Below are positions 1 to 64,000 of a stretch of DNA of 64,000 nucleotides, in pieces (the first letter of the stretch is position 1; each line of letters begins with the position of its first letter). The notes under the pieces are model-generated. The model searched no databases, was not told the DNA's origin, and saw only the letters and a program-made list of their open reading frames with translations. The DNA comes from an uncultured Maribacter sp. GTDB lineage: Bacteria > Bacteroidota > Bacteroidia > Flavobacteriales > Flavobacteriaceae. The DNA lies in contig NZ_CANMBB010000004.1 of the NCBI RefSeq assembly GCF_947495965.1, positions 124,001-188,000 of the forward strand, read 5' to 3'. The translations under genes were made by a program, and so were the position numbers.

Positions 1-650
1 TTTCCATGGTTTGGAATTTCGGCACGTAATTTGGCAGCTTTTTTAGCTACTTTAGGGTCATTAATATCTCTAAAAAAGAAAAATGCAAGAGGAAGGGCTA
101 TTAGTAAGGGAAGTAGACCAACACCTAGGTATGCAGTTCTCCACCCAAAATTTTCAATCAATGAAAATGCATAAAGTTTTGCAAATGCACCAAACAAGCC
201 AGTACCAAGTAAGGAAAGCCCTAGAGCTAAACCTCTATTTTCATTAAACCAGTTATTTATAGCACGTGTCCATGTCATTGGTAGCGTTCCTGCTCCTGCA
301 AATGCCATTAATCCCCAAAGTATATAATATAAAAGAGGAGAACCGTTATTAAAATTAAAAGAAATAAAAATAAGTCCAAATAATAATAAAGAGCATAGAG
401 CTGTTTTTCTTGCTCCAATTTTATCTGCTACATAACCAATTAATGGACTAGCTATTAATGCCGAAATAGTGAAAACCGTAAGTCCTCCCATTACAGTATC
501 CATTCCCCACCCAAAATTTTTAGTTAATGGAATAGCAAATACACCTATGGTATAAAATGGTAAAGGAGACATTCCTAATCCAATACCAAAAGTAGAAGAT
601 AATATTACTGGCCATCCATATTTAAATTCTTTAAGGTTAGAAAATTTCAT
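1..650 (-). CDS. MFS transporter, partial (C-terminus beyond left edge)
   Basis: I translated the minus strand from an ATG at 650; the frame stays open to base 1, giving about 216 residues and lacking the C-terminal half. The protein begins MKFSNLKEFKYGWPVILSST and continues with hydrophobic helices, the MFS loop signature GYVADKIGARK between helices 2 and 3, and a typical RGLALGLSLLGTG segment in helix 5. It is a 12-helix inner-membrane carrier by family, substrate unknown. It is divergent from the DUF3598 gene at 959 and shares the operator-bearing intergenic region with it, so it probably belongs to the same regulon and may import an intermediate of the neighbouring pathway. Confidence 0.85.
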   Translation of the reverse strand, partial: MKFSNLKEFKYGWPVILSSTFGIGLGMSPLPFYTIGVFAIPLTKNFGWGMDTVMGGLTVFTISALIASPLIGYVADKIGARKTALCSLLLFGLIFISFNFNNGSPLLYYILWGLMAFAGAGTLPMTWTRAINNWFNENRGLALGLSLLGTGLFGAFAKLYAFSLIENFGWRTAYLGVGLLPLLIALPLAFFFFRDINDPKVAKKAAKLRAEIPNHG

Positions 651-958
651 AGTTTATCTATTTAATTAGTAGTTCATTTTTTATTTAAAAAGCCTTTTTT
701 CACGAAAAAATTACTCAATTTCCATCAAAAACAGGTAATTAGATTAGTTTTTTTTATTTTGTTTACTAGTTTTTAAGCAACACTTTTTTTGTTTTAAATA
801 TCTGACAATTAATTAATTGCAATGCTTTTAAGAGTGTTTTTTTAAATTGTTAGACCAAAAATTATTTATAAATTTAATGATTAAGTATGTTAATTATTAA
901 TAAAATTAACTATTTTTATGAAGTAAATGCAAAACACCTGACTTATAAATAAATTAAT
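651..958. promoter_or_regulatory. Divergent AT-rich regulatory region with GTTAAY-type operator
   Basis: These 308 bases hold no gene. At 880-894 lies ATTAAG-TAT-GTTAAT, a one-arm-degenerate copy of the GTTAAY-N3-GTTAAY motif found at four other places in the cluster, with an upstream TTTAAT at 873-878 at the same offset as in three of them. TATTTTTA at 911-918 is one base away from the Bacteroidetes -7 box TAnnTTTG. The rest is A/T-rich without clear structure. The site probably controls the MFS gene to the left and the long operon to the right. Confidence 0.5.
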
Positions 959-1477
959 ATGAAGAATTATGAATTAAAATTATTTCCTAAACATACAGGG
1001 ATTTGGGAAGGTACATATAGAAGAATAGGAGCAGACGGAATTCTGATAGATCAATGGAAAAGTAGACTTACAATTAGATTTTTACCCGATGGAAGATACC
1101 ATCAAGTAAATCAATATTTCTGGGAAGATGGTTTTGAAGAATGCTTAGATTTTGGAATAAATAGTTTTAATGATAAAGGAGAGCTAATTTTTGAAAATCC
1201 AAGATTATCAGGAAAAGCATGGGAAACTGGTAGGAGTGTGGTTCTTATTTGGGATTATAAACACAGACCAGGAATGACTCTTTTTGAACAAATAGATTTA
1301 ATAGGCAATGACGATCATAGAATAAGAGTTTGGAAATGGTCCGAAAAAGATACCTTCAATGGTGTAACCATGATTGAAGAACGTAAAGTTGCTACAGAAG
1401 AAGAAATAGACCCTCAATTCTGGGTAGACCTTCCTAACAAAAGAACAAACGGACAAGCTTCAAGATCTGATAGTTAA
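959..1477 (+). CDS. DUF3598-like calycin-fold protein
   Basis: A 172-residue protein without signal peptide, hence cytoplasmic. The N-terminal pattern HTGIWEGTYRRIGADGILID, followed by alternating beta-strand-like segments (LTIRFLPDGRYHQVNQYFW), resembles DUF3598, a lipocalin/calycin-type family frequent in cyanobacteria and structurally akin to CpcS/CpcT bilin lyases. It is the first gene of the plus-strand operon, 64 bases after the operator-like site. Given four CpcT/CpeT-like genes in the same locus, a role in binding a hydrophobic or pigment-like ligand is plausible. The family call rests on motif resemblance only; no enzymatic residues can be assigned. Confidence 0.55.
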   Translation: MKNYELKLFPKHTGIWEGTYRRIGADGILIDQWKSRLTIRFLPDGRYHQVNQYFWEDGFEECLDFGINSFNDKGELIFENPRLSGKAWETGRSVVLIWDYKHRPGMTLFEQIDLIGNDDHRIRVWKWSEKDTFNGVTMIEERKVATEEEIDPQFWVDLPNKRTNGQASRSDS

Positions 1478-1516
1478 TTTCTAACATCAGCTAATAAAAT
1501 TTAAAATACTCATAAT

Positions 1517-2785
1517 ATGGGAATGACCATTACTGAAAAAATTATGGCCCGCAATAGCGGAAGAGACCATGTAGTGCCAGGAGAATTAGTGTGGACAGAT
1601 GTGCATACAGTAATGACAATGGATTACCTTGGTAAAACTTGTTTTGATAAATTTAGATCCCTTGGTAAAACCGAGGTGTTTAATAAAGATAGGGTAATAT
1701 GTGTGTCGGATCACTTAGTGCCTCCTCCAAACCAAAAGTTTGCTACAATGTTAAACGAGTGGAGAGAGGTTGTAAAACAACATGATATTACTAATTTTTA
1801 TGATTTAGGTAGGCAAGGTATTGCACACCAAATTATGGTAGAACAAGGCCATGTACTTCCTGGAACAATAAGTATTGGGACAGATTCTCATGCAAATACA
1901 TATGGTGCCGTTGGTGCCGTTGGTAATGCAATAGGAGTTACTGATGCCGCTGTAGCTATGGCTACTGGAAAAGCATGGTTTAGAATTCCAAAAACAGTAA
2001 AGTTTCATGTTACAGGAAAGTGGCAGCCGTGGGTAATGGCAAAAGATTTAAGTCTTCATATTATGGGGATGATGCATTGGAATGGGCATTTATTGTACAA
2101 GTCTATAGAGTTTACTGGACCAGCAATTGAAAGTTTAAGCATGGCAGGTAGAATGACACTGTGTAATATGACGGTTGATTTAGGAGCAAAAAATGGAATT
2201 ATAGCTCCAGACGCAATAACCCAAAGATATTTAAAAGATAGAGCTATTGGAGATTGGGATATGATAGCTAGTGATGCTGATGCAGAATACGATCAAGTGT
2301 ATACTATAGACATTTCTGATTTAGGGCCAACAGTTGCTATGCCTGGAAAGTTAGATGATACAGTGCCCGTAGAAAAACTTATTGGCACCAAATTTAATAA
2401 GGCATTTGTAGGTACATGTACTAATGGTAGGTTAGAAGATATTGCTACAATTGCAAAAATTTTGAAAGGGAAACAAGTACATAGAGATGTAAATATGATT
2501 TTAGTGCCTGCTAGTCAAACCGTTTATTTGCAGGCATTACGTGAAGGTCATATAGAGACTTTAATAGAAGCAGGAGTAGCAGTAGATACTCCAAGTTGTG
2601 CTGCATGTGCAGGAATACATACTGGTGTTGCAGGTGATGGTGATATAGTTCTTAGTGCAGGAAATAGAAACATGACAGGGCGTATGGGAAGTAAAAAAGC
2701 AGAAATTTATTTAACATCGCCAAGTGTGGTTGCAGCATCTGCTTTAACAGGAGTAATTACAGATCCAAGAACTCTTAGTATATAA
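1517..2785 (+). CDS. Aconitase-family hydratase, large subunit (LeuC-like)
   Basis: A 422-residue protein of the aconitase/3-isopropylmalate dehydratase large-subunit family. The three cysteines expected to hold a 4Fe-4S cluster are visible: C301 in GTCTNGRLED and C361/C364 in PSCAACAGIHTG. An early GTDSHANTYGAVGAVG segment matches the family substrate/cluster region. It pairs with the LeuD-like gene at 4153, separated by a flavin oxidase gene. No other leucine genes are nearby, so an isopropylmalate role is unlikely; 2,3-dimethylmaleate hydratase and other substituted-maleate or citraconate hydratases of this family are better models. The exact substrate is inference from the following aldolase gene and the ring-opening enzymes. 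Confidence 0.85.
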   Translation: MGMTITEKIMARNSGRDHVVPGELVWTDVHTVMTMDYLGKTCFDKFRSLGKTEVFNKDRVICVSDHLVPPPNQKFATMLNEWREVVKQHDITNFYDLGRQGIAHQIMVEQGHVLPGTISIGTDSHANTYGAVGAVGNAIGVTDAAVAMATGKAWFRIPKTVKFHVTGKWQPWVMAKDLSLHIMGMMHWNGHLLYKSIEFTGPAIESLSMAGRMTLCNMTVDLGAKNGIIAPDAITQRYLKDRAIGDWDMIASDADAEYDQVYTIDISDLGPTVAMPGKLDDTVPVEKLIGTKFNKAFVGTCTNGRLEDIATIAKILKGKQVHRDVNMILVPASQTVYLQALREGHIETLIEAGVAVDTPSCAACAGIHTGVAGDGDIVLSAGNRNMTGRMGSKKAEIYLTSPSVVAASALTGVITDPRTLSI

Positions 2786-2791
2786 AGAATT

Positions 2792-4141
2792 ATGAAAAGA
2801 CGCTCCTTTATACAAAAAACAGGAATAGCTGGGTTAGGTGTAGCGCTAAGCCCTTTGGCTTGTACTAAAACCAAAGCTTTAGATACAGAATTCCTTATTT
2901 TGGGAGGGGGCTTATCTGGTCTTTATTTAGCATATCTACTTGAAAAAGAAGGAAGAGATTATATTTTATTAGAAGGTAGTGGTAGAATTGGCGGAAGAAT
3001 GTTTACGCGCAAGGATATTAATAGAGATGTAGGAGGAAAAGGTATTGGAGATGGTTATGCAGAAGTCATGTCTCTTATTAACGAATTTAATACCGAGATG
3101 ATAGATATAACGGATTATATGAATTCGCCAACGGCAATCTATAAAGACGGTGTATTGCATAATACTTGGGACAGTAAAGAACCAAACCCAAGAATGCTAC
3201 AGTATATAGCATTTGGTAAAGAAAAACAATTAGGAGCGTTAGACGAATGGTATAAAAGACCAGAGTTAGATGAGGTTTATAGTAAAGTTTTAAAACGTAA
3301 TGGTTTATCTGAAGCAGATTTAGATTTGGTAAATATTACTGCTAATTATAATGACGTTAGGGAAACTTCTGTTATGAATGCCTATCATAGTAGTGCTTTT
3401 AGAAAATATAATATCTCTAAGAGAGTACTTAATTTTAAAGGAGGAACAGCTCCATTTATAGAGTCTATAGCAAAAAGACTTAAAAAACCAGTTTTAAAAA
3501 ATAAAATGGTTACTTCTATAGATGATTCTGGAGAGAGTGTTTTGGTTACTTGTAATGATGGTACAAGTTATAAAAGTAAAAAAGTAGTTTCTACATTGCC
3601 TTTTTCTACATTGAGAGATGTAAAAATGAACGCTAGTTTTAATACCAATCAAGAAAAGGCTATTCAAAATTTAAACTACACCAAAATTACTCAGATTCAT
3701 TTAGCACATAGTGAACTTTTTTGGGAAGAAGATGGTAGCCCCGCTGCAATGTGGACAGATACTCCTTTAGAACGTGTTATGAATTTGAGCTCTCATAGAG
3801 ATGAAAAACAAATTGCTTGTTGGGTAAATGGGACAGGAACTACTTTTTTTGATACTATGTCAGAGAAAGAAGTTGCAGCGTATACCATTAAAAAAATGAG
3901 TGAGATACGGCCAGCATCAACAGGAAAAATAGAATATTTAGGAATGCAAAATTGGGGGAAATATAAATATAATAAAGGAGCATACGCAGAATTTGGTGTA
4001 GGGCAAGCTGCTTGGTTTATAGATATGATAAAACCCGCGAGTAATTTACATTTTGCAGGAGAACATACAGCCCATATGTCAAGGGGAATGGAAGCGGCAG
4101 CGGAATCTGCCAAAAGAGTATTTTTTGAATTAATTAATTAA
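2792..4141 (+). CDS. Tat-exported lipoprotein flavin amine oxidase (first of three)
   Basis: A 449-residue FAD-dependent amine oxidase/phytoene-desaturase-type protein. The N-terminus MKRRSFIQKTGIAGLG is a Tat signal (RRSFIQ) ending in a lipobox PLAC, so the folded flavoprotein is probably exported and lipid-anchored. The dinucleotide-binding motif GGGLSGLYLAYLLEKEG is followed by GRIGGRM, and the C-terminal FAD motif is HFAGEHTAHMSRGMEAAAES. The family oxidises C-N or C-C bonds or desaturates; the substrate here is unknown. It sits between the two hydratase subunits, 6 bases after the large-subunit gene, tying it to the same pathway. Paralogues are at 29765 and 33207. Confidence 0.88.
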   Translation: MKRRSFIQKTGIAGLGVALSPLACTKTKALDTEFLILGGGLSGLYLAYLLEKEGRDYILLEGSGRIGGRMFTRKDINRDVGGKGIGDGYAEVMSLINEFNTEMIDITDYMNSPTAIYKDGVLHNTWDSKEPNPRMLQYIAFGKEKQLGALDEWYKRPELDEVYSKVLKRNGLSEADLDLVNITANYNDVRETSVMNAYHSSAFRKYNISKRVLNFKGGTAPFIESIAKRLKKPVLKNKMVTSIDDSGESVLVTCNDGTSYKSKKVVSTLPFSTLRDVKMNASFNTNQEKAIQNLNYTKITQIHLAHSELFWEEDGSPAAMWTDTPLERVMNLSSHRDEKQIACWVNGTGTTFFDTMSEKEVAAYTIKKMSEIRPASTGKIEYLGMQNWGKYKYNKGAYAEFGVGQAAWFIDMIKPASNLHFAGEHTAHMSRGMEAAAESAKRVFFELIN

Positions 4142-4152
4142 ATTATAAAATA

Positions 4153-4677
4153 ATGATAAAAGGAAAATGTTGGGTAGCAGACGATTATGTAATGGCCTAC
4201 GATATTATCATTCAAGAATATTGGACATCTGCAATAGACCCTGCCGAAAATAGTAAGTGGGTAATGGCTGGTGTAAAAGAAGAGTTTAATAAGGAGAATG
4301 CATTTAAAGATGCCGGTTTTACTTTTATCGTAGCTGCGCATAATTTTGCAGGAGGTGGTAAATCTATAGAACATGTTATTACTGGCCTTATGGGAGCGGG
4401 AGTACAGGCTGTATTTGCAACAAGTTTTGCAAGATTACAGTTTCGTAATGCTATAAACTACGGATTACCATTTGTTACTTGTGATGATATTGATAAGGGG
4501 TGTGAAACCGGAGATGAGCTAGAATATAATCCAGAAACAGGTATAATAACAAATATATCTAAAGGAGCCTCTTTTCAATCTGTTCCTGCAGCACCTTTTG
4601 TTGCAGAGGTAGGTAGCGCAGGTGGCTTAATGAATTATGTTCGTGAAAAAATAGCTAAAGGAGAACCAATAGAATAA
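4153..4677 (+). CDS. Aconitase-family hydratase, small subunit (LeuD-like)
   Basis: A 174-residue swivel-domain protein partnering the LeuC-like subunit at 1517. Visible family motif: NFAGGGKSIEH (residues 64-74), followed by AVFATSFARLQFRNAINYGL, which corresponds to the LeuD pattern of a serine/arginine substrate loop and the ASFARIFFRN helix. The usual GCGSSREH is replaced by AGGGKSIEH, a noticeable change in the substrate-recognition loop that argues for a substrate other than isopropylmalate. The gene is 4 bases upstream of the HpcH/HpaI aldolase gene, which suggests hydration followed directly by aldol cleavage. Confidence 0.8.
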   Translation: MIKGKCWVADDYVMAYDIIIQEYWTSAIDPAENSKWVMAGVKEEFNKENAFKDAGFTFIVAAHNFAGGGKSIEHVITGLMGAGVQAVFATSFARLQFRNAINYGLPFVTCDDIDKGCETGDELEYNPETGIITNISKGASFQSVPAAPFVAEVGSAGGLMNYVREKIAKGEPIE

Positions 4678-4681
4678 GGTT

Positions 4682-5443
4682 ATGAAAGAGAATAGACTTA
4701 AAAAAAGAATAGAAGATGGTAAAGTAGGTTTTGGTATAATAGGACCTACAGTAGACCCTACTATTTGCGAGTATGTAGGCCTTACTGGTATGGATTTTTA
4801 TATGATGGATGGAGAGCATGGAGCTATTACGGCATCAGAAGTTACCAATATGGTACGTGCATGCGAGTTAGTAAATACCACTCCATTAGCAAGAATTAGA
4901 AGCGTAGATACTAAATTAATTCTTCAATATATGGATGCAGGTGTTATGGGAGTAATGATGCCAAGTATTGATACTGTTGACGATGTTAAAAAACTGGTAG
5001 AAGCAATTAAATACCCACCTTTTGGAAAAAGAGGTTTAGGTCCTGTTCGTGCGGCAGATTATATGCAAGGGAGTATGAGCCAAGCAGAATATGTAGAGTA
5101 TGCAAATAAGCAAACATTAGTATTACCGCAGATAGAATCTTTAGAATGTGTAAAGAATTTGCCAGAATTGTGTAAAATTGATGGAGTTGATGGGTTTATT
5201 ATTGGCCCTAGAGATTTAGCAATGTCTATGGGATATTATGATGGACCGGGACATGATGAGGTAAAAAAACAATTAGATGAAATTTTTGAAACCATAAACC
5301 AATCTAATAAATGGTTTGGTACTGTTGCTGGTAGTGCAGCACAAGCAGAAGGATTAATAGAAAAAGGAGCTTCTTTTATCATGAACTCCGTACAAGGTCT
5401 TATCAAGGTTTCTGGAAATGCTTTCTTAGAAGCAAGAAAATAA
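4682..5443 (+). CDS. HpcH/HpaI-type aldolase (malate-lyase-like)
   Basis: A 253-residue class II metal-dependent aldolase of the HpcH/HpaI/citrate-lyase-beta family, of usual length. Motifs: MMDGEHG with the presumed general base H46, metal ligand region LPQIES, and the family hallmark DGFIIGPRDLAMSMG. Family members cleave 4-hydroxy-2-oxo acids or malyl compounds to pyruvate or glyoxylate plus a second product. Here it directly follows the hydratase small subunit, so a retro-aldol cleavage of a substituted malate or a derived oxo-acid is the simplest role. The product pair is not predictable from sequence. Confidence 0.85.
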   Translation: MKENRLKKRIEDGKVGFGIIGPTVDPTICEYVGLTGMDFYMMDGEHGAITASEVTNMVRACELVNTTPLARIRSVDTKLILQYMDAGVMGVMMPSIDTVDDVKKLVEAIKYPPFGKRGLGPVRAADYMQGSMSQAEYVEYANKQTLVLPQIESLECVKNLPELCKIDGVDGFIIGPRDLAMSMGYYDGPGHDEVKKQLDEIFETINQSNKWFGTVAGSAAQAEGLIEKGASFIMNSVQGLIKVSGNAFLEARK

Positions 5444-5512
5444 TTTGTAATACAAATACTACAAATTATTATTCCGTGTTAATAATAAAAGTTTAATCCT
5501 TAAATAGAAAAT

Positions 5513-5824
5513 ATGGCAGCATTAGTCGTTTTATTTAATCTAAAAAATAATGCTTCACAAGAAGCTTATGAAAAGTGGGCGCAAACTACAGATGTTCCAA
5601 CAGCATCTAGCATGTCTTCAGTAGATTCATTTAAAGTATTCAAATTAGGAACCATAATGGGTACTGATAATACATCGCCTTTTCAGTATTGTGAGGTATT
5701 AGAAATTAATGATATGACAAAATTAGGAGAAGAGGTAACATCAGAAACGATGCAAAAAGTAGCAGCACAGTTTCAAGAATTTGCAGATAATCCTACGTTT
5801 ATTATATCAGAACAAATAGCATAG
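5513..5824 (+). CDS. RedY/HapK-like small protein
   Basis: A 103-residue protein starting MAALVVLFNLKNNASQEAYE and ending with MQKVAAQFQEFADNPTFIIS. Length and pattern fit a dimeric alpha/beta-barrel domain and, as far as I can recall the family, the REDY-like HapK group (PF11639), whose named members lie in the prodiginine (tripyrrole pigment) clusters of Streptomyces and Hahella. Their biochemical role is not settled. No signal peptide. It lies 69 bases after the aldolase and 3 bases before the SDR. A pyrrole-related role would fit the locus but is inference. Confidence 0.55.
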   Translation: MAALVVLFNLKNNASQEAYEKWAQTTDVPTASSMSSVDSFKVFKLGTIMGTDNTSPFQYCEVLEINDMTKLGEEVTSETMQKVAAQFQEFADNPTFIISEQIA

Positions 5825-5827
5825 TAT

Positions 5828-6661
5828 ATGTATAATCTAAAAGGCAAAACAGCTGTTATTACAGGCTCGGGCAAGCAAGGGGCAATAGGAGAGGCAATTG
5901 CAATAAAACTTGCAGGAGAAGGCTGTAATATTGTTATTTCGGATATAGGGGTAACTAAAGGAGAACAGTTTAGTGAAGAGCATGTTGGTACCACAGAAGA
6001 AATGGATACTATAGTTGCGAAAATTAAAAAGCTAGGAGTAAACGCAGTAGGTATTTCTTGTGATGTTCGGATAGAAAAGCAAGTAATGCAATTAATTAAA
6101 AAATCTAAAGAAGCTTTTGGGACTGTAGATATTTTAATTAATAATGCAGGTATTGGGTATATAATGGAATCTTTTACAGAATTCAAGGAAGAGAGCTGGG
6201 ATGCTGTTTTAGATGTGAATCTTAAAGGAGCTTTTTTATGTTCTAAACATGCTGCTTTACAAATGATAGAACAAGGAAATGGCGGTTGTATTGTAAATAT
6301 TGCAAGTCAAGCAGCTAAATCAGGTTTTCCTTTTGCTGCAGCATACACAGCATCTAAACACGGAATGATTGGCTTAACACGTTCTAATGCCGTAGAATTA
6401 GGAGCATATAAAATTAGAGTAAATGCGGTTTGCCCAAACCATATTACTACAGGTTTAGGGCATTGGCAAAACAAGTTTTTTAGTGATAAAATGGGGTTAG
6501 ACTATGATAAATATTTACAATCTATTGTAGATAAAAACCCATTAAAAAGAACAGGTTTAGTAGAAGATATTGCAAAGGCAGTAGCTTTTTTAGCATCCGA
6601 TCAGGCAGATTATATAACTGGAGAGGCTATGAATGTAACAGGGGGAGAAGAATACCATTAA
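5828..6661 (+). CDS. Short-chain dehydrogenase/reductase
   Basis: A 277-residue classical SDR using NAD(P)H. The cofactor motif TGSGKQGAIG starts at residue 13, NNAG is at about 105, and the catalytic set S160, Y173, K177 (YTASKHG) is intact. The C-terminal VTGG is typical of 3-oxoacyl-ACP-reductase-like members. There is an extra stretch between beta2 and beta3 (KGEQFSEEHVGTTEEMD), longer than in minimal SDRs. The gene follows the RedY-like gene by 3 bases. Likely role: oxidation or reduction of a hydroxyl/oxo intermediate of the pathway; substrate unknown. Confidence 0.9.
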   Translation: MYNLKGKTAVITGSGKQGAIGEAIAIKLAGEGCNIVISDIGVTKGEQFSEEHVGTTEEMDTIVAKIKKLGVNAVGISCDVRIEKQVMQLIKKSKEAFGTVDILINNAGIGYIMESFTEFKEESWDAVLDVNLKGAFLCSKHAALQMIEQGNGGCIVNIASQAAKSGFPFAAAYTASKHGMIGLTRSNAVELGAYKIRVNAVCPNHITTGLGHWQNKFFSDKMGLDYDKYLQSIVDKNPLKRTGLVEDIAKAVAFLASDQADYITGEAMNVTGGEEYH

Positions 6662-6752
6662 AAGAAAAATGTATAATGTAGTGTTGGTTATTTAATTTAC
6701 TTTCAAAAGAGGTAAGTAATGCAATTATCAACCTACAATAGAACTTACTACA

Positions 6753-8825
6753 ATGAAATTAGGAATAGATATAGGCGGAACATTTACAGATTTTGTGTTG
6801 TTTGAAGACACAAGCAATCAACTTTATTTTGCAAAAACACTAACAACATACCCAGACCCTACAGTTGGTATTTTTAATGGGATAAAAGAACTAGAAGCTA
6901 AGTTTGGTTTTCCAGTAAAAAAGATAGATGCTATTGTACATGGAACAACTTTGGTTACTAATGCAGTAATAGAGCGTAAAGGAGCCAAAACAGCATTTAT
7001 AACAACCAAGGGTTTTGAAGATGTTTTAGAAATTGGTCGTGAAATGCGTTATGATATTTACGATATCTTTTTAACCATGCCCAAACCATTAATTCCTAGA
7101 AACCTTAGAATGGGAATTTCTGAAAGAGTAGATACGCATGGTAATATACTAACAGAATTAGATGAAACACATTTACAGCCTTTAGCAAAAGCTTTAAAGG
7201 ACAATGGTATAGAGGCAGTTGGAGTTTGTTTATTAAATTCTTTTGCCAATACAAAACATGAAAAAGTACTAGGAGACTTTTTAGCCAAAAATGTACCAGA
7301 CGTTTATTACAGTCTTTCTTCTGAGATTATGCCAGAAATTAGAGAGTATGAACGTAGTTCGGCAACGGCAATGAATGCTTATGTGCAGCCTATTACAGAT
7401 AAGTATTTAAAAGATTTTGAAACACAATTGCGAGAATCAGGCTTTTCTGGAAACATAAATATTATGATTTCTAGCGGAAAATTAACCACTATAGATGGCG
7501 CTCGTAAATCGCCAATTCATTTATTAGAATCTGGCCCAGCAGGAGGAGCAATGGCAGGTGTTTTTTATGGAACACATTTAGAAGAAGAGAACCTACTTTG
7601 TTTTGATATGGGAGGTACCACTGCAAAAGCCTGTGTAATTTATGAAGGAAAACCAGAAATTACCAACCATTTTGAAGCTGGTAGAGTAAAACGATTTAAA
7701 AAAGGAAGCGGACTTCCAGTGCGTATTCCAGTAATAGACTTAATAGAAATTGGTGCTGGTGGTGGTAGTATAGCAAGAGTTAATAACATTGGGTTATTAA
7801 CCGTTGGGCCAGATAGTGCATCGTCTACCCCAGGTCCTGCATGTTATAATTTAGGAGGAGAAGACCCAACCGTAACCGATGCCGATTTAGTTTTAGGATA
7901 TTTAAATGCAGATTATTTCTTAGGTGGCGATATGCAATTAAGTGTAGATGCCGCTAGAGAAGCAATACGTGTTAAACTTGCCGAACCTTTAAATATTTCT
8001 ATAGAAGAAGCAGCTATGGGAGTTCATAAAATTGTGAATGAAAATATGGCAAATGCCGCTAGAGTTCATGTTTTGGAAAAAGGAATGGACCCTCGTCATT
8101 TTAATATGATAGGTTTTGGAGGTGCAGGACCAGTACATGCTTTTGGTGTAGCAAAATTATTGAATACAAAACGATTAATTATTCCTGTTGGAGCAGGGGT
8201 AACTTCTGCATTAGGATTTTTAGTATCTCCCGTGGCAAGCGAAAAAATACACAGTTTTATTTCAGAAATAGAAGAGATAGATTGGAAAGAAGTTAATAGC
8301 TTTTTGGAGAATATGGAGCAGGATGGCTATAATTTCTTAGCACAATCTGGAATAGATAAAAAAGACGCTACTGTAGAACGCGTTGTAGAAATGCGTTATA
8401 GTGGGCAAGGACATGAAATTACCATAGAAATTCCAGAAGGAGAATTAAGCGAAAATTCTATTCCAGAAATAGAAAAACGTTTTGTTAAAGAATACGAATT
8501 TAGGTATAACCGATCTATAGAAGGTATGTCTTTAGAAATGGTAACATGGCGTGTAGTAGTGCAAGGGCCAATTCCGCAAATGAAAGTAAAACAATTTTCT
8601 ACCACGGCAACCGATGCAGAAGCTTACAAAGGAGTTAGAAAAGTGTATTTTGAGGAAACAGGCTATTTAGATTGCCCTGTTTATGATAGATATGCACTTA
8701 AATCTAACGAAAAGTTTGATGGACCAGCCATAATAGAAGAAACAGAAAGTACTACGGTTATAGGGGTTAATAGTTCTGTACATGTAGATAAAGACAAAAA
8801 TATAATTATCGATTTACATCATTAA
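6753..8825 (+). CDS. HyuA-type hydantoinase/oxoprolinase, ATP-binding subunit
   Basis: A 690-residue protein of the hydantoinase A/N-methylhydantoinase/5-oxoprolinase family. It opens with the actin-fold phosphate loop GIDIGGTFTDF and carries HGTTLVTNAVIERKGA and a second phosphate loop CFDMGGTTAKA near residue 290. Partner HyuB is at 10341, separated by a FAD-dependent oxidoreductase. Known family members couple ATP hydrolysis to opening of a cyclic amide (5-oxoproline, N-methylhydantoin) or carboxylate acetone. In this locus a lactam or cyclic-imide ring such as a pyrrolinone or maleimide is a reasonable target. Length and motifs are normal. Confidence 0.9.
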   Translation: MKLGIDIGGTFTDFVLFEDTSNQLYFAKTLTTYPDPTVGIFNGIKELEAKFGFPVKKIDAIVHGTTLVTNAVIERKGAKTAFITTKGFEDVLEIGREMRYDIYDIFLTMPKPLIPRNLRMGISERVDTHGNILTELDETHLQPLAKALKDNGIEAVGVCLLNSFANTKHEKVLGDFLAKNVPDVYYSLSSEIMPEIREYERSSATAMNAYVQPITDKYLKDFETQLRESGFSGNINIMISSGKLTTIDGARKSPIHLLESGPAGGAMAGVFYGTHLEEENLLCFDMGGTTAKACVIYEGKPEITNHFEAGRVKRFKKGSGLPVRIPVIDLIEIGAGGGSIARVNNIGLLTVGPDSASSTPGPACYNLGGEDPTVTDADLVLGYLNADYFLGGDMQLSVDAAREAIRVKLAEPLNISIEEAAMGVHKIVNENMANAARVHVLEKGMDPRHFNMIGFGGAGPVHAFGVAKLLNTKRLIIPVGAGVTSALGFLVSPVASEKIHSFISEIEEIDWKEVNSFLENMEQDGYNFLAQSGIDKKDATVERVVEMRYSGQGHEITIEIPEGELSENSIPEIEKRFVKEYEFRYNRSIEGMSLEMVTWRVVVQGPIPQMKVKQFSTTATDAEAYKGVRKVYFEETGYLDCPVYDRYALKSNEKFDGPAIIEETESTTVIGVNSSVHVDKDKNIIIDLHH

Positions 8826-8827
8826 TT

Positions 8828-10255
8828 ATGAGTTATGATATTCTAATAGTAGGGGCGGGTACAGCAGGAATGAGCTGTGCTATTACTGCAGCAGAACGGG
8901 GACTCAAAGTTGGGGTAATAGAAAAAGCGGATTATGTTGGCGGAGCATTACACTGGTCTGGCGGTCATATGAGCGCTGGCGGTACGCACTTACAAAAAGA
9001 AAAAGGGATTGAAGATTCTCCAGAAAAACATTTAGCAGACATTTATAGAATTAATAGTAAATCTGGAGATTTAGACCTTACAGAAAAAGCAGTTTTTGAA
9101 GCCCCAAAAACGATTCAATGGTTAGATGATTTAGGAATGGAATGGGCGCCAGAATGTCCTAGAATTATATATGGTCATGTAGCTTATGAAACTGCAAGGA
9201 CTATTTATGGCCCAGAAAAAGCATTAAGTATCTATAAAGTACTTCTTCCGCAATGGGAAAAATATGTAGCAAACGGAAGTATAGAAATTTATTTTAACAC
9301 CTCATTTTCTGGACTAAGAAAAACAGGAAAACGTTTTGACGGAGTTTTATGTATTACTCCTGAAGGAGAAAAAATATATGAAGGAAAAAACATTGTAATT
9401 ACTACAGGTGGTTATGGTAGTAATCCTGCTTATTTTAAAGAAAAACATGGCGATATTCCTTTGGTAAGTAGTGCTCATCCTAATGCCACAGCAGACGGAC
9501 ATAAAGTAGTAGAGAAAATAGGAGCCACATTTAGATTAGGAAATTTTCATTTACCTAGTTTGGGTGGTATGGAAGAAGTAGCAGGAAGCGGTCGTGTAGA
9601 TTTTAATAAAGCTTGGGCAATGGTATTAACCTCTATTTACCGCCAGCCTAGAGATATATATGTAAACGCACATGGTAAAAGATTTATTAGAGAAGATGAG
9701 GTAAGTCCAGAAACAAGAGAGCTTACTGTAATGCAACAACCAGATTGGAGTTTTTGGATAATTTTTGATGAAAAAGCTTTGGTTTCTATGGACAATAATG
9801 GAAACCACAATCCTATTGTAATTGGTTGGACTGTAGAGCAAATGAAAGAAGAAGCATTAAAAAATAGAGCTTTAACTATGGCTAATACTATAGAAGAATT
9901 AGCAGAAAAAACAGGGCTTCCTTTAGATAATTTAGAAAAAACTATTAAAGAATACAACCAAATGGTAGCTACTAAAAAAGACCCCGTTTTTTGTAGAACT
10001 TATTTAGAAGACCCAATTAAAGAAGCTCCGTTTTATGCTTTAAAAGTACATGCCTCTGTACTTGTAACCTTTGGAGGTATTAAAGTGAATAAAGAATTAC
10101 AAATTGTAGATACAAAAGGAATACCTATGGAAGGTTTATACGCCGCAGGAGAATTTTTAGGACTTGGAGCAACAAGTGGAAGTTCTTTTTGTAGTGGTAT
10201 GGCAATTACCCCTGCGTTAAGTTTTGGAAGGCTTTTAGGAACAACTTTAAGCTAG
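8828..10255 (+). CDS. FAD-dependent fumarate-reductase/ketosteroid-dehydrogenase-type oxidoreductase
   Basis: A 475-residue soluble flavoprotein without signal peptide. The FAD-binding motif VGAGTAGMSCAITAAERG is at residues 7-24; a second cofactor segment TTGGYGSNP lies near the middle, and the C-terminus LYAAGEFLGLGATSGSSFCSGMAI matches the family of fumarate reductase flavoprotein subunits and 3-ketosteroid delta1-dehydrogenases. Members add or remove hydrogen across an activated C=C bond. It sits 2 bases after hyuA and before hyuB, so its substrate is probably the compound whose ring HyuAB opens or the product of that step. Confidence 0.88.
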   Translation: MSYDILIVGAGTAGMSCAITAAERGLKVGVIEKADYVGGALHWSGGHMSAGGTHLQKEKGIEDSPEKHLADIYRINSKSGDLDLTEKAVFEAPKTIQWLDDLGMEWAPECPRIIYGHVAYETARTIYGPEKALSIYKVLLPQWEKYVANGSIEIYFNTSFSGLRKTGKRFDGVLCITPEGEKIYEGKNIVITTGGYGSNPAYFKEKHGDIPLVSSAHPNATADGHKVVEKIGATFRLGNFHLPSLGGMEEVAGSGRVDFNKAWAMVLTSIYRQPRDIYVNAHGKRFIREDEVSPETRELTVMQQPDWSFWIIFDEKALVSMDNNGNHNPIVIGWTVEQMKEEALKNRALTMANTIEELAEKTGLPLDNLEKTIKEYNQMVATKKDPVFCRTYLEDPIKEAPFYALKVHASVLVTFGGIKVNKELQIVDTKGIPMEGLYAAGEFLGLGATSGSSFCSGMAITPALSFGRLLGTTLS

Positions 10256-10303
10256 TTTTTTTCAAAGTTTAACATTCAAAATAAGATTACTAATCAAAAA
10301 TTA

Positions 10304-10318
10304 GTTAACTTAGTTAAC
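10304..10318. promoter_or_regulatory. Putative operator, GTTAAC-TTA-GTTAAC
   Basis: This is the most perfect of five related sites: two GTTAAC hexamers separated by 3 bases, a 9-base period. Because GTTAAC is self-complementary the site reads as both a direct and an inverted repeat. It lies in the 85-base gap between the FAD oxidoreductase and hyuB, 22 bases before the hyuB start codon, and may mark an internal promoter of the long operon. Confidence 0.5.
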
Positions 10319-10340
10319 TAATTGTAATACATGTTAATTC

Positions 10341-11957
10341 ATGCAAACAAAAACAACATTTGATCCAATAGCGCTGAGTATTCTTTGGTCTCGGCTAATA
10401 AGTATAGTAGATGAAGCAGGAACAACCTTGCAGCGAACATCATTTTCCACGGTAACAAGAGAATCCAATGATTTTGCAGTAGTTTTAATGGATAGGAAAG
10501 GAAGGTCTATAGCACAATCTAGTGTTTCTGTTCCTTCATTCTTAGGAGTATTACCTATGCTTACAAAGGCTTTATTGGCAGATTATTTTCCGTTAGAAAC
10601 ATGGAAAGAAGGAGATGTAGTTATGACAAATGACCCATGGTTATGTGCTGGTCATAAACCCGATATTGGTATCGTTTCCCCAATTTTTCATGAAAATAAA
10701 TTAATAGGTTTTATTGGCACTATTGCACACTCTCCAGATATGGGAGGCGTATTGTGGGGAGCTGGTTCTAGAGATTTATATGAAGAAGGGCTAATGGTTC
10801 CCCCGACCAAACTTATAGCAGAAGGAAAGCCTAACCATACATTATTCAATATTTTAGAACATAATGTAAGAGCGTCAGACCAAACTATAGGAGATATTAG
10901 AGCGCAAATTGCAGCTAATGATCAGGGAATAAAATCACTGATGAAATTGATGGAGGAAAATAACTTAGGTGACCTTCAAGATCTAGCAGATGCAGTTATT
11001 AACGCATCAGAAAAAGCCATGAGAGAAGCATTGTTAGCGGCTCCAGATGGCAGCTATCAATATAGTTATGATACCGATGGTGATGGTAGAGGAAATGGTT
11101 GTCATTTTGAAATTACAGTCACTATTAAAGGAGATGAAATTCATGCTGATTATGAAGGTACTTCTGGTGCACACCCGCTAAGTATTAATGCGGTACTTAA
11201 CTATACGTATGCTTATACGGCGTATCCTATTAAGTGTACTTTTAGTCCAGATGTTCCAAACAATGATGGTTCTTTTTACCCTATAAAAGTTACCGCACCA
11301 AAAGGGTGTTTAGTAAATGCGCAGAAACCGTCTCCACTTGGGGCTAGGAATATTACTGGTAATATGTTGCACTCGGTAGTTTTTGGGGCATTAGCAAAAG
11401 CAGTTCCGGAACAGGTACAGGCAGATTGCGGAAGTGCGTGTTGGTGTATTGTATTAAATGGAGAACATAAAGGAAAAGAGTTTGTAGAATACTTCTTTTT
11501 AAATGGAGGATATGGTGCAAGGCCAACTATGGATGGAGAGCATGTACTTAGTTTCCCTACTAATGTAGCAAATGTACCTATTGAAGTTTTAGAAACAGAT
11601 ATTGCAGTTTTGGTTACCGAAAAATCGTTAGTACCAAATTCTGGCGGAGAAGGAAAGTATAGAGGAGGTTTAGGGCAACGTTTTAGCTTTAAAAATGTAG
11701 GAGAAAATGCTTTAAATATATCGTTACTAACGGAAAAAACACAAACTCCTGCTAAAGGAATTTTATTAGGTCAGGATGGGCAAATGGGAGCAATGGAAAT
11801 TATTCCGCATAGAGATTTTCCGCCTAAAGGATTAGATAAATTACATCCAGGAGAAGAATTAATATTAACACTCCCAGGAGGAGGAGGTTATGGAGACCCA
11901 GCACAACGAGATAAAGTGTTGATAGAAGAAGATAAAGCATTAGGATATATAAATTAA
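10341..11957 (+). CDS. HyuB-type hydantoinase/oxoprolinase subunit
   Basis: A 538-residue hydantoinase B/oxoprolinase family protein. It begins QTKTTFDPIALSILWSRL and contains the family segments GDVVMTNDPWLCAGHKPDI, IAHSPDMGG, SPLGARNITGNM, PNSGGEGKYRGGLGQ and the C-terminal LPGGGGYGDP. Together with HyuA (6753) it should form the ATP-dependent ring-opening enzyme. The separation of the two subunits by a flavoprotein gene and an operator-like site is less usual than direct adjacency. Usual length; no sign of damage. Confidence 0.9.
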   Translation: MQTKTTFDPIALSILWSRLISIVDEAGTTLQRTSFSTVTRESNDFAVVLMDRKGRSIAQSSVSVPSFLGVLPMLTKALLADYFPLETWKEGDVVMTNDPWLCAGHKPDIGIVSPIFHENKLIGFIGTIAHSPDMGGVLWGAGSRDLYEEGLMVPPTKLIAEGKPNHTLFNILEHNVRASDQTIGDIRAQIAANDQGIKSLMKLMEENNLGDLQDLADAVINASEKAMREALLAAPDGSYQYSYDTDGDGRGNGCHFEITVTIKGDEIHADYEGTSGAHPLSINAVLNYTYAYTAYPIKCTFSPDVPNNDGSFYPIKVTAPKGCLVNAQKPSPLGARNITGNMLHSVVFGALAKAVPEQVQADCGSACWCIVLNGEHKGKEFVEYFFLNGGYGARPTMDGEHVLSFPTNVANVPIEVLETDIAVLVTEKSLVPNSGGEGKYRGGLGQRFSFKNVGENALNISLLTEKTQTPAKGILLGQDGQMGAMEIIPHRDFPPKGLDKLHPGEELILTLPGGGGYGDPAQRDKVLIEEDKALGYIN

Positions 11958-11962
11958 GAGAC

Positions 11963-13147
11963 ATGGCAAAGAATTTACCACCAGTTTGGAACAAAATAGC
12001 AAAACATGCTATGATGCCAGAAACAAATCATGACGAGAGAGCTAGGTATAATTTCCTAGCAAGTTTAAATAAGCATTTGGCACATGTGTCGCAAGGCAAT
12101 AAAATGGCTTATGAAAAAAGGGTAGAGCCAGCTTTTAAAGCAAAAAATGGTCGTAATATAGCATCTGTAGAAGAATTGCAAGAAGCCATAAGTAAAGATT
12201 CTCATTACCAAATATGGTCTTCTTTACGAAGAAGTACTATGGAAATGAGACAACAAGCTGGGCGATCTATTGTGTTAAGACAGGCGGAAGAATTAAGAGA
12301 TAAAGCAGAGGGGTTTAATAAAGGAAAATCTACCTTAGTATTAGACCCTAATTGTAAAGTTCCAGAATACTTATTGGCAGTAGATAACCATTTAATGCCA
12401 GGTAGTTACCATACCGAATTAATTGAGGGAGACGTAACTCCTGCAGCAAATTACGATTCTGGTATTTTTGTTACTACCGCTGGTTTGTTAGGCAGGTATA
12501 ATGATGGAGGCGGTAAAGCAATAACAAGTTGGGTAAAGAAAACGTACCCAGACTTTGCTCCAAAAAGAATTTTAGATATTGGTTGTGGCATGGGGCATAA
12601 TGTATTACCAATAGCAAGAGCCTTTCCTAATGCCGAGGTAATTGCTATAGATACAGGAGCTCCAATGCTACGATATGCGCATGCTAGAGCATTAGATTTA
12701 GGAGTAACCAATGTTACGTTTATGCAAATGGATGCTGCAAAAACAATTTTTGAGAATGAATCTTTTGATTGGGTCCAATCCACTATGTTTTTTCATGAAA
12801 CAGGAGGTAAATCTATATATAAAATAATGAATGAAGTTTACCGTCTTTTAAAACCTGGGGGACTTACCTTACACATAGAACAACCTCAGTATACCAATGA
12901 TATGACCCTGTTCGAAAAGTTTATTAGAGATTGGGATGCTCTAAATAATAGTGAACCTTATTGGTCTAAAATGCATGATATAGAGCCTATAGATTTAATG
13001 CAAGCATCTGGTTTTAGAAAAGAAGATTTTATGCAAATAGGAGCAAAAGCAGAAAACGATTTGGATGATGGCACCCAAAAAGCAGAGGAACCAGAAGATC
13101 ATGGGCGCTCTCCTATATGGAATGTTTTTGGTGCAATTAAAAATTAA
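11963..13147 (+). CDS. SAM-dependent methyltransferase with N-terminal extension
   Basis: A 394-residue protein. The C-terminal half is a class I methyltransferase with motif I ILDIGCGMG at residues 203-211, an acidic motif II (AEVIAIDTG), and MQMDAAKTIFENESFDWVQS as motif III/IV. The first roughly 195 residues are charged and helical and not a domain I recognise; they include WSSLRRSTMEMRQQAGRSIV. No signal peptide. It is 5 bases after hyuB and 11 bases before the small protein at 13159. Substrate unknown; methylation of a carboxylate or hydroxyl of an intermediate is possible. Confidence 0.8.
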   Translation: MAKNLPPVWNKIAKHAMMPETNHDERARYNFLASLNKHLAHVSQGNKMAYEKRVEPAFKAKNGRNIASVEELQEAISKDSHYQIWSSLRRSTMEMRQQAGRSIVLRQAEELRDKAEGFNKGKSTLVLDPNCKVPEYLLAVDNHLMPGSYHTELIEGDVTPAANYDSGIFVTTAGLLGRYNDGGGKAITSWVKKTYPDFAPKRILDIGCGMGHNVLPIARAFPNAEVIAIDTGAPMLRYAHARALDLGVTNVTFMQMDAAKTIFENESFDWVQSTMFFHETGGKSIYKIMNEVYRLLKPGGLTLHIEQPQYTNDMTLFEKFIRDWDALNNSEPYWSKMHDIEPIDLMQASGFRKEDFMQIGAKAENDLDDGTQKAEEPEDHGRSPIWNVFGAIKN

Positions 13148-13158
13148 AAAAGAATATT

Positions 13159-13512
13159 ATGATCGATCATATAAAATTAGCATCTAGTAAATCTAAAGGC
13201 AAACGCCCGTATTTTCATGAGGATCCTGCGGTAGAACGTGTATTAAATATTACCATGGCAATTGCAGGAGAGTTAGCGGTAATGCGGGAACGTATGGATA
13301 CTATGGAACGTTTATTAGAGAAAAAAGGACTAGTATCCCAAGAAGAAATAGATGCTTATGTACCAGAAACTAAAGAAGAAGAAACGCAAAGGCAAGAGTG
13401 GCATAGCGAGTATATTTCTAGAGTACTACGTATAGTACAACAAGAAATGGAAGAATTAGAAAACCCTGATAAGTCTATTGCCGATATTGCTAATGATATA
13501 GATAAAATGTAA
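13159..13512 (+). CDS. Small charged helical protein, unknown function
   Basis: A 117-residue soluble protein rich in Glu, Lys and Arg, predicted largely helical (AIAGELAVMRERMDTMERLLEKKG looks coiled-coil-like). I do not recognise the family. Its stop codon overlaps the start of the SnoaL-like gene at 13512 by one base, so the two are translationally coupled and may act together, perhaps also with the methyltransferase just upstream. Confidence 0.65.
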   Translation: MIDHIKLASSKSKGKRPYFHEDPAVERVLNITMAIAGELAVMRERMDTMERLLEKKGLVSQEEIDAYVPETKEEETQRQEWHSEYISRVLRIVQQEMEELENPDKSIADIANDIDKM

Positions 13513-13931
13513 TGGCAGAACTACACGATAGAATTACTAAGTTTTTTAATGCTATTATTCAGGAGGATATAGAAGAAATAAGAAATGGGTACTGCCAGGA
13601 TGAGAAAACTTATGTAGTATTAGAAGGACCACGTTACAGTACTAAAGGATTTTCAATGATAGCTAAAGGTTGGGAAGATTTTACGGTTTCCCCTATTGCT
13701 ATGACTAAAATTGTTTGGACAGAAGGTCCTTTTGAAGAAATTGTAGGCGATATGGGGTGGATTAGCGGTATTACAGAGCTATATTTAAATGTAGGAGGTA
13801 AAGAAGTATTTAACACTTTTAGAACATCTTTTGTATTTAAAAGAGAAAATAATGATTGGAAAATTCGTCATGAGCATGTTTCTGCTCCACACCCCGATCC
13901 ATATGGTGTTGGAGATTGGTTAAAAAATTAA
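13512..13931 (+). CDS. SnoaL/NTF2-like protein
   Basis: A 139-residue protein with the cone-shaped NTF2-like pattern: an N-terminal helix (HDRITKFFNAIIQEDIEEI), a middle YVVLEGPRYSTKGFSMIAKGWEDF, and paired C-terminal strands ending in VFKRENNDWKIRHEHVSAP. This is the SnoaL-like/ketosteroid-isomerase-like pattern. Members are small isomerases, hydratases or cyclases, or ligand binders. No signal peptide. It overlaps the preceding small-protein gene by one base and is followed 18 bases later by a CpcT/CpeT-like gene. Substrate unknown. Confidence 0.75.
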   Translation: MAELHDRITKFFNAIIQEDIEEIRNGYCQDEKTYVVLEGPRYSTKGFSMIAKGWEDFTVSPIAMTKIVWTEGPFEEIVGDMGWISGITELYLNVGGKEVFNTFRTSFVFKRENNDWKIRHEHVSAPHPDPYGVGDWLKN

Positions 13932-13949
13932 ACCATCAAACTTAATTAT

Positions 13950-14996
13950 ATGAAACCCATTAAGAAAATAATAATAACCCTAATTTTTTTAATGGGTTTT
14001 TTAGTAGGTAATAGTCAGCAAAAAAAAGAAAATAAGGGCTCTAGTTCTCCCGAAATGGTAGAAACCTCAAAAAGTACTATTAAAAGGCTAGCTACTACAG
14101 TAGAGCCAAATAGAAAATTTTCTTACCCAGAAAGAGAGTTAGATTATCTTATGCATATTTGGAAAGGAGAGTATGACAATGTAGAGCAGTTAGATTTTGA
14201 TAAAATTCAGAAATTAGAAGATACTAAACATGATAGAGTTCATGTCTCTGTAAGTCAATTTCAGAATTCTAATTTTGGCGTTGGAGCAGTGTACATAGAA
14301 GAATATAGAGAGGATAATAAGAACTTAATTACAAGGCAATGCATATATCAATTAGTGCCAGATGATGCAGAAAATGCTATTAAAGTTAAGGTGTATCATT
14401 TTAAAACAAAGAAACCAATACTAGCAAAAGGAGATAGTTTTAATGAGGTGTCTAAATTAACACCAGAATCTTCTCTATTAGAAAAAGGGTGCACTATGCT
14501 ACTTAGAAGGGAAGGAGATGGGTTTGTTACAAAAACTATTGCTAATTCTTGTACAGATAAAGATGCAAAAGAGTATCAATTTAGTATAACTGAAAATGCA
14601 TTTAATTTTAGTGATGATAAGCAAAAGAGTGCTTACCAATTAGAAAAAGCGCGTTGTTTTACTTGCATGATAGATTTTCCGAATGATACAAATGGAAGAT
14701 CTACAGTTACTAATCATTATATAGATATTTTAGATCAAGGAGGATCTTTTAAGTTTACCTATCCGGATGGTCGTAATATGCTGCTTGGAATGCGTAATAC
14801 TTGGTCTTTTGGTATGCACAGAGAAACTTTTGTAATCTATATTTTAGACCAAGAAACAAATAAAACTTTAATATATTCTTGGGGTAACCCAGGTGCAGAT
14901 CGTATTGGTTTTAACCCAGGATGGATTCGTGTTCAATGCGATTTAAAAACGCCTCGTAATGTAAAAATGCAACAGGAATTAAGGCCTGGTTCTTAA
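13950..14996 (+). CDS. Exported CpcT/CpeT-like protein, two-part, 348 aa
   Basis: A 348-residue protein with signal peptide (KKIIITLIFLMGFLVGNSQQ). Residues of about 65-230 match CpcT/CpeT: DYLMHIWKGEYDNVEQ (compare LVGTFSNQAQ of CpeT), then VGAVYIEEYREDNKN, RQCIYQLV and the diagnostic GCTMLLRREGDGFVTKTIA with a conserved SC downstream. Cyanobacterial homologues attach bilins to phycobiliprotein cysteines in the cytoplasm. This one is exported and carries an extra C-terminal part of about 110 residues, shared in outline with the protein at 32186. A bilin-like ligand is inferred by homology. It ends convergently with the DUF1838 gene, 3 bases away. Confidence 0.8.
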   Translation: MKPIKKIIITLIFLMGFLVGNSQQKKENKGSSSPEMVETSKSTIKRLATTVEPNRKFSYPERELDYLMHIWKGEYDNVEQLDFDKIQKLEDTKHDRVHVSVSQFQNSNFGVGAVYIEEYREDNKNLITRQCIYQLVPDDAENAIKVKVYHFKTKKPILAKGDSFNEVSKLTPESSLLEKGCTMLLRREGDGFVTKTIANSCTDKDAKEYQFSITENAFNFSDDKQKSAYQLEKARCFTCMIDFPNDTNGRSTVTNHYIDILDQGGSFKFTYPDGRNMLLGMRNTWSFGMHRETFVIYILDQETNKTLIYSWGNPGADRIGFNPGWIRVQCDLKTPRNVKMQQELRPGS

Positions 14997-14999
14997 TGT

Positions 15000-15932
15000 T
15001 TACTTTTCATTATGCTTACGTTCCTTTTTATAGCTTGCATAGGTGCTTCTTCTTCCTTTCCAAGGTCTTTCCTCTTCAAAATAATTGGGTTGTACTTTAG
15101 AAACATAATCTAGCATAGATGCGGGTATTTCAGAAATATCTACTATTTTTTTACCAGTAGCGCGCCACATTACAAATCCAGGTTTTTGACCCATATGTAA
15201 CCAAGGCTCCCAGGAGTTTATTGCTGTCCAGAAAAAAGTCTGTTCGCAGGAATCTTTTTTAGGATTAAAAAGTTGTTTTGCATCTGTAACATAAGTTGTA
15301 GAAGAGCCAAAATGCATTTGTTCTCCTGCAGATGAAATTGGCCATTCTTCAGGTTGTAGCGGATTTTTAAAACTTGCAGAGCCAGATTCATCTAGCCAAA
15401 TTTGTTCTCCAGATTGCACCCAATTCTCTTTATAGGGTTTAATGGTTTCTCCAGATAAGATTCCGTCTGGGGTATATGTTGTTTTACTGCCCCCGCCATA
15501 CATAAAATGAAAAGGTTTTATAATCTTATTGGTATAAGGATTTTTCCAAGTATCTAGAACTTTGCCAGTTTCTATATCTCCAAAAAAACCTAAATCAAAA
15601 CTTTCTTTAGTATAGTTTTTTTCTTCTTTTTTCCAGTTACTTTTAGCTAAACCTTGTAAAGTGGTTAGTGGTTTAGGGGCTTCACCAGGAATTATACCCC
15701 ATAAATGTCCAGAAAACCAATTGTATATGGTAGTAGGTTTTAGGCTTCCCATTAAACGAATATGTAATTTAAAAAGATCTTCTTTAGAAAAGGAAGTACT
15801 TAATTCTCCTTTTTTTTCTGTGTTAGGAGTAAAAGAAGAAGCTAAGCCTATCCCAGGTATAGCGGCAAATGGTAAAACCGAAGATGTATTTAAAAAGGAA
15901 CGTCTACTTATTTTTTTTATATCTTTTTTCAT
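15000..15932 (-). CDS. DUF1838 protein with Tat signal
   Basis: A 310-residue protein with a Tat signal (ISRRSFLNTSSVLPFAAIPG), suggesting export in folded or cofactor-bound form. The body resembles DUF1838: a W-x-G segment early, FFGDIETGKVLDTWKNPYTNKI in the middle, and LPWxxMGxxPG-type WLHMGQKPGFVMWRATGKK near the end, as in the proteins at 16994 and 31254. The function of DUF1838 is not established. It is the only minus-strand gene between 959 and 25195 and is divergent from the VOC gene at 16035 across an operator-like site. Confidence 0.75.
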   Translation of the reverse strand: MKKDIKKISRRSFLNTSSVLPFAAIPGIGLASSFTPNTEKKGELSTSFSKEDLFKLHIRLMGSLKPTTIYNWFSGHLWGIIPGEAPKPLTTLQGLAKSNWKKEEKNYTKESFDLGFFGDIETGKVLDTWKNPYTNKIIKPFHFMYGGGSKTTYTPDGILSGETIKPYKENWVQSGEQIWLDESGSASFKNPLQPEEWPISSAGEQMHFGSSTTYVTDAKQLFNPKKDSCEQTFFWTAINSWEPWLHMGQKPGFVMWRATGKKIVDISEIPASMLDYVSKVQPNYFEEERPWKGRRSTYASYKKERKHNEK

Positions 15933-15978
15933 ACTGTTAAAAATTAATTCTCTTAAATATATTTAAATAATTAATATA

Positions 15979-16000
15979 ATTAACAGTTAACTATGTTAAT
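15979..16000. promoter_or_regulatory. Putative operator, GTTAAC-TAT-GTTAAT with upstream half-site
   Basis: GTTAAC (15986-15991), three bases, GTTAAT (15995-16000), plus ATTAAC at 15979-15984. It sits in the 102-base gap between divergent genes (DUF1838 at 15932 and VOC at 16035), so one factor could control both directions. TTATTTTG at 16000-16007 is one mismatch from the Bacteroidetes -7 box. Confidence 0.5.
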
Positions 16001-16034
16001 TATTTTGTATCTTGTTGATGTAATGTCGAAATGA

Positions 16035-16991
16035 ATGCATCAACTAAAGACAATTTTAGAAGTAATTTACAGTGTAGGAGACATAGATAAAGTGACTAAT
16101 TTTTTCTGTGACTATGGTGGGTTATCTGTTATTGGAAAATACAAGACTAATACATCTGTACTTAAATTTTGGAATCTAAAAGAAGAGGCAACAGCAGACG
16201 AAGTTTTAATTCAGTTTAATAAACACACTTCGGGAAAGTTACGATTGGTGAAATTTAATAGTGTATCGCAAGAAATTATTAGGTCTTCTCAAAAACCATG
16301 GGATACTGGAGGCATTATGGATATTAACTTGCGAGTACCAGAAGTAGCTAAAACTTTTAATGAAATAAGAGATTTGGGTTGGCATGGTTTAAGTGATCCA
16401 TTGTTACAGACCATGGGTCCTTTTAAATTATATGATATTTTAATGCAAGGATATGATGATATTATTGTTGCATTTACACATAGAGTAGAACCGCCTTTAG
16501 AATTGCCAGAGGGTTATAAAATACCTTCTCATATTTACAATTCTTCTTTAACGGTAAAAAATTTGGAAGCTTCTAGAGCTTTTTATGAGAATCAGTTAGG
16601 TTTCACTTTGTTAAATGAGTATCAAGTAAAGAAAGATGAACCTATTGAAAATATGTTTGGTATTCCTATGAACATGATTACAAATGTTACCTGTAAGGCA
16701 AATATTTTTTCATTAGACGGTACGCGAGATGTAATGTTTCAATTATGTGAGTTTGATGGTGTAGAGGGTAAAGATTTTTCTAGTCTGGCTATTCCTCCAA
16801 ACAGAGGGTTGTTGATGTACCGTTGTGAGGTAGAAGATATAACATCTTATTATAATACTCTTTTAAAGAAAGAAGTAAAAATACATTCTTCGTTACAGGA
16901 AGTAATAATAGAACCATATGGCAAAGTAAGTTGCTTTGCACTATTAAGTCCAGATGGGGTATGGTGGGAATTTTTAGAGAAAACTAATTAA
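16035..16991 (+). CDS. Two-domain VOC (glyoxalase/dioxygenase fold) protein
   Basis: A 318-residue cytoplasmic protein made of two vicinal-oxygen-chelate modules, roughly residues 5-150 and 165-315 (second module starting IYNSSLTVKNLEASRAFYENQLGF, ending YGKVSCFALLSPDGVWWEFLE). VOC enzymes include glyoxalases, extradiol dioxygenases and isomerases. Metal ligands cannot be assigned with confidence. It heads the second plus-strand operon, 34 bases after the operator-like site, and is related to the 333-residue VOC proteins at 20048 and 28748. Confidence 0.82.
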   Translation: MHQLKTILEVIYSVGDIDKVTNFFCDYGGLSVIGKYKTNTSVLKFWNLKEEATADEVLIQFNKHTSGKLRLVKFNSVSQEIIRSSQKPWDTGGIMDINLRVPEVAKTFNEIRDLGWHGLSDPLLQTMGPFKLYDILMQGYDDIIVAFTHRVEPPLELPEGYKIPSHIYNSSLTVKNLEASRAFYENQLGFTLLNEYQVKKDEPIENMFGIPMNMITNVTCKANIFSLDGTRDVMFQLCEFDGVEGKDFSSLAIPPNRGLLMYRCEVEDITSYYNTLLKKEVKIHSSLQEVIIEPYGKVSCFALLSPDGVWWEFLEKTN

Positions 16992-16993
16992 AA

Positions 16994-17896
16994 ATGATAA
17001 AAATGAGAACAAAAATTACTTGGTTATTAGGTGTTGTGTTTACAGTTGGGTTACAAGCTCAAGAAATGACATTTGAAGGAGAAAAAGCTTTAGAGATAAG
17101 GCAAAAAACTTCTTGTAGTACTGTGGAAGAAGGTAAGCCTATGTATAGTATGTGGGAGGGTCGTATATACAGTCGTGTACAAGGAGAGAAAGACCGTCAT
17201 TTATTTAATGTAATAGGGTTTAATGTTAGGCAATGTGATTGTGTAGAAGATCCGGTTAGAGGAAAAGGTTTTAAACTAGTAGGAAGAGAAATAATGATGT
17301 ATCTAGACCCAGAGACAAACGAAATAATAGATAAATGGAAAAATCCGTGGACAGGTGAAGTTGTAGATGTGGTTCATGTAGCAAATGATCCAGTGAATAT
17401 GAGAAATACTGTTTATGTTAATGATAAAGATGGTAAACCAACACTAAAAACAGGTTTTAGAAAGTACGGCGAAATTAGTGTTACCTCTCATGAAGTTCCT
17501 TTGTTTTATAAAAACCCGCTTGCCGGAGATTATCAAAAATATGTCGGAGGCACCTACCATGCTATGGAAATATTTAATACGTATTATAAGACCGAAGAAT
17601 TAACTAACCCCAAAATTAAGAATATTAGCCAGTCTAATATATCATGGCAACGTATGTCGCAATGGTTACCATGGATGGAGATGGGAAGCCGTCCTGGGTG
17701 GATTATTGCCAATGCAACAGGTAAAAGTGTCTTAAAAAAAGATGAGATTTGGTCAAGATTACAAAAAATATTAGACGAGCGCTATCCAAAATATAATACT
17801 CCGCCTGCTATGGATGATAAAAGGCCAAACGAAACCTCTTGGACCGTTTTTAAAAAGTATATAGAAGATAAAGAGGATAGTAAGACACAAAAATAA
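16994..17896 (+). CDS. DUF1838 protein, secreted
   Basis: A 300-residue protein with a Sec signal peptide (TKITWLLGVVFTVGLQAQ). The DUF1838 pattern is clear: MYSMWEGRIYSRVQGEKDRH, FNVIGFNVRQCD, IMMYLDPETNEIIDKWKNPW and QWLPWMEMGSRPGWIIANAT. Function unknown. Its start is 2 bases after the VOC stop; an alternative start is the Met at 17003. One of three paralogues; their different signals (Tat, Sec, lipoprotein) all predict a location outside the cytoplasm, alongside the flavin oxidases and CpcT-like proteins. Confidence 0.8.
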   Translation: MIKMRTKITWLLGVVFTVGLQAQEMTFEGEKALEIRQKTSCSTVEEGKPMYSMWEGRIYSRVQGEKDRHLFNVIGFNVRQCDCVEDPVRGKGFKLVGREIMMYLDPETNEIIDKWKNPWTGEVVDVVHVANDPVNMRNTVYVNDKDGKPTLKTGFRKYGEISVTSHEVPLFYKNPLAGDYQKYVGGTYHAMEIFNTYYKTEELTNPKIKNISQSNISWQRMSQWLPWMEMGSRPGWIIANATGKSVLKKDEIWSRLQKILDERYPKYNTPPAMDDKRPNETSWTVFKKYIEDKEDSKTQK

Positions 17897-17904
17897 TATT
17901 AAAA

Positions 17905-18372
17905 ATGGCAGCATTAAAACAAGGAGATAAAGCACCAGACTTTAAATTAGTTGGCACTAATTTAGAACCTATTACATTAGGTAATTATAAAGGAAAGAAT
18001 GTAATACTACACTTTTTTCCTTTAGCGTTTACTAGTGTTTGTACAGAACAATTATGTACTGCTAATGGAGAGGATAACGACTATGCTTCTTTAAATGCAG
18101 AGGTAGTAGGGGTGTCTGTTGATTCTCCTTTTGTTTTGGACAAGTTTGCTAAAGAAAATAATTTAAAATTTCCTTTAGGGTCAGATTTTAACAGAAAGGT
18201 AAGTAAAGATTATGGTGTTTTATTCGATGGCGATTTTGCAGGAATGAGTGGTTTTTCAATGCGTTCTGCGTTTGTAATAGATGGGGCGGGAGTAGTTCGT
18301 TATGCAGAAATTACCGATGGGAAAACACTTCCAAGTTTTGTTAAAATTAAAGAGACATTAGCTGGTTTATAG
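17905..18372 (+). CDS. Peroxiredoxin (AhpC/TSA family)
   Basis: A 155-residue thiol peroxidase. The peroxidatic cysteine is C46 in FTSVCTEQLC; C51 follows five residues later. Start and fold are standard (KQGDKAPDFKLVGTNLEPITL). No signal peptide, so it acts in the cytoplasm. It lies in the operon between a DUF1838 gene and the FGE-fold gene; a likely job is removing peroxide made by the pathway's flavoenzymes or by photo-oxidation of a pigment substrate. Cytoplasmic location means it does not directly protect the exported oxidases. Confidence 0.9.
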   Translation: MAALKQGDKAPDFKLVGTNLEPITLGNYKGKNVILHFFPLAFTSVCTEQLCTANGEDNDYASLNAEVVGVSVDSPFVLDKFAKENNLKFPLGSDFNRKVSKDYGVLFDGDFAGMSGFSMRSAFVIDGAGVVRYAEITDGKTLPSFVKIKETLAGL

Positions 18373-18397
18373 TTTAAAATAAATAAAGTATTAGCTT

Positions 18398-19333
18398 ATG
18401 AGAAAATATCTTTTAATAGTAATTATACCAGTATTATTTTCTTTAAAAAGTAATACTATAGAAGAGATAAAATCTTTTAAAGATTGTAAAAGCTGCCCAG
18501 AAATGATAGAAATTCCAGAAGGCTCTGTTTATATTGGTTCCCATGAAGAAGAGATTGGAAGAAAAAAAGGAGAGCGTAATAGGGTAAAGGCGACTATAGA
18601 AAAACCTTTTGCTATTGCAAAGACAGAGGTTACTCTAGCACAGTTTAGAGTATTCATGAAAGAATCTAAATATAAATCTAATGTGCCAATACGTAACGGA
18701 GAACCTTTAATTGGGTGTAACTATTATGATGGTAAAAGTTATGGTTATATAGCATCGCATAACTGGGAAAATCCTGGATATCCGCAACGCGAAGATGCTC
18801 CTGTAGTATGTGTAAGTTGGAGTGATGCTAAAGCATATTGCGATTGGTTAAGTAAAAAAACAGGAAGAGAATATAGAGTGCCTTCTACAGTAGAATTTGA
18901 GTACGCTACCAGAGCAGGAAGTTCTAGTCCTTGGTTTTGGGGAACAGATCCAGAATTAGCCTGTGATTATGCTAATGTTGGGGATCGTACTTTTTCAAAT
19001 CAATTCCCTACGAGGCCTATATTTCCTTGTACAGACGGTTATGTGTTTACATCTTCAGTTGCAAAATTTAAGCCAAATGCCTTTGGTTTATATGATATGA
19101 TTGGCAATGCTTGGGAATGGACAAATGACTGTTTTAAGAACAACTTAGATGATGCTCCCATAGATGGCTCTTCTTATCTAGGAACAAACGAAGAATGTGT
19201 TTTTAGAACACCAAAAGGAGGAAGCTGGATTAGCGGTGTAGCGTGGGGAAGAACAGCGGTACGCTCCAGAGATGGCGCAGATTATAAAAGTTTTATGTTA
19301 GGATTTAGAGTAGCAGCAGAAATTAAAAAATAA
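18398..19333 (+). CDS. Secreted FGE-fold (sulfatase-modifying-factor-like) protein lacking catalytic cysteines
   Basis: A 311-residue protein with signal peptide (YLLIVIIPVLFSLKS) and the formylglycine-generating-enzyme fold: MIEIPEGSVYIGS, FAIAKTEVTLAQFRVFM, VCVSWSDAKAYCDWLSKKTGREYRVPSTVEFEYA, and GLYDMIGNAWEWT. In true FGE two cysteines follow KGGS in the C-terminal motif; here the segment is PKGGSWISGVAWGRTAVRSRDG and both are absent. It is therefore unlikely to oxidise sulfatase cysteines; the fold also serves other iron enzymes and structural proteins. No sulfatase gene is nearby. Role unknown. Confidence 0.85.
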   Translation: MRKYLLIVIIPVLFSLKSNTIEEIKSFKDCKSCPEMIEIPEGSVYIGSHEEEIGRKKGERNRVKATIEKPFAIAKTEVTLAQFRVFMKESKYKSNVPIRNGEPLIGCNYYDGKSYGYIASHNWENPGYPQREDAPVVCVSWSDAKAYCDWLSKKTGREYRVPSTVEFEYATRAGSSSPWFWGTDPELACDYANVGDRTFSNQFPTRPIFPCTDGYVFTSSVAKFKPNAFGLYDMIGNAWEWTNDCFKNNLDDAPIDGSSYLGTNEECVFRTPKGGSWISGVAWGRTAVRSRDGADYKSFMLGFRVAAEIKK

Positions 19334-19349
19334 TTAAACAGTATAAAAT

Positions 19350-20027
19350 ATGAAAACAATAACTAGTCTTTTTTTTATCATAAGTATGATGGTTACTTGT
19401 TATGCGCAAAACAAATCTCTAGACTCTCTAGAAACAGAGTTAAATAGTATCATGAATATTTGGCCAGGAAAGTATAACAATGATAAGCAAATTGCAAAAG
19501 TAAAAGAAGAAGGGGGAGATGTTTGGTTGTTAGATGATACAGGTAAAGATGGTTATTTACAAATAGAATCGCATTATGTAAAATTAAATAACCCAGCTAT
19601 TGGTGAACATGTATTATATGTAGAAGAATATAGAGACCACCAACCAGATAGTACATATCGCCAACGTATTTATACCCTTACAAAAGATGATAGTTTAAAC
19701 ATTATTCGTGTTAAAATGTGGCCTTTTAAAGATAAAAAAAAGTATGTGGGAGCTTATAATAACTCAGAATTACTAAACTCAATAACTGCAGAAGAGATAA
19801 GTGCATACCCAGATAAATGCGATTTATTAGTTAAGAAAGAGGACGGTAAATTTAATATGTATATGAATGGAACAGACTGTGCTTTTGGAGATAAGTGTTT
19901 TAATTATCAGGTATTATTAAGTGAAAATATTTTTAGTTATCGAGATAAAATAACAAAACTATCTACTGGAGAAACAGTTTCAACTGCAGCTAATTATGCA
20001 TATCATGATTTAGATAGAATTAAGTAA
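19350..20027 (+). CDS. Exported CpcT/CpeT-like protein, 225 aa
   Basis: A 225-residue protein with signal peptide (ITSLFFIISMMVTCYAQ). The body matches CpcT/CpeT: LNSIMNIWPGKYNNDKQIA, HVLYVEEYRDHQPDSTYRQR, CDLLVKKEDGKFNMYMNGTDC and FNYQVLLSENIFSYRD. It is closer to the canonical single-domain length (about 200 residues) than the 348- and 342-residue copies. In cyanobacteria the family binds bilins; this bacterium shows no phycobiliprotein genes in the window, so a transport or catabolic binding role is more plausible than chromophore attachment. Confidence 0.78.
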   Translation: MKTITSLFFIISMMVTCYAQNKSLDSLETELNSIMNIWPGKYNNDKQIAKVKEEGGDVWLLDDTGKDGYLQIESHYVKLNNPAIGEHVLYVEEYRDHQPDSTYRQRIYTLTKDDSLNIIRVKMWPFKDKKKYVGAYNNSELLNSITAEEISAYPDKCDLLVKKEDGKFNMYMNGTDCAFGDKCFNYQVLLSENIFSYRDKITKLSTGETVSTAANYAYHDLDRIK

Positions 20028-20047
20028 AAGGAGTAAAGAAAAAGATT

Positions 20048-21049
20048 ATGAAAAAAACAAAAATAGATATTCCAACTGGCATAGGAGAAGGAGCTATAAC
20101 AGGGTATATACATACTGCAACGTTATGTACGGTAGATTTAGATACCTACAAACATTTTTATGGCGATGTTATGAAAATGCAGATAGATGCTGTTGCTTTA
20201 ACCAAAGATGAAAAAAATGCACAACGTTTATTTTGGCATATTCCATCAAATATTGATTATGATATATACCATTGTTATAGAGCTACAGTCCCAAGTTTAA
20301 TACAGTTGCGAATTATTCATTTAAAAACCGCTACACCAAAAATTCATAATAGCTATAGTTCCTATGAAACAGGCTCTTTTTCATTAGGTTTTCCAACATC
20401 TAATGCAAAGAATATGGATAAAAGAATGCAAGAATATAATGTTCAAGCAATGGCACCAATGCAATTAGGAGATATTGTAAGAGCAGATGGCGAAAAAGGG
20501 CAATATCTTGAAACAATTTATAAAGGGCCAGATTATTTGCATTGTGTAGGTATAGAGCGCGTAAATTTTCCGCAATTAGCACCTTGTGATCCTGCAGATG
20601 GTTTTGGAGGGCCGGGATATTCTGCTTTTGTTGCAAAAGATTCAGATGCTGAGGTTGCATTTTATACCGATGTGTTAGAACATTACATTCTTTTTGATTC
20701 GGTTTGGGAAGCTGCAGATGAAGGAGCCTTAGGGGTGAAAGCAAATACGCCATTTCGTTTTTGCGGTATTTATGCTCCAGAAGCAAAGCAAAACCACTAC
20801 CTTCTTTTAGATTTTAAAGATGGTAATATGGTAGATACCGGAGTACAAAGTTGTATTCCTAATCAAGGTTTAGGTATGTATTCGTTCCAAACTACAGATA
20901 TAGATAAGGTTATGGCTAATGCTGTAAAAAATGGTATTACAGTTAAATCGGAAATTCAAGAAATTTCCGATTATATTTTAGGAGACGGAAAAGCCTGTGT
21001 CTTAGAAACGCCGAATGGATTATATGTAGAAATTTTTCAACAGCATTAA
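20048..21049 (+). CDS. Two-domain VOC protein, 333 aa
   Basis: A 333-residue cytoplasmic protein with two VOC modules: the first starting YIHTATLCTVDLDTYKHFYGDVM, the second GPGYSAFVAKDSDAEVAFYTDVL and ending YILGDGKACVLETPNGLYVEIFQ. It is the same length as the VOC protein at 28748 and related to that at 16035. The H in IHTA and the E in VEIF are at positions where VOC metal ligands often lie, but this is not proof of activity. The next gene begins directly after its stop codon, indicating tight coupling with the CpcT/CpeT-like protein at 21050. Confidence 0.8.
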   Translation: MKKTKIDIPTGIGEGAITGYIHTATLCTVDLDTYKHFYGDVMKMQIDAVALTKDEKNAQRLFWHIPSNIDYDIYHCYRATVPSLIQLRIIHLKTATPKIHNSYSSYETGSFSLGFPTSNAKNMDKRMQEYNVQAMAPMQLGDIVRADGEKGQYLETIYKGPDYLHCVGIERVNFPQLAPCDPADGFGGPGYSAFVAKDSDAEVAFYTDVLEHYILFDSVWEAADEGALGVKANTPFRFCGIYAPEAKQNHYLLLDFKDGNMVDTGVQSCIPNQGLGMYSFQTTDIDKVMANAVKNGITVKSEIQEISDYILGDGKACVLETPNGLYVEIFQQH

Positions 21050-21616
21050 ATGAATTCAATATTAAAGAAGTTTGCAAATATACTCTGCGGTACGCTAGAC
21101 AATAAAGCACAAATAGAAGCTGAAATTTCCGAAGGGAAGCAGATACACCCGTATGCAAAACATGTAACGGATGTTTGTGACCATCGTATAATAAATAGAC
21201 CAGAGGGGCATCCTGGAATATACATTTTAGAGGAAAGTTATTACGTTAAGCCAGGGCAATCGGAAACAGAAATTAAACCACTATTTTTTTATATCACTGT
21301 AAAAGGAGATACTTCGGTTTTATTACATTCTATGCAAGTTCCACTTCATATGAAACCTGAAGAGGTTATTAATACCAATGACGATTTAGTTTTTGATTTT
21401 AACGAATTAGAAATGAGACCTTGGGGGCCTGCAGAATATACTTGGCATGAAGACAAACAATGTTTCACCGTAGATCATGAAGGTCCCATAAATGGAATCT
21501 CATTTAGATTAACCGAAACTTTAAAAGAAGGGGAACTTTTTGTGATGGAGTTAGTACATAAAGACGGTGTTAAACTAACCCCATATAATACACCTATACA
21601 CTATATAAAAATATAA
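21050..21616 (+). CDS. Cytoplasmic CpcT/CpeT-like protein, 188 aa
   Basis: A 188-residue protein with no signal peptide. The start LKKFANILCGTLDNKAQIEAE closely parallels the CpcT/CpeT opening (LxxLVGTFSNQAQA), and PGIYILEESYYVKPGQSE and the C-terminal FRLTETLKEGELFVME follow the family order. It is the only copy expected in the cytoplasm and has the canonical size, so it could hand a ligand from the importers (MFS genes 3 bases downstream) to the cytoplasmic enzymes. The GCSM-like motif seen in the other copies is not evident, so similarity is weaker. Confidence 0.65.
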   Translation: MNSILKKFANILCGTLDNKAQIEAEISEGKQIHPYAKHVTDVCDHRIINRPEGHPGIYILEESYYVKPGQSETEIKPLFFYITVKGDTSVLLHSMQVPLHMKPEEVINTNDDLVFDFNELEMRPWGPAEYTWHEDKQCFTVDHEGPINGISFRLTETLKEGELFVMELVHKDGVKLTPYNTPIHYIKI

Positions 21617-21618
21617 CT

Positions 21619-22845
21619 ATGAGCGAAAAACAAACATTTGGCGCCTTATTTGGTATTGCAATATTAGGTACCATAACCTTAGTGGTTACCAACGGAATGA
21701 CCATATCAGGTATTGGTGTTTTTGATACTGCAATACTCGAAGAATTTGGATTAACCCGTTCTGAACTTAAGCTTCGAGGTTTAGTTAATTTGGTTGCCTC
21801 ATCGGTCATTATGCCGTTTGTAGGTGCTACTATTGACCGTTTTGGCGTAAAAAAAATGCTTGTAATTGGTTTGTTATTTATTGCTAGTTTACTTTATTCT
21901 TATTCACTTGTACAAGCTGCCTGGCATATGTATGTTATACATTTTTTGTTTGCCTTTGCTGTTTCTGCAGCTGGTACTCTTGCGGTTATTATAATGGTTT
22001 CACAACGCATAAAAAGTAAAAGAGGAACCGCAATAGGTATAGCTTTAGCTGGTACTTCATTAGGTGGTGTTATTATTCCTCAAATAGGATTACGATTGTT
22101 TAATAATTTTGGATGGCGCGGGGCGTTTCAATGGGAGTCTATTGTACCAGTTTTAATAGCTATTGCAATTTTTATTCTTCTAAAACCTGTAAAATATAAG
22201 AATAAGAATGTTGATACAGCAGTTACAGATGAAGAAACCGGCCTTGTAGAGTTCACCATTAAGGATGCCATAAAAACACCTGTATTTTGGGCAATTTGTT
22301 TTGCAGGTATTTTTTGTTTTTATAGTATCCTTGGTATCATAGATAACTTGTTTTTGTATCTAAGTGAACTTAATTTTACTGCGGAAGAGGCTACAAATGC
22401 ATTTAGTATCTTTTTTGCTATAATTCTTATTGCAAAACTGTCTTCTGGAGTTGCTACAGATTATATTAATGAGCACATGCTATTTAAAATTCAATTGTTG
22501 CTAATGATTTCTGGAGCAGCACTTTTAGCAGTAAACTCTGCAGACCTTATATGGCCATCTCTTATACTATTGGGACTAGGTTGGGGAGGTCTTTACACAT
22601 TATTTAATTATATAATTATAACCACATTTGGTGTAAAATCTGCCGGGAAAATAGGGGGTCTTATCTCATTTTTTGAAGGAGTAGGCTCAGGTTTAGGAAT
22701 GTGGTTAACTGCCGTAATTGCAGATGCTACAGGGTCTTATAGTATAAGTTTTTGGTTTATTGTTGGTTTGCTGTGTATAGCTTTAGCTATTTCGTTTTTT
22801 ATTAAACCCATCGTTCCTGAAAGTAAAAGTATTCCGACTACATAA
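21619..22845 (+). CDS. MFS transporter (tandem pair, first)
   Basis: A 408-residue, 12-helix major-facilitator carrier. Loop 2-3 motif GATIDRFGVKKML and helix 5 RGTAIGIALAGTSLGG are visible, along with a central charged loop around residues 190-210. The pattern recalls the monocarboxylate/oxalate-type MFS group. It begins 3 bases after the cytoplasmic CpcT-like gene. The next gene (22896) is a clear tandem paralogue with the same conserved segments (GWGGLYT followed by FGVKSAGKIGG in both). Likely imports a pathway substrate or fragment; substrate unknown. Confidence 0.88.
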   Translation: MSEKQTFGALFGIAILGTITLVVTNGMTISGIGVFDTAILEEFGLTRSELKLRGLVNLVASSVIMPFVGATIDRFGVKKMLVIGLLFIASLLYSYSLVQAAWHMYVIHFLFAFAVSAAGTLAVIIMVSQRIKSKRGTAIGIALAGTSLGGVIIPQIGLRLFNNFGWRGAFQWESIVPVLIAIAIFILLKPVKYKNKNVDTAVTDEETGLVEFTIKDAIKTPVFWAICFAGIFCFYSILGIIDNLFLYLSELNFTAEEATNAFSIFFAIILIAKLSSGVATDYINEHMLFKIQLLLMISGAALLAVNSADLIWPSLILLGLGWGGLYTLFNYIIITTFGVKSAGKIGGLISFFEGVGSGLGMWLTAVIADATGSYSISFWFIVGLLCIALAISFFIKPIVPESKSIPTT

Positions 22846-22895
22846 ATGTTTTAATAAATAGGCAAGTAAGCCATAACTCTAAAACAACTTAAAAT

Positions 22896-24128
22896 ATGGC
22901 AAACAAAAATTCTTTTATAAAGATACTAGGAGTAGCTATTCTAGGAACAATTTTATTAATAGTATCTAATGGTTTAACCATATCGGGAATTACAATTTTT
23001 GACGAAGCAATTTTGACAGATTTGGATTGGACTAAATCCGAATTAAAATTTAGAGATTTTATTAATTTAGTATCTGCAGCTTTACTTGCTCCCTTTGTTG
23101 GTGCGGTAATAGATAAATACGGAGCAAAACGATTAATGATAATTGGTTTGCTTGTAATCTCTGCAATGCTATACCTTTATTCTAAGATAGCGTTTACCTG
23201 GCACGTATACTTAATTCATTTTGTTTTTGCAATTGCACTCTCTGGTGCAGGAGCTCTTGCAGTCTTGATAATGGTTTCAAAACGTGTTACTGAAAAAAGA
23301 GGAATAGCTATAGGAATAGCATTAGCAGGAACTTCTGCAGGGGGTATTATTATTCCTCAAATAGGAATTCCGTTATTAAAGAATTTTGGTTGGCGTACTG
23401 CATTTCAGTACGAGGCTTTACTACCTATTTTAGTAGCACTACTATTATTTATTTTTATAAAACCTGTTAAGTTTAAAGAGAAAACAAGTACAGATACTTC
23501 TGCAAAAGATAAAGAAACTGGGCTAATTGAAATTCAATTTAAAAAAGCGTTAAAAACACGTGTTTTTTGGGCTATTTGTATCGTAGGGGCATGTTGCTTT
23601 TATAGTATAATGGGACTAATAACAAATCTTTTTCTATACTTGAGGGAGCAAGATTTTTCAGTGGTCTCTGCAGGAAATACGTTAAGTGTTTTCTTTATGA
23701 TTATTTTGGGTTCTAAATTGGTATCTGGTACCATTGCAGAATACATAAATGAACATAAGCTTTTTAAAATTCAGGTGTCTTTAATGGCTTTAGGAGCTTT
23801 GTGTATTGCCCTTGATTCTCCTGTTTTAGTATGGCCTGCCTTAATATTATATGCCTTAGGCTGGGGAGGTCTTTACACTATAATTAACTATATTATTATT
23901 ACCACATTTGGTGTTAAATCTGCAGGTAAAATAGGAGGGATAATAGCAGCTTTTAAAGGCCTTGGAGCTGGCTTAGGAGCTTGGATGACAGGTTTAATAT
24001 CGGACCAAACAGGTTCTTATAGTATGAGTTTTTGGGTGGTAGTAATTATACTTTGTATAGCAATTTCTGTTTCCTTTTTTATAAAACCAATTATTGCTGT
24101 TCAAGAAACAGAAAAAGTAACTTCTTAA
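22896..24128 (+). CDS. MFS transporter (tandem pair, second)
   Basis: A 410-residue inner-membrane carrier paralogous to the preceding gene. Shared segments include GAVIDKYGAKRLM, RGIAIGIALAGTSAGGIIIPQIG and TTFGVKSAGKIGG, with differences in the central loop (TSTDTSAKDKETGL). Two adjacent, diverged copies suggest two related substrates, as expected if a larger molecule is split into similar but not identical fragments. A third MFS gene is cut by the left window edge. Confidence 0.88.
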   Translation: MANKNSFIKILGVAILGTILLIVSNGLTISGITIFDEAILTDLDWTKSELKFRDFINLVSAALLAPFVGAVIDKYGAKRLMIIGLLVISAMLYLYSKIAFTWHVYLIHFVFAIALSGAGALAVLIMVSKRVTEKRGIAIGIALAGTSAGGIIIPQIGIPLLKNFGWRTAFQYEALLPILVALLLFIFIKPVKFKEKTSTDTSAKDKETGLIEIQFKKALKTRVFWAICIVGACCFYSIMGLITNLFLYLREQDFSVVSAGNTLSVFFMIILGSKLVSGTIAEYINEHKLFKIQVSLMALGALCIALDSPVLVWPALILYALGWGGLYTIINYIIITTFGVKSAGKIGGIIAAFKGLGAGLGAWMTGLISDQTGSYSMSFWVVVIILCIAISVSFFIKPIIAVQETEKVTS

Positions 24129-24139
24129 TTTTTGTCCCT

Positions 24140-25195
24140 ATGTTATTAGATATTTTAAAAAATAGAAAACCAGAAAATGTAATTACAGAAACTGAATATG
24201 ATTATGTTAGACTTAGTGCTAACGAGAACCCTTTAGGTCCTTCTAAAAAAGTTAGAAAAGCTATGATAGATGCTCTTGATAAAGGGTGTCGTTACCCTTA
24301 TGAAGAAACAGAAGCATTGGCAGAACTTATTTCAAGAAAAGAAGGGGTTTCTAGAGCACATATAGTTATTTGCGTGGGTTCCTCTGAGGGTTTAAATGCT
24401 ACGGGGTTAACATATGGAGTTAATGGTGGAGAAATTATAACCGCGGATCCTGTATATGATTTTTTAATGACTTATGCAGAGCGTTTTGGTGCTTTTATTA
24501 ATAAAGTACCGCTAACCAAAGATATGCGTCATGATTTAGCCGAAATGAAGAGAAGAATTACCAGCCGTACTTCTTTGGTTTTTGTTTGCAATCCTAATAA
24601 TCCAACAGGGGATCTAATTCCAAAAGAGGAGTTGTTAGATTTCTTTACTTCGGTATCGGAAAAAACAACAGTATTTTCAGATGAAGCTTATTGTGACTAT
24701 ATAACAGAGCCAGATTATCCTTCCATGATTGAACTAGTTAAAGAAGGTAAAAATGTAATTGTGTCTAAGTCTTTTTCTAAAGTGTATGCACTTGCGGGTC
24801 TTAGAATGGGCTATTTAGTTGCTAGGCCAGATATTGCAGCAAGAATTAGAAAAAATATAATGGCAAGGCCAAATATGATGGCAATAGCAGCAATAAAAGC
24901 ATCTTATGAAGATGAAGAGTTTTATGCAAAAAGTCTTGCTTATAACATGGAATGTAAACAGTATGTATATAAAATACTAGAAGAGCTTAACCTTTATTAT
25001 ATTCCCTCGCATACCAATTTTATTTTCTTTAATTCCGGCATAGATATTAGAGAGCTTCGCGTACAAATGAGGGATAAAGGAATAGCTATAGGACGCCCTT
25101 TTTTACCGCATACAAATTGGTGTCGTATAAGTATGGGAAACATGGAAGATATGATAAAATTTGGGGAGGCTTTAAAACAAGTTATAAATAGATAA
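24140..25195 (+). CDS. PLP aminotransferase, HisC-like fold type I
   Basis: A 351-residue PLP enzyme. I start it at the ATG at 24140 because the longer frame overlaps the MFS gene and its extra residues do not resemble the family. Motifs: LSANENPLGPS, CNPNNPTGDLIP, FSDEAYCDY and the PLP lysine in VSKSFSKVYALAGLRMGY. It resembles histidinol-phosphate aminotransferase, but there are no histidine genes here, so another amino acid or a cysteine adduct may be the substrate. It is the last gene of the second plus-strand operon, before a strong terminator, and faces RidA and a sulfurtransferase. Confidence 0.85.
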   Translation: MLLDILKNRKPENVITETEYDYVRLSANENPLGPSKKVRKAMIDALDKGCRYPYEETEALAELISRKEGVSRAHIVICVGSSEGLNATGLTYGVNGGEIITADPVYDFLMTYAERFGAFINKVPLTKDMRHDLAEMKRRITSRTSLVFVCNPNNPTGDLIPKEELLDFFTSVSEKTTVFSDEAYCDYITEPDYPSMIELVKEGKNVIVSKSFSKVYALAGLRMGYLVARPDIAARIRKNIMARPNMMAIAAIKASYEDEEFYAKSLAYNMECKQYVYKILEELNLYYIPSHTNFIFFNSGIDIRELRVQMRDKGIAIGRPFLPHTNWCRISMGNMEDMIKFGEALKQVINR

Positions 25196-25215
25196 CCAAT
25201 AGAATAATCCCTAAA

Positions 25216-25263
25216 AAAATAAGGCAATAAATAGCTTTTAAAAGCTATTTATTGCCTTATTTT
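25216..25263. terminator. Bidirectional terminator, perfect 48-bp palindrome
   Basis: A perfect inverted repeat centred between 25239 and 25240, with A-rich left and T-rich right flanks, lies between the convergent aminotransferase and RidA genes. Both strands give a GC-containing stem (GGC/GCC at 25223-25225 and 25254-25256) followed by U residues, so it can end both operons. Confidence 0.9.
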
Positions 25264-25277
25264 ATGTGTATAAGTAA

Positions 25278-25826
25278 TTATTCTTCTTTAATTTGAACAA
25301 TCATTTCTATTTCACATGCCCCATTAAAAGGAATTGCTGCCATACCCACGGCAGACCTGGCATGTAAACCTCGTTCACCAAAAACTTCAAACATTAAATC
25401 AGAAAATCCATTCATCACTTTGGATTGATCTGTGAAATTAGGGTCAGAATTTACCATTCCCAATACTTTTACAATTTTCTCTACTTTATTTAAGTCTCCC
25501 AAATACAATTTTAAAGTAGATAAATGATTAACGCCAACAAGTCGAGCGGCATCATAGCCTTCTTCAACAGTTAAATCTTTACCTAGTTTACCTTTGTAAT
25601 TTTTGGTTTTAGAGAAAGGCAAATTTCCAGATAAATATAGCATGTTGCCACTTTTTACAGCTAATGATATTTTAAAAGTTTTAGGTTCTTTAGGCTCGGT
25701 TAATTCTATTCCTAGCTCATTTAATCGTTCTTCTATATCATAATCATACAAATCATTTATAGAAGAGTCTTGGGCATTAGAAAATGTTACTCCCACAAAA
25801 AATAATAACAAGATGGCGTTTTTCAT
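25278..25826 (-). CDS. Exported RidA/YjgF-family protein
   Basis: A 182-residue protein when started at the ATG at 25826, which gives a signal peptide MKNAILLLFFVGVTFSNAQ; the longer frame to 25928 would overlap the sulfurtransferase. The RidA pattern includes VKSGNMLYLSGNLPF, a variable middle, and RSAVGMAAIPFNGACEIEMIVQ with the conserved Arg and Glu near the C-terminus. RidA enzymes hydrolyse reactive enamines/imines such as 2-aminoacrylate. A periplasmic location is unusual for that task and points to a different imine source, perhaps the exported flavin amine oxidases. Last gene of the minus-strand operon. Confidence 0.82.
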   Translation of the reverse strand: MKNAILLLFFVGVTFSNAQDSSINDLYDYDIEERLNELGIELTEPKEPKTFKISLAVKSGNMLYLSGNLPFSKTKNYKGKLGKDLTVEEGYDAARLVGVNHLSTLKLYLGDLNKVEKIVKVLGMVNSDPNFTDQSKVMNGFSDLMFEVFGERGLHARSAVGMAAIPFNGACEIEMIVQIKEE

Positions 25827-25836
25827 AAATTTTAAT

Positions 25837-26700
25837 TTACTGTTTAATATTAGTTGCAATAGTTTTATTGTTTCTAGACCATTCGCTCCAAGAACCAACA
25901 TAAAGATTAGGAATTTCAAGATTTGCATGGGCCATTGCTAAAAGGGTATGACAAGCTGTAACTCCAGAACCGCAATGTACTGTTACATTTTCCATAGGTT
26001 TTGATCCTATTATTTTTTCATATTTTTCTTTTAAAATAGAAGGTTCTAGGTATAGCCCGTTTTCATCTAAATTAGTGCTGGTAAAAGGAATATTGGTTGC
26101 TCCAGGAATATGTCCGGCAATTAAATCTATTGGTTCTACTTCTCCGTTATACCGTTCTTTTGCTCTAACATCTATTACAAGATAATCGTTGTCTTGAGAA
26201 ATTTTCTCTACCTCGTTCATTGTTTTCATTGGTAGCTTCCAGTTAGCTATAGAATAAGGAGCTACTTTGGCAGGTGTTTCTTTGCCAGAACTAGTAGGGT
26301 AACCAACTCTTAAAGCTTCTTTTAAGCCACCATTTAATACTTGTACTTTTTCGTGACCAATAGCAGTTAGCATCCACCATAATCGGGCAGAAGCAATAGC
26401 AGCACTTTTATCATCATAAATTACAATATGATTATCTGGAGAAATACCTAAATTGGTTAATATTTTTGAGAACTTTTCTATACTTGGTAATGGGTGTCTT
26501 CCACCATTTGCAAGATTTTCTTTTATATCAGACAAGTCGTTGTTTAAGTGTACATGTAAGGCACCTTTTAAATGGTTTTCTAAATAGATTGTCTTAATGT
26601 CTTTTCCCATTCTAGTATCTATGAGTACTAAATTGTTGTCATGACGAATGGTTAAAAGTTCTTCTGCGGAAATAAGTGGTTTTATCGTTTTGTTGCTCAT
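25837..26700 (-). CDS. Tandem-rhodanese sulfurtransferase (3-mercaptopyruvate sulfurtransferase-like)
   Basis: A 287-residue cytoplasmic protein with two rhodanese domains (about 1-135 and 160-287). The active-site loop CGSGVTA with C243 is the 3-mercaptopyruvate sulfurtransferase form. The family moves sulfur from 3-mercaptopyruvate or thiosulfate to an acceptor. Inside this operon it may process sulfur left from a cysteine-derived compound, which would fit a cysteine-linked bilin, but this is inference. It is 7 bases downstream of the VOC gene and 10 bases upstream of ridA. Confidence 0.88.
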   Translation of the reverse strand: MSNKTIKPLISAEELLTIRHDNNLVLIDTRMGKDIKTIYLENHLKGALHVHLNNDLSDIKENLANGGRHPLPSIEKFSKILTNLGISPDNHIVIYDDKSAAIASARLWWMLTAIGHEKVQVLNGGLKEALRVGYPTSSGKETPAKVAPYSIANWKLPMKTMNEVEKISQDNDYLVIDVRAKERYNGEVEPIDLIAGHIPGATNIPFTSTNLDENGLYLEPSILKEKYEKIIGSKPMENVTVHCGSGVTACHTLLAMAHANLEIPNLYVGSWSEWSRNNKTIATNIKQ

Positions 26701-26707
26701 AGCGTAA

Positions 26708-27142
26708 TTATTCTTTTAAAATTTCATATAGTAAAATAAGGTGCCCATCAAAGTCTATAAAAGCTTGTTCTAAATAAGATTCACCATCTGTAGTATCTTT
26801 GCGAAGGTCTAATGTTTTTAACCCTAAAGAAGTAACTTTAGATATCCTATTTTTTAAATCATCTACTTGTAAAACTAAAACAGCCATTCTAGGGCCTTTT
26901 TGTTCTGGTAGTTTATATTCTTTTACCTCAGTAAGAGCAAAAGTTCGTTTTTGGGTAGGACTATCTAAAGCACAAAAAGAAACCTGTGCATTTTTTGGTA
27001 AGTTAAATACAGGGTAGGAGTAGGAGTCATCTTCCGATTTTTTAATATAGTTAACAGAGAACCCTAAAACATCTCTATAAATGGATAAGGATTTTTTTAA
27101 ATCTGCAACTAACAGTGTAGCTCTTTTAAACTGTATTGGCAT
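26708..27142 (-). CDS. Single-domain VOC protein
   Basis: A 144-residue protein with one glyoxalase/bleomycin-resistance-like module (IQFKRATLLVADLKKSLSIYRDVLGF at the start, ILLYEI at the end). It is a tandem duplicate of the neighbouring VOC gene at 27153: both share RDxLGFxxNYI, the segment DSPTQxRTFALTE, and a C-terminal EQAFxDFDGHLI. No signal peptide. Two half-molecules of this kind could form a heterodimer. Substrate unknown. Confidence 0.82.
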   Translation of the reverse strand: MPIQFKRATLLVADLKKSLSIYRDVLGFSVNYIKKSEDDSYSYPVFNLPKNAQVSFCALDSPTQKRTFALTEVKEYKLPEQKGPRMAVLVLQVDDLKNRISKVTSLGLKTLDLRKDTTDGESYLEQAFIDFDGHLILLYEILKE

Positions 27143-27152
27143 AACAAAAGGA

Positions 27153-27590
27153 TTATATTTTCTCCATCAATTGGTATAGAACTATTAAGTGTCCATCAAA
27201 ATCTACAAATGCTTGTTCTATAAAAGTTGCATAATCGTTTTCATCTGTTTTAATATCGGTAGTTTTTAGTCCCAAGGCTTTTATTTTAGAAATAACTTGT
27301 GCTAAGTCATCTACCTTAATTACAGAAGCAGTCATATGTATGCCTTCTTGTTTTGGTAGAGGTACACCTTTAATTTCAGTTAGCGCAAATGTTCGCTCTT
27401 GGGTAGGACTATCCATGGTGGCAAAATTTAAATCGGCTTCATTTGGAATATTAAATACGGGATAAGAGAAAGAGTCTTTCTCAGAAGGTTGAATATAATT
27501 AATAGTGAAACCTAAAATGTCTCTATAAATGCTAAGAGAACGTTCTAAATCTGCAACACAAAGGGTAATTCTTTTATATAATAATGACAT
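27153..27590 (-). CDS. Single-domain VOC protein (tandem paralogue)
   Basis: A 145-residue protein started at the ATG at 27590, because MSLLYKRITLCVADLERS aligns exactly with the start of its neighbour and removes an overlap with the upstream gene; a start at 27641 is possible but less likely. Shared motifs with the protein at 26708 include RDILGFTINYI and the segment DSPTQERTFALTE. Cytoplasmic VOC module; substrate unknown. Confidence 0.82.
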   Translation of the reverse strand: MSLLYKRITLCVADLERSLSIYRDILGFTINYIQPSEKDSFSYPVFNIPNEADLNFATMDSPTQERTFALTEIKGVPLPKQEGIHMTASVIKVDDLAQVISKIKALGLKTTDIKTDENDYATFIEQAFVDFDGHLIVLYQLMEKI

Positions 27591-27615
27591 ACTATTTTCT
27601 TTTAGTGAATATTTT

Positions 27616-28755
27616 TTAATTTGCTGTTTTAACTGGTACATAACGGCTAATACTATCTAATAGCGTTTTCATTTCTTCACCAGTTTTGGGTAATTTATAT
27701 TTTTCTATATCCAAATGATTTATTGGAATTTCTTGACGGTATTGCTCAAAAACAGGTTTTACCATCTCTAGCGCATAATTAGGTATAGTTCTATCTTTTC
27801 TAAATGCAGCGATAGGAATTTTAGCTTCTACAATACCATCTTCTTCTTTACTTGGGTGTTTTGCTAAAATTTTACCGTGCGGACTTACAATAATAGATTC
27901 TCCTGCATTATAGCCCGTACTTACTGGAAGTGTGAAATTAGCCATGGCCGAATAAAAATCATTACTCCATGCTGTAAAAACAACATCTTCTTGCGCAAAA
28001 AGAGTAGCGGTTCTGAGCATTATTTCGGTACCACGCATAGCAAAAGCAGCAAAGATGAAAGGGTCAAATTGCACAGTACTTACAGCTATATTTCCATATT
28101 CAGTTTGTAGTACAGGAAACTCTTCTTCTATTCCATATTTTTTACGATACGCATCTCTAACCCCTTCTATGGTGGTTGTAGTAATTTCTTTGGTTTTGTA
28201 TAAACGTTTTATGTTTCTAGATTTCCAAAACGTTTTTGCAATTTTCCCATCTCTACCCAATACAGTGTTTATACTAAGTATATGGTCTGGCCATGCTGCA
28301 TCTCTAACATAACTGCCAAAAATAACATAACAATCACAAGACTTTGCAACTTTTCCCAGTCTTTTGGTTTCTGGCCCTGGAACTTCAATTGTAAAAGGCA
28401 TTTTCTCTTGCCTAGTACCAGAAGAATAGCCCGTAAGTGGAAACTCATGAAATAAAATAATATCTGGTTTGCTGCCTTCGGTTTGTGCTTGGTTAGCAAG
28501 TTTTTCCATATATTTCATATTCTCTTCTAACCCTTCTTCAATAGAGTTAAAACTAGAAAGAGATTTTACACGAGTTTGCATTACCTTAATAACTATAGTG
28601 TCTTTTTCTAAAGGTACTTTGTTATAGGAGCCATCTGCTTTTACAAGAGTCGCTTTTTTGTCTTGCCTTTCTGTTGCAGTTTTTTCTTGATTAGAATTTG
28701 AGCAAGCATTTGTTATGAGAACAAGCATTGCTAGGAAAAATAATTTTTTAGACAT
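27616..28755 (-). CDS. Nitrilase-fold lipoprotein with altered active site
   Basis: A carbon-nitrogen-hydrolase-family protein of about 379 residues, started at 28755 because this gives a lipoprotein signal (LAMLVLITNAC) and an 8-base coupling overlap with the VOC gene upstream. The triad glutamate (FHEFPLTGY) and lysine (TFWKSRN) are recognisable, but where the family has Cys in ICxDxxFPE the sequence reads TVQFDPFIF, so the nucleophile appears to be missing. It may be a binding protein or use another mechanism. Exported and membrane-anchored, alongside the flavin oxidases. Family known to hydrolyse amides and nitriles. Confidence 0.75.
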   Translation of the reverse strand: MSKKLFFLAMLVLITNACSNSNQEKTATERQDKKATLVKADGSYNKVPLEKDTIVIKVMQTRVKSLSSFNSIEEGLEENMKYMEKLANQAQTEGSKPDIILFHEFPLTGYSSGTRQEKMPFTIEVPGPETKRLGKVAKSCDCYVIFGSYVRDAAWPDHILSINTVLGRDGKIAKTFWKSRNIKRLYKTKEITTTTIEGVRDAYRKKYGIEEEFPVLQTEYGNIAVSTVQFDPFIFAAFAMRGTEIMLRTATLFAQEDVVFTAWSNDFYSAMANFTLPVSTGYNAGESIIVSPHGKILAKHPSKEEDGIVEAKIPIAAFRKDRTIPNYALEMVKPVFEQYRQEIPINHLDIEKYKLPKTGEEMKTLLDSISRYVPVKTAN

Positions 28756-29749
28756 TATGTTGTTCTTTAAGTAATTCAATAAATTCTAGCCAAACGCCGT
28801 CTGGCGTTCTTATAGAAAAAGCATTGACTTTGCCATATGGCTTTATCTCTAAAGTTTGTATAGGAGTATTTAATTTGCCTCCTTTTTCTACTATTTGTTT
28901 TGCATAAACTGCTGCATTTTTTACAGGAAACCGAAGCATTAAAATGCCCAGGTTAGGTGGTTGTGCTAATTTTGAGCAATCTTTTCCTTTTAGTTCTTTT
29001 GTTTCCAGTAACTCTATAGAACCAAAGTTTTTACCTTCTGGGTGAATAACACATACAGGAGCAGTTATATCTCCATTAATATTTGGGGGAATACCAATTA
29101 CATTATTGCCATTACTGCGTTTATCTCCGGCAGATTCGAAGTAGAGTTTAAACCCTAAAATATCGGTAAAAAAAGAAAGGGTTTTTTTATAGTTTTTACA
29201 GATGGTTGTTGAGTTAAAAAAGCGACTAGTTTTTTCAAACTCAAAACCCTCTAATGGAGGATGAAATCTTTGCATAATAGCAATAGTTATTCCGTCTGGA
29301 CCTTTTAGAAGTGCTTCTGCAACATCAAATTCTCCAAAGGTAAAGCGGTGTGGATCTGTAAACCCATTCCAGCCTTCGTTCTGAAAGTTGCGATACATAG
29401 TTTCCATGTCTTTTACTCTAGTGTTTACATCAAAAATTCCACCAGAATCCCAAATCTGAGCTCCTGAACGTATTTGTTCTTGCTCCACATTATGGAACTT
29501 TACTAAACGTAAAAAACCCTGTGAATCACCAGGTATGACAAGAAGTGTCTCCTCAATGTTTGCCTTATTGTTTAGCTGCCATAGCGTATTTAAGCTTTTA
29601 TCGGCATAAGCTTGGTGGGCAATTTGCCAACCACAAACATTAACCAAAAAATCAACCCATTTTTTGATATTATAAACACTAAAAACGGCTTCCTGCCATC
29701 CTTTAAGATGAGAGTCTGAATCTTTAAAATGTAAATTATGCTTCAGCAT
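28748..29749 (-). CDS. Two-domain VOC protein, 333 aa
   Basis: A 333-residue cytoplasmic protein with two VOC modules (first LKGWQEAVFSVYNIKKWVDFLVNVCGW; second RFFNSTTICKNYKKTLSFFTDILGF, ending YGKVNAFSIRTPDGVWLEFIE). It is closely similar in architecture to the VOC protein at 16035, whose second module ends almost the same way (SPDGVWWEFLE). It overlaps the nitrilase-like gene by 8 bases. Likely an isomerase, lyase or oxygenase in the pathway; metal ligands not assigned. Confidence 0.8.
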   Translation of the reverse strand: MLKHNLHFKDSDSHLKGWQEAVFSVYNIKKWVDFLVNVCGWQIAHQAYADKSLNTLWQLNNKANIEETLLVIPGDSQGFLRLVKFHNVEQEQIRSGAQIWDSGGIFDVNTRVKDMETMYRNFQNEGWNGFTDPHRFTFGEFDVAEALLKGPDGITIAIMQRFHPPLEGFEFEKTSRFFNSTTICKNYKKTLSFFTDILGFKLYFESAGDKRSNGNNVIGIPPNINGDITAPVCVIHPEGKNFGSIELLETKELKGKDCSKLAQPPNLGILMLRFPVKNAAVYAKQIVEKGGKLNTPIQTLEIKPYGKVNAFSIRTPDGVWLEFIELLKEQHNV

Positions 29750-29764
29750 TTGTTTTGGTTTTAA

Positions 29765-31270
29765 TTATCCTATTAAATTGAGTAATTCTAGTGCTGTCCT
29801 TTCGCCAGATTCCATAGCGCCTTCCATACCTCTGTTCATAACCGCAGTATGTTCTCCTGCAAAATGAATTCTTCCTATAGGAGTAGCAAGATGGTTTGCG
29901 AAATCTGTGATTTGTCCAGGTTTCCAGTAAGCATATGCACCACCAGCATAAGGGTTACTTATCCAGGTCCAATAATAAACAAAATCTAGAGCACCTTTAA
30001 GACTTGGTCTCATTTCTTCTAGCGTTTTGGTGACAATAGCAATTGCATCTTCTTGTTTCATTTTGTCAACTTCAATAGCAACATTACTATTAAGGAAAGC
30101 TACACAACTAGTTACCTTGTCAGGGTTTTGCGGGTCATTTTTCATTGCCATAAATCTACCTGCTAAATTATCGCACCACATGCTTGGAGGTAAGCCATCT
30201 TCTTCCCAATATTTTTTCTTTGGAACAAAATGTAATTGTACAACTGGAGTATATTCTAAACCATTAAAGCCCCTTTTTTGGTTCTCTGTAGTGCTTAGAG
30301 GTATATTAATATGGCGTAAAGCTGAGGTTGGTAATGTTACTAAAGTGTAGGGTGCTCTTAGGGTACTGCCATTATTTAAAGTTACAGTTGTAGCATCTTC
30401 TTCTGAAGAAATACTTTTTACAGGGCTATTTAACATAATATCTTGCTTAAATGCTGCGCCCATAGCCTCTGGTAGTCGTTGGTTGCCTCCTACAATAGCT
30501 CCGCCTTTACCAGTAGAAGCTGTTTGTTGTCCTATCCATGTTAGTATTTGAAAATACATCATTATAGAAATGTTTTTTGCATCTACACCGTAACTTGAAT
30601 TTGTTCCCATACATAGTTTTATAGCATCCTCTGAGAATCCTTTTTCCTTTAGTACCGAATAAACCGACTTATCCCAATCTTTATATTTAGAATCTCTCCA
30701 AGCTGCCAAATCATTTGCGGGTAGCGGATTAATTTTAGAGAACATAGGCCAAGTAGTATAGGCCGGCAAAGATTTTCTAAATCCTTCCGGTAAGGTATTA
30801 AGCGAGTTTTCTGACCATTTTTCTGGTAGTATAAAATTATTTTTAATATGATATATTAACTCTCCTTTTCGGGCTTCGGTTCTAGGACGGTCGGGCCCTA
30901 TTTCAATAGTATATTTTTGTGCAGCATCTATAACTCTAGCATAACCAGCACCAATACCATTTGCACCCAATTCTGGATGTCCTGGTACATCTTTTTCATT
31001 GGCAGTATGTACGCGCCCACCAAGCCTGTTTGTTGCTTCTACAATTTTTACTTTAAAACCAGCACTTTCTAATATTAGTGCGGCATTTAAACCAGATAAG
31101 CCAGCGCCTATGATAATAACATCTGCATCAAGGTTCTTTTTATTGCCTGAAATACACGAATTTAATCCAAAATAGAAAGGAGCAGCAGCCAAAAGAAGAC
31201 TACTTTTTTTTAGCATATCTCTACGGTCTATTTTTGTAGTGCTCTTGTTCTTTTTATTTTTCATTTTCAT
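29765..31270 (-). CDS. Tat-exported lipoprotein flavin amine oxidase (second of three)
   Basis: A 501-residue FAD-dependent amine oxidase. A Tat-type start (IDRRDMLKKSSLLLAAAP) is followed by a lipobox GLNSC. FAD motifs: IIGAGLSGLNAALILESAG, RLGGRVH, and the C-terminal HFAGEHTAVMNRGMEGAMES. It overlaps the DUF1838 gene at 31254 by 17 bases. Together with the copies at 2792 and 33207 it forms a set of three diverged, exported oxidases; they probably act on different positions or successive intermediates of one substrate. An electron acceptor could be oxygen or the lipoprotein cytochrome c at 34725. Confidence 0.88.
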   Translation of the reverse strand: MKMKNKKNKSTTKIDRRDMLKKSSLLLAAAPFYFGLNSCISGNKKNLDADVIIIGAGLSGLNAALILESAGFKVKIVEATNRLGGRVHTANEKDVPGHPELGANGIGAGYARVIDAAQKYTIEIGPDRPRTEARKGELIYHIKNNFILPEKWSENSLNTLPEGFRKSLPAYTTWPMFSKINPLPANDLAAWRDSKYKDWDKSVYSVLKEKGFSEDAIKLCMGTNSSYGVDAKNISIMMYFQILTWIGQQTASTGKGGAIVGGNQRLPEAMGAAFKQDIMLNSPVKSISSEEDATTVTLNNGSTLRAPYTLVTLPTSALRHINIPLSTTENQKRGFNGLEYTPVVQLHFVPKKKYWEEDGLPPSMWCDNLAGRFMAMKNDPQNPDKVTSCVAFLNSNVAIEVDKMKQEDAIAIVTKTLEEMRPSLKGALDFVYYWTWISNPYAGGAYAYWKPGQITDFANHLATPIGRIHFAGEHTAVMNRGMEGAMESGERTALELLNLIG

Positions 31271-32168
31271 CCCACTTTAGTTCTTCTCCAAAAATGTCTG
31301 GTTGTTTTTCTTCTGTAGCAGCAATAAAATCTTTTGGTAAATCTTCTTTATTAAAGAAAGTACCTCCACTAGAAGTCCATATCATATGTCCTGGAGTGCC
31401 TTGCATTTTTAATATAGAAAGCCAAGAAGTTTCACTAGTCCAATGGTATTCGGATGGTATGTGAGTTAAAGACCTATCTGTTAAGTATTTTTTATCTACA
31501 TCATAAGTATCTAAAGTCATTTCAGTACGCCAAGTTTGGCTCTTTTTTTCGAACCATTTTGTAAATGCATGGCGAGTAATATGAATTTTATCTCCTAACT
31601 CTGTAAATACTAGATTAAGTGGAGCGCCAAAAGCAGTACTTTCCATAGTAAAACTAGCATCTACTTCTGGACCATTCGGTGTCATTATACCTCCGCGAAT
31701 CCCTGCTCTAAAAGCTGGGACTTCTACTTCTTTACCAGTATATGGGTTTATCATATTACTTAAAAAAGCATTTGTTTTAGGGTCTCTATAAAGTAACCAA
31801 CCTTTAGATTTAGTTTCTATATCTCCGTTTTCTAATAAGCGCATAATTTTCATTCCGCAACCAGAATATCTAAATACTTCTTTGCCAAATACATTAAGGC
31901 TATCTGGTTTGTCTGGTCGTATACCAAAAACACGACCTTCGGAGTAAGAATAAGTCATTTTACCAGAAAGATCTCCCTGCATTTTTTCAAAGATTAGTAA
32001 TTGATCTTTTGGACTATTAAGGTCATATGCAATTTCTTTTGAAGGTAATGACGTATCTATTTGTTCTTTGGGTTTGTTTTCTTTAGTAGAGCAACTTACA
32101 ATTAAAATACAGGCCAATAGGCCCAATGTTAATTTATACGAAGACCTAATTTTTTGTAAATAAATCAT
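31254..32168 (-). CDS. DUF1838 lipoprotein
   Basis: A 304-residue DUF1838 protein with lipoprotein signal (LTLGLLACILIVSC). Pattern: MTYSYSEGRVFGIRPDKPDSLN, GWLLYRDPKTNAFLSNMINPYTGKE, a C-terminal SWLSILKMQGTPGHMIWTSSGG. It is the third paralogue, with those at 15000 and 16994. It lies between a CpcT/CpeT-like and a flavin oxidase gene, the same company the other DUF1838 genes keep, so the three families probably act together outside the cytoplasm. Confidence 0.8.
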   Translation of the reverse strand: MIYLQKIRSSYKLTLGLLACILIVSCSTKENKPKEQIDTSLPSKEIAYDLNSPKDQLLIFEKMQGDLSGKMTYSYSEGRVFGIRPDKPDSLNVFGKEVFRYSGCGMKIMRLLENGDIETKSKGWLLYRDPKTNAFLSNMINPYTGKEVEVPAFRAGIRGGIMTPNGPEVDASFTMESTAFGAPLNLVFTELGDKIHITRHAFTKWFEKKSQTWRTEMTLDTYDVDKKYLTDRSLTHIPSEYHWTSETSWLSILKMQGTPGHMIWTSSGGTFFNKEDLPKDFIAATEEKQPDIFGEELKWDENEK

Positions 32169-32185
32169 GAGTTTTGTTTTTAGAG

Positions 32186-33196
32186 TTAATTATTTTCACA
32201 TTCGCAAACAGCAGAAACCCAACCTAACTGAAATCCTATTTTTTTAGCTCTTGGTTCTGCAAAAGCTAAAGCAACTGATGCTTTTTGACCTTCTTCTTTA
32301 AGACGTAGAAAGAAAAAATTAGAATCTTCTAGTTTGTAAAAAGGGTATTCTTTATCTCTTAATTGAATATAATATGTTTTCCCATTTATAGGGTTTACCA
32401 TAGAGGCTTTGCCTCCTTGGTTATGTACTTTTAAGTTTTTAAAACTTTTATCTTTTTCGCTTGGAGCATAGTAAGCTGTTTCAAAAAAAGAAACATCGCA
32501 ATTGTAATAGCTTACTTTTTTCATTTTATGCGGTTCTGCATTAGGATGCCCTTTATGAAAGGAATCGTCTTTAACCAAAAAAGTGCGATCTACGCGCCAA
32601 TATTGTTTTTCGGACAAGATAATATCATGTACAGAGTACCTTTTTTCTTTTCCTTTTCCAAATTGACAGGCTTTGCTCTCCATGCTTCCATGGTATTGAT
32701 CTCCTTTTCTTTGAAATATTACATCACAACCATCTAATCCAAAAAGATTTTTTTTAGAAATAGTGTTTATCATAGTTTGGTGCGTGACAGAATCTAAAGC
32801 ATATTTTGAAGCATCTTTTAGAAAATAAATTTTCATTGCAATACCAGGTTTCTCTTTTAAACTATGAAAAGAGACAAGTCTTTGCCTACTAATTTTTGTT
32901 TGGTCATTATCTAAGTATTCTTCCACATAAAAAACAAAGTTCCCAATGCTATCTGCTTTTACTCTTTTATGAATGGCATGCATTTGTTGGTGTTTCTCAT
33001 TCTCTTTTCCCCACCAATCTCCACGAGCTTCTACCCACATTTGATCGTCATTATCAAATTCGCCTTCAAACCAATTTGCCAAAACTTCTAGGTCGCGTGT
33101 ATTTGGGTCGCCTAAATCCAGGCTTGTATTAGGCGCAGCCACTGTTAGCTGTAAACCAAAGATTGCTAATAAAATAAAAGTAGTATAGAGTTTCAT
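32186..33196 (-). CDS. Exported CpcT/CpeT-like protein, two-part, 336 aa
   Basis: About 336 residues when started at the ATG at 33196, which gives a clean signal peptide (MKLYTTFILLAIFGLQLTVA). CpcT/CpeT features: LEVLANWFEGEFDNDDQMW, NFVFYVEEYLDNDQTKISRQRL, GCDVIFQRKGDQYHGSMES with a Cys following, and YSVHDIILSEKQYWRVDR. A C-terminal part of about 110 residues is shared in layout with the protein at 13950, ending GWVSAVCECE versus GWIRVQCDLK. The extension is not in cyanobacterial members I know and may be a second ligand-binding or partner domain. Confidence 0.78.
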   Translation of the reverse strand: MKLYTTFILLAIFGLQLTVAAPNTSLDLGDPNTRDLEVLANWFEGEFDNDDQMWVEARGDWWGKENEKHQQMHAIHKRVKADSIGNFVFYVEEYLDNDQTKISRQRLVSFHSLKEKPGIAMKIYFLKDASKYALDSVTHQTMINTISKKNLFGLDGCDVIFQRKGDQYHGSMESKACQFGKGKEKRYSVHDIILSEKQYWRVDRTFLVKDDSFHKGHPNAEPHKMKKVSYYNCDVSFFETAYYAPSEKDKSFKNLKVHNQGGKASMVNPINGKTYYIQLRDKEYPFYKLEDSNFFFLRLKEEGQKASVALAFAEPRAKKIGFQLGWVSAVCECENN

Positions 33197-33206
33197 ATAA
33201 TTAGTT

Positions 33207-34709
33207 TTAAGCATTAAGTATAATGTCTAGAGCGGCTCTTTCTCCAGATTCAAAAGCACCTTCCATTCCTCTTTCCATAATGGCTGTATGTTCTCCACAG
33301 AAATGAATATTTCCGTGCGACTTACGCATGTGATTAGCAAACTTTTTTACTTGTCCAGGTTGCCAATACACCCAATCCCCAGCACCATGAACATCTCTTT
33401 CACAGGATTGGATAATTAACCGTTCTAAAGCTCCTTTTGTGGAAGGTCTCATTTCTGCTAACTTCATTTCTACATAATTAAAAACTTGCTCATCCGTCAT
33501 TAATCTAAATTTATTAGATTCTGGACCGTTTATATATGCAATTGCTGCATCTGGATCTGTTTTGTTTCTTTTAGTACGCACTGCAAAACGTTCTAATGGG
33601 CCATCGGTCCACATATTAGCTTCCATACCATCTTTTTCCCAGAAAGGTTCTTTAACAAGAAAGTGTACTTGTACAGAAAGTCCATAGTCCATTTGGTCTA
33701 TTGCTTCTTTGGTTATTCCAGAAATATGAGGTTCAAAAGTTACATTACGTAAAACAGAAATAGGAATACTACAAATTACCTGTTTTCCTTTATATTCACT
33801 ACCATCGGCACAACTCACTTGTACAATACCATCTTCTTCTTTAAAACCAACTACGGTTTTACCTAAATGAGGTTCGTTTTTTAAGCTCCCGGCCATGGCT
33901 TCTGGTAGTAAGGAGTTTCCGCCTTTTACCATTTTCCAGTTTGTACCATCTGGAAAACTAATTTTACCACTACTAAAATGCATTACGTGGTAACGGCGTA
34001 GTTCGTTTATTGCAGAGGTTCTGTGCATTCCGCCAGAATGTATAACAACATTCATTAAGCGAATAGTTTCTTCATTAACCCCTTTAGATCTAAGGTATTG
34101 ATCATGTGGAATATCATATTTATGAAATTCTGGTTCTAACCAGGCATCTAAAGGTTTTCCAGATAAAGGATTATCTCTGTGCGATATGGTAGAAAGAAAA
34201 CGATGAGGTAATAAGGTTCTGTCTTCGCCCTCTAGTGGGTTTAACTTATGAGATTCCCAGTTTTTAGCATCTATATAGTTTCCTTTAATGTTATACAACC
34301 AAGGTCTATTATTGCCGCCTCCTTCGGGGTTATAAAATTCTAATCCAAGTTTGTTAACCGTACTAATCATACGGGCATAATTTGCTCCTATATATTCTCC
34401 TGCAGCTTCTGGTTTTCCTGGAACATCATTAAGGGTGTATACTCTACCTCCCAGACGTTTTCTTCCTTCTATTACCTGTACGTCATATCCAGATTCTTCT
34501 AAAAGCATTGCAGCATGTAAACCCGAAAGCCCGGCACCAACAACAATAATATCATGAGAAGCTTTAATAGGTTTATCTTTTATATGAATTGCAGGAGCTT
34601 TAGAAGAAGTTACCTCTTTCTTAGGATCCGGAGAACAACTTGCGGGTAGTATTAAACCTGCAGATGCACCGGCAATACCTTGAATGAATTTTCTTCTATT
34701 AGTTTTCAT
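33207..34709 (-). CDS. Tat-exported lipoprotein flavin amine oxidase (third of three)
   Basis: A 500-residue FAD-dependent amine oxidase. Tat signal TNRRKFIQGIAGASAG with lipobox LPASC; FAD motifs VVGAGLSGLHAAMLLEESG, RLGGRVY and HFCGEHTAIMERGMEGAFES. It is 16 bases downstream of the lipoprotein cytochrome c gene, which suggests that electrons from the flavin are passed to that cytochrome. Substrate unknown; see the paralogues at 2792 and 29765. Confidence 0.88.
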   Translation of the reverse strand: MKTNRRKFIQGIAGASAGLILPASCSPDPKKEVTSSKAPAIHIKDKPIKASHDIIVVGAGLSGLHAAMLLEESGYDVQVIEGRKRLGGRVYTLNDVPGKPEAAGEYIGANYARMISTVNKLGLEFYNPEGGGNNRPWLYNIKGNYIDAKNWESHKLNPLEGEDRTLLPHRFLSTISHRDNPLSGKPLDAWLEPEFHKYDIPHDQYLRSKGVNEETIRLMNVVIHSGGMHRTSAINELRRYHVMHFSSGKISFPDGTNWKMVKGGNSLLPEAMAGSLKNEPHLGKTVVGFKEEDGIVQVSCADGSEYKGKQVICSIPISVLRNVTFEPHISGITKEAIDQMDYGLSVQVHFLVKEPFWEKDGMEANMWTDGPLERFAVRTKRNKTDPDAAIAYINGPESNKFRLMTDEQVFNYVEMKLAEMRPSTKGALERLIIQSCERDVHGAGDWVYWQPGQVKKFANHMRKSHGNIHFCGEHTAIMERGMEGAFESGERAALDIILNA

Positions 34710-34724
34710 GACATTGTAGATTAA

Positions 34725-35234
34725 TTATTCTTCTATTTTTGTTTCTTCTTTAAGGTATTCAATTAAAGCAGTCTGCTGCTCTTCTTTTTTAATGCCAACA
34801 AAAGCCATTTTTGTTTGAGGTACGTAACCAGCTGGGTCTTGCATCCATTTACGAATAGTTTCTTCGCTCCATGTAATTCCAGAGTTTTTAAGAGCTTCTG
34901 AATATTCGAAACCTTCTGTAGTGGCAGCTTTTTTATTAAAAATACCGTACAGATTAGGGCCTACTTTATGTGCTTCTCCTTTTTTTAAATTGTGGCATGC
35001 GGCACAGGCAATAAACATTCTTTTTCCAAGAATGTTTGTATCTTGAGTTTTATCAGAACTAGTTTCGGCTACTGGAGTAGTTTTTGATTCGGTTTTTATG
35101 TTAAAGGTTGGCTCTTCTTTTTTTTCTTTTTGGCCACATGAAGAAATTAGCAAAAGGGTACATAAAAATAATGGATAGAAGATTTTCCTAGCCTTTAAAT
35201 TTAACTTTTCATTTTTTGTTTTACACGCAATCAT
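34725..35234 (-). CDS. Lipoprotein class I cytochrome c
   Basis: A 169-residue protein with lipobox LISSC33, a charged linker, and a class I cytochrome c domain: haem motif CAACH (C77, C80, H81), GPNLYGIFNKKAATTEGF, and the probable methionine ligand M143 in PQTKMAF. It would be lipid-anchored and face the periplasm. First gene of the ten-gene minus-strand operon, 46 bases from an operator-like site. A role as electron acceptor for the three exported flavin oxidases is inferred from position. Confidence 0.9.
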   Translation of the reverse strand: MIACKTKNEKLNLKARKIFYPLFLCTLLLISSCGQKEKKEEPTFNIKTESKTTPVAETSSDKTQDTNILGKRMFIACAACHNLKKGEAHKVGPNLYGIFNKKAATTEGFEYSEALKNSGITWSEETIRKWMQDPAGYVPQTKMAFVGIKKEEQQTALIEYLKEETKIEE

Positions 35235-35273
35235 ATTTGGATTTTTAAGGAATAGTAAAAATTAATTAATTAA

Positions 35274-35295
35274 ATTAATAGTTAATAAAGTTAAC
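35274..35295. promoter_or_regulatory. Putative operator, GTTAAT-AAA-GTTAAC with upstream half-site
   Basis: GTTAAT at 35281-35286, three bases, GTTAAC at 35290-35295, and ATTAAT at 35274-35279. It lies in the 110-base gap upstream of the cytochrome c gene, so it probably controls the minus-strand operon that runs down to 25278. Confidence 0.5.
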
Positions 35296-35344
35296 TAAAT
35301 ATTTTAATAAACAAAAATCTGAATGTTAAAATGTTAGGATATTT

Positions 35345-36760
35345 TCACTTGAATATTTTTCCTTGTTTAATTACGGTGTTAATTTTTTTAGTGTTTTCTA
35401 TATTTTCTAAAGGATTGGCATCAAGAATAAGTAGATCTGCCCACATACCTTCTTTAATTTGACCTAGCTCTTTTTCTAAGTTAAAATATTTTGCAGGATT
35501 TGTTGTTGCAGTTTTTAATACCTCTATGTTTGGTATACCAGTTTCTGCCAATGCAGCTAATTCTTCATGCAAGCTTAATCCAGGGGTTAAATAGGCTATG
35601 GGTGTGTCTGTGCCTGCCATAATAGGAATTTTTGCATCGTATATTTTCTTTATCATTTTAATATGCCAATGGTCATATTTTTTTCTAAAATCTGAGGCTT
35701 TCATTTGGGTTAAAGCTTCCGATCTATTTTGCCAATAATGTGCAATAGAATCAGGTAAGGCAAAATAGCTATTCTGCCATTCTTTTTTTTCAAAATACCT
35801 TCTACTAAAAAAAGTGTTTAACGCTAATGTTGGTATTTGCCAAGTATCATTTCTTTTTAGTATGGCCAGTATGGAATCTGCTTTAAATTCATCATAATTT
35901 TCAATTGCTTTTTTTTGTTGCGCTTTATGAATAGCAGCCCTAAGAGTCCCACCTTGTATATTTGTACCTGCTAAAAGCATGGCTTTTCTTTCTTTTAATA
36001 GCTCTTTAGCGTTTGAGGCGCAGGATAATTCTAGGTTACGTATATGCTCCATACTATGAAGGCCAGCATTAGATGCGCTTATTACATCCATACTAAGAGG
36101 TATATGGCCAGTAACTTTAAGACCTTTTTTATTAGCAGTTTTAATAATATGAATAAATTGTTCTGGACTAAGCATTTCATATGCTTTTAAGAGATCTACA
36201 TTTTTTGTTTCAAGAAAATCTATTTGTTTTGTAATTGCTTCAGTAGAATTTAAACCAATAGATAGTTCTGGGTGTCCTGGATCACTACCATCATATACAT
36301 TTGGAATTCCATCTAACAAGGGGCCGGCCATAAATATTCTGGGAGCTATGGTTGGGTTGGCAATAGCATGGTCTTTCCATTTTTTTACTATAGCTACTTT
36401 TCCTCCAGTATCTCTAACACTAGTAATACCATATTTTAAAAATAAATTAGACATAATTGGAGCTAATTCTTCTATATAAGCAAAATGCACATGTGTGTCC
36501 CAAAGGCCGGGTATTAAGTATTTATTTGTACCATTAATAATTGTATTTTCTTTAGATAGAACAATATTTTTAGTAGGCTCTATTTTTAAAATTTTGCCAT
36601 CTAATAAAACTATTGTTTGGTTTTCTTTTAGCCCTTCTAAAGGGTCTATCGTATTAATGTTTTCTATGCAAATTGCATTCTCAAAAAAATACTCTTTAGA
36701 ACCGCATGAGAAAAGGACTAGCAGTAAAAGTAGAGGTGTATATTTAATGTTTAAAAACAT
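35345..36760 (-). CDS. Amidohydrolase-family lipoprotein
   Basis: A 471-residue metal-dependent hydrolase with lipoprotein signal (LLLLLVLFSC). Motifs: GLWDTHVHFAY (HxH metal ligands), a lysine region in DLLKAYEM, GHIPLSMDVISASNAGLHSMEH (two histidines), and AGTDTP (catalytic Asp). It matches the imidazolonepropionase/prolidase-like amidohydrolases that open cyclic or linear amides. It is divergent from the MDR reductase across an operator-like site and thus likely a regulon member; cell location is the periplasmic face. Substrate unknown. Confidence 0.85.
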   Translation of the reverse strand: MFLNIKYTPLLLLLVLFSCGSKEYFFENAICIENINTIDPLEGLKENQTIVLLDGKILKIEPTKNIVLSKENTIINGTNKYLIPGLWDTHVHFAYIEELAPIMSNLFLKYGITSVRDTGGKVAIVKKWKDHAIANPTIAPRIFMAGPLLDGIPNVYDGSDPGHPELSIGLNSTEAITKQIDFLETKNVDLLKAYEMLSPEQFIHIIKTANKKGLKVTGHIPLSMDVISASNAGLHSMEHIRNLELSCASNAKELLKERKAMLLAGTNIQGGTLRAAIHKAQQKKAIENYDEFKADSILAILKRNDTWQIPTLALNTFFSRRYFEKKEWQNSYFALPDSIAHYWQNRSEALTQMKASDFRKKYDHWHIKMIKKIYDAKIPIMAGTDTPIAYLTPGLSLHEELAALAETGIPNIEVLKTATTNPAKYFNLEKELGQIKEGMWADLLILDANPLENIENTKKINTVIKQGKIFK

Positions 36761-36806
36761 ATAAGAGGGTTTAAATTTGTTTAGGTAAAAATAAATGATT
36801 AATTTA

Positions 36807-36828
36807 ATTAACTGTTAATATAGTTAAT
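36807..36828. promoter_or_regulatory. Putative operator, GTTAAT-ATA-GTTAAT with upstream half-site
   Basis: GTTAAT at 36814-36819, three bases, GTTAAT at 36823-36828, and ATTAAC at 36807-36812. It lies between the divergent amidohydrolase and MDR reductase genes, 35 bases before the latter's start codon. Confidence 0.5.
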
Positions 36829-36863
36829 TAAATATACAATTCATAAAATGTATCATTTTACTT

Positions 36864-37877
36864 ATGCAAAATAAAAGATTGGTTCTAGCTTCTCGTCCTA
36901 CAGATTTTATAACATCATCTAATTTTAAATTAGAAAAAATAGCATTACCAAAGCTTAAATCTGGAGAGTTTTTAATTAAAGTGTTTTATTTGTCTGTAGC
37001 TCCTGTTATGAAATTTTATATGTTAGATGGTGCTGGTATTGAGGCGCCTTTACAGGTAGGAGATTTAATGCGAGGAAGAGGAGTAGGAGAGGTAATAGAG
37101 AGCAAAAATAATGATTTTGCAGTAGGGGATATTGTACAAGGAAAATGTGGTTGGCAAGAATATGTTATATGCGATGGTAGTCCGTATTATATGATGTATA
37201 AAGTAGAACAGCGAATTTTGCCTTATTCTACGGCACTAGGTGTTTTGGGTATGACAGGTTTTACTTCTTATTTTGGTTTATATAAAGTTGGGGCTTTACA
37301 AAAAGGAGAAAACGTTTTAGTTTCTGCTGCTGCTGGTGGTGTGGGCTCATCTGTTGGTAGTCTTGCAAAGATTAAAGGGGCTAGAGCAGTAGGTTTTGCT
37401 AGTACAGATGAAAAATGCAAATTACTGGTTCAGAAATTGGGCTATGTAGGAGCTATAAATTACAATAGTGAAAATATTGCAGAACAAATTGATGGTTTTT
37501 TTCCTGACGGTATAGATGTTTATTTTGATAATGTAGGTGGGCCTTTGTTAGATATTGCTTTAACAAAGTTAAGAAGATATGCTAGAGTGGTTTGTTGTGG
37601 TAGAATTTCGCAATATTTGGATGGCAAAGACGCCTCTGTGTATCCTTTAAATAATTGGCATAGAATCGGCGCTACAAGGTCTAAAATGGAAGGATTTTTT
37701 ATTTACGATTTTGAAAGTGACTTTCCTATAGCAGAAAAGGAAATGTCACAATGGATAAAAGAAGGTAAATTAAATTACCAGGAAGATGTTTTGGAGGGGT
37801 TAGAGAATATGCCAATTGCTCTTAATCGTTTGTTTCAAAAAAAGAATGTAGGTAAACAATTAGTTAAAATTAACTAG
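36864..37877 (+). CDS. MDR-family NADP-dependent oxidoreductase (zinc-independent)
   Basis: A 337-residue medium-chain reductase of the prostaglandin/leukotriene/curcumin reductase type. Evidence: LSVAPVMKFYM, GDLMRGRGVGEV, and the nucleotide motif VSAAAGGVGSSVGSLAKIKG, with no zinc-ligand cysteine set. Members reduce alpha,beta-unsaturated ketones or similar double bonds with NADPH. It is the last gene tied to the catabolic locus by an operator-like site and overlaps the convergent glycosyltransferase gene by 8 bases. Confidence 0.87.
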   Translation: MQNKRLVLASRPTDFITSSNFKLEKIALPKLKSGEFLIKVFYLSVAPVMKFYMLDGAGIEAPLQVGDLMRGRGVGEVIESKNNDFAVGDIVQGKCGWQEYVICDGSPYYMMYKVEQRILPYSTALGVLGMTGFTSYFGLYKVGALQKGENVLVSAAAGGVGSSVGSLAKIKGARAVGFASTDEKCKLLVQKLGYVGAINYNSENIAEQIDGFFPDGIDVYFDNVGGPLLDIALTKLRRYARVVCCGRISQYLDGKDASVYPLNNWHRIGATRSKMEGFFIYDFESDFPIAEKEMSQWIKEGKLNYQEDVLEGLENMPIALNRLFQKKNVGKQLVKIN

Positions 37878-38580
37878 TAGTAATTTTTCTACGATAAAAA
37901 TCATACAATTTATCTGGGCTTGCTCCAAAAAGTTTTTTAAAGTGGATTATGCCAAAATAGAATTGTAGCCTGTAAATTCCAATTTCTTCATATCTCCTAG
38001 CGGAGGTTTTTACTTTTTGAGGAAGAACAACGAATTTGGTATTCTCATAGACTCTTTCTATAATTTCATTGTCCTCATAAATCTTATATTCCTCATTAAA
38101 CCCTTTAATTTTTGTGAATAAATTTTTGGTGATAAAAAGGGATTGATCACCTCCCCGGCAAATTTGATAATTAAGTTTAGAGAACCAAGCAAAGAAATTT
38201 AAAAAGAGATTACTACTATCAAAAGCCATCCTAAAACAACCGGACTCTTTATTCTTAGAAATAGATTCATGAATAAAAAAATCAAAATTTTTAGGAGGAA
38301 AAGTATCTACATGTAAAAAATAAAGAATGTCTCCGGTTGCTTTTTTTGCCCCAATATTCATTTGTACAGCTCTTCCTTTTTTAGAGGAAACCACTATTGC
38401 TCCATTTTCTTTAGCAATAGATACAGAGTTGTCTGTGCTGCCACCATCAACAATAATTATTTCTTTTATAAAGTTACTTTTAGAAATACTGGTTTTTAAA
38501 TGAGAAAGTAATTTAGGAATACTTTTTTCTTCATTTAAAACAGGAATGATAATAGATATTTGTGGGGGATTATTTTTCAT
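37870..38580 (-). CDS. Glycosyltransferase, TIGR04283-like (arsenosugar type)
   Basis: A 236-residue family 2 GT-A glycosyltransferase: ISIIIPVLNEEKSIPKLLSHL, IIVDGGSTDNSVSIAKENGAIVV, KGRAVQMNIGAKKATGDILYFLHVDTFPP. This compact form matches TIGR04283-type transferases associated with arsenosugar loci in many bacteria. No membrane anchor. Last gene of the minus-strand operon 41357 to 37870; it overlaps the DUF547 gene by 11 bases. Confidence 0.82.
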   Translation of the reverse strand: MKNNPPQISIIIPVLNEEKSIPKLLSHLKTSISKSNFIKEIIIVDGGSTDNSVSIAKENGAIVVSSKKGRAVQMNIGAKKATGDILYFLHVDTFPPKNFDFFIHESISKNKESGCFRMAFDSSNLFLNFFAWFSKLNYQICRGGDQSLFITKNLFTKIKGFNEEYKIYEDNEIIERVYENTKFVVLPQKVKTSARRYEEIGIYRLQFYFGIIHFKKLFGASPDKLYDFYRRKITTS

Positions 38581-39286
38581 TTAAACTCCAATTGTAGTCT
38601 AGGTATTTTACACTTGTTTTTTTAGAAAGATTAGTGGTCGTATATGGTTTTATAAAGTCTACAATAGTACCTTTTGTGGTGAAATCTTTTTTAAACCATT
38701 TAAAAATTTGAGATATTTCTATTTTAGAAATAGATAGTATATTCCTTTTTGGGTCATTAATAAAATCTTTAGTTGCTTGTTCTAATTGTGCTTCCATTTT
38801 TGAAGCAATAAAAGCTTCGTTTTTTAATATTGGGCAAGAGAAAGAAGCACAGTTAATAGCAAAATGAATTCTTGGTTCCTCCATTTTTCTTAGAATTTTA
38901 TGTTCAATGTCTCCTAAAGAAAGAGTTTTGTTCCCAACTTTTATCCATTGTTTATCCCAAGGTTTTACAATATTTTTAATACTTTTTGTTGGGTAGTTAT
39001 CTAAAATAAGTTGTACAGTTGCAGCATTATAAAGATTTATATAATAGGCTAATTTTTCATTTTTATTAGCTGTGTTGCTTGTAGGGTTGCTTCCTAATTC
39101 GCTTATATAATTAGATAAAGTAATAGTATCTTTAAAAAACCCTTCATAATCTACATTTCCATTAGCATCTACATGAGTTTTTAAAAGGGTATCCCAGCTG
39201 CTATGGTCTATTTTATTAGTTTGGCCATTAACTAGGTTGCTAAATAAAGAAAAGATTAATAAGAAGGTGTAGCTATATAATTGCAT
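38570..39286 (-). CDS. DUF547 protein, secreted
   Basis: A 238-residue protein with signal peptide (LYSYTFLLIFSLFSNLVNGQ) and the DUF547 pattern: WDTLLKTHVDANGNVDYEGF, KLAYYINLYNAATVQLILDNYP, IHFAINCASFSCPIL. Conserved Cys and His residues in FAINCASFSCP are characteristic. Function not established. DUF547 genes often sit with the TIGR04282/04283 glycosyltransferases, as here. Confidence 0.82.
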   Translation of the reverse strand: MQLYSYTFLLIFSLFSNLVNGQTNKIDHSSWDTLLKTHVDANGNVDYEGFFKDTITLSNYISELGSNPTSNTANKNEKLAYYINLYNAATVQLILDNYPTKSIKNIVKPWDKQWIKVGNKTLSLGDIEHKILRKMEEPRIHFAINCASFSCPILKNEAFIASKMEAQLEQATKDFINDPKRNILSISKIEISQIFKWFKKDFTTKGTIVDFIKPYTTTNLSKKTSVKYLDYNWSLNEK

Positions 39287-39352
39287 TGTAAAGCTTTATT
39301 TTTTAGTGGTTAAAAATTTTGAAACCTTACAATGCAATAGTAATTTTTTAAG

Positions 39353-40174
39353 TTATAATTGTTTTATCAATTCTTTAAATAGCTGGATCATTTTAGGTTC
39401 TGTATTGCCTGCTACTTTTATTATTTCTTGAATATTAACTGGCTTTAAATTGTCTGGGTCACATTCATCTGTAAGTACAGATACTGCTACAATAGGTAAT
39501 TTTAAGTGGTTTGCTACAATTACCTCTGGTACAGTGCTCATTCCTACCGCATCTGCACCAATAATTTTTAGCATACGGTATTCTGCTTTGGTTTCTAATT
39601 GCGGACCTACTACAGATGCGTATACCCCTTTTTGTATAGAGATATCGTTTTTAATAGCAATGGCTTCTATTTTTTTACGCATGGCAAGATCATAGGGTTC
39701 TAACATATCTACAAAGCGATCCCCAAATTCTGCTACATTTTTAAAAGCTAAAGGAGAGCCACCTTGAAGGTTTATATGGTCTTCAATAAGCATAATATCT
39801 CCCTTCTTGTAATTTAAATTTATTGCTCCTGCAGCATTGGATACAAAAAGGTTTTTTATTCCCAATTGGTGCATTACACGAATTGGGTAGGTTATGTCCA
39901 TAAAATCATATCCTTCATATAAATGAAAGCGCCCTTCCATAACCACTACTTTTTTACCTTCTATAGTACCATAAATTAATTTCCCAGTATGAAATTCTAC
40001 AGTTGCTAACGGAAAGAATGGAATGTGATTATAATGAGCCGTTATAGGGTCTTCTATTTCATTTACTAGCTTGCCTAAGCCAGTTCCTAAAATTATACCT
40101 ATTTCTGGGTTTAAGAATCCTTTTTTTTCAAGAAAGTCTACAGACTCTTGTAATTGTTTTTTTGTAATTGTCAT
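39353..40174 (-). CDS. Purine-nucleoside phosphorylase
   Basis: A 273-residue trimeric-type PNP. Motifs: IGIILGTGLGKLVNEI, the phosphate loop region MEGRFHLYEGY, VSNAAGAINLNYKKGDIMLIEDHIN and AVGMSTVPEVIVANHL. It cleaves purine ribosides to base and ribose-1-phosphate. In this operon a nucleoside phosphorylase fits removal of adenine from an adenosine-derived precursor, as in arsenosugar synthesis, besides general salvage. Overlaps the glycosyltransferase gene by 4 bases. Confidence 0.93.
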   Translation of the reverse strand: MTITKKQLQESVDFLEKKGFLNPEIGIILGTGLGKLVNEIEDPITAHYNHIPFFPLATVEFHTGKLIYGTIEGKKVVVMEGRFHLYEGYDFMDITYPIRVMHQLGIKNLFVSNAAGAINLNYKKGDIMLIEDHINLQGGSPLAFKNVAEFGDRFVDMLEPYDLAMRKKIEAIAIKNDISIQKGVYASVVGPQLETKAEYRMLKIIGADAVGMSTVPEVIVANHLKLPIVAVSVLTDECDPDNLKPVNIQEIIKVAGNTEPKMIQLFKELIKQL

Positions 40175-40842
40175 ATGTTTTTAATAAATGGTTTAAAGGC
40201 TTCAATGTCTTTAATGTCTTCATAAACATCTACATCATTTTTTGCCTCTAAAATATGTGTTTTAGTGTTTTCTAAATCATTTAATGTGCTCTGTAAAACC
40301 GTATTTGTTCCCCATTCTTTGTTTTTAAATAACTTGGAGTTGGGGGTTTTCATTCCTAAAAGATAGTACCCGCCATCTATTGCAGGGCCAATTACATAAT
40401 CATTAGTGTTTAAATGAATAAATGCATTTTCAATATCTTCAGTAGATAAATCATACATGTCACTACCAATAATAATAATATGCTCAAAACCGGAATTAAA
40501 TCCGTCATTAAAAGCATTAAACATTCGTTCTCCTAAGTCCGTCCCTTTTTGTATTTTTTTGATATAAGTGGTTGTTTCCCAGGTGTCTTTTTCCCAAATC
40601 TCCTCAGAATAAAATACTTGTTTGGTGGCATAAATGCTTTTTGTAATGTTAGCAGTATGTTCTAATAGAAATTTATAAATATCTAAAGCTGCATTTTTTC
40701 CAACAGTGGCAGCTAAACGAGTTTTACATTTTCCTAATTCTGGATTTCTAGTAAAAATTAGAAGTAAGTTCTTAGAATTTGCGAGTTCAAAACGAATTGC
40801 TTTTTCATCAGTTTTGTTTTCATTTGGAGATAATACACCCAT
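40171..40842 (-). CDS. TIGR04282-like nucleotidyl/glycosyltransferase
   Basis: A 223-residue protein of the arsenosugar-associated TIGR04282 type (DUF2064): LLLIFTRNPELGKCKTRLAATVG at the start, IIIGSDMYDLSTEDIENAF and VIGPAIDGGYYLLGMK in the middle. GT-A-like nucleotide-sugar fold. It forms an operon with the PNP (4-base overlap), DUF547 and TIGR04283-like genes. Precise reaction unknown. Confidence 0.83.
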   Translation of the reverse strand: MGVLSPNENKTDEKAIRFELANSKNLLLIFTRNPELGKCKTRLAATVGKNAALDIYKFLLEHTANITKSIYATKQVFYSEEIWEKDTWETTTYIKKIQKGTDLGERMFNAFNDGFNSGFEHIIIIGSDMYDLSTEDIENAFIHLNTNDYVIGPAIDGGYYLLGMKTPNSKLFKNKEWGTNTVLQSTLNDLENTKTHILEAKNDVDVYEDIKDIEAFKPFIKNI

Positions 40843-40862
40843 TATTTATGCAGACTTTGTAT

Positions 40863-41357
40863 TTATTTGTAAATTTTTTCGCCCTTTTTTAAGAGCTTGC
40901 CCCAATGTTTGTTGTAGGCATGCACTTTTTCGGTTTTTTCTTGATCTAAATTATATACAGGTTGGTCTTGGTTTTTCCATTCAAAAATTCCGCCATATAA
41001 ATTTTTAACATTAGTAAACCCCATTTTTAGCAAAGTTTCTCCAATGTTTTCTGAGCGAACACCAATAGAGCAATACACAACGATTGGAGTATTTTTATTT
41101 GTTATTTTTTTTGAAATACTATCTTTATTAAAAGTATCATAGCCAACCCAGATGGCATTTTTTATATGGCTAACATTAAATTCAGCCGCTTCTCGGCTAT
41201 CTAATAAAACAATACTATCATTAGGAATTAAATTAGCAACTTGAATATAGGGTACAGATTCTTTGTTGTAGTTTTTTAGAATTTTATCTAGTTTGGATTG
41301 CGATTGCAATCTAAAAAAACTACAAATTAAAAATAAAAAAAACCACACATTACGCAT
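40863..41357 (-). CDS. Secreted rhodanese-like protein
   Basis: A 164-residue single-domain rhodanese with signal peptide (NVWFFLFLICSFFRLQSQ). Active-site loop YCSIGVRS carries the catalytic Cys, preceded by LLDSREAAEFNVSHIKNA. Periplasmic sulfur transfer or thiol handling is likely; in arsenic-related loci such proteins may bind or reduce arsenic species. First gene of the minus-strand operon. Confidence 0.85.
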   Translation of the reverse strand: MRNVWFFLFLICSFFRLQSQSKLDKILKNYNKESVPYIQVANLIPNDSIVLLDSREAAEFNVSHIKNAIWVGYDTFNKDSISKKITNKNTPIVVYCSIGVRSENIGETLLKMGFTNVKNLYGGIFEWKNQDQPVYNLDQEKTEKVHAYNKHWGKLLKKGEKIYK

Positions 41358-41543
41358 ACTTTAATTATAGTTTTAATGAGTATAACAAATATACTGTTTT
41401 ACAAATGTCAGCTTAATCTTGACTTGTATTATTTGGTTGTAAATTTGTTTTTTTTCTAAAGTTTTAATTTAAAATTCGTCGGAAATACTTTAAAAACTTA
41501 CGGATTATTAAAAATAATGAAGATTTAGTATAAACAAAAAAAT

Positions 41544-41563
41544 CCTTACTCAAAAGAGTAAGG
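41544..41563 (-). terminator. Hairpin terminator beyond the tRNA/GIY-YIG array
   Basis: Perfect 8-bp stem (CCTTACTC / GAGTAAGG) with an AAAA loop; read on the minus strand it is followed by a T-run. It has a different sequence from the two hairpins inside the array and sits just beyond the outermost tRNA remnant, so it may be the original terminator of tRNA-Phe. Confidence 0.8.
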
Positions 41564-41572
41564 GTTTAATTG

Positions 41573-41608
41573 TGGTGCCTCCAGCCCCGAAGCTTCGGGG
41601 GAACCAGG
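41573..41608 (-). repeat. tRNA-Phe 3'-end remnant with inserted palindrome (copy 1)
   Basis: On the minus strand it reads CCTGGTTC, then an inserted palindrome, then CTGGAGGCACCA, matching the T-arm and acceptor end of the tRNA at 42315 except that the T-loop bases GATTC are replaced. The perfect 16-bp palindrome CCCCGAAGCTTCGGGG occupies 41585-41600. The GIY-YIG stop codon directly abuts it. Confidence 0.88.
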
Positions 41609-41896
41609 TTATAGTTGTTTTTTGCTAAGTATATCTTCTAGAATTTCTGGGTTTAGGATAATTTTTTTGATGAACTTGGAACTTTTCATTCGTTTAATAA
41701 ATTTTTCAAGATAGATTGCATCGGTTTTAAAATTACATTTTTTTGTTAAAACAATTTCCCAGTCATTAGCAGCATTGGTGAACCCTTTTTTAAAGTAATG
41801 AGAGTTATGTTGTTCCAGTCTAACTAAGGGATTGATTGATTCTCCCGTGTAATATTTATCTAATGCACCAGAGTAAATAATATATAAATAATGCAT
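41609..41896 (-). CDS. GIY-YIG nuclease-domain protein (copy 1)
   Basis: A 95-residue single-domain GIY-YIG protein, the small UvrC-N-terminus-like type. Catalytic elements are visible: the GIY-like YIIYS (residues 5-9), YYTG in place of YIG, the Arg in LVRLEQH and the Glu in LEKFIKRMKS. It is identical to the copy at 41980. Position between a tRNA-Phe gene and a tRNA remnant suggests a tRNA-linked mobile cassette in which the nuclease may promote its own spread; this is inference. Confidence 0.88.
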   Translation of the reverse strand: MHYLYIIYSGALDKYYTGESINPLVRLEQHNSHYFKKGFTNAANDWEIVLTKKCNFKTDAIYLEKFIKRMKSSKFIKKIILNPEILEDILSKKQL

Positions 41897-41916
41897 GGTA
41901 AGTTCTTAAAAACAAA

Positions 41917-41938
41917 AAACCCTGCATGTGCAGGGTTT
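41917..41938 (-). terminator. Hairpin terminator between GIY-YIG copies
   Basis: Stem AAACCCTGCA / TGCAGGGTTT with a 2-base loop, followed on the minus strand by a T-run. It lies between the second remnant and the ATG of GIY-YIG copy 1, so transcription of copy 1 would need read-through or its own promoter in the short leader. Confidence 0.8.
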
Positions 41939-41943
41939 AATTG

Positions 41944-41979
41944 TGGTGCCTCCAGCCCCGAAGCTTCGGGGGAACCAGG
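41944..41979 (-). repeat. tRNA-Phe 3'-end remnant with inserted palindrome (copy 2)
   Basis: Identical to the remnant at 41573-41608, with the 16-bp palindrome at 41956-41971. It abuts the stop codon of GIY-YIG copy 2. Confidence 0.88.
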
Positions 41980-42267
41980 TTATAGTTGTTTTTTGCTAAG
42001 TATATCTTCTAGAATTTCTGGGTTTAGGATAATTTTTTTGATGAACTTGGAACTTTTCATTCGTTTAATAAATTTTTCAAGATAGATTGCATCGGTTTTA
42101 AAATTACATTTTTTTGTTAAAACAATTTCCCAGTCATTAGCAGCATTGGTGAACCCTTTTTTAAAGTAATGAGAGTTATGTTGTTCCAGTCTAACTAAGG
42201 GATTGATTGATTCTCCCGTGTAATATTTATCTAATGCACCAGAGTAAATAATATATAAATAATGCAT
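41980..42267 (-). CDS. GIY-YIG nuclease-domain protein (copy 2)
   Basis: A 95-residue GIY-YIG protein identical to copy 1 at 41609. It is the copy next to the intact tRNA-Phe, beginning 48 bases beyond the tRNA 3' end and separated from it by a hairpin. The catalytic residues are intact, so both copies could be active. No upstream Shine-Dalgarno sequence is evident, as usual in this phylum. Confidence 0.88.
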   Translation of the reverse strand: MHYLYIIYSGALDKYYTGESINPLVRLEQHNSHYFKKGFTNAANDWEIVLTKKCNFKTDAIYLEKFIKRMKSSKFIKKIILNPEILEDILSKKQL

Positions 42268-42287
42268 GGTAAGTTCTTAAAAACAAA

Positions 42288-42309
42288 AAACCCTGCATAT
42301 GCAGGGTTT
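42288..42309 (-). terminator. Hairpin terminator after tRNA-Phe
   Basis: Stem AAACCCTGCA / TGCAGGGTTT, loop TA, followed on the minus strand by six T. It begins 5 bases from the tRNA 3' end and would end tRNA transcription before the GIY-YIG gene. Confidence 0.85.
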
Positions 42310-42314
42310 AATTG

Positions 42315-42387
42315 TGGTGCCTCCAGGAATCGAACCAGGGACACATGGATTTTCAGTCCATTGCTCTACCAACTGAGCTAAGGCACC
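42315..42387 (-). tRNA. tRNA-Phe (anticodon GAA)
   Basis: A 73-base cloverleaf on the minus strand. The acceptor stem GGTGCCT pairs with AGGCACC, the D-arm is TAGCTCAGTTGGTAGAGCA, the anticodon loop CTGAAAA places GAA at 42352-42354, and the T-loop is TTCGATT. CCA is not encoded. It has a perfect Bacteroidetes promoter upstream and a hairpin downstream. Confidence 0.97.
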
Positions 42388-42404
42388 ATGCCGTTAAGCG
42401 GGTG

Positions 42405-42435
42405 CAAATATATGTTCAAATTTATTATATACAAA
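42405..42435 (-). promoter_or_regulatory. Bacteroidetes-type promoter of tRNA-Phe
   Basis: Read on the minus strand: TTTG (42432-42435), exactly 19 bases, then TATATTTG (42405-42412). This is a perfect match to the phylum consensus TTTG-N19-TAnnTTTG, 17 bases before the first tRNA base. Confidence 0.85.
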
Positions 42436-42487
42436 CAAAAATGAAAAAAAAGACGATTGTTTTTTTACATTTCTTAATCTTTGTAAC

Positions 42488-43216
42488 ATGAATTTAATTG
42501 TAGATGTAGGTAACACATATGTAAAACTAGCTGTTTTCGAGGAAGATAGCTTGCTGCATGTGGTTTCTGTAAAGTTAATTTCTTTATCAGAAAATTTAGA
42601 AAATATATTTAAGGATTTTCCCAATATTAGTAAAACTATAGTTTCTTCTGTTGGTAGGTTGCATAAGGAATCCTTAAAAAAAATAGCAAAAAGAACACAG
42701 CTACATGAGTTAACATCTAGTTCTAAAACTGCTTTTGTTAATAAATATGCAAGCCCAAAAACATTAGGGGTAGATCGTATTGCTTTAGCAATGGCGGGAG
42801 TTCTCCTGTATCCTAATACAAATGTGTTAATTATAGATGCAGGCTCTTGTATAACGTATGATTTTGTGACTAGTGGTGCAGAATATTTGGGAGGAGCCAT
42901 TTCTCCCGGAATTGTTATGAGATATACGGCATTAAATAATTTAACAGCAAAATTACCATTGTTAGATAAAAAGCATGCCGAAGATTTTATTGGAAATTCT
43001 ACAGAAACAAGTATTCATAGTGGCGTAGTTAATGGTGTTTGTGTAGAAATAGAAGGGATAATTGGTCAATATAAAAGCAGATTTAAAGATTTAACAGTTA
43101 TTTTAACAGGAGGAGATACTCATTTTTTGTCAAAACGATTAAAAAATACCATATTTGCGGATTCCAAATTCCTGCTAAAGGGACTAAACTATTTGTTGGA
43201 ATACAACAAACACTAG
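42488..43216 (+). CDS. coaX: Type III pantothenate kinase
   Basis: A 242-residue ASKHA-fold kinase catalysing the first step of coenzyme A synthesis. Motifs: LIVDVGNTYVKLAVFEED (phosphate loop, D6), GVDRIALAMAG, IIDAGSCITYDFV and GGAISPGIVMR. The length is typical for CoaX. It is divergent from tRNA-Phe, and its stop codon is immediately followed by the start of the outer-membrane protein gene at 43217, beginning a housekeeping operon. Confidence 0.95.
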   Translation: MNLIVDVGNTYVKLAVFEEDSLLHVVSVKLISLSENLENIFKDFPNISKTIVSSVGRLHKESLKKIAKRTQLHELTSSSKTAFVNKYASPKTLGVDRIALAMAGVLLYPNTNVLIIDAGSCITYDFVTSGAEYLGGAISPGIVMRYTALNNLTAKLPLLDKKHAEDFIGNSTETSIHSGVVNGVCVEIEGIIGQYKSRFKDLTVILTGGDTHFLSKRLKNTIFADSKFLLKGLNYLLEYNKH

Positions 43217-44503
43217 ATGATTAAGAAAATTTTAATTGCAATTGTGTGCATAGCTTCGGTTGGTATGTACGCTCAAGAAGGGTCAGTTTCTCCATATTCT
43301 TACTTTGGAATAGGAGAGTTAAGAACTACAAGTACTGTAGAAAACCAAATGATGGGGGGCTTAGGAGTTTATGCAGATAGTATACACGTAAATCTCAAAA
43401 ACCCTGCAGCATATAGTAAGTTAGGACTTTCTGGTAACAATAAGGTTGGTTTAACTACATATACAGCTGGTATTTCTCATAACAGAATAACACTTAAGAG
43501 TTTTGCAGAACAAGAAGAAAGCGCTTTAACAAATTTAGATTATTTAGCTCTTGGTTTTGGTTTAGGAAAAGGCCTAGGTATTGGTTTTGGAATAATGCCT
43601 CACTCTTCTGTAGGGTATAATATTGAACAAGGGGCAACTAGTAGCCAAGGGGCTGTGTCAAATGTATATACAGGTAATGGAGGATTAAATAAAGTTTATT
43701 TTTCTGTAGGCTATGAGTTTATGAAGGATCTTAGCTTTGGAGCAACTGCGAACTTTAATTTTGGTACTATTAATAGTAGTAGAGTACAATCTACAGAAGG
43801 GATTCAATTTGGAACTTTTGATCGTAGAGAATCTAAAATAAATGGTATAGATTTTAATTTAGCAGTAAATTATACACCTAAGGTAACAAAAAAACATACA
43901 CTTTATACTTCTTTAAGAGTAAAGACTCAGGGTAATTTAACTTCAAGTAATACCCAGGAAATTGGTTCTTTTTCACCAGATAATGGCGTAAATATAGAAT
44001 TAATAGACGTAGACTTAGATGCGCAAGGCTTAAGAAATACCGAATTTAAAATTGCTCCGGCAACTACTTTAGGAGTAGGTTTTGGAGAAGAAAAGAAATG
44101 GTTTTTAGGAGCAGAATATAGTATACAATCTTTAGATTCTTTTTCTAATGACTTTCTTAGAGCAACAAATGTTACCTACGGAGATGCTTCTGCTTTTTCG
44201 ATTGGTGGTTTTTATATACCAGAATACTCGTCATTTACAAGTTACTTAAAAAGAGTTACTTATAGGGCTGGTTTGCGTGCAGATAACTCAGGAATGATAG
44301 TGAATAATAAAGAAATTAAAGATTTTGGCATAACTTTTGGGTTAGGTCTACCACTGGGAAGAAGTTTTTCTAATATTAACCTAGGTTTTGAATTAGGAAA
44401 AAGAGGAACTTCTACTGCAAATTTAATAGAAGAAAATTACTTTAAAATTAATATAGGACTTTCTTTAAACGATTTATGGTTCCAGAAAAGAAAAATTAAT
44501 TAA
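43217..44503 (+). CDS. Outer-membrane beta-barrel protein
   Basis: A 428-residue protein with signal peptide (KILIAIVCIASVGMYAQ) and repeated amphipathic strands rich in Gly and aromatic residues, ending in a beta-signal-like NDLWFQKRKIN. The start SVSPYSYFGIGELRTTSTVENQMMGGLGV recalls FadL-like/PorV-like barrels common in Bacteroidota. Substrate not predictable. In this phylum such a gene commonly follows coaX and precedes a TPR protein and lptC, suggesting an envelope-biogenesis group. Confidence 0.78.
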   Translation: MIKKILIAIVCIASVGMYAQEGSVSPYSYFGIGELRTTSTVENQMMGGLGVYADSIHVNLKNPAAYSKLGLSGNNKVGLTTYTAGISHNRITLKSFAEQEESALTNLDYLALGFGLGKGLGIGFGIMPHSSVGYNIEQGATSSQGAVSNVYTGNGGLNKVYFSVGYEFMKDLSFGATANFNFGTINSSRVQSTEGIQFGTFDRRESKINGIDFNLAVNYTPKVTKKHTLYTSLRVKTQGNLTSSNTQEIGSFSPDNGVNIELIDVDLDAQGLRNTEFKIAPATTLGVGFGEEKKWFLGAEYSIQSLDSFSNDFLRATNVTYGDASAFSIGGFYIPEYSSFTSYLKRVTYRAGLRADNSGMIVNNKEIKDFGITFGLGLPLGRSFSNINLGFELGKRGTSTANLIEENYFKINIGLSLNDLWFQKRKIN

Positions 44504-44541
44504 AAAATAGTACATTAACCACTTTTAAATAAAACCGTAAT

Positions 44542-45915
44542 ATGAAAACGAAACTTTACTTCGCAGCAATATTGTTTTTGGGAACAATAGGAGTAAGCAA
44601 TGCTCAGGCTCAAAATCAAGAATGTATGACCAACTTATCTATATATGTTGAGCATGCTAAAGTTAAAAATTATGAAGCAGCATATACACCATGGAAAATG
44701 GTATATGACAATTGTCCTGCTTTAAACTGGGCAAATTTTGCCTATGGAGAAAGAATTTTGAAAGACAAAATTAAAAAATCTTCTGGAGCAGATAAAGATG
44801 CGTTAATTACAGACTTATTAGGTTTGTATGATAATAGCGTAAAACATTTTCCAAAGAAAGCAACACCTGCATCGGTAGCAATAGATAAAGTGTTATTAAA
44901 GTATGATAACAAAATGACTAATGATGCAGAAATATATTCTATGTTAGGAGATGCGTTTGTTAATGATAAAGCAAATTTTAAAAATCCAAAAGCATTATAC
45001 TTATATTTCTCTAGTTTGGTAGATTTACATAACTCAGGTGCGAAAGATTTGCAAGAAGTTTTTGATGTTTATGATGATGTTACAGAGAAAATAGAAGATG
45101 AAAATCTTAAGTTAACAAACATTATTACAAAGTTATTACCAAAAGAAGAAGCTGGTACATTAACTTCTAAAGAAAAGAAACGTTTAAGTTCTGCAACTAC
45201 AAATTCAGAATCATTTGGTAAAATTGCAGGAAGTATAGATTCTAAATTAGGAGCTCTTGCAGACTGTGGAAACTTAATACCATTATACGAGAAAAACTTT
45301 GAAGCTAAAAAAGGGGATGTAAAGTGGGTAAAAAGAGCAGTAGGGAGAATGTTTAGTAAAGAATGTACTGAAGACCCAATGTTTAAAAAGTTATTTGATG
45401 AGCAATTAAAATTAGATCCATCTGCAGATGCTTACATGTACGGAGGTATGTTAAAGCTTAAGTCTGGAGATAAGAATGGTGCAATATCAGATTTTAATAG
45501 AGCTGGTGAGTTAGAAACAGATTCTTATAAAAAATCTAACTTATTATACAAAATAGCTACCATATACAAAAAAGGAGGAAGCAAATCTACTGCTAGAAGC
45601 TATGCGCAAAAAGCAATAAATGCAAATTCATCAAACGGTAAAGCGTATTTATTAATTGCAAGTTTATATGCAAGTAGTGCAAATAGTTGTGGAGCAACAA
45701 CTTTTGAAAAACGTGCTATATATTGGAAAGCAGCAGAAATGGCAAGAAAAGCAGGAAGAGTAGATCCATCATTAAGTGGTAGAGCAAACCAATCTGCGGC
45801 TAGTTATTCTGCAAAAGCACCAACAAAAGAAATGATCTTTACAGCTGGTAAAGCTGGCCAAACAGTTACTTTTAAGTGTTGGGCAGGTGGTAGCGTAAAA
45901 GTTCCTAACTTATAA
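44542..45915 (+). CDS. Secreted TPR-repeat protein
   Basis: A 457-residue protein with signal peptide (LYFAAILFLGTIGVSNAQAQ). Helical repeats dominate; a clear tetratricopeptide unit is ADAYMYGGMLKLKSGDKNGAISDFNRAGEL, with another around YKIATIYKKGGSKSTARSYAQKAINAN. The N-terminal part (SIYVEHAKVKNYEAAYTPWKMVYDNCP) is also TPR-like. Probably a periplasmic scaffold for envelope assembly. Strong terminator-like hairpin 32 bases after its stop lies within the next gene. Confidence 0.82.
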   Translation: MKTKLYFAAILFLGTIGVSNAQAQNQECMTNLSIYVEHAKVKNYEAAYTPWKMVYDNCPALNWANFAYGERILKDKIKKSSGADKDALITDLLGLYDNSVKHFPKKATPASVAIDKVLLKYDNKMTNDAEIYSMLGDAFVNDKANFKNPKALYLYFSSLVDLHNSGAKDLQEVFDVYDDVTEKIEDENLKLTNIITKLLPKEEAGTLTSKEKKRLSSATTNSESFGKIAGSIDSKLGALADCGNLIPLYEKNFEAKKGDVKWVKRAVGRMFSKECTEDPMFKKLFDEQLKLDPSADAYMYGGMLKLKSGDKNGAISDFNRAGELETDSYKKSNLLYKIATIYKKGGSKSTARSYAQKAINANSSNGKAYLLIASLYASSANSCGATTFEKRAIYWKAAEMARKAGRVDPSLSGRANQSAASYSAKAPTKEMIFTAGKAGQTVTFKCWAGGSVKVPNL

Positions 45916-45916
45916 G

Positions 45917-46525
45917 ATGAAAAATTTTTTTACAGATAATTTAAAAGGCATTGCCATGGTATTTTCCATGGCAATGCTTTTTTTTTCATGTAAAGACAAC
46001 TATAAAAGAGTAGGAGAAGAGGCTAAGCCCAATATATTTCCTCAAGGAGTTGCTAAAAATTTTGTACTTACCTATACAGAAACAAAAGAAAAATTAGATT
46101 CCGACAGTAAAAAAAATTCAAAAGTTTTAGCTATTTTAACTAGTGCTATTAGTGAAGATTATGATAATTTAAATTTTCCGCATAGAACTTTTCCAAATGG
46201 AGTGCATGTAGATTTTTTTGATGAAAAAAATAAAAAAAGTACCATAACTGCAGATTATGGTATAATTTATAGTGCAACGAATGTTATAGATTTGCAAGGC
46301 AATGTGGTTATAAAAAGTCATGATGGTAAATTATTAGAGACCCCTCAATTATATTGGGATCAATCTAATGAGTGGATATTTACACAAGAAAAGTTTAAAT
46401 TTACAAATCCGGAAGATGGTACCGTAATGGATGGAGAAGGAATGGATTTTAATAAAGATTTAAGTTTCTTAAACGCTCATAAAACCTATGGGTTAATGCT
46501 TATTAAAGAAGAAAAAGATGATTAA
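45917..46525 (+). CDS. lptC: LPS-export protein LptC
   Basis: A 202-residue lipoprotein-like protein (signal NLKGIAMVFSMAMLFFSC). The body has the LptC/OstA-like beta-jellyroll pattern: GVHVDFFDEKNKKSTITADYGIIYSATNVIDLQGNVVIKSHDGKLLETPQLYWDQSNEWIFTQ is the typical stack of short strands (given here only by its edge residues GVHVDF at about 95 and WIFTQ at about 155). It would bridge LPS from the inner-membrane transporter to LptA. Its signal-peptide codons contain a perfect terminator-like hairpin (45948-45986). It overlaps the next small gene by 8 bases. Confidence 0.85.
   Translation: MKNFFTDNLKGIAMVFSMAMLFFSCKDNYKRVGEEAKPNIFPQGVAKNFVLTYTETKEKLDSDSKKNSKVLAILTSAISEDYDNLNFPHRTFPNGVHVDFFDEKNKKSTITADYGIIYSATNVIDLQGNVVIKSHDGKLLETPQLYWDQSNEWIFTQEKFKFTNPEDGTVMDGEGMDFNKDLSFLNAHKTYGLMLIKEEKDD
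45948..45986 (+). terminator. Terminator-like hairpin inside lptC
   Basis: Perfect 12-bp stem GCATTGCCATGG / CCATGGCAATGC around a TATTTT loop, followed by nine T. It has every hallmark of an intrinsic terminator, yet it lies 31 bases inside the lptC reading frame, encoding part of its signal peptide. It could end most transcripts of the TPR gene and lower lptC expression. Confidence 0.8.
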
Positions 46526-46718
46526 GATTTTACGTTATACAGAGTATTTATATTTAATAGTGTTTTTTTTCTCTGTATATAGAGTATTTACGGATTGGAC
46601 AATAGATAAAAACTCTGCATATTTATTTATTTTTTTTGCGGCAGTATCTTTAGGGATGTTCTTTTTTAGAAGAAATTACCGTAGAAAATTTGAGCAAAGA
46701 AAACAAGATAACCAATAA
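46518..46718 (+). CDS. Small two-helix membrane protein
   Basis: A 66-residue protein with two predicted membrane segments (EYLYLIVFFFSVYRVF and SAYLFIFFAAVSLGMFFF) and a basic C-terminus RRNYRRKFEQRKQ. I do not recognise a named family. It overlaps lptC by 8 bases and is followed 5 bases later by the CNNM/CorC gene, so it is translationally coupled to its neighbours. Confidence 0.75.
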   Translation: MIKILRYTEYLYLIVFFFSVYRVFTDWTIDKNSAYLFIFFAAVSLGMFFFRRNYRRKFEQRKQDNQ

Positions 46719-46723
46719 GAGTT

Positions 46724-48013
46724 TTGGAGACTTCCATAATTATAATACTTATTTCTCTCTTGTTTTCTGCTTTTTTTTCAGGAATGGAAATTGCATTTAT
46801 TTCTGCGAATAAAATACATATAGAAATAGAGAAAAAGCAAGAAGGTTTTTTAGCAAAAATACTTACAATGTTAACTAAAAAACCGTCAAAGTTCATTGCA
46901 ACTATGTTAATTGGTAACAATATAGCATTAGTTATATATGGCTTGTATATGGGAGAGCTTTTAATGAGTGTTTTTCTAAATATACAAGGAACAACCACAG
47001 GATTCTTTAATGTCTTTTTAACAGATTTTAGTTTGTTTACGCAAACGCTAATCTCTACACTGGTTATATTAGTTACGGCAGAATTTTTGCCAAAAGTTCT
47101 TTTTCAAATCTATTCCAATACCCTTTTAAAAGTATTAGCTTTTCCTGCCTATGTATTTTATATTTTATTCTGGGTAGTATCTTATTTAGTATTAAAAGTT
47201 TCTGATTTTATTTTAAAAACATTTTTTAAAACAGACGGCGACGAAGTACAGTTAGCCTTTAGTAAAATGGAGCTAGGAGACTACATTACGGAGCAAATGG
47301 AGGCTGTAGAAGCTAATGATAATGTAGATTCTGAAATTCAAATTTTTCAGAATGCGCTAGAGTTTACTGCTGTTAAGGCTCGTGAGGTTATGGTCCCAAG
47401 GACAGAGATTACTGCGGTAGAATTACATGAATCTCCTAAAGATTTAGCCAAACTTTTTACAGAAACTGGTTATTCAAAAATATTAATATATAAGGAGACT
47501 ATAGACGATATTATAGGGTATATACATTCTTATGAATTGTTTAAAAAACCAAAGACATTAAAAAGTATTTTATTGCCTGTAGAGCTAGTTCCAGAGACTA
47601 TTTTAATTCATGACATTCTTAAAATACTTACTAAAAAAAGAAAAAGTATAGCAGTAGTTTTAGACGAGTATGGCGGAACCTCGGGAATAATTACGGTAGA
47701 AGATATAGTAGAAGAGCTTTTTGGTGAAATAGAAGACGAACATGATTCTACAGATTTGCGAGAAGAAAAAATAGATGAAACTAACTTTTTGTTTTCCGCT
47801 AGATTAGATGTAGATTATATAAATGAAAACTATAAATTAGAATTACCAGAAAGTGATGAATATGAAACTTTAGGCGGATTTATAGTATATAAAACAGGAG
47901 AAATTCCTGAGCAAGATTTAGAAATAGTAATAGATAATTTTCAATTTACAATTCTCGAAGTTTCTAATACAAAAATAGATTTAGTAGCTCTTAAAATAAT
48001 AGAAGAAGACTAG
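46724..48013 (+). CDS. CNNM/CorC (hemolysin-family) membrane protein
   Basis: A 429-residue protein started with TTG at 46724. Domains in order: an N-terminal CNNM (DUF21) membrane domain (LISLLFSAFFSGMEIAFISANK, about 1-180), two CBS modules (about 205-330; VMVPRTEITAV), and a C-terminal CorC_HlyC transporter-associated domain (FSARLDVDYINENY). Members are implicated in Mg or Co ion transport. Normal length and order. Confidence 0.88.
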   Translation: METSIIIILISLLFSAFFSGMEIAFISANKIHIEIEKKQEGFLAKILTMLTKKPSKFIATMLIGNNIALVIYGLYMGELLMSVFLNIQGTTTGFFNVFLTDFSLFTQTLISTLVILVTAEFLPKVLFQIYSNTLLKVLAFPAYVFYILFWVVSYLVLKVSDFILKTFFKTDGDEVQLAFSKMELGDYITEQMEAVEANDNVDSEIQIFQNALEFTAVKAREVMVPRTEITAVELHESPKDLAKLFTETGYSKILIYKETIDDIIGYIHSYELFKKPKTLKSILLPVELVPETILIHDILKILTKKRKSIAVVLDEYGGTSGIITVEDIVEELFGEIEDEHDSTDLREEKIDETNFLFSARLDVDYINENYKLELPESDEYETLGGFIVYKTGEIPEQDLEIVIDNFQFTILEVSNTKIDLVALKIIEED

Positions 48014-48105
48014 AAGCAATAATAAGTGCTTTAAGGTATTTTTTAGGTTTTATTATTTCAATTAAAAATGGTAATTTCGCGAACTGATTTTAATTATTCC
48101 AAACA

Positions 48106-50223
48106 ATGGCAATTTTAGAAAATATAAGAAAAAGAACAACCGTTTTAATCCTTATTATTGGTTTAGCACTATTCGCATTTGTAATTTCAGGTGTTTTTAC
48201 TAGTAGTAATATGGGCGGTGGAAAAGTAGGTTCTGCTGTTGCAGAGATAAATGGAGAAGAAGTTTCTATAGATGCTTTTAGATCTAAAGTAGAAGCTGCA
48301 TCTAGAAGAGTTGGGCCAACTACATCCTCTTTACAACTTGTAAACCAGGTTTGGGACCAGGAAGTTAGAAACACTATTTTAGGAGAACAATTTGAAGATT
48401 TAGGTATTGGTGTTGAGCAGGATCAAATTATTGATTTCCTTAAAACTACAGGATATGCTCAAAATCCAGAATTTCAAAATGAAAATGGAGTTTTTGATCC
48501 TAACAGATTTAAAAATACTATTGCAGATTGGAAATCTAATAACCCAGGACAGTATGATGCTTGGTTAGAAACGGAAAAAACAATTATTCAATTAGCAAAA
48601 GAACAAACCTATTACAATCTTATAAAAGCAGGTGTAGGAGCAACTCTAAAAGAAGGAGAGTTAGATTATAAGTTAGCTAATGATAAAGTAGATATAAAAT
48701 ATGCTAGAGTTGCTTACTCTTCTATAGCAGATAGTACTATCTCGGTTTCCAAAAGCGATATTTCTTCTTATATTAACGAGCATAAAGAAGAGTATAAGCA
48801 AGAAGACGCAAGAGATATTCAATTTGTATATTTTGAAGAAAAAGCATCTGCTGCAGATGAAACTGCTGTAAAAGAAAAAATAACAAAGTTATTAGCTAAC
48901 ACAGTAGAGTATAATTCGCAAACAGATAGAAACGATACTATCTTAGGATTTAGAAACACAAAAAATGTTACTGCGTTTTTAGATAGAAATTCAGATACTA
49001 AGTTTGATACTATTTATAAAGATAAAAAGCAATTACCAGCATTATTTGCAGATACATTAGCAGCATTAAATGTTGGCAATATATATGGCCCATATAAAGA
49101 TGGTAACTTTTATAAGTTATCTAAGATGGTTGCTAAAAAAGCAAATGGTTCTGTTAAAGCTAGTCATATCTTAATTGCCTATGAAGGTGCAACAAGAGCT
49201 AACCCAGAAGTAAAAAGAACTAAGGAAGAAGCAGAAGAAAAAGCAAAGGAACTTTTAAAAGATGCTAAAAAGACAGGAACTGTTTTTGTAGAATTGGCAA
49301 GAGATAATTCAGATGGACCATCTGCTGCTAATGGTGGAGATTTAGGATATTTCCAAAGAGGTACTATGGTTCCAAAATTTAATGATTTTGCTTTTGGTAA
49401 TAAAGTTGGTGCTATTGGATTAGTAGAAACAGATTTTGGTTTTCATGTTATTAAAATAGATGACAAACAAGACATTTATCAAATAGCAACTATTACTAGA
49501 GAAATTTTACCATCAGAAGAAACTATTAATACGTTATTTACAGATGCTACAAAATTTGAAATGGAATCTATAGAGGGTTCAAAAGCATTTTTAGATTTGG
49601 CAAAGGAAAATGAATATAGCGTGCGTCCTGTAAATAAAATAAAAGCTATGGATGAAAATTTACCTGGCTTAGGAACGCAACGTAGTATAGTACAATGGGC
49701 GTTTAATGAAGATACAGATAATGGGAGCATTAAAAGATTTAATGTTAATAATGGCTACGTTATAGCACAATTAACAGCAAAATACAAAAAGGGTCTTATG
49801 TCTCCAGAAGATGCTTCTGCTTCTGTGTTACCAATATTACGTAAACAAAGAAAAGCAGCACAAATTATTAGTGCTAACAATGGCAAGGCTTTAGATGCTT
49901 TTGCAAAGGATAATAATATTTCTGTTGCTACTGCATCTGCTTTAACAGTAAAATCTCCTACAATTCCTGGTGCAGGTAATGAGCCTGTAGTTGTTGGTAA
50001 TGCTTTTGGTTTAGCAGAAAATGAAACTTCTAAATTAATAGAAGGTAATACAGGTGTTTTTATGGTTACGGTTACTAAAAAGACAGACGCCATTAAATTA
50101 GACAACTATAGTACATATGCAAATTCTTTAAAGAACTCTAATGGTACAAAGGTTACTACAGAAGTTTATAATGCATTAAAAGAAGGAGCAGAGATTAAAG
50201 ATAATAGAGCTACTTTTTATTAG
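48106..50223 (+). CDS. PpiD/SurA-like peptidyl-prolyl isomerase
   Basis: A 705-residue inner-membrane-anchored periplasmic foldase. One membrane segment (TTVLILIIGLALFAFVISGVF) follows a short cytoplasmic start; a SurA-N-like domain spans about 35-180, and a parvulin PpiC domain lies near 345-450 (VKASHILIAYEG, DNSDGPSAANGGDLGYFQRGTMVPKFNDFAF). It helps fold outer-membrane proteins. It is followed by a bidirectional terminator shared with the GHMP kinase gene. Confidence 0.9.
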   Translation: MAILENIRKRTTVLILIIGLALFAFVISGVFTSSNMGGGKVGSAVAEINGEEVSIDAFRSKVEAASRRVGPTTSSLQLVNQVWDQEVRNTILGEQFEDLGIGVEQDQIIDFLKTTGYAQNPEFQNENGVFDPNRFKNTIADWKSNNPGQYDAWLETEKTIIQLAKEQTYYNLIKAGVGATLKEGELDYKLANDKVDIKYARVAYSSIADSTISVSKSDISSYINEHKEEYKQEDARDIQFVYFEEKASAADETAVKEKITKLLANTVEYNSQTDRNDTILGFRNTKNVTAFLDRNSDTKFDTIYKDKKQLPALFADTLAALNVGNIYGPYKDGNFYKLSKMVAKKANGSVKASHILIAYEGATRANPEVKRTKEEAEEKAKELLKDAKKTGTVFVELARDNSDGPSAANGGDLGYFQRGTMVPKFNDFAFGNKVGAIGLVETDFGFHVIKIDDKQDIYQIATITREILPSEETINTLFTDATKFEMESIEGSKAFLDLAKENEYSVRPVNKIKAMDENLPGLGTQRSIVQWAFNEDTDNGSIKRFNVNNGYVIAQLTAKYKKGLMSPEDASASVLPILRKQRKAAQIISANNGKALDAFAKDNNISVATASALTVKSPTIPGAGNEPVVVGNAFGLAENETSKLIEGNTGVFMVTVTKKTDAIKLDNYSTYANSLKNSNGTKVTTEVYNALKEGAEIKDNRATFY

Positions 50224-50242
50224 TAGTATATTTAAGATAGAT

Positions 50243-50271
50243 AAAAAGCCTTCCAATTTGGAAGGCTTTTT
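50243..50271. terminator. Bidirectional terminator
   Basis: Perfect 14-bp inverted repeat AAAAAGCCTTCCAA / TTGGAAGGCTTTTT with a single-base loop centre, between the convergent PpiD-like and GHMP kinase genes. Confidence 0.92.
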
Positions 50272-51216
50272 TTATAGTACCATTTCTTTATAAGGTATTA
50301 GTGTTTCATATCCTTTTCTTTTAAAATAACGCATTTGTCTTGGGGTGCCAGTGGCTAAAACAAAATCGCCTCCCCAGGCGCCTAAACTCTTTATATGTCC
50401 TTCAAAATCAGAAAATAAAGCTTCTTTTTGCGTGGGTATTTGTAAAAAGCTAGAAAGGAGATTCTCATGCGCTAAAAGTAAAGAGTTAAAATCGGTAAGA
50501 CTTTCAGCTATGAGCATTTGCTGTGTAAGCTCAGAGAGTTTTGCAATTAAGTTTGTTTTATCTTTAGCTATAGATTTATAATTAGCAATTCCTTCTCTGC
50601 TGTTTTGTTTTTTATTTAAATAAACAAAGTAGAGTTTATCTATAAAAGGAGGGTAAAAATCTGTTTTTTTAACTTCAGGTTTCCCCGCATTTAATTTATA
50701 AGTTATGGGGTAATTATGTTGTGCGCAAGCAATATCGTAAGCACTTCCAGAAAACGCATTCCATAATAATTTGTAAGCATCTACTTTAGCCCAACTAGCA
50801 ATGTTATTTATTAATGTAGAAGAGGAACCAAGTCCCCAATTTCTAGGAAACGTTAATTTGGTTTCTACAAAGTAACCAGCAGTTGCCGAAAGAAAAGGAT
50901 TAAGTTTCTGCGCTTCAGACAAAATCTTAATTAGTATATCAGCAGTAGATTGCGCTTCAATATTTAAATTATTTTTATTTTCAACTTCTAAGCGTATGGA
51001 GTTTGTAGAATCATCAGGTTTTATAAGAAAAGTTGTTTTAAACCAAGTGTCCCCTTTTTCATCTATACTTGTCCATACTATTTCTGGGGCATTATTTATT
51101 CTAATAGTAAGTAGTTGCCCATATTTAGTTGGTATTGCTAAACTTAAAGCACCATCTAAAACAGCATATTCACCAGTTAATAATAACTTGCCATTGCTAT
51201 AGAAAGTTGAATTCAT
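50272..51216 (-). CDS. GYDIA-family GHMP kinase
   Basis: A 314-residue GHMP-fold kinase. It starts TFYSNGKLLLTGEYAVLDGALSLA, carries the ATP-binding PRNWGLGSSSTL, and has SGSAYDIACA, the variant of the GYDIA motif that names this Bacteroidota family. It probably phosphorylates mevalonate or a related intermediate. It is 3 bases downstream of the HMG-CoA reductase gene in the same operon, supporting a link to isoprenoid synthesis. Confidence 0.9.
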   Translation of the reverse strand: MNSTFYSNGKLLLTGEYAVLDGALSLAIPTKYGQLLTIRINNAPEIVWTSIDEKGDTWFKTTFLIKPDDSTNSIRLEVENKNNLNIEAQSTADILIKILSEAQKLNPFLSATAGYFVETKLTFPRNWGLGSSSTLINNIASWAKVDAYKLLWNAFSGSAYDIACAQHNYPITYKLNAGKPEVKKTDFYPPFIDKLYFVYLNKKQNSREGIANYKSIAKDKTNLIAKLSELTQQMLIAESLTDFNSLLLAHENLLSSFLQIPTQKEALFSDFEGHIKSLGAWGGDFVLATGTPRQMRYFKRKGYETLIPYKEMVL

Positions 51217-51219
51217 TTT

Positions 51220-52536
51220 TTATTTTTTAAGTTTTTCATAGGCTTCTATCACGGCACTATGAGAAACGGTATTATTTTTAAAATGATTAATAACCGCCTC
51301 TTTTTCTGTTTCTGTAGCTCCTAATTGATTAAGAATATTTAGAAGATGCATTTTCATATGTCCTTCTTGAATGCCAGTAGTAACTAAAGAACTAACAGCG
51401 CCAAAATTTTGAGCCAAACCAGCAACGGCAACAATTTGCATAAGTTCTTTGGCAGAAGGTTTTTGTAATATTTCAAAAGCTAATTTTACTAAAGGATGTA
51501 AATTAGTTAAGCCACCAATAGTTCCTAATGCAAGTGGTATTTCTATCCAAAATTTAAAAATATTATTCTCTATGGTAGCATGTGTTAAACTACTATAAGA
51601 ACCATTTTTTGATGCGTAGGCATGTACACCAGCTTCTATAGCTCTAAAATCATTCCCGGTTGCTAATACTACAGCATCTACACCATTCATAATGCCTTTG
51701 TTGTGCGTAACAGCTCTATGGGGTTCTGCTTTTGCAATAGCAATAGCTCTAATCATTTTTTGAGCAAACTCTTTTGGGCTTACCTTTTTATGTAAGTTTA
51801 GATCTTCTATAGGGCAACTAACTTCTGCTTTTGCTAAACAGTTTGGAGTGTAGTTAGAGAGGATGCTCATTACTACCTCTATATTTTTTTCCTCGTTAGT
51901 AAACAACGCATAGTTTTTAGCTTCTTTTTTAAAAGTAGTGGCAAATTGTTCCAAACAACTATTAATAAAATTAGCACCCATGGCATCCATGGTTTCAAAA
52001 GTGCAATGTAGTTGGTAGTAATTTTCTAAGCTATCTGTTTTATCTCTTAATTCTATTTTAGTAATACCACCTCCTCTTTTCTCCATATTTTTTGTTATAG
52101 AAGAAGCTTCGGAAATAAGTTTAGAATGTACTGTAGTAAAAAAATCTTGTAATTTAGAGAAGTCTCCAGAAAATATAAAATGTACCTGTCCTATTTTTTC
52201 AGTACCAATAATAGTAGTTTTAAAACCACCACGATCTAACCAAAATTTTGCAGCTTTACTAGCTGCGGCAACAACAGAACTTTCTTCTATAACCATTGGT
52301 ATAGAAAGTAATTTTCCATTTATTAAAAAGTTAGGCGCAATTCCTAGTGGTAAATAAAAGTTAGAAATAGTATTTTCTATAAACTCATCATGCAATTTTT
52401 GTAGTTGTGCATCTGTGTTCCAGTAGTCAGAAAGTATTTTTTTTGTAGCTTCTGGATGCTTTGTGTATTCTTTTGCAATCCAATCTATTTTTTCTGCTTT
52501 CGTAAGTTTAGAAAAACCTGTAATAGGCTTGGTCAT
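51220..52536 (-). CDS. Hydroxymethylglutaryl-CoA reductase, class II type
   Basis: A 438-residue HMG-CoA reductase of the short (class II, so-called degradative) type. Motifs: PLGIAPNFLINGK, VIEESSVVAAASKAAKFW (catalytic Glu), THNKGIMNGVDAVVLATGNDFRAIEAG (catalytic Lys and Asp) and a late His (GHMKMH). It converts HMG-CoA to mevalonate or the reverse; in Flavobacteria it feeds the mevalonate pathway. Soluble, no membrane domain. Confidence 0.93.
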   Translation of the reverse strand: MTKPITGFSKLTKAEKIDWIAKEYTKHPEATKKILSDYWNTDAQLQKLHDEFIENTISNFYLPLGIAPNFLINGKLLSIPMVIEESSVVAAASKAAKFWLDRGGFKTTIIGTEKIGQVHFIFSGDFSKLQDFFTTVHSKLISEASSITKNMEKRGGGITKIELRDKTDSLENYYQLHCTFETMDAMGANFINSCLEQFATTFKKEAKNYALFTNEEKNIEVVMSILSNYTPNCLAKAEVSCPIEDLNLHKKVSPKEFAQKMIRAIAIAKAEPHRAVTHNKGIMNGVDAVVLATGNDFRAIEAGVHAYASKNGSYSSLTHATIENNIFKFWIEIPLALGTIGGLTNLHPLVKLAFEILQKPSAKELMQIVAVAGLAQNFGAVSSLVTTGIQEGHMKMHLLNILNQLGATETEKEAVINHFKNNTVSHSAVIEAYEKLKK

Positions 52537-52712
52537 AGGTGTTATTTTTTCAATAATACAAAGATAGTTTAAAGTTAACTAGGGGTATAAATTTATTACA
52601 AAACTCATGCCATCTAAATTCTCATATACACTAGAGTTTAAACATGTATAATAGTAAGAAATTACAATAAAAGTTATAGTCTTTCACTCATATGATATAA
52701 TACTTTGATCAT

Positions 52713-54650
52713 ATGTTTATTTTTTTGATTTTTTATCGATGTAATATTGCACATATGCTAAGAGTTATTGTAAAGAAAATAGATTTTAACCTATTAAAAA
52801 GAATAGAATTAGTAGCTATTTCTATTTTAATAATTACGTTGCCGCAGGTTAATATAAAATCTTTTTTTAATTCAACGGTTACAAGTAAGTTTATTTATTT
52901 TTCCTATTTTTTACTTGCTTTACTAATACCATTTATATTACATTTTTTACGTTTAAAAAAAATAAAACTATCTAAATTAGATGGTTTCCTTGTGTCATTT
53001 ATTTTGTACATAACCGTAAATAGGTATATAATTCAAGGAGATTATAGCTTTTCCATTAGATACTTGGAGTTATTAGGGTTAAGTTTATTATACTGCATTT
53101 TGCGAAGTATTAAACCTCACAATTTTTATTGGTTATTTCTTGCTATTGTTATATCAGGAACGATACAGGCTATTTATGGTAATCTGCAATTACTAGGGTA
53201 TTTTGCTTCCAACCATTCCGGATTTAATATAACGGGTAGTTTTTTCAACCCTGGACCCTATGGTGGATTTTTAGTATGTGTTTGGATACTGGCATTAGGA
53301 ATGTATCTTTTTAAAGAAAATATCATCCATAAAATCAAAGGTGAGTTTGATAATAAATCAAAATACTATATTAATACCGTTACATATCTTTTTAATTACA
53401 TTCCATTAGTAGGTTTAGCTACAACCTTATTAGTAATTCCTGCAACACAGTCTAGAGCAGCATGGGTAGCACTTTTGTTAGGAAGTCTTTTCTTATTGAT
53501 AATAAAACATAAGATTAAGAGTGGGATTTTTAAACCGCAGACTAAAATAAGAAAAGCAATTAGTATTTTATTGGTATTTAGCATTTTAGCGTCTATGTTT
53601 TATGGCGCTTATCATTTTAAAAAGAATTCTGCAGATGGTAGGTTATTAGTCTGGAAAGTTAGCGCAAATATAGTTGCAGACTATCCAGTTTTTGGGGTTG
53701 GTTTTGATAGGTTTATGGCACATTATATGAACTATCAGGCAAGCTATTTTTTGAATGATTTAGCCTCAAATGAAGTTGAGTTAGCAGGAAATACTCGTTA
53801 TGCTTTTAATGAATTTATACAATTAATCGTAGAAAATGGGCTTGTGGGAGGAGTTCTCTTGTTATTACTAATTTATGGTATAGTTACAATTAAAATTATG
53901 AGTAGCAATAAAGAGATAAGTTACATTATAAAGAGTGTGCTTATAGGTATTGGCATTTTTGCTTCTTTTTCGTATCCCATGCAAATACTTCCTGTAAAAT
54001 GTATTCTTGTATTGCTATTGGCTCTTATAGCAAATATAGATGTACAAAAGAAGGCTATTGGTTTATTTATGAAGAAAAGAATACAAATAGTATATAAAAT
54101 ATCTTTTCTTACTTGTGGGGTGTTCCTATTATTTTTTGGAATTACTACCCTTAAAAAATTTACAATAGGTTTTAAAACATGGAAAGAAGCTTCATATTCT
54201 TTTAACAATGAATTATATAATACAAGTGTAAAAGAATATGAAAGTGTACTAACTATTTTTCATAATAATGGTGTTTTTTTGGAACAATACGGACAAGCCT
54301 TAGGTTTTAATGGGCAACATGAGAAAGCATTGTTATTTCTTGCACTGGCCGAAAAGCATGTTAATAGTAATGTACAGCAAACAACACTAGGAGATAATTT
54401 TAAAAGACTTACTAAGTATAAAGATGCTGAAATGGCATACGTAAAAGCATCAAAAATGATTCCTAATCTTCTTTATCCTAATTATTTATTAGCAAAATTA
54501 TATAATGAGAGTGGGCAAAAAGAAAAAGCTATTAAAATGGCTAACAAAGTATTAAAAATGCCTGTAAAAATACATTCTAATGCTGTAACGGAAATAAATA
54601 ATGAAATGAAAATGATAATAAATAAAAATAATGGAAAACCAAAATTTTAA
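52713..54650 (+). CDS. O-antigen-ligase-like membrane protein with C-terminal TPRs
   Basis: A 645-residue polytopic membrane protein. About ten hydrophobic helices precede the Wzy_C/WaaL-like core: FFNPGPYGGFLVCVWILAL, TQSRAAWVALLLGSLFLL, and GRLLVWKVSANIVADYPVFGVG with a periplasmic loop FDRFMAHYMNYQASYF. The last roughly 140 residues look like TPRs (GQKEKAIKMANKVLKMP). A later Met at 52755 is an alternative start. In Bacteroidota such proteins occur beside small NVEALA-type secreted proteins, as here; ligation or transfer of a glycan or lipid to a carrier is possible. Confidence 0.8.
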   Translation: MFIFLIFYRCNIAHMLRVIVKKIDFNLLKRIELVAISILIITLPQVNIKSFFNSTVTSKFIYFSYFLLALLIPFILHFLRLKKIKLSKLDGFLVSFILYITVNRYIIQGDYSFSIRYLELLGLSLLYCILRSIKPHNFYWLFLAIVISGTIQAIYGNLQLLGYFASNHSGFNITGSFFNPGPYGGFLVCVWILALGMYLFKENIIHKIKGEFDNKSKYYINTVTYLFNYIPLVGLATTLLVIPATQSRAAWVALLLGSLFLLIIKHKIKSGIFKPQTKIRKAISILLVFSILASMFYGAYHFKKNSADGRLLVWKVSANIVADYPVFGVGFDRFMAHYMNYQASYFLNDLASNEVELAGNTRYAFNEFIQLIVENGLVGGVLLLLLIYGIVTIKIMSSNKEISYIIKSVLIGIGIFASFSYPMQILPVKCILVLLLALIANIDVQKKAIGLFMKKRIQIVYKISFLTCGVFLLFFGITTLKKFTIGFKTWKEASYSFNNELYNTSVKEYESVLTIFHNNGVFLEQYGQALGFNGQHEKALLFLALAEKHVNSNVQQTTLGDNFKRLTKYKDAEMAYVKASKMIPNLLYPNYLLAKLYNESGQKEKAIKMANKVLKMPVKIHSNAVTEINNEMKMIINKNNGKPKF

Positions 54651-55044
54651 TTTAAATCAAGATTTTATGAACGGATACACTACTATATTTCTAAAAATTG
54701 TATTAGCTATAGTTGTAATATATGCACTGGTGTTAGTTATTAGTTTTTTGAGAGATAAATATATTAGTAAAGAATTTAAGAGTTCTAGAGTAGATTATAT
54801 AGAGTTATTATTATTACTTTATAAGGTATTTGTTACTTCTGGTTGGGGATTTATACTTGGTAATATATTACAATTTACCTTAAAGGCTTTTAGTGCCAAT
54901 AAAAATAACTTTTTTAAGAAGTTACAAGGAGATTATGACTATTTAATTTTTGGAGTTGTAATAATTTTTATGGGTATTGGTTTTAATGCAGCTAAAAAAG
55001 CAATTGAGGCTAGTAGAGAAGAAAATAAAACCTCTGGGTCTTAA
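54631..55044 (+). CDS. Small membrane protein, unknown
   Basis: A 137-residue protein with three predicted helices (IFLKIVLAIVVIYALVLVIS, FVTSGWGFILGNILQF, DYLIFGVVIIFMGIGF) separated by charged loops. It overlaps the preceding gene by 20 bases. Family not recognised. Position suggests it assists the O-antigen-ligase-like protein or the secreted protein encoded next. Confidence 0.65.
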   Translation: MENQNFNLNQDFMNGYTTIFLKIVLAIVVIYALVLVISFLRDKYISKEFKSSRVDYIELLLLLYKVFVTSGWGFILGNILQFTLKAFSANKNNFFKKLQGDYDYLIFGVVIIFMGIGFNAAKKAIEASREENKTSGS

Positions 55045-55255
55045 AAATAAAACATTCTATAGTATTAATTTAAAAATTGTAGCCTATGAAATAAACCAAC
55101 AATAACCCAGAGGAAATCTTTAAAATTATAAAGGTTTTAGTTTAAGATAGTCTTATTACTATAACATTCCAAAAGTAGTGTTTCCTTAGTTTATACTTTA
55201 CTAATAACATTAAATAAAAGAGATAATATCTCAAAATTTTTTAAATACATAAATT

Positions 55256-55708
55256 ATGAAAAAAATAGTTTTAACAGTCCTTATTGCTGTTGTTGCAATT
55301 TTTAATTTTACAAATGTGACATTTCAATCTAAAAATTCAGATTTAGCCTTATTTCAGTTAAAAACTGCTCAAGCTTGTGATGGTGAAGAATCAAGTTTTG
55401 AAGAAGACGCTTGGGAATTAGACGAAGTAACAGTTTATGGAGATTTGGATGAAGTTCTAGATCCGCTTGATTATACTGATAGTGATGGAGATCCTTTTCC
55501 ACATAAAACACCTAGTTGTGGTTCAAATTGTGAGGAAGGATGGCATCCAGATCAAGAAACTACTTGGAGCTCTTTTTGGGATACCAACGATGACTATTAT
55601 CAGGTTCCTGTTGAAATAGTAACACAACATACAGATCCAATTTCTGGTGACGTTACAAATACTCCTGGGTATGCGGTTATTTGTCCAGAAGGACATGATG
55701 ATTGTTAA
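55256..55708 (+). CDS. NVEALA-like secreted acidic Cys-containing protein
   Basis: A 150-residue protein with signal-like start (KKIVLTVLIAVVAIFNFTNV) followed by SDLALFQLKTAQACDGEE, which resembles the NVEALA leader (SDLALxNVEALA). The remainder is very acidic and Trp-rich, with six cysteines (in ACDGE, SCGSNCEE, ICPEGHDDC), and contains LDEVTVYGDLDE. It may be processed after the leader and exported. A stable hairpin follows its stop, so it is probably expressed above its downstream genes. Mature function unknown. Confidence 0.65.
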   Translation: MKKIVLTVLIAVVAIFNFTNVTFQSKNSDLALFQLKTAQACDGEESSFEEDAWELDEVTVYGDLDEVLDPLDYTDSDGDPFPHKTPSCGSNCEEGWHPDQETTWSSFWDTNDDYYQVPVEIVTQHTDPISGDVTNTPGYAVICPEGHDDC

Positions 55709-55770
55709 AAACAATATAACTTAATGGAATTTTTTAGGTTAATTAATAAGAATTTAAATTTTATAATAAA

Positions 55771-55799
55771 ACTAGTAGCCAATTTCTTTGGCTACTAGT
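55771..55799 (+). terminator. Hairpin between NVEALA-like gene and beta-propeller gene
   Basis: Perfect 12-bp stem ACTAGTAGCCAA / TTGGCTACTAGT with a 5-base loop. An A-rich rather than T-rich tail follows on the plus strand, so it may be a stabilising 3' hairpin or a weak attenuator; the next start codon is only 11 bases away. Confidence 0.65.
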
Positions 55800-55810
55800 A
55801 ATAAAAAAAC

Positions 55811-57046
55811 ATGAAAAAAATTACTTTAATTACGTTATCCTTTTTTTTTCTTTTTTCTTGTGATAATAAAAATAAATCAAAGAAAAAAGATGATTTAATT
55901 TTTAGTGGAGTAAAAAAAAGCAAAAATATTATTGAAATAAAGATTGACTCATTATGCACTGATATTATTAAAATACCAAACGTAGACTCTACATCAAAAT
56001 TATATTTATCTAAATTTATTGATTCTGTTAGGTTATTAAAGTTAGAAACTACTGAAAAAAGTATTATAGGTAAAATTGACAAAATAATTGTTAAAAATAA
56101 AAGTGTTTATATTTTGGATGCTTTTGTAACTAAAGGTATTTATGAGTTTAGTATTGATGATGGTAGTTTTATAAGAAAATATGGAAATTTTGGAAAAGGG
56201 CCCTCCGAATATATATATCCTGTTGATTTTAATATTGATAAAAATGAATTAATAATTTTAGATAATAATAAATCTAAATTATTAGTATATGATTTAAACG
56301 GAAAGTTTAAACGGAAATTAAGGTTAGGCTTTAGGGCATTAAAATTTATAATTGATAAAGATGGGAGGTATATATATTATACTGCAGGTTCTCCCAATTA
56401 CTATATTGATAATAGTAATAATTTTTTATTATTAATTGGAAATGGTAAAGGAAATATAAAATACAAAGCTTTTTCTACCCTTCCTATACAGCATAAATTC
56501 TCTTTTTTAGGAAGTAATAGTTTAATCATTAATAATGATAATCCGATGTTTCATTTTAGATATGATAATAATATTTATATTATAGAAGGTAATAAAATAA
56601 GACCATTCCTTTATTTTGATTTTGGTGAAGAAGCATTGCCAAAAGACTATGACCATAATATTAATCATAAAGAGTTTGTGGCGAAATATCATGGAATAGA
56701 ATCTCCTTATTTAACGTTTAGTGGGAATTACTTAATAAATAATAATCATATGTTTTTTACTTATAATAAATCTAATCGCCTTGTTACTTCAATATATTCG
56801 TTTAAAACAAAAGAAATTATTTCTGGTACGATTTTATCTTCAGAAAATTTTAAAAAAGGATTTGGCACTTTTTCTCCTACTACAATCTATAAAGATTTTT
56901 TTGTTAGTTATGCAAATTCGTATGAAATAATTAAAAACAAAGAATTATTGAAAAAATTTCGTGATGAAGAAACAAATAATTTAATTAAAGAAACAACCGA
57001 ATATGATAATCCGATAATAGTTTTTCAAAAATTAAAAGAATTTTAA
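55811..57046 (+). CDS. 6-bladed beta-propeller lipoprotein
   Basis: A 411-residue protein with lipoprotein signal (ITLITLSFFFLFSC). The body follows the Bacteroidota 6-bladed beta-propeller pattern: SVRLLKLETTEKSIIGKIDKI early, then IYEFSIDDGSFIRKYGNFGKGPSEY, and blade-like DLNGKFKRKLR repeats. Outer-surface or periplasmic anchored. Its partner genes in other genomes include NVEALA proteins and thioredoxin-like lipoproteins, as here. Ligand unknown. Its base composition is even more A/T-rich than its neighbours. Confidence 0.82.
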   Translation: MKKITLITLSFFFLFSCDNKNKSKKKDDLIFSGVKKSKNIIEIKIDSLCTDIIKIPNVDSTSKLYLSKFIDSVRLLKLETTEKSIIGKIDKIIVKNKSVYILDAFVTKGIYEFSIDDGSFIRKYGNFGKGPSEYIYPVDFNIDKNELIILDNNKSKLLVYDLNGKFKRKLRLGFRALKFIIDKDGRYIYYTAGSPNYYIDNSNNFLLLIGNGKGNIKYKAFSTLPIQHKFSFLGSNSLIINNDNPMFHFRYDNNIYIIEGNKIRPFLYFDFGEEALPKDYDHNINHKEFVAKYHGIESPYLTFSGNYLINNNHMFFTYNKSNRLVTSIYSFKTKEIISGTILSSENFKKGFGTFSPTTIYKDFFVSYANSYEIIKNKELLKKFRDEETNNLIKETTEYDNPIIVFQKLKEF

Positions 57047-57047
57047 T

Positions 57048-57626
57048 ATGCTGAAATATATGGTTTTAATAGTATTCGTACTAACAGCGTTTAATTGTCA
57101 ACAAAAAGAAGAAAAAGTTAAACCTGAAAAAGTAGTTAATGGAGGTTTGGTATATAAGATGTTCGAACAGATGAAATCAAATGGACAGATGTTATTTTCT
57201 AAAGAAGTTAAGAATGATACTTTAAATAAATTAAAAATAATCTTAAAGGAGAAACAAAAACTTGTTTTTAGATTTAACACAGCTTCTTGTGGAATTTGTG
57301 TAGATAGCGTTTTATTAAACCTAAATAGGTTTTCTAAAGAAAACAATTTAAAAAATGAAATTGTAATACTTACAGCTTATGAAAACAATAGGGATTTACA
57401 TATTTTTAAGAAGATTAATAATGTAAATTTTAATGTGTTAAACTTTAAAGAAGGTGATTTAAATATCCCGTCTGATAAGGGGCATAAACCTTTCTTATTT
57501 GTTACAGACTCTACTCTAATTTGTAAAAGTTTTTTTATACCAGAAAAGAGTTGGCCTTTTTTAACAAAAAAATATTTGGAGCATATTAAGGAAACTTATT
57601 TTAATGAAATAAATGAAAAAAAATAA
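57048..57626 (+). CDS. Thioredoxin-like lipoprotein with CGIC motif
   Basis: A 192-residue protein with lipoprotein signal (LIVFVLTAFNC). Near residue 82 LVFRFNTASCGICVDSVLLNLN carries a CxxC (CGIC), and a later HKPFLFVTDS could hold the cis-proline-like position, which is consistent with a thioredoxin fold, though it is diverged. It may handle disulfides of the cysteine-containing secreted protein at 55256. It overlaps the Lnt-like gene by 14 bases. Confidence 0.65.
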   Translation: MLKYMVLIVFVLTAFNCQQKEEKVKPEKVVNGGLVYKMFEQMKSNGQMLFSKEVKNDTLNKLKIILKEKQKLVFRFNTASCGICVDSVLLNLNRFSKENNLKNEIVILTAYENNRDLHIFKKINNVNFNVLNFKEGDLNIPSDKGHKPFLFVTDSTLICKSFFIPEKSWPFLTKKYLEHIKETYFNEINEKK

Positions 57627-59214
57627 AATACAAGGTATTCTTTTATTAACAGCTGTTTTTTTATTTATAGTTGGTTGGTTATCAGTATATTTTTCATTCT
57701 TGCTATTATTTGCTTTTATACCACTACTCGTTTTATTTGAGAATACTAGTAAGGGTAAATTGTTAATTGTTTATATTGTTTTTATATTATGGCATAGCAC
57801 CACTATTTTTTGGATTTATAAAATAAATGAAGAGGCTTTCATTGCAATTTCTCTAATTAATTCTTTATTTTTTCTTACCCCGTTTGTTTTATACAAATAC
57901 GGTGTAAGAAAATATAATTATTTGACTGCTTCATTTTTATTTATAGTTTCTTGGGTATCTATAGAGTTTTTGCATCACAAGTGGGGTTTTGCCTTTCCTT
58001 ATATGACTTTAGGTAATGGCTTAGCTGACATACCTAGATTCATTCAATGGTATGAGTATACAGGTGTTCTAGGAGGTAGTTTGTGGATTCTTGCGGCTAA
58101 TTTTTTTCTATATGGTATTGTAAGAAAATACAGAAACAAGGAAAAATTTAGTAAAGTAATTGTTGTAGAGGCTCTAATTGTTATTTTTTTACCAATGGTA
58201 ATTTCTATTGCCATAAATACAAAAAGTATAAATAAAAAAAAGAGTGTTGAAGTTGTTAGCGTGCACACTAATGCCGATTGTTATAATTTTAAATATAAGG
58301 TATCTCCTAAAAAATTAGTGAATCATTATTTAGATGCTATTTTGCCTAATATTACAGAAAATACATCGTTTATTATTTTGCCAGAAACAGCTATAAAAGG
58401 GAGGTATTGGATAGGTAGAAATAAAGTAAAAGAAAGTGGTCTGTTAAAATACATAAAAGATACTATTAAATTTAAAAGCCCTAATGTAAATCTTATATCT
58501 GGAATATTTTTAAACCAGGTTGTAAATGAAAAAGACAAAATAGCTGCTTATGCGCATTTTAATAAAAAATATAAGCGTTCGTTTTATAAATACAATGGGG
58601 CTATTAATATTGATCCTAATACATCTTTTTTTGAATATAGAACAAAACAAAAGTTAGTACCTATGGAAGAATCTACACCCTACCCTTCTATAATGTCAGG
58701 ATTAAAGGGCGTGGTGAAATCATTAGGTAATTTTAATTTTTATTACGAAAAGGAAGACGGAAAAGTGTTTTATAATAAAAGCATAGATACTAAGGCATCT
58801 ATGCTTATTTGTTACGAATCTTTGTTTGGTGAAGAAACTACTAAACATACTAAAAATGGAGCGGAAGTATTATTCGTAGGTCTAAATGAAGGCTGGTATA
58901 AAAACTTAAAAGCGGCATCTCATTTTAATAATTTTGGTGTTTTAAGAGCTATAGAAAATAGAAGGTATGTAGTACGTTCATCTAATGATGGCATAAGCTC
59001 TATTATTGACCCTAAGGGTACTCTTGTTAAACAAACAAGTGAATTTAAACCAAGTGCATTAAAAGCAACAGTGTTTGCTAATAAAACGATAACATTTTAT
59101 GTTAAATATGGGGATTATATTGGTAGATTATCTGTAATTGTTTTAGGGATTTTAATTATTTATAATCTTGTTTTTAAGCTATTTATAAAAGTGAAGAGCC
59201 TTAAAAAAAGCTAA
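57613..59214 (+). CDS. Apolipoprotein N-acyltransferase-like protein (Lnt type)
   Basis: A 533-residue membrane protein with several N-terminal helices (about 1-195) and a C-terminal nitrilase-fold domain. The E-K-C triad is intact: Glu in ILPETAIKGRYW, Lys in RTKQKLVPMEE, Cys in LICYESLFGEE. The Lnt signatures FVGLNEGWYKN and RAIENRRYVVRSSNDGISSI are present. It acylates the N-terminus of lipoproteins. Its position in an operon with a secreted protein and RND exporters, not in a housekeeping context, suggests a specialised paralogue. Confidence 0.88.
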   Translation: MKKNKIQGILLLTAVFLFIVGWLSVYFSFLLLFAFIPLLVLFENTSKGKLLIVYIVFILWHSTTIFWIYKINEEAFIAISLINSLFFLTPFVLYKYGVRKYNYLTASFLFIVSWVSIEFLHHKWGFAFPYMTLGNGLADIPRFIQWYEYTGVLGGSLWILAANFFLYGIVRKYRNKEKFSKVIVVEALIVIFLPMVISIAINTKSINKKKSVEVVSVHTNADCYNFKYKVSPKKLVNHYLDAILPNITENTSFIILPETAIKGRYWIGRNKVKESGLLKYIKDTIKFKSPNVNLISGIFLNQVVNEKDKIAAYAHFNKKYKRSFYKYNGAINIDPNTSFFEYRTKQKLVPMEESTPYPSIMSGLKGVVKSLGNFNFYYEKEDGKVFYNKSIDTKASMLICYESLFGEETTKHTKNGAEVLFVGLNEGWYKNLKAASHFNNFGVLRAIENRRYVVRSSNDGISSIIDPKGTLVKQTSEFKPSALKATVFANKTITFYVKYGDYIGRLSVIVLGILIIYNLVFKLFIKVKSLKKS

Positions 59215-62200
59215 TGACAAAAAAAGGGGTATCATATAAAAATAAAAGCATTTTTTCTGCTTTTAGCATTATTATCATCTTTGTAACACTAAGTATTATA
59301 GGCCTATCTTTATTACAAAGAATTCCTGTGCAATTAATGCCCTCTAAAGTAATACCAACACTTACGCTAAGGTACTATTGGAGCAACACGCCTGCATATG
59401 TTATTGAAAAAGAAGTAACTTCTCTACTAGAAGGCGGTTTAAGTACTATAAAAGGTATTAAAAATATTAAATCATCTTCCTATAACGGTAGCGGGGAAAT
59501 TAATTTAGAGTTTGATGAAGATACCAATATGGATGTGGCGAGGTTTGATGCCGCTGCTATTATAAGGAACACCTATGGTACATTACCGAAACAGGTTAGT
59601 TATCCTGTGTTATTTAATAAAGGAGAGTCCTTTCGTTTACAACCTTTATTTACCTATTCTATTTTAAATAATAACGAACTCCCAAACATTCAAAACATTA
59701 TAGAGAATGAACTCACAAAACCTTTACAATTATTAGATGGGGTTGCAGAGGTAAATACCTATGGTATTTTGCCAGAACAATGGCAAATTTCTTATAATTA
59801 TTATAAAATGTTTTTAAATGGGATTTCTACTAACGATATAAGGGCAGCTATAAACAGTGCCAAAAATAGTTACCCTTTAGGGACAGCAAATGTTTCTCTA
59901 TTTGATACTTCTGAAAAGGGACTGGTTTTTGAAACCTCGTTTAAAGATAATTTTGAATGGGAAAAGTTACCTATCAAAAATGTAAATGGCAGGGTTATTA
60001 TTTTAGGGGAGATAGCAACTATAAAAAAACAAGCTAGTAAATCTACTTCGGGTTATCGTATTAATGGAGTGCAACCTATTGTTTTTGTGGTATATGCTAA
60101 TGCAGGTATAGGGGAATTAAAATTTGCTAAAAATGTAAAAAGTAAAATTGAAGAATTAAAAAAGAACCTTCCCCCTGGGATGGAGATACTTTTAAGACGT
60201 GATAATACTGAATTTATTGAAAAAGAACTTCAAAAAAACAAGAACAGAACTGTTTTAACGATGGGTATTTTACTGGGCTTTATTTTATTCTTCACAAGAA
60301 ATTTTAAATACTTAAGTATTATAGTTTTAAGTATTTTTTTCAATATTACCATAGCATTTTTATTCTACTATATATTTAACGTACAATTACACATTATTTC
60401 ATTAGCAGGTATTACCATTTCTTTAGGTTTTTTGATTGATAATAGTATTGTGATGACAGACCATATTATTAATTTTAAAAACAAGAAAGTATTTCTACCG
60501 TTATTAGCTTCTTCATTAACAACAATATGCTCTTTATCCGTAATATTTTTCTTTGACGAAGAAACTAAATTAAATTTATTCGACTTTTCTAAAGTCATTA
60601 TAATTAATTTAAGTGTTTCTCTATGTTCCGCATTGTTTTTAACCCCTGCTTTATATGCTGCTTTTTATAAAAAAAATAGCAATATTTCAGTAAAGAAAAA
60701 AAGAAACTATTTTCTAGAACCATTCTACAAGCGAATGCTATTGAGACTATCAAAGATTAGGGTTATAGTATTATTTATATGTCTTTTACTTTTTGGTTTA
60801 CCTGTTTTTTTATTACCTAGTAAACTGCCTCAAGATAATTTTATAGGAAAAATCTACAACCAAAGTATTGGTAGTGAGTTTTATAATAAAAATATTCGCA
60901 GTAATATAAATTTAGTATTGGGTGGTACGCTCCGTTTATTTGTAAACGAAGTGCCGCATGGGAGGTATTTTACAGACAAACAAGAAACAATACTTACCAT
61001 AAAAGCAATGTTGCCAAATGGAGCCACTTTAGATTTATTAAATGGTGCTTTAAAAAAAGTGGAAGATTACTTAACACAATTTAATGAGATAAAATCTTTT
61101 GAAACGAGTATTAAAAAATCAAATAATGCAACCATAACAGTCTACTTTAAGGAAGGTATAGAGGATACATCATTTCCAGTTAATTTAGAAAATTCGGTAT
61201 TAAAAGAAGTAATTGCCATCGGGAGTACAGATTGGAGGATAAGTGGTGTTGGTAGGGGGTTTAATAATGCAATAAAAGAACGGACTGGAAAGTACAGATT
61301 AGAAGTTAAGGGCTATAACTATGATCAAGTTTCTATATATGCAAATAAATTTAAACAAGACTTGTTAAAAAACCCTAGAATAAAAGAAGCTAATATTATG
61401 GAGCGTAATTACGCTTTTAGAAATTATGATGAAGAATTTGTATTGGATATGAATCAAGAGAGATTAGCTATACAAGGTGCGTCTGTATTAAATTTATATG
61501 GTTTTGTTAAGCAATTATCAACGCGCCAAGAATATATAAGCCGAATTAATTTAGACACCATTTCAAGCGCTATTTATTTAAATTCTGGATATGCAAAAAA
61601 CTATAAAAAATGGAATATTATGAATGAAAGTTCTATCTCTAATGATGTATTCCTTAAAATAAAAGAACACGGCACAATTAAAAGACAAAAAACGAATAAA
61701 GGTATTTATAAAGATAATCAACTTTACACATTGTTTTTAGAATACGATTTTATTGGACCAGATCAACAAGCTGCAATATTCCATCAAGATATAGTTGATA
61801 AATTTTCAAAAGAAATCCCAATAGGATATTCAGCAAACAATCCAAATAGAGTCACGCTTAATGAAGAGCAAAAAACTAATAAATTAATTTTTATTGGGAT
61901 TATTCCTCTACTTATTTTCTTTGTTTGCGCTATTCTTTTTGAGTCTTTTAAATTACCGTTAATCGTAATTTTTTTCATTCCTTTTTCAATGATTGGTGTC
62001 TTTTTAACGTTTTATATATTCAATTTAAATTTTGATCAGGGAGGTTATGCTGCGATGATATTATTGAGTGGACTAACAGTGAACGCCGTTATTTATATCA
62101 TTAATGAATGGAAAGTCCTAAAAAATAATACACCTAAAACTTTATTTAATGCATCTAATATTTTTCAAGAAGCATTTAATAGAAAAATAGTGCCAATACT

Positions 62201-62378
62201 ATTAACAATTGCCTCAACAATTGTTGGACTTATTCCATTTGTTCTAGATGGTCAAAAAGAAGCTTTTTGGTTCTCACTTGCTATTGGTACAGGTAGCGGT
62301 CTTATATTTTCTTTATTAGGAATCTTCTTTATACTACCGTTATTTTTTATAAAACCACTAAAGACAAAAGCATGTTAA
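59214..62378 (+). CDS. RND efflux permease
   Basis: A 1054-residue RND/HAE1-type permease of typical length. Motifs: VQLMPSKVIPTLTLRYYWSNTP at the N-terminal porter region, GITISLGFLIDNSIVMTDH (helix 4 with the proton-relay Asp), and GGYAAMILLSGLTVNAVIYIINEW (helix 10). The start ATG overlaps the Lnt-like stop by one base. It works with the adaptor gene at 62372 and a second permease at 63483. Confidence 0.92.
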   Translation: MTKKGVSYKNKSIFSAFSIIIIFVTLSIIGLSLLQRIPVQLMPSKVIPTLTLRYYWSNTPAYVIEKEVTSLLEGGLSTIKGIKNIKSSSYNGSGEINLEFDEDTNMDVARFDAAAIIRNTYGTLPKQVSYPVLFNKGESFRLQPLFTYSILNNNELPNIQNIIENELTKPLQLLDGVAEVNTYGILPEQWQISYNYYKMFLNGISTNDIRAAINSAKNSYPLGTANVSLFDTSEKGLVFETSFKDNFEWEKLPIKNVNGRVIILGEIATIKKQASKSTSGYRINGVQPIVFVVYANAGIGELKFAKNVKSKIEELKKNLPPGMEILLRRDNTEFIEKELQKNKNRTVLTMGILLGFILFFTRNFKYLSIIVLSIFFNITIAFLFYYIFNVQLHIISLAGITISLGFLIDNSIVMTDHIINFKNKKVFLPLLASSLTTICSLSVIFFFDEETKLNLFDFSKVIIINLSVSLCSALFLTPALYAAFYKKNSNISVKKKRNYFLEPFYKRMLLRLSKIRVIVLFICLLLFGLPVFLLPSKLPQDNFIGKIYNQSIGSEFYNKNIRSNINLVLGGTLRLFVNEVPHGRYFTDKQETILTIKAMLPNGATLDLLNGALKKVEDYLTQFNEIKSFETSIKKSNNATITVYFKEGIEDTSFPVNLENSVLKEVIAIGSTDWRISGVGRGFNNAIKERTGKYRLEVKGYNYDQVSIYANKFKQDLLKNPRIKEANIMERNYAFRNYDEEFVLDMNQERLAIQGASVLNLYGFVKQLSTRQEYISRINLDTISSAIYLNSGYAKNYKKWNIMNESSISNDVFLKIKEHGTIKRQKTNKGIYKDNQLYTLFLEYDFIGPDQQAAIFHQDIVDKFSKEIPIGYSANNPNRVTLNEEQKTNKLIFIGIIPLLIFFVCAILFESFKLPLIVIFFIPFSMIGVFLTFYIFNLNFDQGGYAAMILLSGLTVNAVIYIINEWKVLKNNTPKTLFNASNIFQEAFNRKIVPILLTIASTIVGLIPFVLDGQKEAFWFSLAIGTGSGLIFSLLGIFFILPLFFIKPLKTKAC

Positions 62379-63481
62379 AATTAAAATACCTAGCAAAATA
62401 TATGAAACAATATAATATTCCTTTTTATAATCATCTCATTTTAATTTTATTGTTCCTTTTTGTTCTAAATGGTTGTCAAGAAAGTAAAGAGCAAAAAATA
62501 GAGGTAACTAAAATCAAAGAGCAAGAAAAAAAAGAAGAAGTAGAAATTATAATAGCTAAAAATACGGGGTTTAATAAGCAAATTATTAGCAATGGTAAAT
62601 TATATGCCAATAAAAAAAACAGCTTACGTTTTAGATCGTATGGTAAGGTGGCTAAAATTTATGCAAAAAATGGAGATGTTGTAAGTAAAGGAGCTAGAAT
62701 AGCAAGTTTAGATACGTACGAACTAAATAATGGATTCAAAGTTGCCGAGAATCAATTAAAGAGGGCAGAAATTGATTTTAAAGACGGCCTTATTGGGCTG
62801 GGTATAGATCCGAATAAAACAAAAGCAGTACCAGATACCATTCTTAAAAATGTAAAAATTAGAAGCGGTTATTTAAAGGCAAAAACAGATTTATCTAAAG
62901 CCAGATACAACTTACAGGGTGCTGTTTTAGTTGCGCCTTTTAATGGGGTTATAGCAAACTTAAATTTATATGAAGGGAATTATATAGACAACTCAAAAAC
63001 GTTTTGTGATATTATTGATGATAAGGAACTTGAGATACGATTTCCAATTATGGAGTCAGAGTTGTCTGTTATAAAGTCAAAACAAAAAATACAGGTAGTA
63101 CCATATGCTAATCCAGAACAAAAGATAGAAGGTACTGTAATAGCCATAAACCCATCTGTAAACGAACATGGTTCCGCACAAGGGTATGCGGTTATAAAAA
63201 ATATAGATAAAACACTTTATGAAGGTATGAATGTGAAATTATATGTTGATGTAAATGTTCCTAATAGAATTACGGTACCTAAAAAAGCGGTTGTGGTAAG
63301 GTCCCAAAGACAAGTTGTTTTTACATATGAAAAAGGTTTGGCAAAATGGAATTATGTAGAAACTGGGTTAGAAAATGCAACAGATGTTGTAATTCTAAAA
63401 GGAATAAAAGAAAAAGACACTGTAATTGTGGTAGGTAATTCGCATTTAGCAGATGACACTCCTGTTAAAATAAAACATTAG
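62372..63481 (+). CDS. RND efflux periplasmic adaptor, lipoprotein
   Basis: A 369-residue membrane-fusion protein. A lipobox follows a hydrophobic segment (LILILLFLFVLNGC); the ATG at 62402 would give a shorter and more usual signal. Pattern: RFRSYGKVAKIYAKNGDVVSKGARIASLD, a helical hairpin, GAVLVAPFNGVIANLN and the beta-barrel segment. It overlaps the upstream permease gene by 7 bases and links inner and outer membrane parts of the pump. Confidence 0.9.
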   Translation: MLKLKYLAKYMKQYNIPFYNHLILILLFLFVLNGCQESKEQKIEVTKIKEQEKKEEVEIIIAKNTGFNKQIISNGKLYANKKNSLRFRSYGKVAKIYAKNGDVVSKGARIASLDTYELNNGFKVAENQLKRAEIDFKDGLIGLGIDPNKTKAVPDTILKNVKIRSGYLKAKTDLSKARYNLQGAVLVAPFNGVIANLNLYEGNYIDNSKTFCDIIDDKELEIRFPIMESELSVIKSKQKIQVVPYANPEQKIEGTVIAINPSVNEHGSAQGYAVIKNIDKTLYEGMNVKLYVDVNVPNRITVPKKAVVVRSQRQVVFTYEKGLAKWNYVETGLENATDVVILKGIKEKDTVIVVGNSHLADDTPVKIKH

Positions 63482-63482
63482 A

Positions 63483-64000
63483 ATGATAAAATTTCTAATA
63501 CATAGACCAATTGCTGTATGCATGGTATACCTCGCTTTATTTATAGGTGGAATTGTTGCGCTCTATAATTTACCTGTCTCTATGCTACCCAATGTAAAAA
63601 TACCCAAGCTTAGTGTTCAGGTATCTCATCCAGAGTATAAGGCTAGAGAAATGGAAAAATATATAGTATCTAAGCTAAGATATCCCTTTTTACAAAGTAA
63701 TCATCTTGAATCGTTACATTGTACTTCTAGAGATGGGCAATCTTTATTTCAATTAGAGTTTGAACATGGAACAGACATAGATTATTCTGCCATAGAAATT
63801 AGTGAAAAAATTGACCGAGCTATATCCTCACTTCCTGATGATATGGCGAGACCAAACGTAATAAAATCAAATGTTTCAGATATTCCAATTTTATACCTCA
63901 ATATAACGTATAAGTCGCATGACGAAAAAAACAATAATGCAGAGCTAAGTAAATTTGCTAAATCAATTTTAAGAAAAAAGTTAGAACACTTAGAAGAAGT
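63483..64000 (+). CDS. Second RND efflux permease, partial (C-terminus beyond right edge)
   Basis: I translated the plus strand from the ATG at 63483; the frame is open to the window end (172 codons). It begins MIKFLIHRPIAVCMVYLAL and continues LYNLPVSMLPNVKIPKLSVQ, the N-terminal RND pattern. It starts 1 base after the adaptor stop. Two different permeases with one adaptor suggest a heteromeric pump, as in MdtBC. Confidence 0.88.
   Translation, partial: MIKFLIHRPIAVCMVYLALFIGGIVALYNLPVSMLPNVKIPKLSVQVSHPEYKAREMEKYIVSKLRYPFLQSNHLESLHCTSRDGQSLFQLEFEHGTDIDYSAIEISEKIDRAISSLPDDMARPNVIKSNVSDIPILYLNITYKSHDEKNNNAELSKFAKSILRKKLEHLEE

Follow-up and report, generated by a model that had tools for sequence, protein, structure and literature searches.

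A putative catabolic island of Maribacter with CpeT-family, DUF1838 and cyclic-imidase-type proteins, possibly for linear oligopyrroles

Introduction

Chlorophylls and bilins are produced and destroyed in enormous amounts, and no set of bacterial genes is known to us that takes their pyrrole rings fully to central metabolism, nor did we find one in the open-licence literature. Could a gene block of an uncultured Maribacter sp., in which relatives of bilin lyases stand beside oxidases, amidases and hydratases, encode such a route? We analysed a stretch of 64,000 nucleotides, called the window below, which begins at C4:124,001 of the host contig (C4 coordinates; genome G000).

Results and discussion

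Extent and conservation of the island

The block in the window makes up the right-hand half of an island that measures ~70 kb in all and whose left part runs ~32 kb beyond the window to about C4:91,600. A preliminary description had drawn a catabolic locus for a bilin-like pigment at 959-37877; nearly all of its named parts lie where it put them by Pfam (Table 1), but its left start falls inside the island. The DUF3598-like and HapK/RedY-like proteins, HyuA and HyuB, the aconitase-type hydratase with its aldolase, the MFS carriers, the amidase-type proteins and the three flavin amine oxidases, which have twin-arginine starts, were all recovered. A right-hand edge near 37,877 is plausible: carboxylase and mutase genes follow the counterpart of 36864 in G033, although G001 retains the next two window genes too, and the 10-kb flanks of the surveyed DUF1838 loci (below) rarely extend that far.

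Table 1. Genes of the island inside the window, with the evidence for each assignment
Feature	Position	Strand	Evidence
MFS carrier, C-terminal part left of window	3..650	-	Pfam MFS_1 1e-24; full ORF C4:123385-124650
DUF3598_N protein	959..1477	+	Pfam 2.6e-6; Kapaibacterium locus counterpart, 50% identity
Aconitase/IPM-isomerase-type hydratase, large subunit	1517..2785	+	Pfam 1.8e-92; CxxC and further Cys
Flavin amine oxidase-family protein 1, twin-arginine start	2792..4141	+	Pfam Amino_oxidase 1.3e-45; N-terminus read
Hydratase small subunit (LeuD/DmdB-like)	4153..4677	+	Pfam Aconitase_C 2e-6; TIGR02087 2.6e-25, under cut-off
HpcH/HpaI-type aldolase	4682..5443	+	Pfam 5.5e-34; TIGR02311 HpaI 1.8e-45, under cut-off
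HapK/RedY-like protein	5513..5824	+	Pfam HapK 2.1e-8
SDR dehydrogenase	5828..6661	+	Pfam 2.5e-56
HyuA (hydantoinase/oxoprolinase A)	6753..8825	+	Pfam 1.3e-88
Fumarate-reductase-like flavoprotein	8828..10255	+	Pfam FAD_binding_2 2.5e-51; nearest solved: fumarate, urocanate reductases
HyuB	10341..11957	+	Pfam 1.6e-143; nearest solved: N-methylhydantoinase, about 9e-63
SAM methyltransferase, long N-terminal part	11963..13147	+	Pfam Methyltransf_25 1.9e-22; match in 16/80 DUF1838 loci
Small protein after methyltransferase	13159..13512	+	0 Pfam families; match in 16/80 DUF1838 loci
SnoaL_3-like protein	13512..13931	+	Pfam 4.5e-8
CpeT-family protein 1, signal-type N-terminus	13950..14996	+	Pfam CpeT 3.9e-12; N-terminus read
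DUF1838 protein, twin-arginine start	15000..15932	-	Pfam 1.5e-24
VOC/glyoxalase-fold protein, ~two domains long	16035..16991	+	Pfam 7e-14; match in 22/80 DUF1838 loci
DUF1838 protein, best-scoring copy, island marker	16994..17896	+	Pfam 7.7e-71; model pLDDT 91
AhpC/TSA-type redoxin	17905..18372	+	Pfam 1.2e-34
FGE-sulfatase-domain protein, signal-type N-terminus	18398..19333	+	Pfam 4.2e-55
CpeT-family protein 2, signal-type N-terminus	19350..20027	+	Pfam CpeT 2.4e-19
VOC-fold protein	20048..21049	+	Pfam 1.5e-5; match in 27/80 DUF1838 loci
Conserved protein, weakly CpeT-like N-terminus	21050..21616	+	0 Pfam; hhalign probability 24.5; 27/80 DUF1838 loci
MFS carrier	21619..22845	+	Pfam 4.8e-46
MFS carrier	22896..24128	+	Pfam 1.4e-42
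Aminotransferase class I/II, ORF start uncertain	24032..25195	+	Pfam 4e-44
RidA/YjgF-like protein, ORF start uncertain	25278..25928	-	Pfam 8.6e-21
Two-domain rhodanese	25837..26700	-	Pfam 1.3e-29
Single-domain VOC protein	26708..27142	-	Pfam 1e-8
Single-domain VOC protein	27153..27641	-	Pfam 3.5e-11
CN_hydrolase (nitrilase/amidase fold), lipoprotein-like N-terminus, ORF start uncertain	27616..28779	-	Pfam 1.9e-16
VOC protein, ~two domains long	28748..29749	-	Pfam 3.3e-8
Flavin amine oxidase-family protein 2, twin-arginine start	29765..31270	-	Pfam 2e-52; nearest solved: monoamine oxidase B 6e-31
DUF1838 protein, lipoprotein-like start	31254..32168	-	Pfam 2.7e-12; lipobox-like
Two-domain CpeT protein 3, N-terminal domain T-type lyase fold	32186..33214	-	Pfam 4e-21; model match CpcT
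Flavin amine oxidase-family protein 3, twin-arginine start	33207..34709	-	Pfam 7.6e-48
Lipoprotein-like cytochrome c	34725..35234	-	Pfam 1.5e-9; CAACH motif
Amidohydrolase, lipoprotein-like N-terminus	35345..36760	-	Pfam 5.7e-23
MDR-type dehydrogenase, probable right island edge	36864..37877	+	Pfam ADH_N_2 5e-32

The left half encodes two PuuE/cyclic-imidase-type hydrolases and an isochorismatase-type amidase, which form a conserved three-gene module (the triad), together with a CoA-transferase (CaiB), a second LeuCD-type hydratase pair, an HMGL-type lyase and further VOC-fold ORFs read by eye, in addition to the five found by Pfam in the window. PDH-type subunits and an aldehyde dehydrogenase are also encoded in the island. 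It had been remarked that no SusCD gene was visible; the island does have a TonB-dependent receptor, but at C4:109366-112020, outside the window.

Gene order is near-colinear with the island in both G001 and G005, and G033 keeps most of it; the first amine oxidase gene (2792) has no G001 counterpart between its flanking genes, and the 32186-34725 group has none in the G033 stretch that was read. A distant homologue in a Kapaibacterium is compact (34 kb), and 27 of its 30 ORFs match island genes. Because order is kept across species and the Kapaibacterium ORFs match so largely, the grouping is more than chance, and we regard it as almost certainly one functional catabolic island, best read as an accessory one. 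Maribacter vaceletii DSM 25230 is a named strain with the island.

CpeT-family and DUF1838 proteins

Four CpcT/CpeT-like proteins had been counted in the window, of which three pass Pfam (13950, 19350 and 32186); the fourth gene lies at C4:121410-122120, ~1.9 kb to the left, and ORF 21050 bears a marginal likeness to the profile. The four score 46.9, 70.3, 76.1 and 98.7 bits against a gathering score of 21, and a PDB search returned CpcT (E 7.7e-18). In the model of 32186, the only one of them modelled, the N-terminal domain matches CpcT 4o4o with Z 21.1 over 185 residues at 2.9 A, and 4o4s (CpcT with phycocyanobilin) with Z 20.7. The pattern G-x-[FY]-x-N-x-x-Q and two cysteines are invariant in 31 of 31 aligned sequences. 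The island proteins thus share fold (32186 N-terminal domain), profile, the N..Q residues and the two cysteines with the T-type phycobiliprotein lyases of cyanobacteria and cyanophage, but their N-termini look export-type, several carry an additional C-terminal domain, and they occur in three to four copies beside oxidases and hydrolases. Phycobiliproteins (PF00502) were found in none of 13 carrier genomes, the positive control being found in Synechococcus; with no such acceptor found, we do not file the CpeT proteins as working lyases. The pigment binding proposed earlier is consistent with the T-type bilin-lyase family, the fold of the one model and the apparent export, and these proteins are candidate bilin binders. 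A single CpeT is also encoded by six relatives that have no island.

DUF1838, which the preliminary description named only in its proposed test, is the best marker of the island, with three copies in the window and a fourth at C4:112486. No convincing relative of its fold was found, all matches having Z <=8.0 with outer-membrane barrels tied with calycins. We surveyed 80 DUF1838 loci with 10-kb flanks, using the 16994 protein as the query. DUF1838 genes of Streptomyces and Novosphingobium have different neighbours.

The imide module

The PuuE profile (TIGR03212) matches the two adjacent imidases at 3e-33 and 2e-29, and their nearest structures (3cl6 3.3e-23 and 3qbu 8.8e-11 for imidase A; 3s6o 3.1e-25, 3cl6 2.9e-24 and 3qbu 3.3e-14 for imidase B) relate both to PuuE and HpPgdA. 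They are diverged paralogues, ~32% identical. As PuuE allantoinases proper they were rejected, with 115 and 103 bits against the NCBIfam cut-off of 424.6. According to two papers, the cyclic imidase HxnM of Aspergillus nidulans and the cyclic imide hydrolase of P. putida YZ-26 fall with PuuE allantoinase in the HpPgdA/PuuE group (PMC9304392; PMC3084791), the same branch of the polysaccharide deacetylase family as the island imidases; this likeness is one of family branch, and the island differs in having two paralogues and an adjoining isochorismatase-type amidase.

In all 21 contexts opened, the amidase adjoins imidase A. LeuC plus LeuD lie within 12 kb in ten of them and a lyase is present in 14, and seven have neither a LeuCD pair nor a scored lyase nearby. 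The proteobacterial module often adjoins LeuCD and a dimethylmalate/methylisocitrate-lyase-type enzyme of the PEP-mutase/isocitrate-lyase family (1zlp 1.4e-55, 3fa3 1.4e-48), to which methylisocitrate lyase is just as close. The imide, hydration and lyase steps are found together in small gene groups of proteobacteria. No lyase of this family was found in the Maribacter island at E<=1e-3 (tblastn of the G254 lyase against C4:70,001-188,000). The left LeuCD pair scores 558 bits on NF001614 (cut-off 385) and 199 on TIGR02087 (cut-off 109); in the window pair the large subunit reaches 519 bits and the small one, with 89, stays under its cut-off. By these profile scores, the LeuC-type large and DmdB/LeuD-type small subunits of a dimethylmaleate hydratase type are present.

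Imide opening, maleate hydration and lyase cleavage, as earlier proposed, are strengthened by the PuuE-type pair, the amidase, the second LeuCD pair, CaiB, the HMGL-type lyase and the proteobacterial groups, except that HyuAB may not be the imide opener. Our analysis suggests that the module probably takes a cyclic imide to a substituted maleate, and the route would go on through the malate to a 2-oxoacid and a short acid. A substituted maleimide is a likely intermediate.

Co-occurrence across genomes

Among 99 relatives, DUF1838 was found in six, and the same six have three to four CpeT genes and the imidase, linked; their imidases are at least 90% identical, and the other 93 genomes gave no match at E<=1e-20 above 29%. 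The three families nest in 244 gammaproteobacterial genomes of the order of G100: the imidase (>=75%) occurs in 16, DUF1838 in eight, all within the 16, and CpeT in six, all within the eight. The Fisher values, 8.2e-7 (CpeT) and 8.9e-10 (imidase) for the 99 relatives and 4.6e-11 and 1.0e-10 for the 244 genomes (1.1e-8 and 1.1e-7 without two seed genomes), overstate independence because the genomes counted are related. The nesting holds for genomes and not always for loci: the distance between imidase and DUF1838 is at most 26 kb in four of the eight (G099, G100, G264 and G328) and 225-990 kb in G265, G177 and G281, and in G245 the two are on different contigs. Eleven DUF1838 carriers from the locus survey have CpeT in six cases and the imidase at >=70% in five, at 50% in one, and at <=32% or not at all in five. 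G108 has the imidase and no CpeT. The Kapaibacterium has CpeT and DUF1838 and no PuuE-type match, and its locus includes an allantoinase/dihydropyrimidinase-like amidohydrolase.

In two flavobacterial genera the island is bordered by genes for propionyl-CoA enzymes, and in a gammaproteobacterium by those of a methylcitrate cycle (prpF-acnD-prpC-prpB near the triad in G100). Methylmalonyl-CoA mutase lies within ~10 kb of the island or the triad in five of six carriers, G000 and G033 having it at opposite ends; the enzyme is widespread in the family, being found in 16 of 17 genomes searched.

Proposed pathway and alternatives

We tentatively propose, from gene content, that the island dismantles a linear oligopyrrole of bilin or chlorophyll-catabolite type ring by ring; a tetrapyrrole or bilin is the best single guess for the substrate, held with less than even confidence. 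The pigment would enter the periplasm through the TonB receptor and be held by the exported barrel proteins (four CpeT, four DUF1838). Exported amine-oxidase-family flavoproteins would oxidise and cut it and pass electrons to the lipoprotein cytochrome c (34725), a possible acceptor; in G100 an amine oxidase and a CVACH cytochrome-like ORF likewise lie downstream of CpeT. VOC-fold proteins and amidases may assist, and MFS carriers would import single-ring lactams and imides. In a step whose gene content is repeated elsewhere, the PuuE-type imidases would open substituted maleimides, the isochorismatase-type amidase would remove ammonia, LeuCD/aconitase-type hydratases would hydrate the substituted maleate, and the HpaI-type aldolase and CaiB plus HMGL would split the malate. 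Every ring may yield propionate and either 2-oxobutyrate or 2-oxoglutarate: as each protoporphyrin-derived ring bears one methyl, adding water at the other carbon would free propionate from all of them. Further breakdown of these products would fall to the island's PDH-type subunits and to the methylmalonyl-CoA mutase encoded in its flanks. A search for PF01126, the one heme-cleaving family covered, found heme oxygenase in two of 16 genomes, neither of them among the eight that belong to the window's genus; with this canonical enzyme not found in the host, something else would have to open a closed macrocycle.

The imide module also occurs apart from CpeT and DUF1838, in eight of the 16 gammaproteobacterial carriers and on plasmids of Comamonas, Burkholderia, Sphingomonas, Salipiger and Terrarubrum, and hence serves more than one upstream pathway. 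The island might then degrade some other hydrophobic N-heterocycle whose breakdown likewise leads to a cyclic imide; candidates include alkaloids of the pyridine or piperidine type, bis-indolyl-maleimide pigments and prodiginines. The barrels would carry the compound and the imide module would be shared. The island's amine-oxidase-family proteins and cytochrome c resemble the means of nicotine dehydrogenation in Pseudomonas. HxnM, the characterised fungal relative of the imidases, opens 3-hydroxypiperidine-2,6-dione made from nicotinate (PMC9304392). We consider this rather unlikely, as alone it leaves unaccounted for the three to four island-tied CpeT proteins of Flavobacteriaceae, CpeT beside DUF1838 in Gammaproteobacteria and the Kapaibacterium, and the adjacent propionyl-CoA enzymes.

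A substrate with no ring nitrogen (steroid, polyketide or aromatic) would make the VOC-fold proteins, as dioxygenases, central along with CaiB, the SDR and the aldehyde dehydrogenase, with the barrels carrying a hydrophobic molecule and the amidases peripheral. The number of VOC-fold ORFs and dehydrogenases would fit; several DUF1838 carriers are assigned by name to Steroidobacteraceae, Nevskiaceae or Halieaceae, families that include degraders of steroids or hydrocarbons, and acyl-CoA dehydrogenase-like ORFs were seen by eye in 16 of 47 loci counted as non-Bacteroidota. The many C-N hydrolases (two CN_hydrolase, two PuuE-type, the isochorismatase, HyuAB and the amidohydrolase) and the association between imidase and DUF1838 make it improbable. 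In a creatinine-like breakdown of a hydantoin or ureide, HyuAB would use ATP to open a hydantoin, the resulting N-carbamoyl compound would be cleaved by the isochorismatase-type enzyme, and the two PuuE-type proteins would be allantoinase-like. This reading draws on the creatinine-pathway enzymes nearest to HyuB (N-methylhydantoinase, 8.9e-63) and to the isochorismatase (N-carbamoylsarcosine amidohydrolase, 2.7e-28), on PuuE being an allantoinase and on HyuAB occurring with the triad in Salipiger and G264, but is very improbable, as it ends in an amino acid with no need of LeuCD or malate-type lyases, the PuuE scores are far under the allantoinase cut-off, and the CpeT and DUF1838 proteins are left unaccounted for.

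Returning to the oligopyrrole reading, we speculate, with still more reserve, that it extends to a transferable pathway for complete mineralisation of tetrapyrrole pigments (bilins, phyllobilins or chlorophyll remnants), in which exported CpcT-fold proteins would be redeployed from attachment to consumption. The pigment would be cut oxidatively to dialkylmaleimides, and after imide hydrolysis and hydration the methyl-bearing half of each ring would be cleaved off as propionate; variants of the pathway would occur in marine Flavobacteriaceae, Saprospiraceae, a Kapaibacterium and aquatic Gammaproteobacteria. If true, M. vaceletii DSM 25230 allows direct testing. Even if the pigment is wrong, the isochorismatase-imidase-imidase module, often beside LeuCD and malate-type lyases, suggests a function that can be tested for proteins whose present annotation is polysaccharide deacetylase family, DUF1838 or CpeT/CpcT family.

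Dimethylmaleate hydratase and 2,3-dimethylmalate lyase form a branch of anaerobic nicotinate breakdown. The LeuCD/DmdAB-type hydratase is shared with it and, in proteobacterial module contexts, so is an ICL-family lyase; the petal death protein is a further close counterpart. The difference would lie in the supply, which comes from imide hydrolysis and not from methyleneglutarate mutase, and in the lyases, those of the Maribacter island being of HpaI and HMGL type. PDB matches of the isochorismatase include 3ot4/3uao, titled putative isochorismatase, which we take to be NicF. NicF belongs to the maleamate/maleate branch of aerobic nicotinate breakdown, with which the isochorismatase-family amidase for the half-amide would be shared; Maribacter would use hydratases, not maleate isomerase. 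Proteins of the AMDase family, to which maleate isomerase belongs, are encoded in the gammaproteobacterial regions read, and pJE1 carries an aspartate/glutamate racemase-family gene.

Gene content and conservation of the island

The island almost certainly forms one functional unit of about 70 kb. From the window it extends leftward to about C4:91,600, as seen in C4:70,001-125,000; its right boundary, at about 37,877, is drawn with less certainty. Pfam scans bear out the gene list of the preliminary description for ORFs 1 to ~38,600, except that three CpeT proteins and not four lie in the window; the fourth is just to its left. The genome measures 3.9 Mb; according to their records, its best DUF1838 matches come from Flavobacteriaceae, Maribacter among them.

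Features of the island, its flanks and related loci
Location	Feature	Basis or remark
Directly left of island	Propionyl-CoA carboxylase, then methylmalonyl-CoA mutase	By eye; Pfam
Left half	CN_hydrolase	Pfam
Left half	VOC-like, dehydrogenase, alpha/beta hydrolase and SDR-like genes	By eye
Left half, single same-strand run	Two polysaccharide-deacetylase-family proteins (imidases A and B), isochorismatase	Profile scan
Left half, same run	CaiB-type CoA-transferase, second LeuC/LeuD pair, HMGL-type lyase	Profile scans
Left half, after the run	Aldehyde dehydrogenase	By eye
Left half	TonB receptor	Searched
Left half	Fourth DUF1838	Searched
Left half	Pyruvate-dehydrogenase-type E1 and E2	By eye
Left half, just left of window	Fourth CpeT, then two MFS carriers	CpeT by Pfam
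Window, 26708-27641	Tandem pair of single-domain VOC genes	Counterparts of both in Maribacter G005
Window, 42314-63998, right of island	tRNA-Phe, pantothenate kinase, SurA-like and O-antigen-ligase-type proteins, apolipoprotein N-acyltransferase, RND efflux	Ordinary chromosome
Kapaibacterium (G101) contig 205, 1266-35484	34-kb locus related to the island	
Burkholderia plantarii plasmid p1 (L143), 3503-13476	Imide module with LeuCD, ICL/PEP-mutase-family lyase, FAD protein, GntR, MFS carrier	
G328:C6:1940175-1940723	Heme-oxygenase-family gene	7.2e-8
G328 C6, 1952-1955 kb	Isochorismatase and imidases A and B (triad)	
G328 C6, 1962 kb	CpeT	
G328 C6, 1968 kb	DUF1838	

The gene order is near-colinear in two genomes of the same genus (G001 and G005), and largely kept, in inverted orientation, in another flavobacterial genus (G033). 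In G001 the genes that border the amine oxidase at 2792 have no match to it between them. The G033 stretch 1,070,001-1,105,000 is without CpeT, amine oxidase and cytochrome c of the 32186-34725 group, and also without the aminotransferase, rhodanese, RidA-like and FGE-like genes.

Related gene sets of this catabolic island occur in two phyla. We obtained 126 loci from 84,980 species genomes with the DUF1838 protein at 16994 as query; by title, the best 80 of the 126 come from Bacteroidota, many Gammaproteobacteria, some Alphaproteobacteria and a few others, and because their flanks are at most 10 kb each, missing distant genes mean little. In the locus of Kapaibacterium (Bacteroidota, class Eximiradiia), 27 of the 30 ORFs that reach 85 aa match island genes (E <=1e-4, identity 23-78%). 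Two DUF1838 contigs titled Klebsiella pneumoniae MAG (L052 and L063) are 56 and 53% to the query, like neighbouring gammaproteobacterial loci, and are probably mislabelled bins.

A probable module for cyclic imides

Our analysis suggests that the island probably contains a module leading from cyclic imides to substituted maleates. In the simplest reading, an imide would be converted via a half-amide and a substituted maleate to a malate, which would be split into two acids; Maribacter would use HMGL with CaiB, or an HpaI-type aldolase, in place of a PEP-mutase/ICL-type lyase, and no lyase of that type was found in the Maribacter island region. The ring opening, hydration and aldol cleavage envisaged in the preliminary description are strengthened by left-half genes beyond the window.

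The best NCBIfam model for both imidases is PuuE allantoinase (3.4e-33 and 1.5e-29, far under its cut-off), and their matches among solved structures are PuuE, its Pseudomonas relatives and HpPgdA. According to two papers (PMC9304392, PMC3084791), HxnM, a fungal cyclic imide hydrolase, shares 64% identity with the P. putida YZ-26 imidase; its closest structural relative is HpPgdA, and among characterised proteins HpPgdA is in turn closest to PuuE. The latter paper reports that HpPgdA has no activity on allantoin (PMC3084791). The isochorismatase-type protein is closest to N-carbamoylsarcosine amidohydrolase (2.7e-28), and the lyase of genome G254 to petal death protein, methylisocitrate lyases and 2,3-dimethylmalate lyase. 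Petal death protein has ethylmethylmalate activity. The Kapaibacterium locus has an allantoinase/dihydropyrimidinase-like protein in the imidase's stead (AllB 3.7e-65, under the cut-off).

We examined 21 contexts of imidase A, from 16 genomes and 5 plasmids. An imidase match is present in 70 plasmid records, and the 5 examined are among the 20 matches listed. The count omits G245 and G291 (of the 16 carriers in the 244-genome set described below), the relatives G001, G003, G007 and G033, and the DUF1838 carriers G103, G107, G108 and G109. The isochorismatase adjoins imidase A in all 21 contexts (at only 30% identity in Terrarubrum), and imidase B is present in 20, the apparent imidase-B match of Terrarubrum being its imidase A. 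A LeuC and LeuD pair lies within 12 kb of imidase A in 10 contexts and a PEP-mutase/ICL-type or HMGL-type lyase is near it in 14, with neither in 7; the contexts of G005, G100 and G264 begin ~1-2 kb from imidase A, short of 12 kb. Four control windows at unrelated CpeT genes are without isochorismatase, imidases, LeuCD and lyase.

The clearest cases are G182, G254 and G324, where lyase, isochorismatase, imidase A and imidase B are flanked by GntR-like, LeuC, LeuD and TRAP-type transporter genes (GntR and some TRAP by eye; LeuC of G182 is two overlapping ORFs). Further clear cases are on the Burkholderia plantarii plasmid and the Sphingomonas plasmid pJE1. The former, p1, is typed as conjugative, which suggests that the imide module spreads as a cassette. 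AMDase-family proteins (PF17645), a family that includes maleate isomerase, were seen near the gene sets in regions of two gammaproteobacterial carriers (G099 and G100; L106, L107, L111), and may represent an isomerase branch for maleates in Gammaproteobacteria.

Co-occurrence of the imidase with DUF1838 and CpeT

Among 99 relatives, DUF1838 is found in 6 genomes and CpeT in 12; by the DUF1838 search, the Maribacter genomes G002, G004 and G006 are without the island. Imidase A at 90% identity or more occurs in exactly the 6 DUF1838 genomes, the other matches (E 1e-20) reaching at most 29%. These 6 genomes hold 22 CpeT genes, every one close to DUF1838 on the contig of the island. The remaining CpeT carriers (G026, G016, G036, G049, G052 and G063) have one gene each, of a different kind, scoring above the island copies on Pfam CpeT (E 1e-41 to 1e-46), and the island is absent at these sites in the neighbourhoods read (G026, G063, G016) or scanned (G036).

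The order to which G100 belongs was covered by 244 genomes, of which 16 have imidase A (at least 75%), 8 have DUF1838 and 6 have CpeT, each set nested in the next larger one. Fisher tests give 4.6e-11 and 1.0e-10, or 1.1e-8 and 1.1e-7 without G099 and G100, both originally found through DUF1838; all these values are too small because the genomes are related. Such nesting would be expected of a DUF1838/CpeT stage that acts upstream and supplies an imide stage in wider use. Two observations count against this, however. Only 4 of the 8 genomes (G099, G100, G264 and G328) have imidase and DUF1838 no more than 26 kb from each other; the distance is 225-990 kb in G265, G177 and G281, and in G245 the two are on separate contigs. 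Moreover, among 11 DUF1838 carriers reached through the DUF1838 search, Maribacter algarum included, imidase A is at 70% or more in only 5 and at 50% in one, and the remaining five, Kapaibacterium among them, have at most 32% or no match. CpeT is in 6 of the same 11, in a search that left out L087.

CpeT proteins and candidate substrates

A tetrapyrrole or bilin, the substrate proposed in the preliminary description, is a tentative candidate in our assessment. An alignment of 31 chosen CpeT sequences matches, among solved structures, CpcT (7.7e-18) and the cyanophage CpeT. The model of the protein at 32186 (pLDDT 87) superimposes on CpcT with Z 21.1 over 185 residues and on the CpcT-phycocyanobilin complex with 20.7, followed by plant CRL (19.6) and phage CpeT (16.5); every other row is at most 8.3. 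DUF3598 and HapK have relatives in pigment biology. An amine oxidase adjoining CpeT recurs in G100 and Kapaibacterium, with a cytochrome-like ORF next in G100.

By simple inspection, the four island CpeT, four DUF1838 and three flavoproteins carry export-type N-termini; the hydrophobicity screen is so crude that it also flags surely cytoplasmic proteins such as CaiB and HyuB. We rejected the island CpeT as working lyases, given these N-termini and no phycobiliprotein in 13 genomes; ORF 21050 was rejected as a further CpeT (profile probability just 24.5).

No PF01126 heme oxygenase was found in eight genomes of the window's genus, and therefore a tetrapyrrole, if used, probably arrives already linear or has its ring opened by a flavoprotein or VOC-fold protein. 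In G328 a heme-oxygenase-family gene lies ~12 kb from the imidase triad, a single case that may be due to chance. A literature search covering DUF1838, CpcT in Bacteroidetes, bacterial chlorophyll and bilin breakdown, and combinations of maleimide, maleamate and tetrapyrrole brought up no matching degradation pathway.

The closest relative of HyuB is N-methylhydantoinase, in line with a less probable alternative in which the island acts on hydantoin-type compounds.

A possible link to propionate

In protoporphyrin-derived pigments each ring carries a single methyl group. If water were added at the carbon with the other substituent and the C-C bond then cleaved, each ring would yield propionate; the co-product would be 2-oxobutyrate from an ethyl ring or 2-oxoglutarate from a propionate ring. 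This scheme fits the flanking enzymes and the island PDH-type genes. The same outcome would follow, however, from any methyl-bearing substituted maleate.

Five of the six island carriers (G000, G001, G003, G005 and G033) have methylmalonyl-CoA mutase at a distance of up to ~10 kb from the island or its imidase triad; in G007 the gene is on a separate contig. The enzyme is, however, common in the family, being present in 16 of the 17 genomes that were searched. It flanks the left end of the island in G000 but the other end in G033. In G100, a methylcitrate set of prpF, acnD, a prpC-type synthase and prpB, each above an NCBIfam cut-off, separates the imide triad from the DUF1838 genes.

The DUF1838 protein

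For an alignment with the DUF1838 of the window, 47 of the 80 loci were chosen and 44 used, L047, L081 and L084 being dropped for stop codons. The model, predicted with confidence (pLDDT 91), shows no clear fold relative in the structure comparison: the soluble calycins reach Z 7.3 (nitrobindin-like Rv2717c), 7.2 (CpeS) and 6.8 (DUF3598), and outer-membrane barrels tie with them at Z up to 8.0. The profile comparison with CpeT gives a probability of 4.2, and the best sequence match among solved structures has E 0.46. On this tie and these two values, DUF1838 as a bilin-binding calycin was rejected as unproven.

DUF1838 is also found in surroundings unrelated to the island. Its plasmid records in Calothrix, Novosphingobium and Streptomyces gave no clue to function; on the plasmid of Streptomyces sp. 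SGAir0924 (L141) it adjoins a class III lanthipeptide synthetase with gas vesicle genes near, a setting unlike the island.
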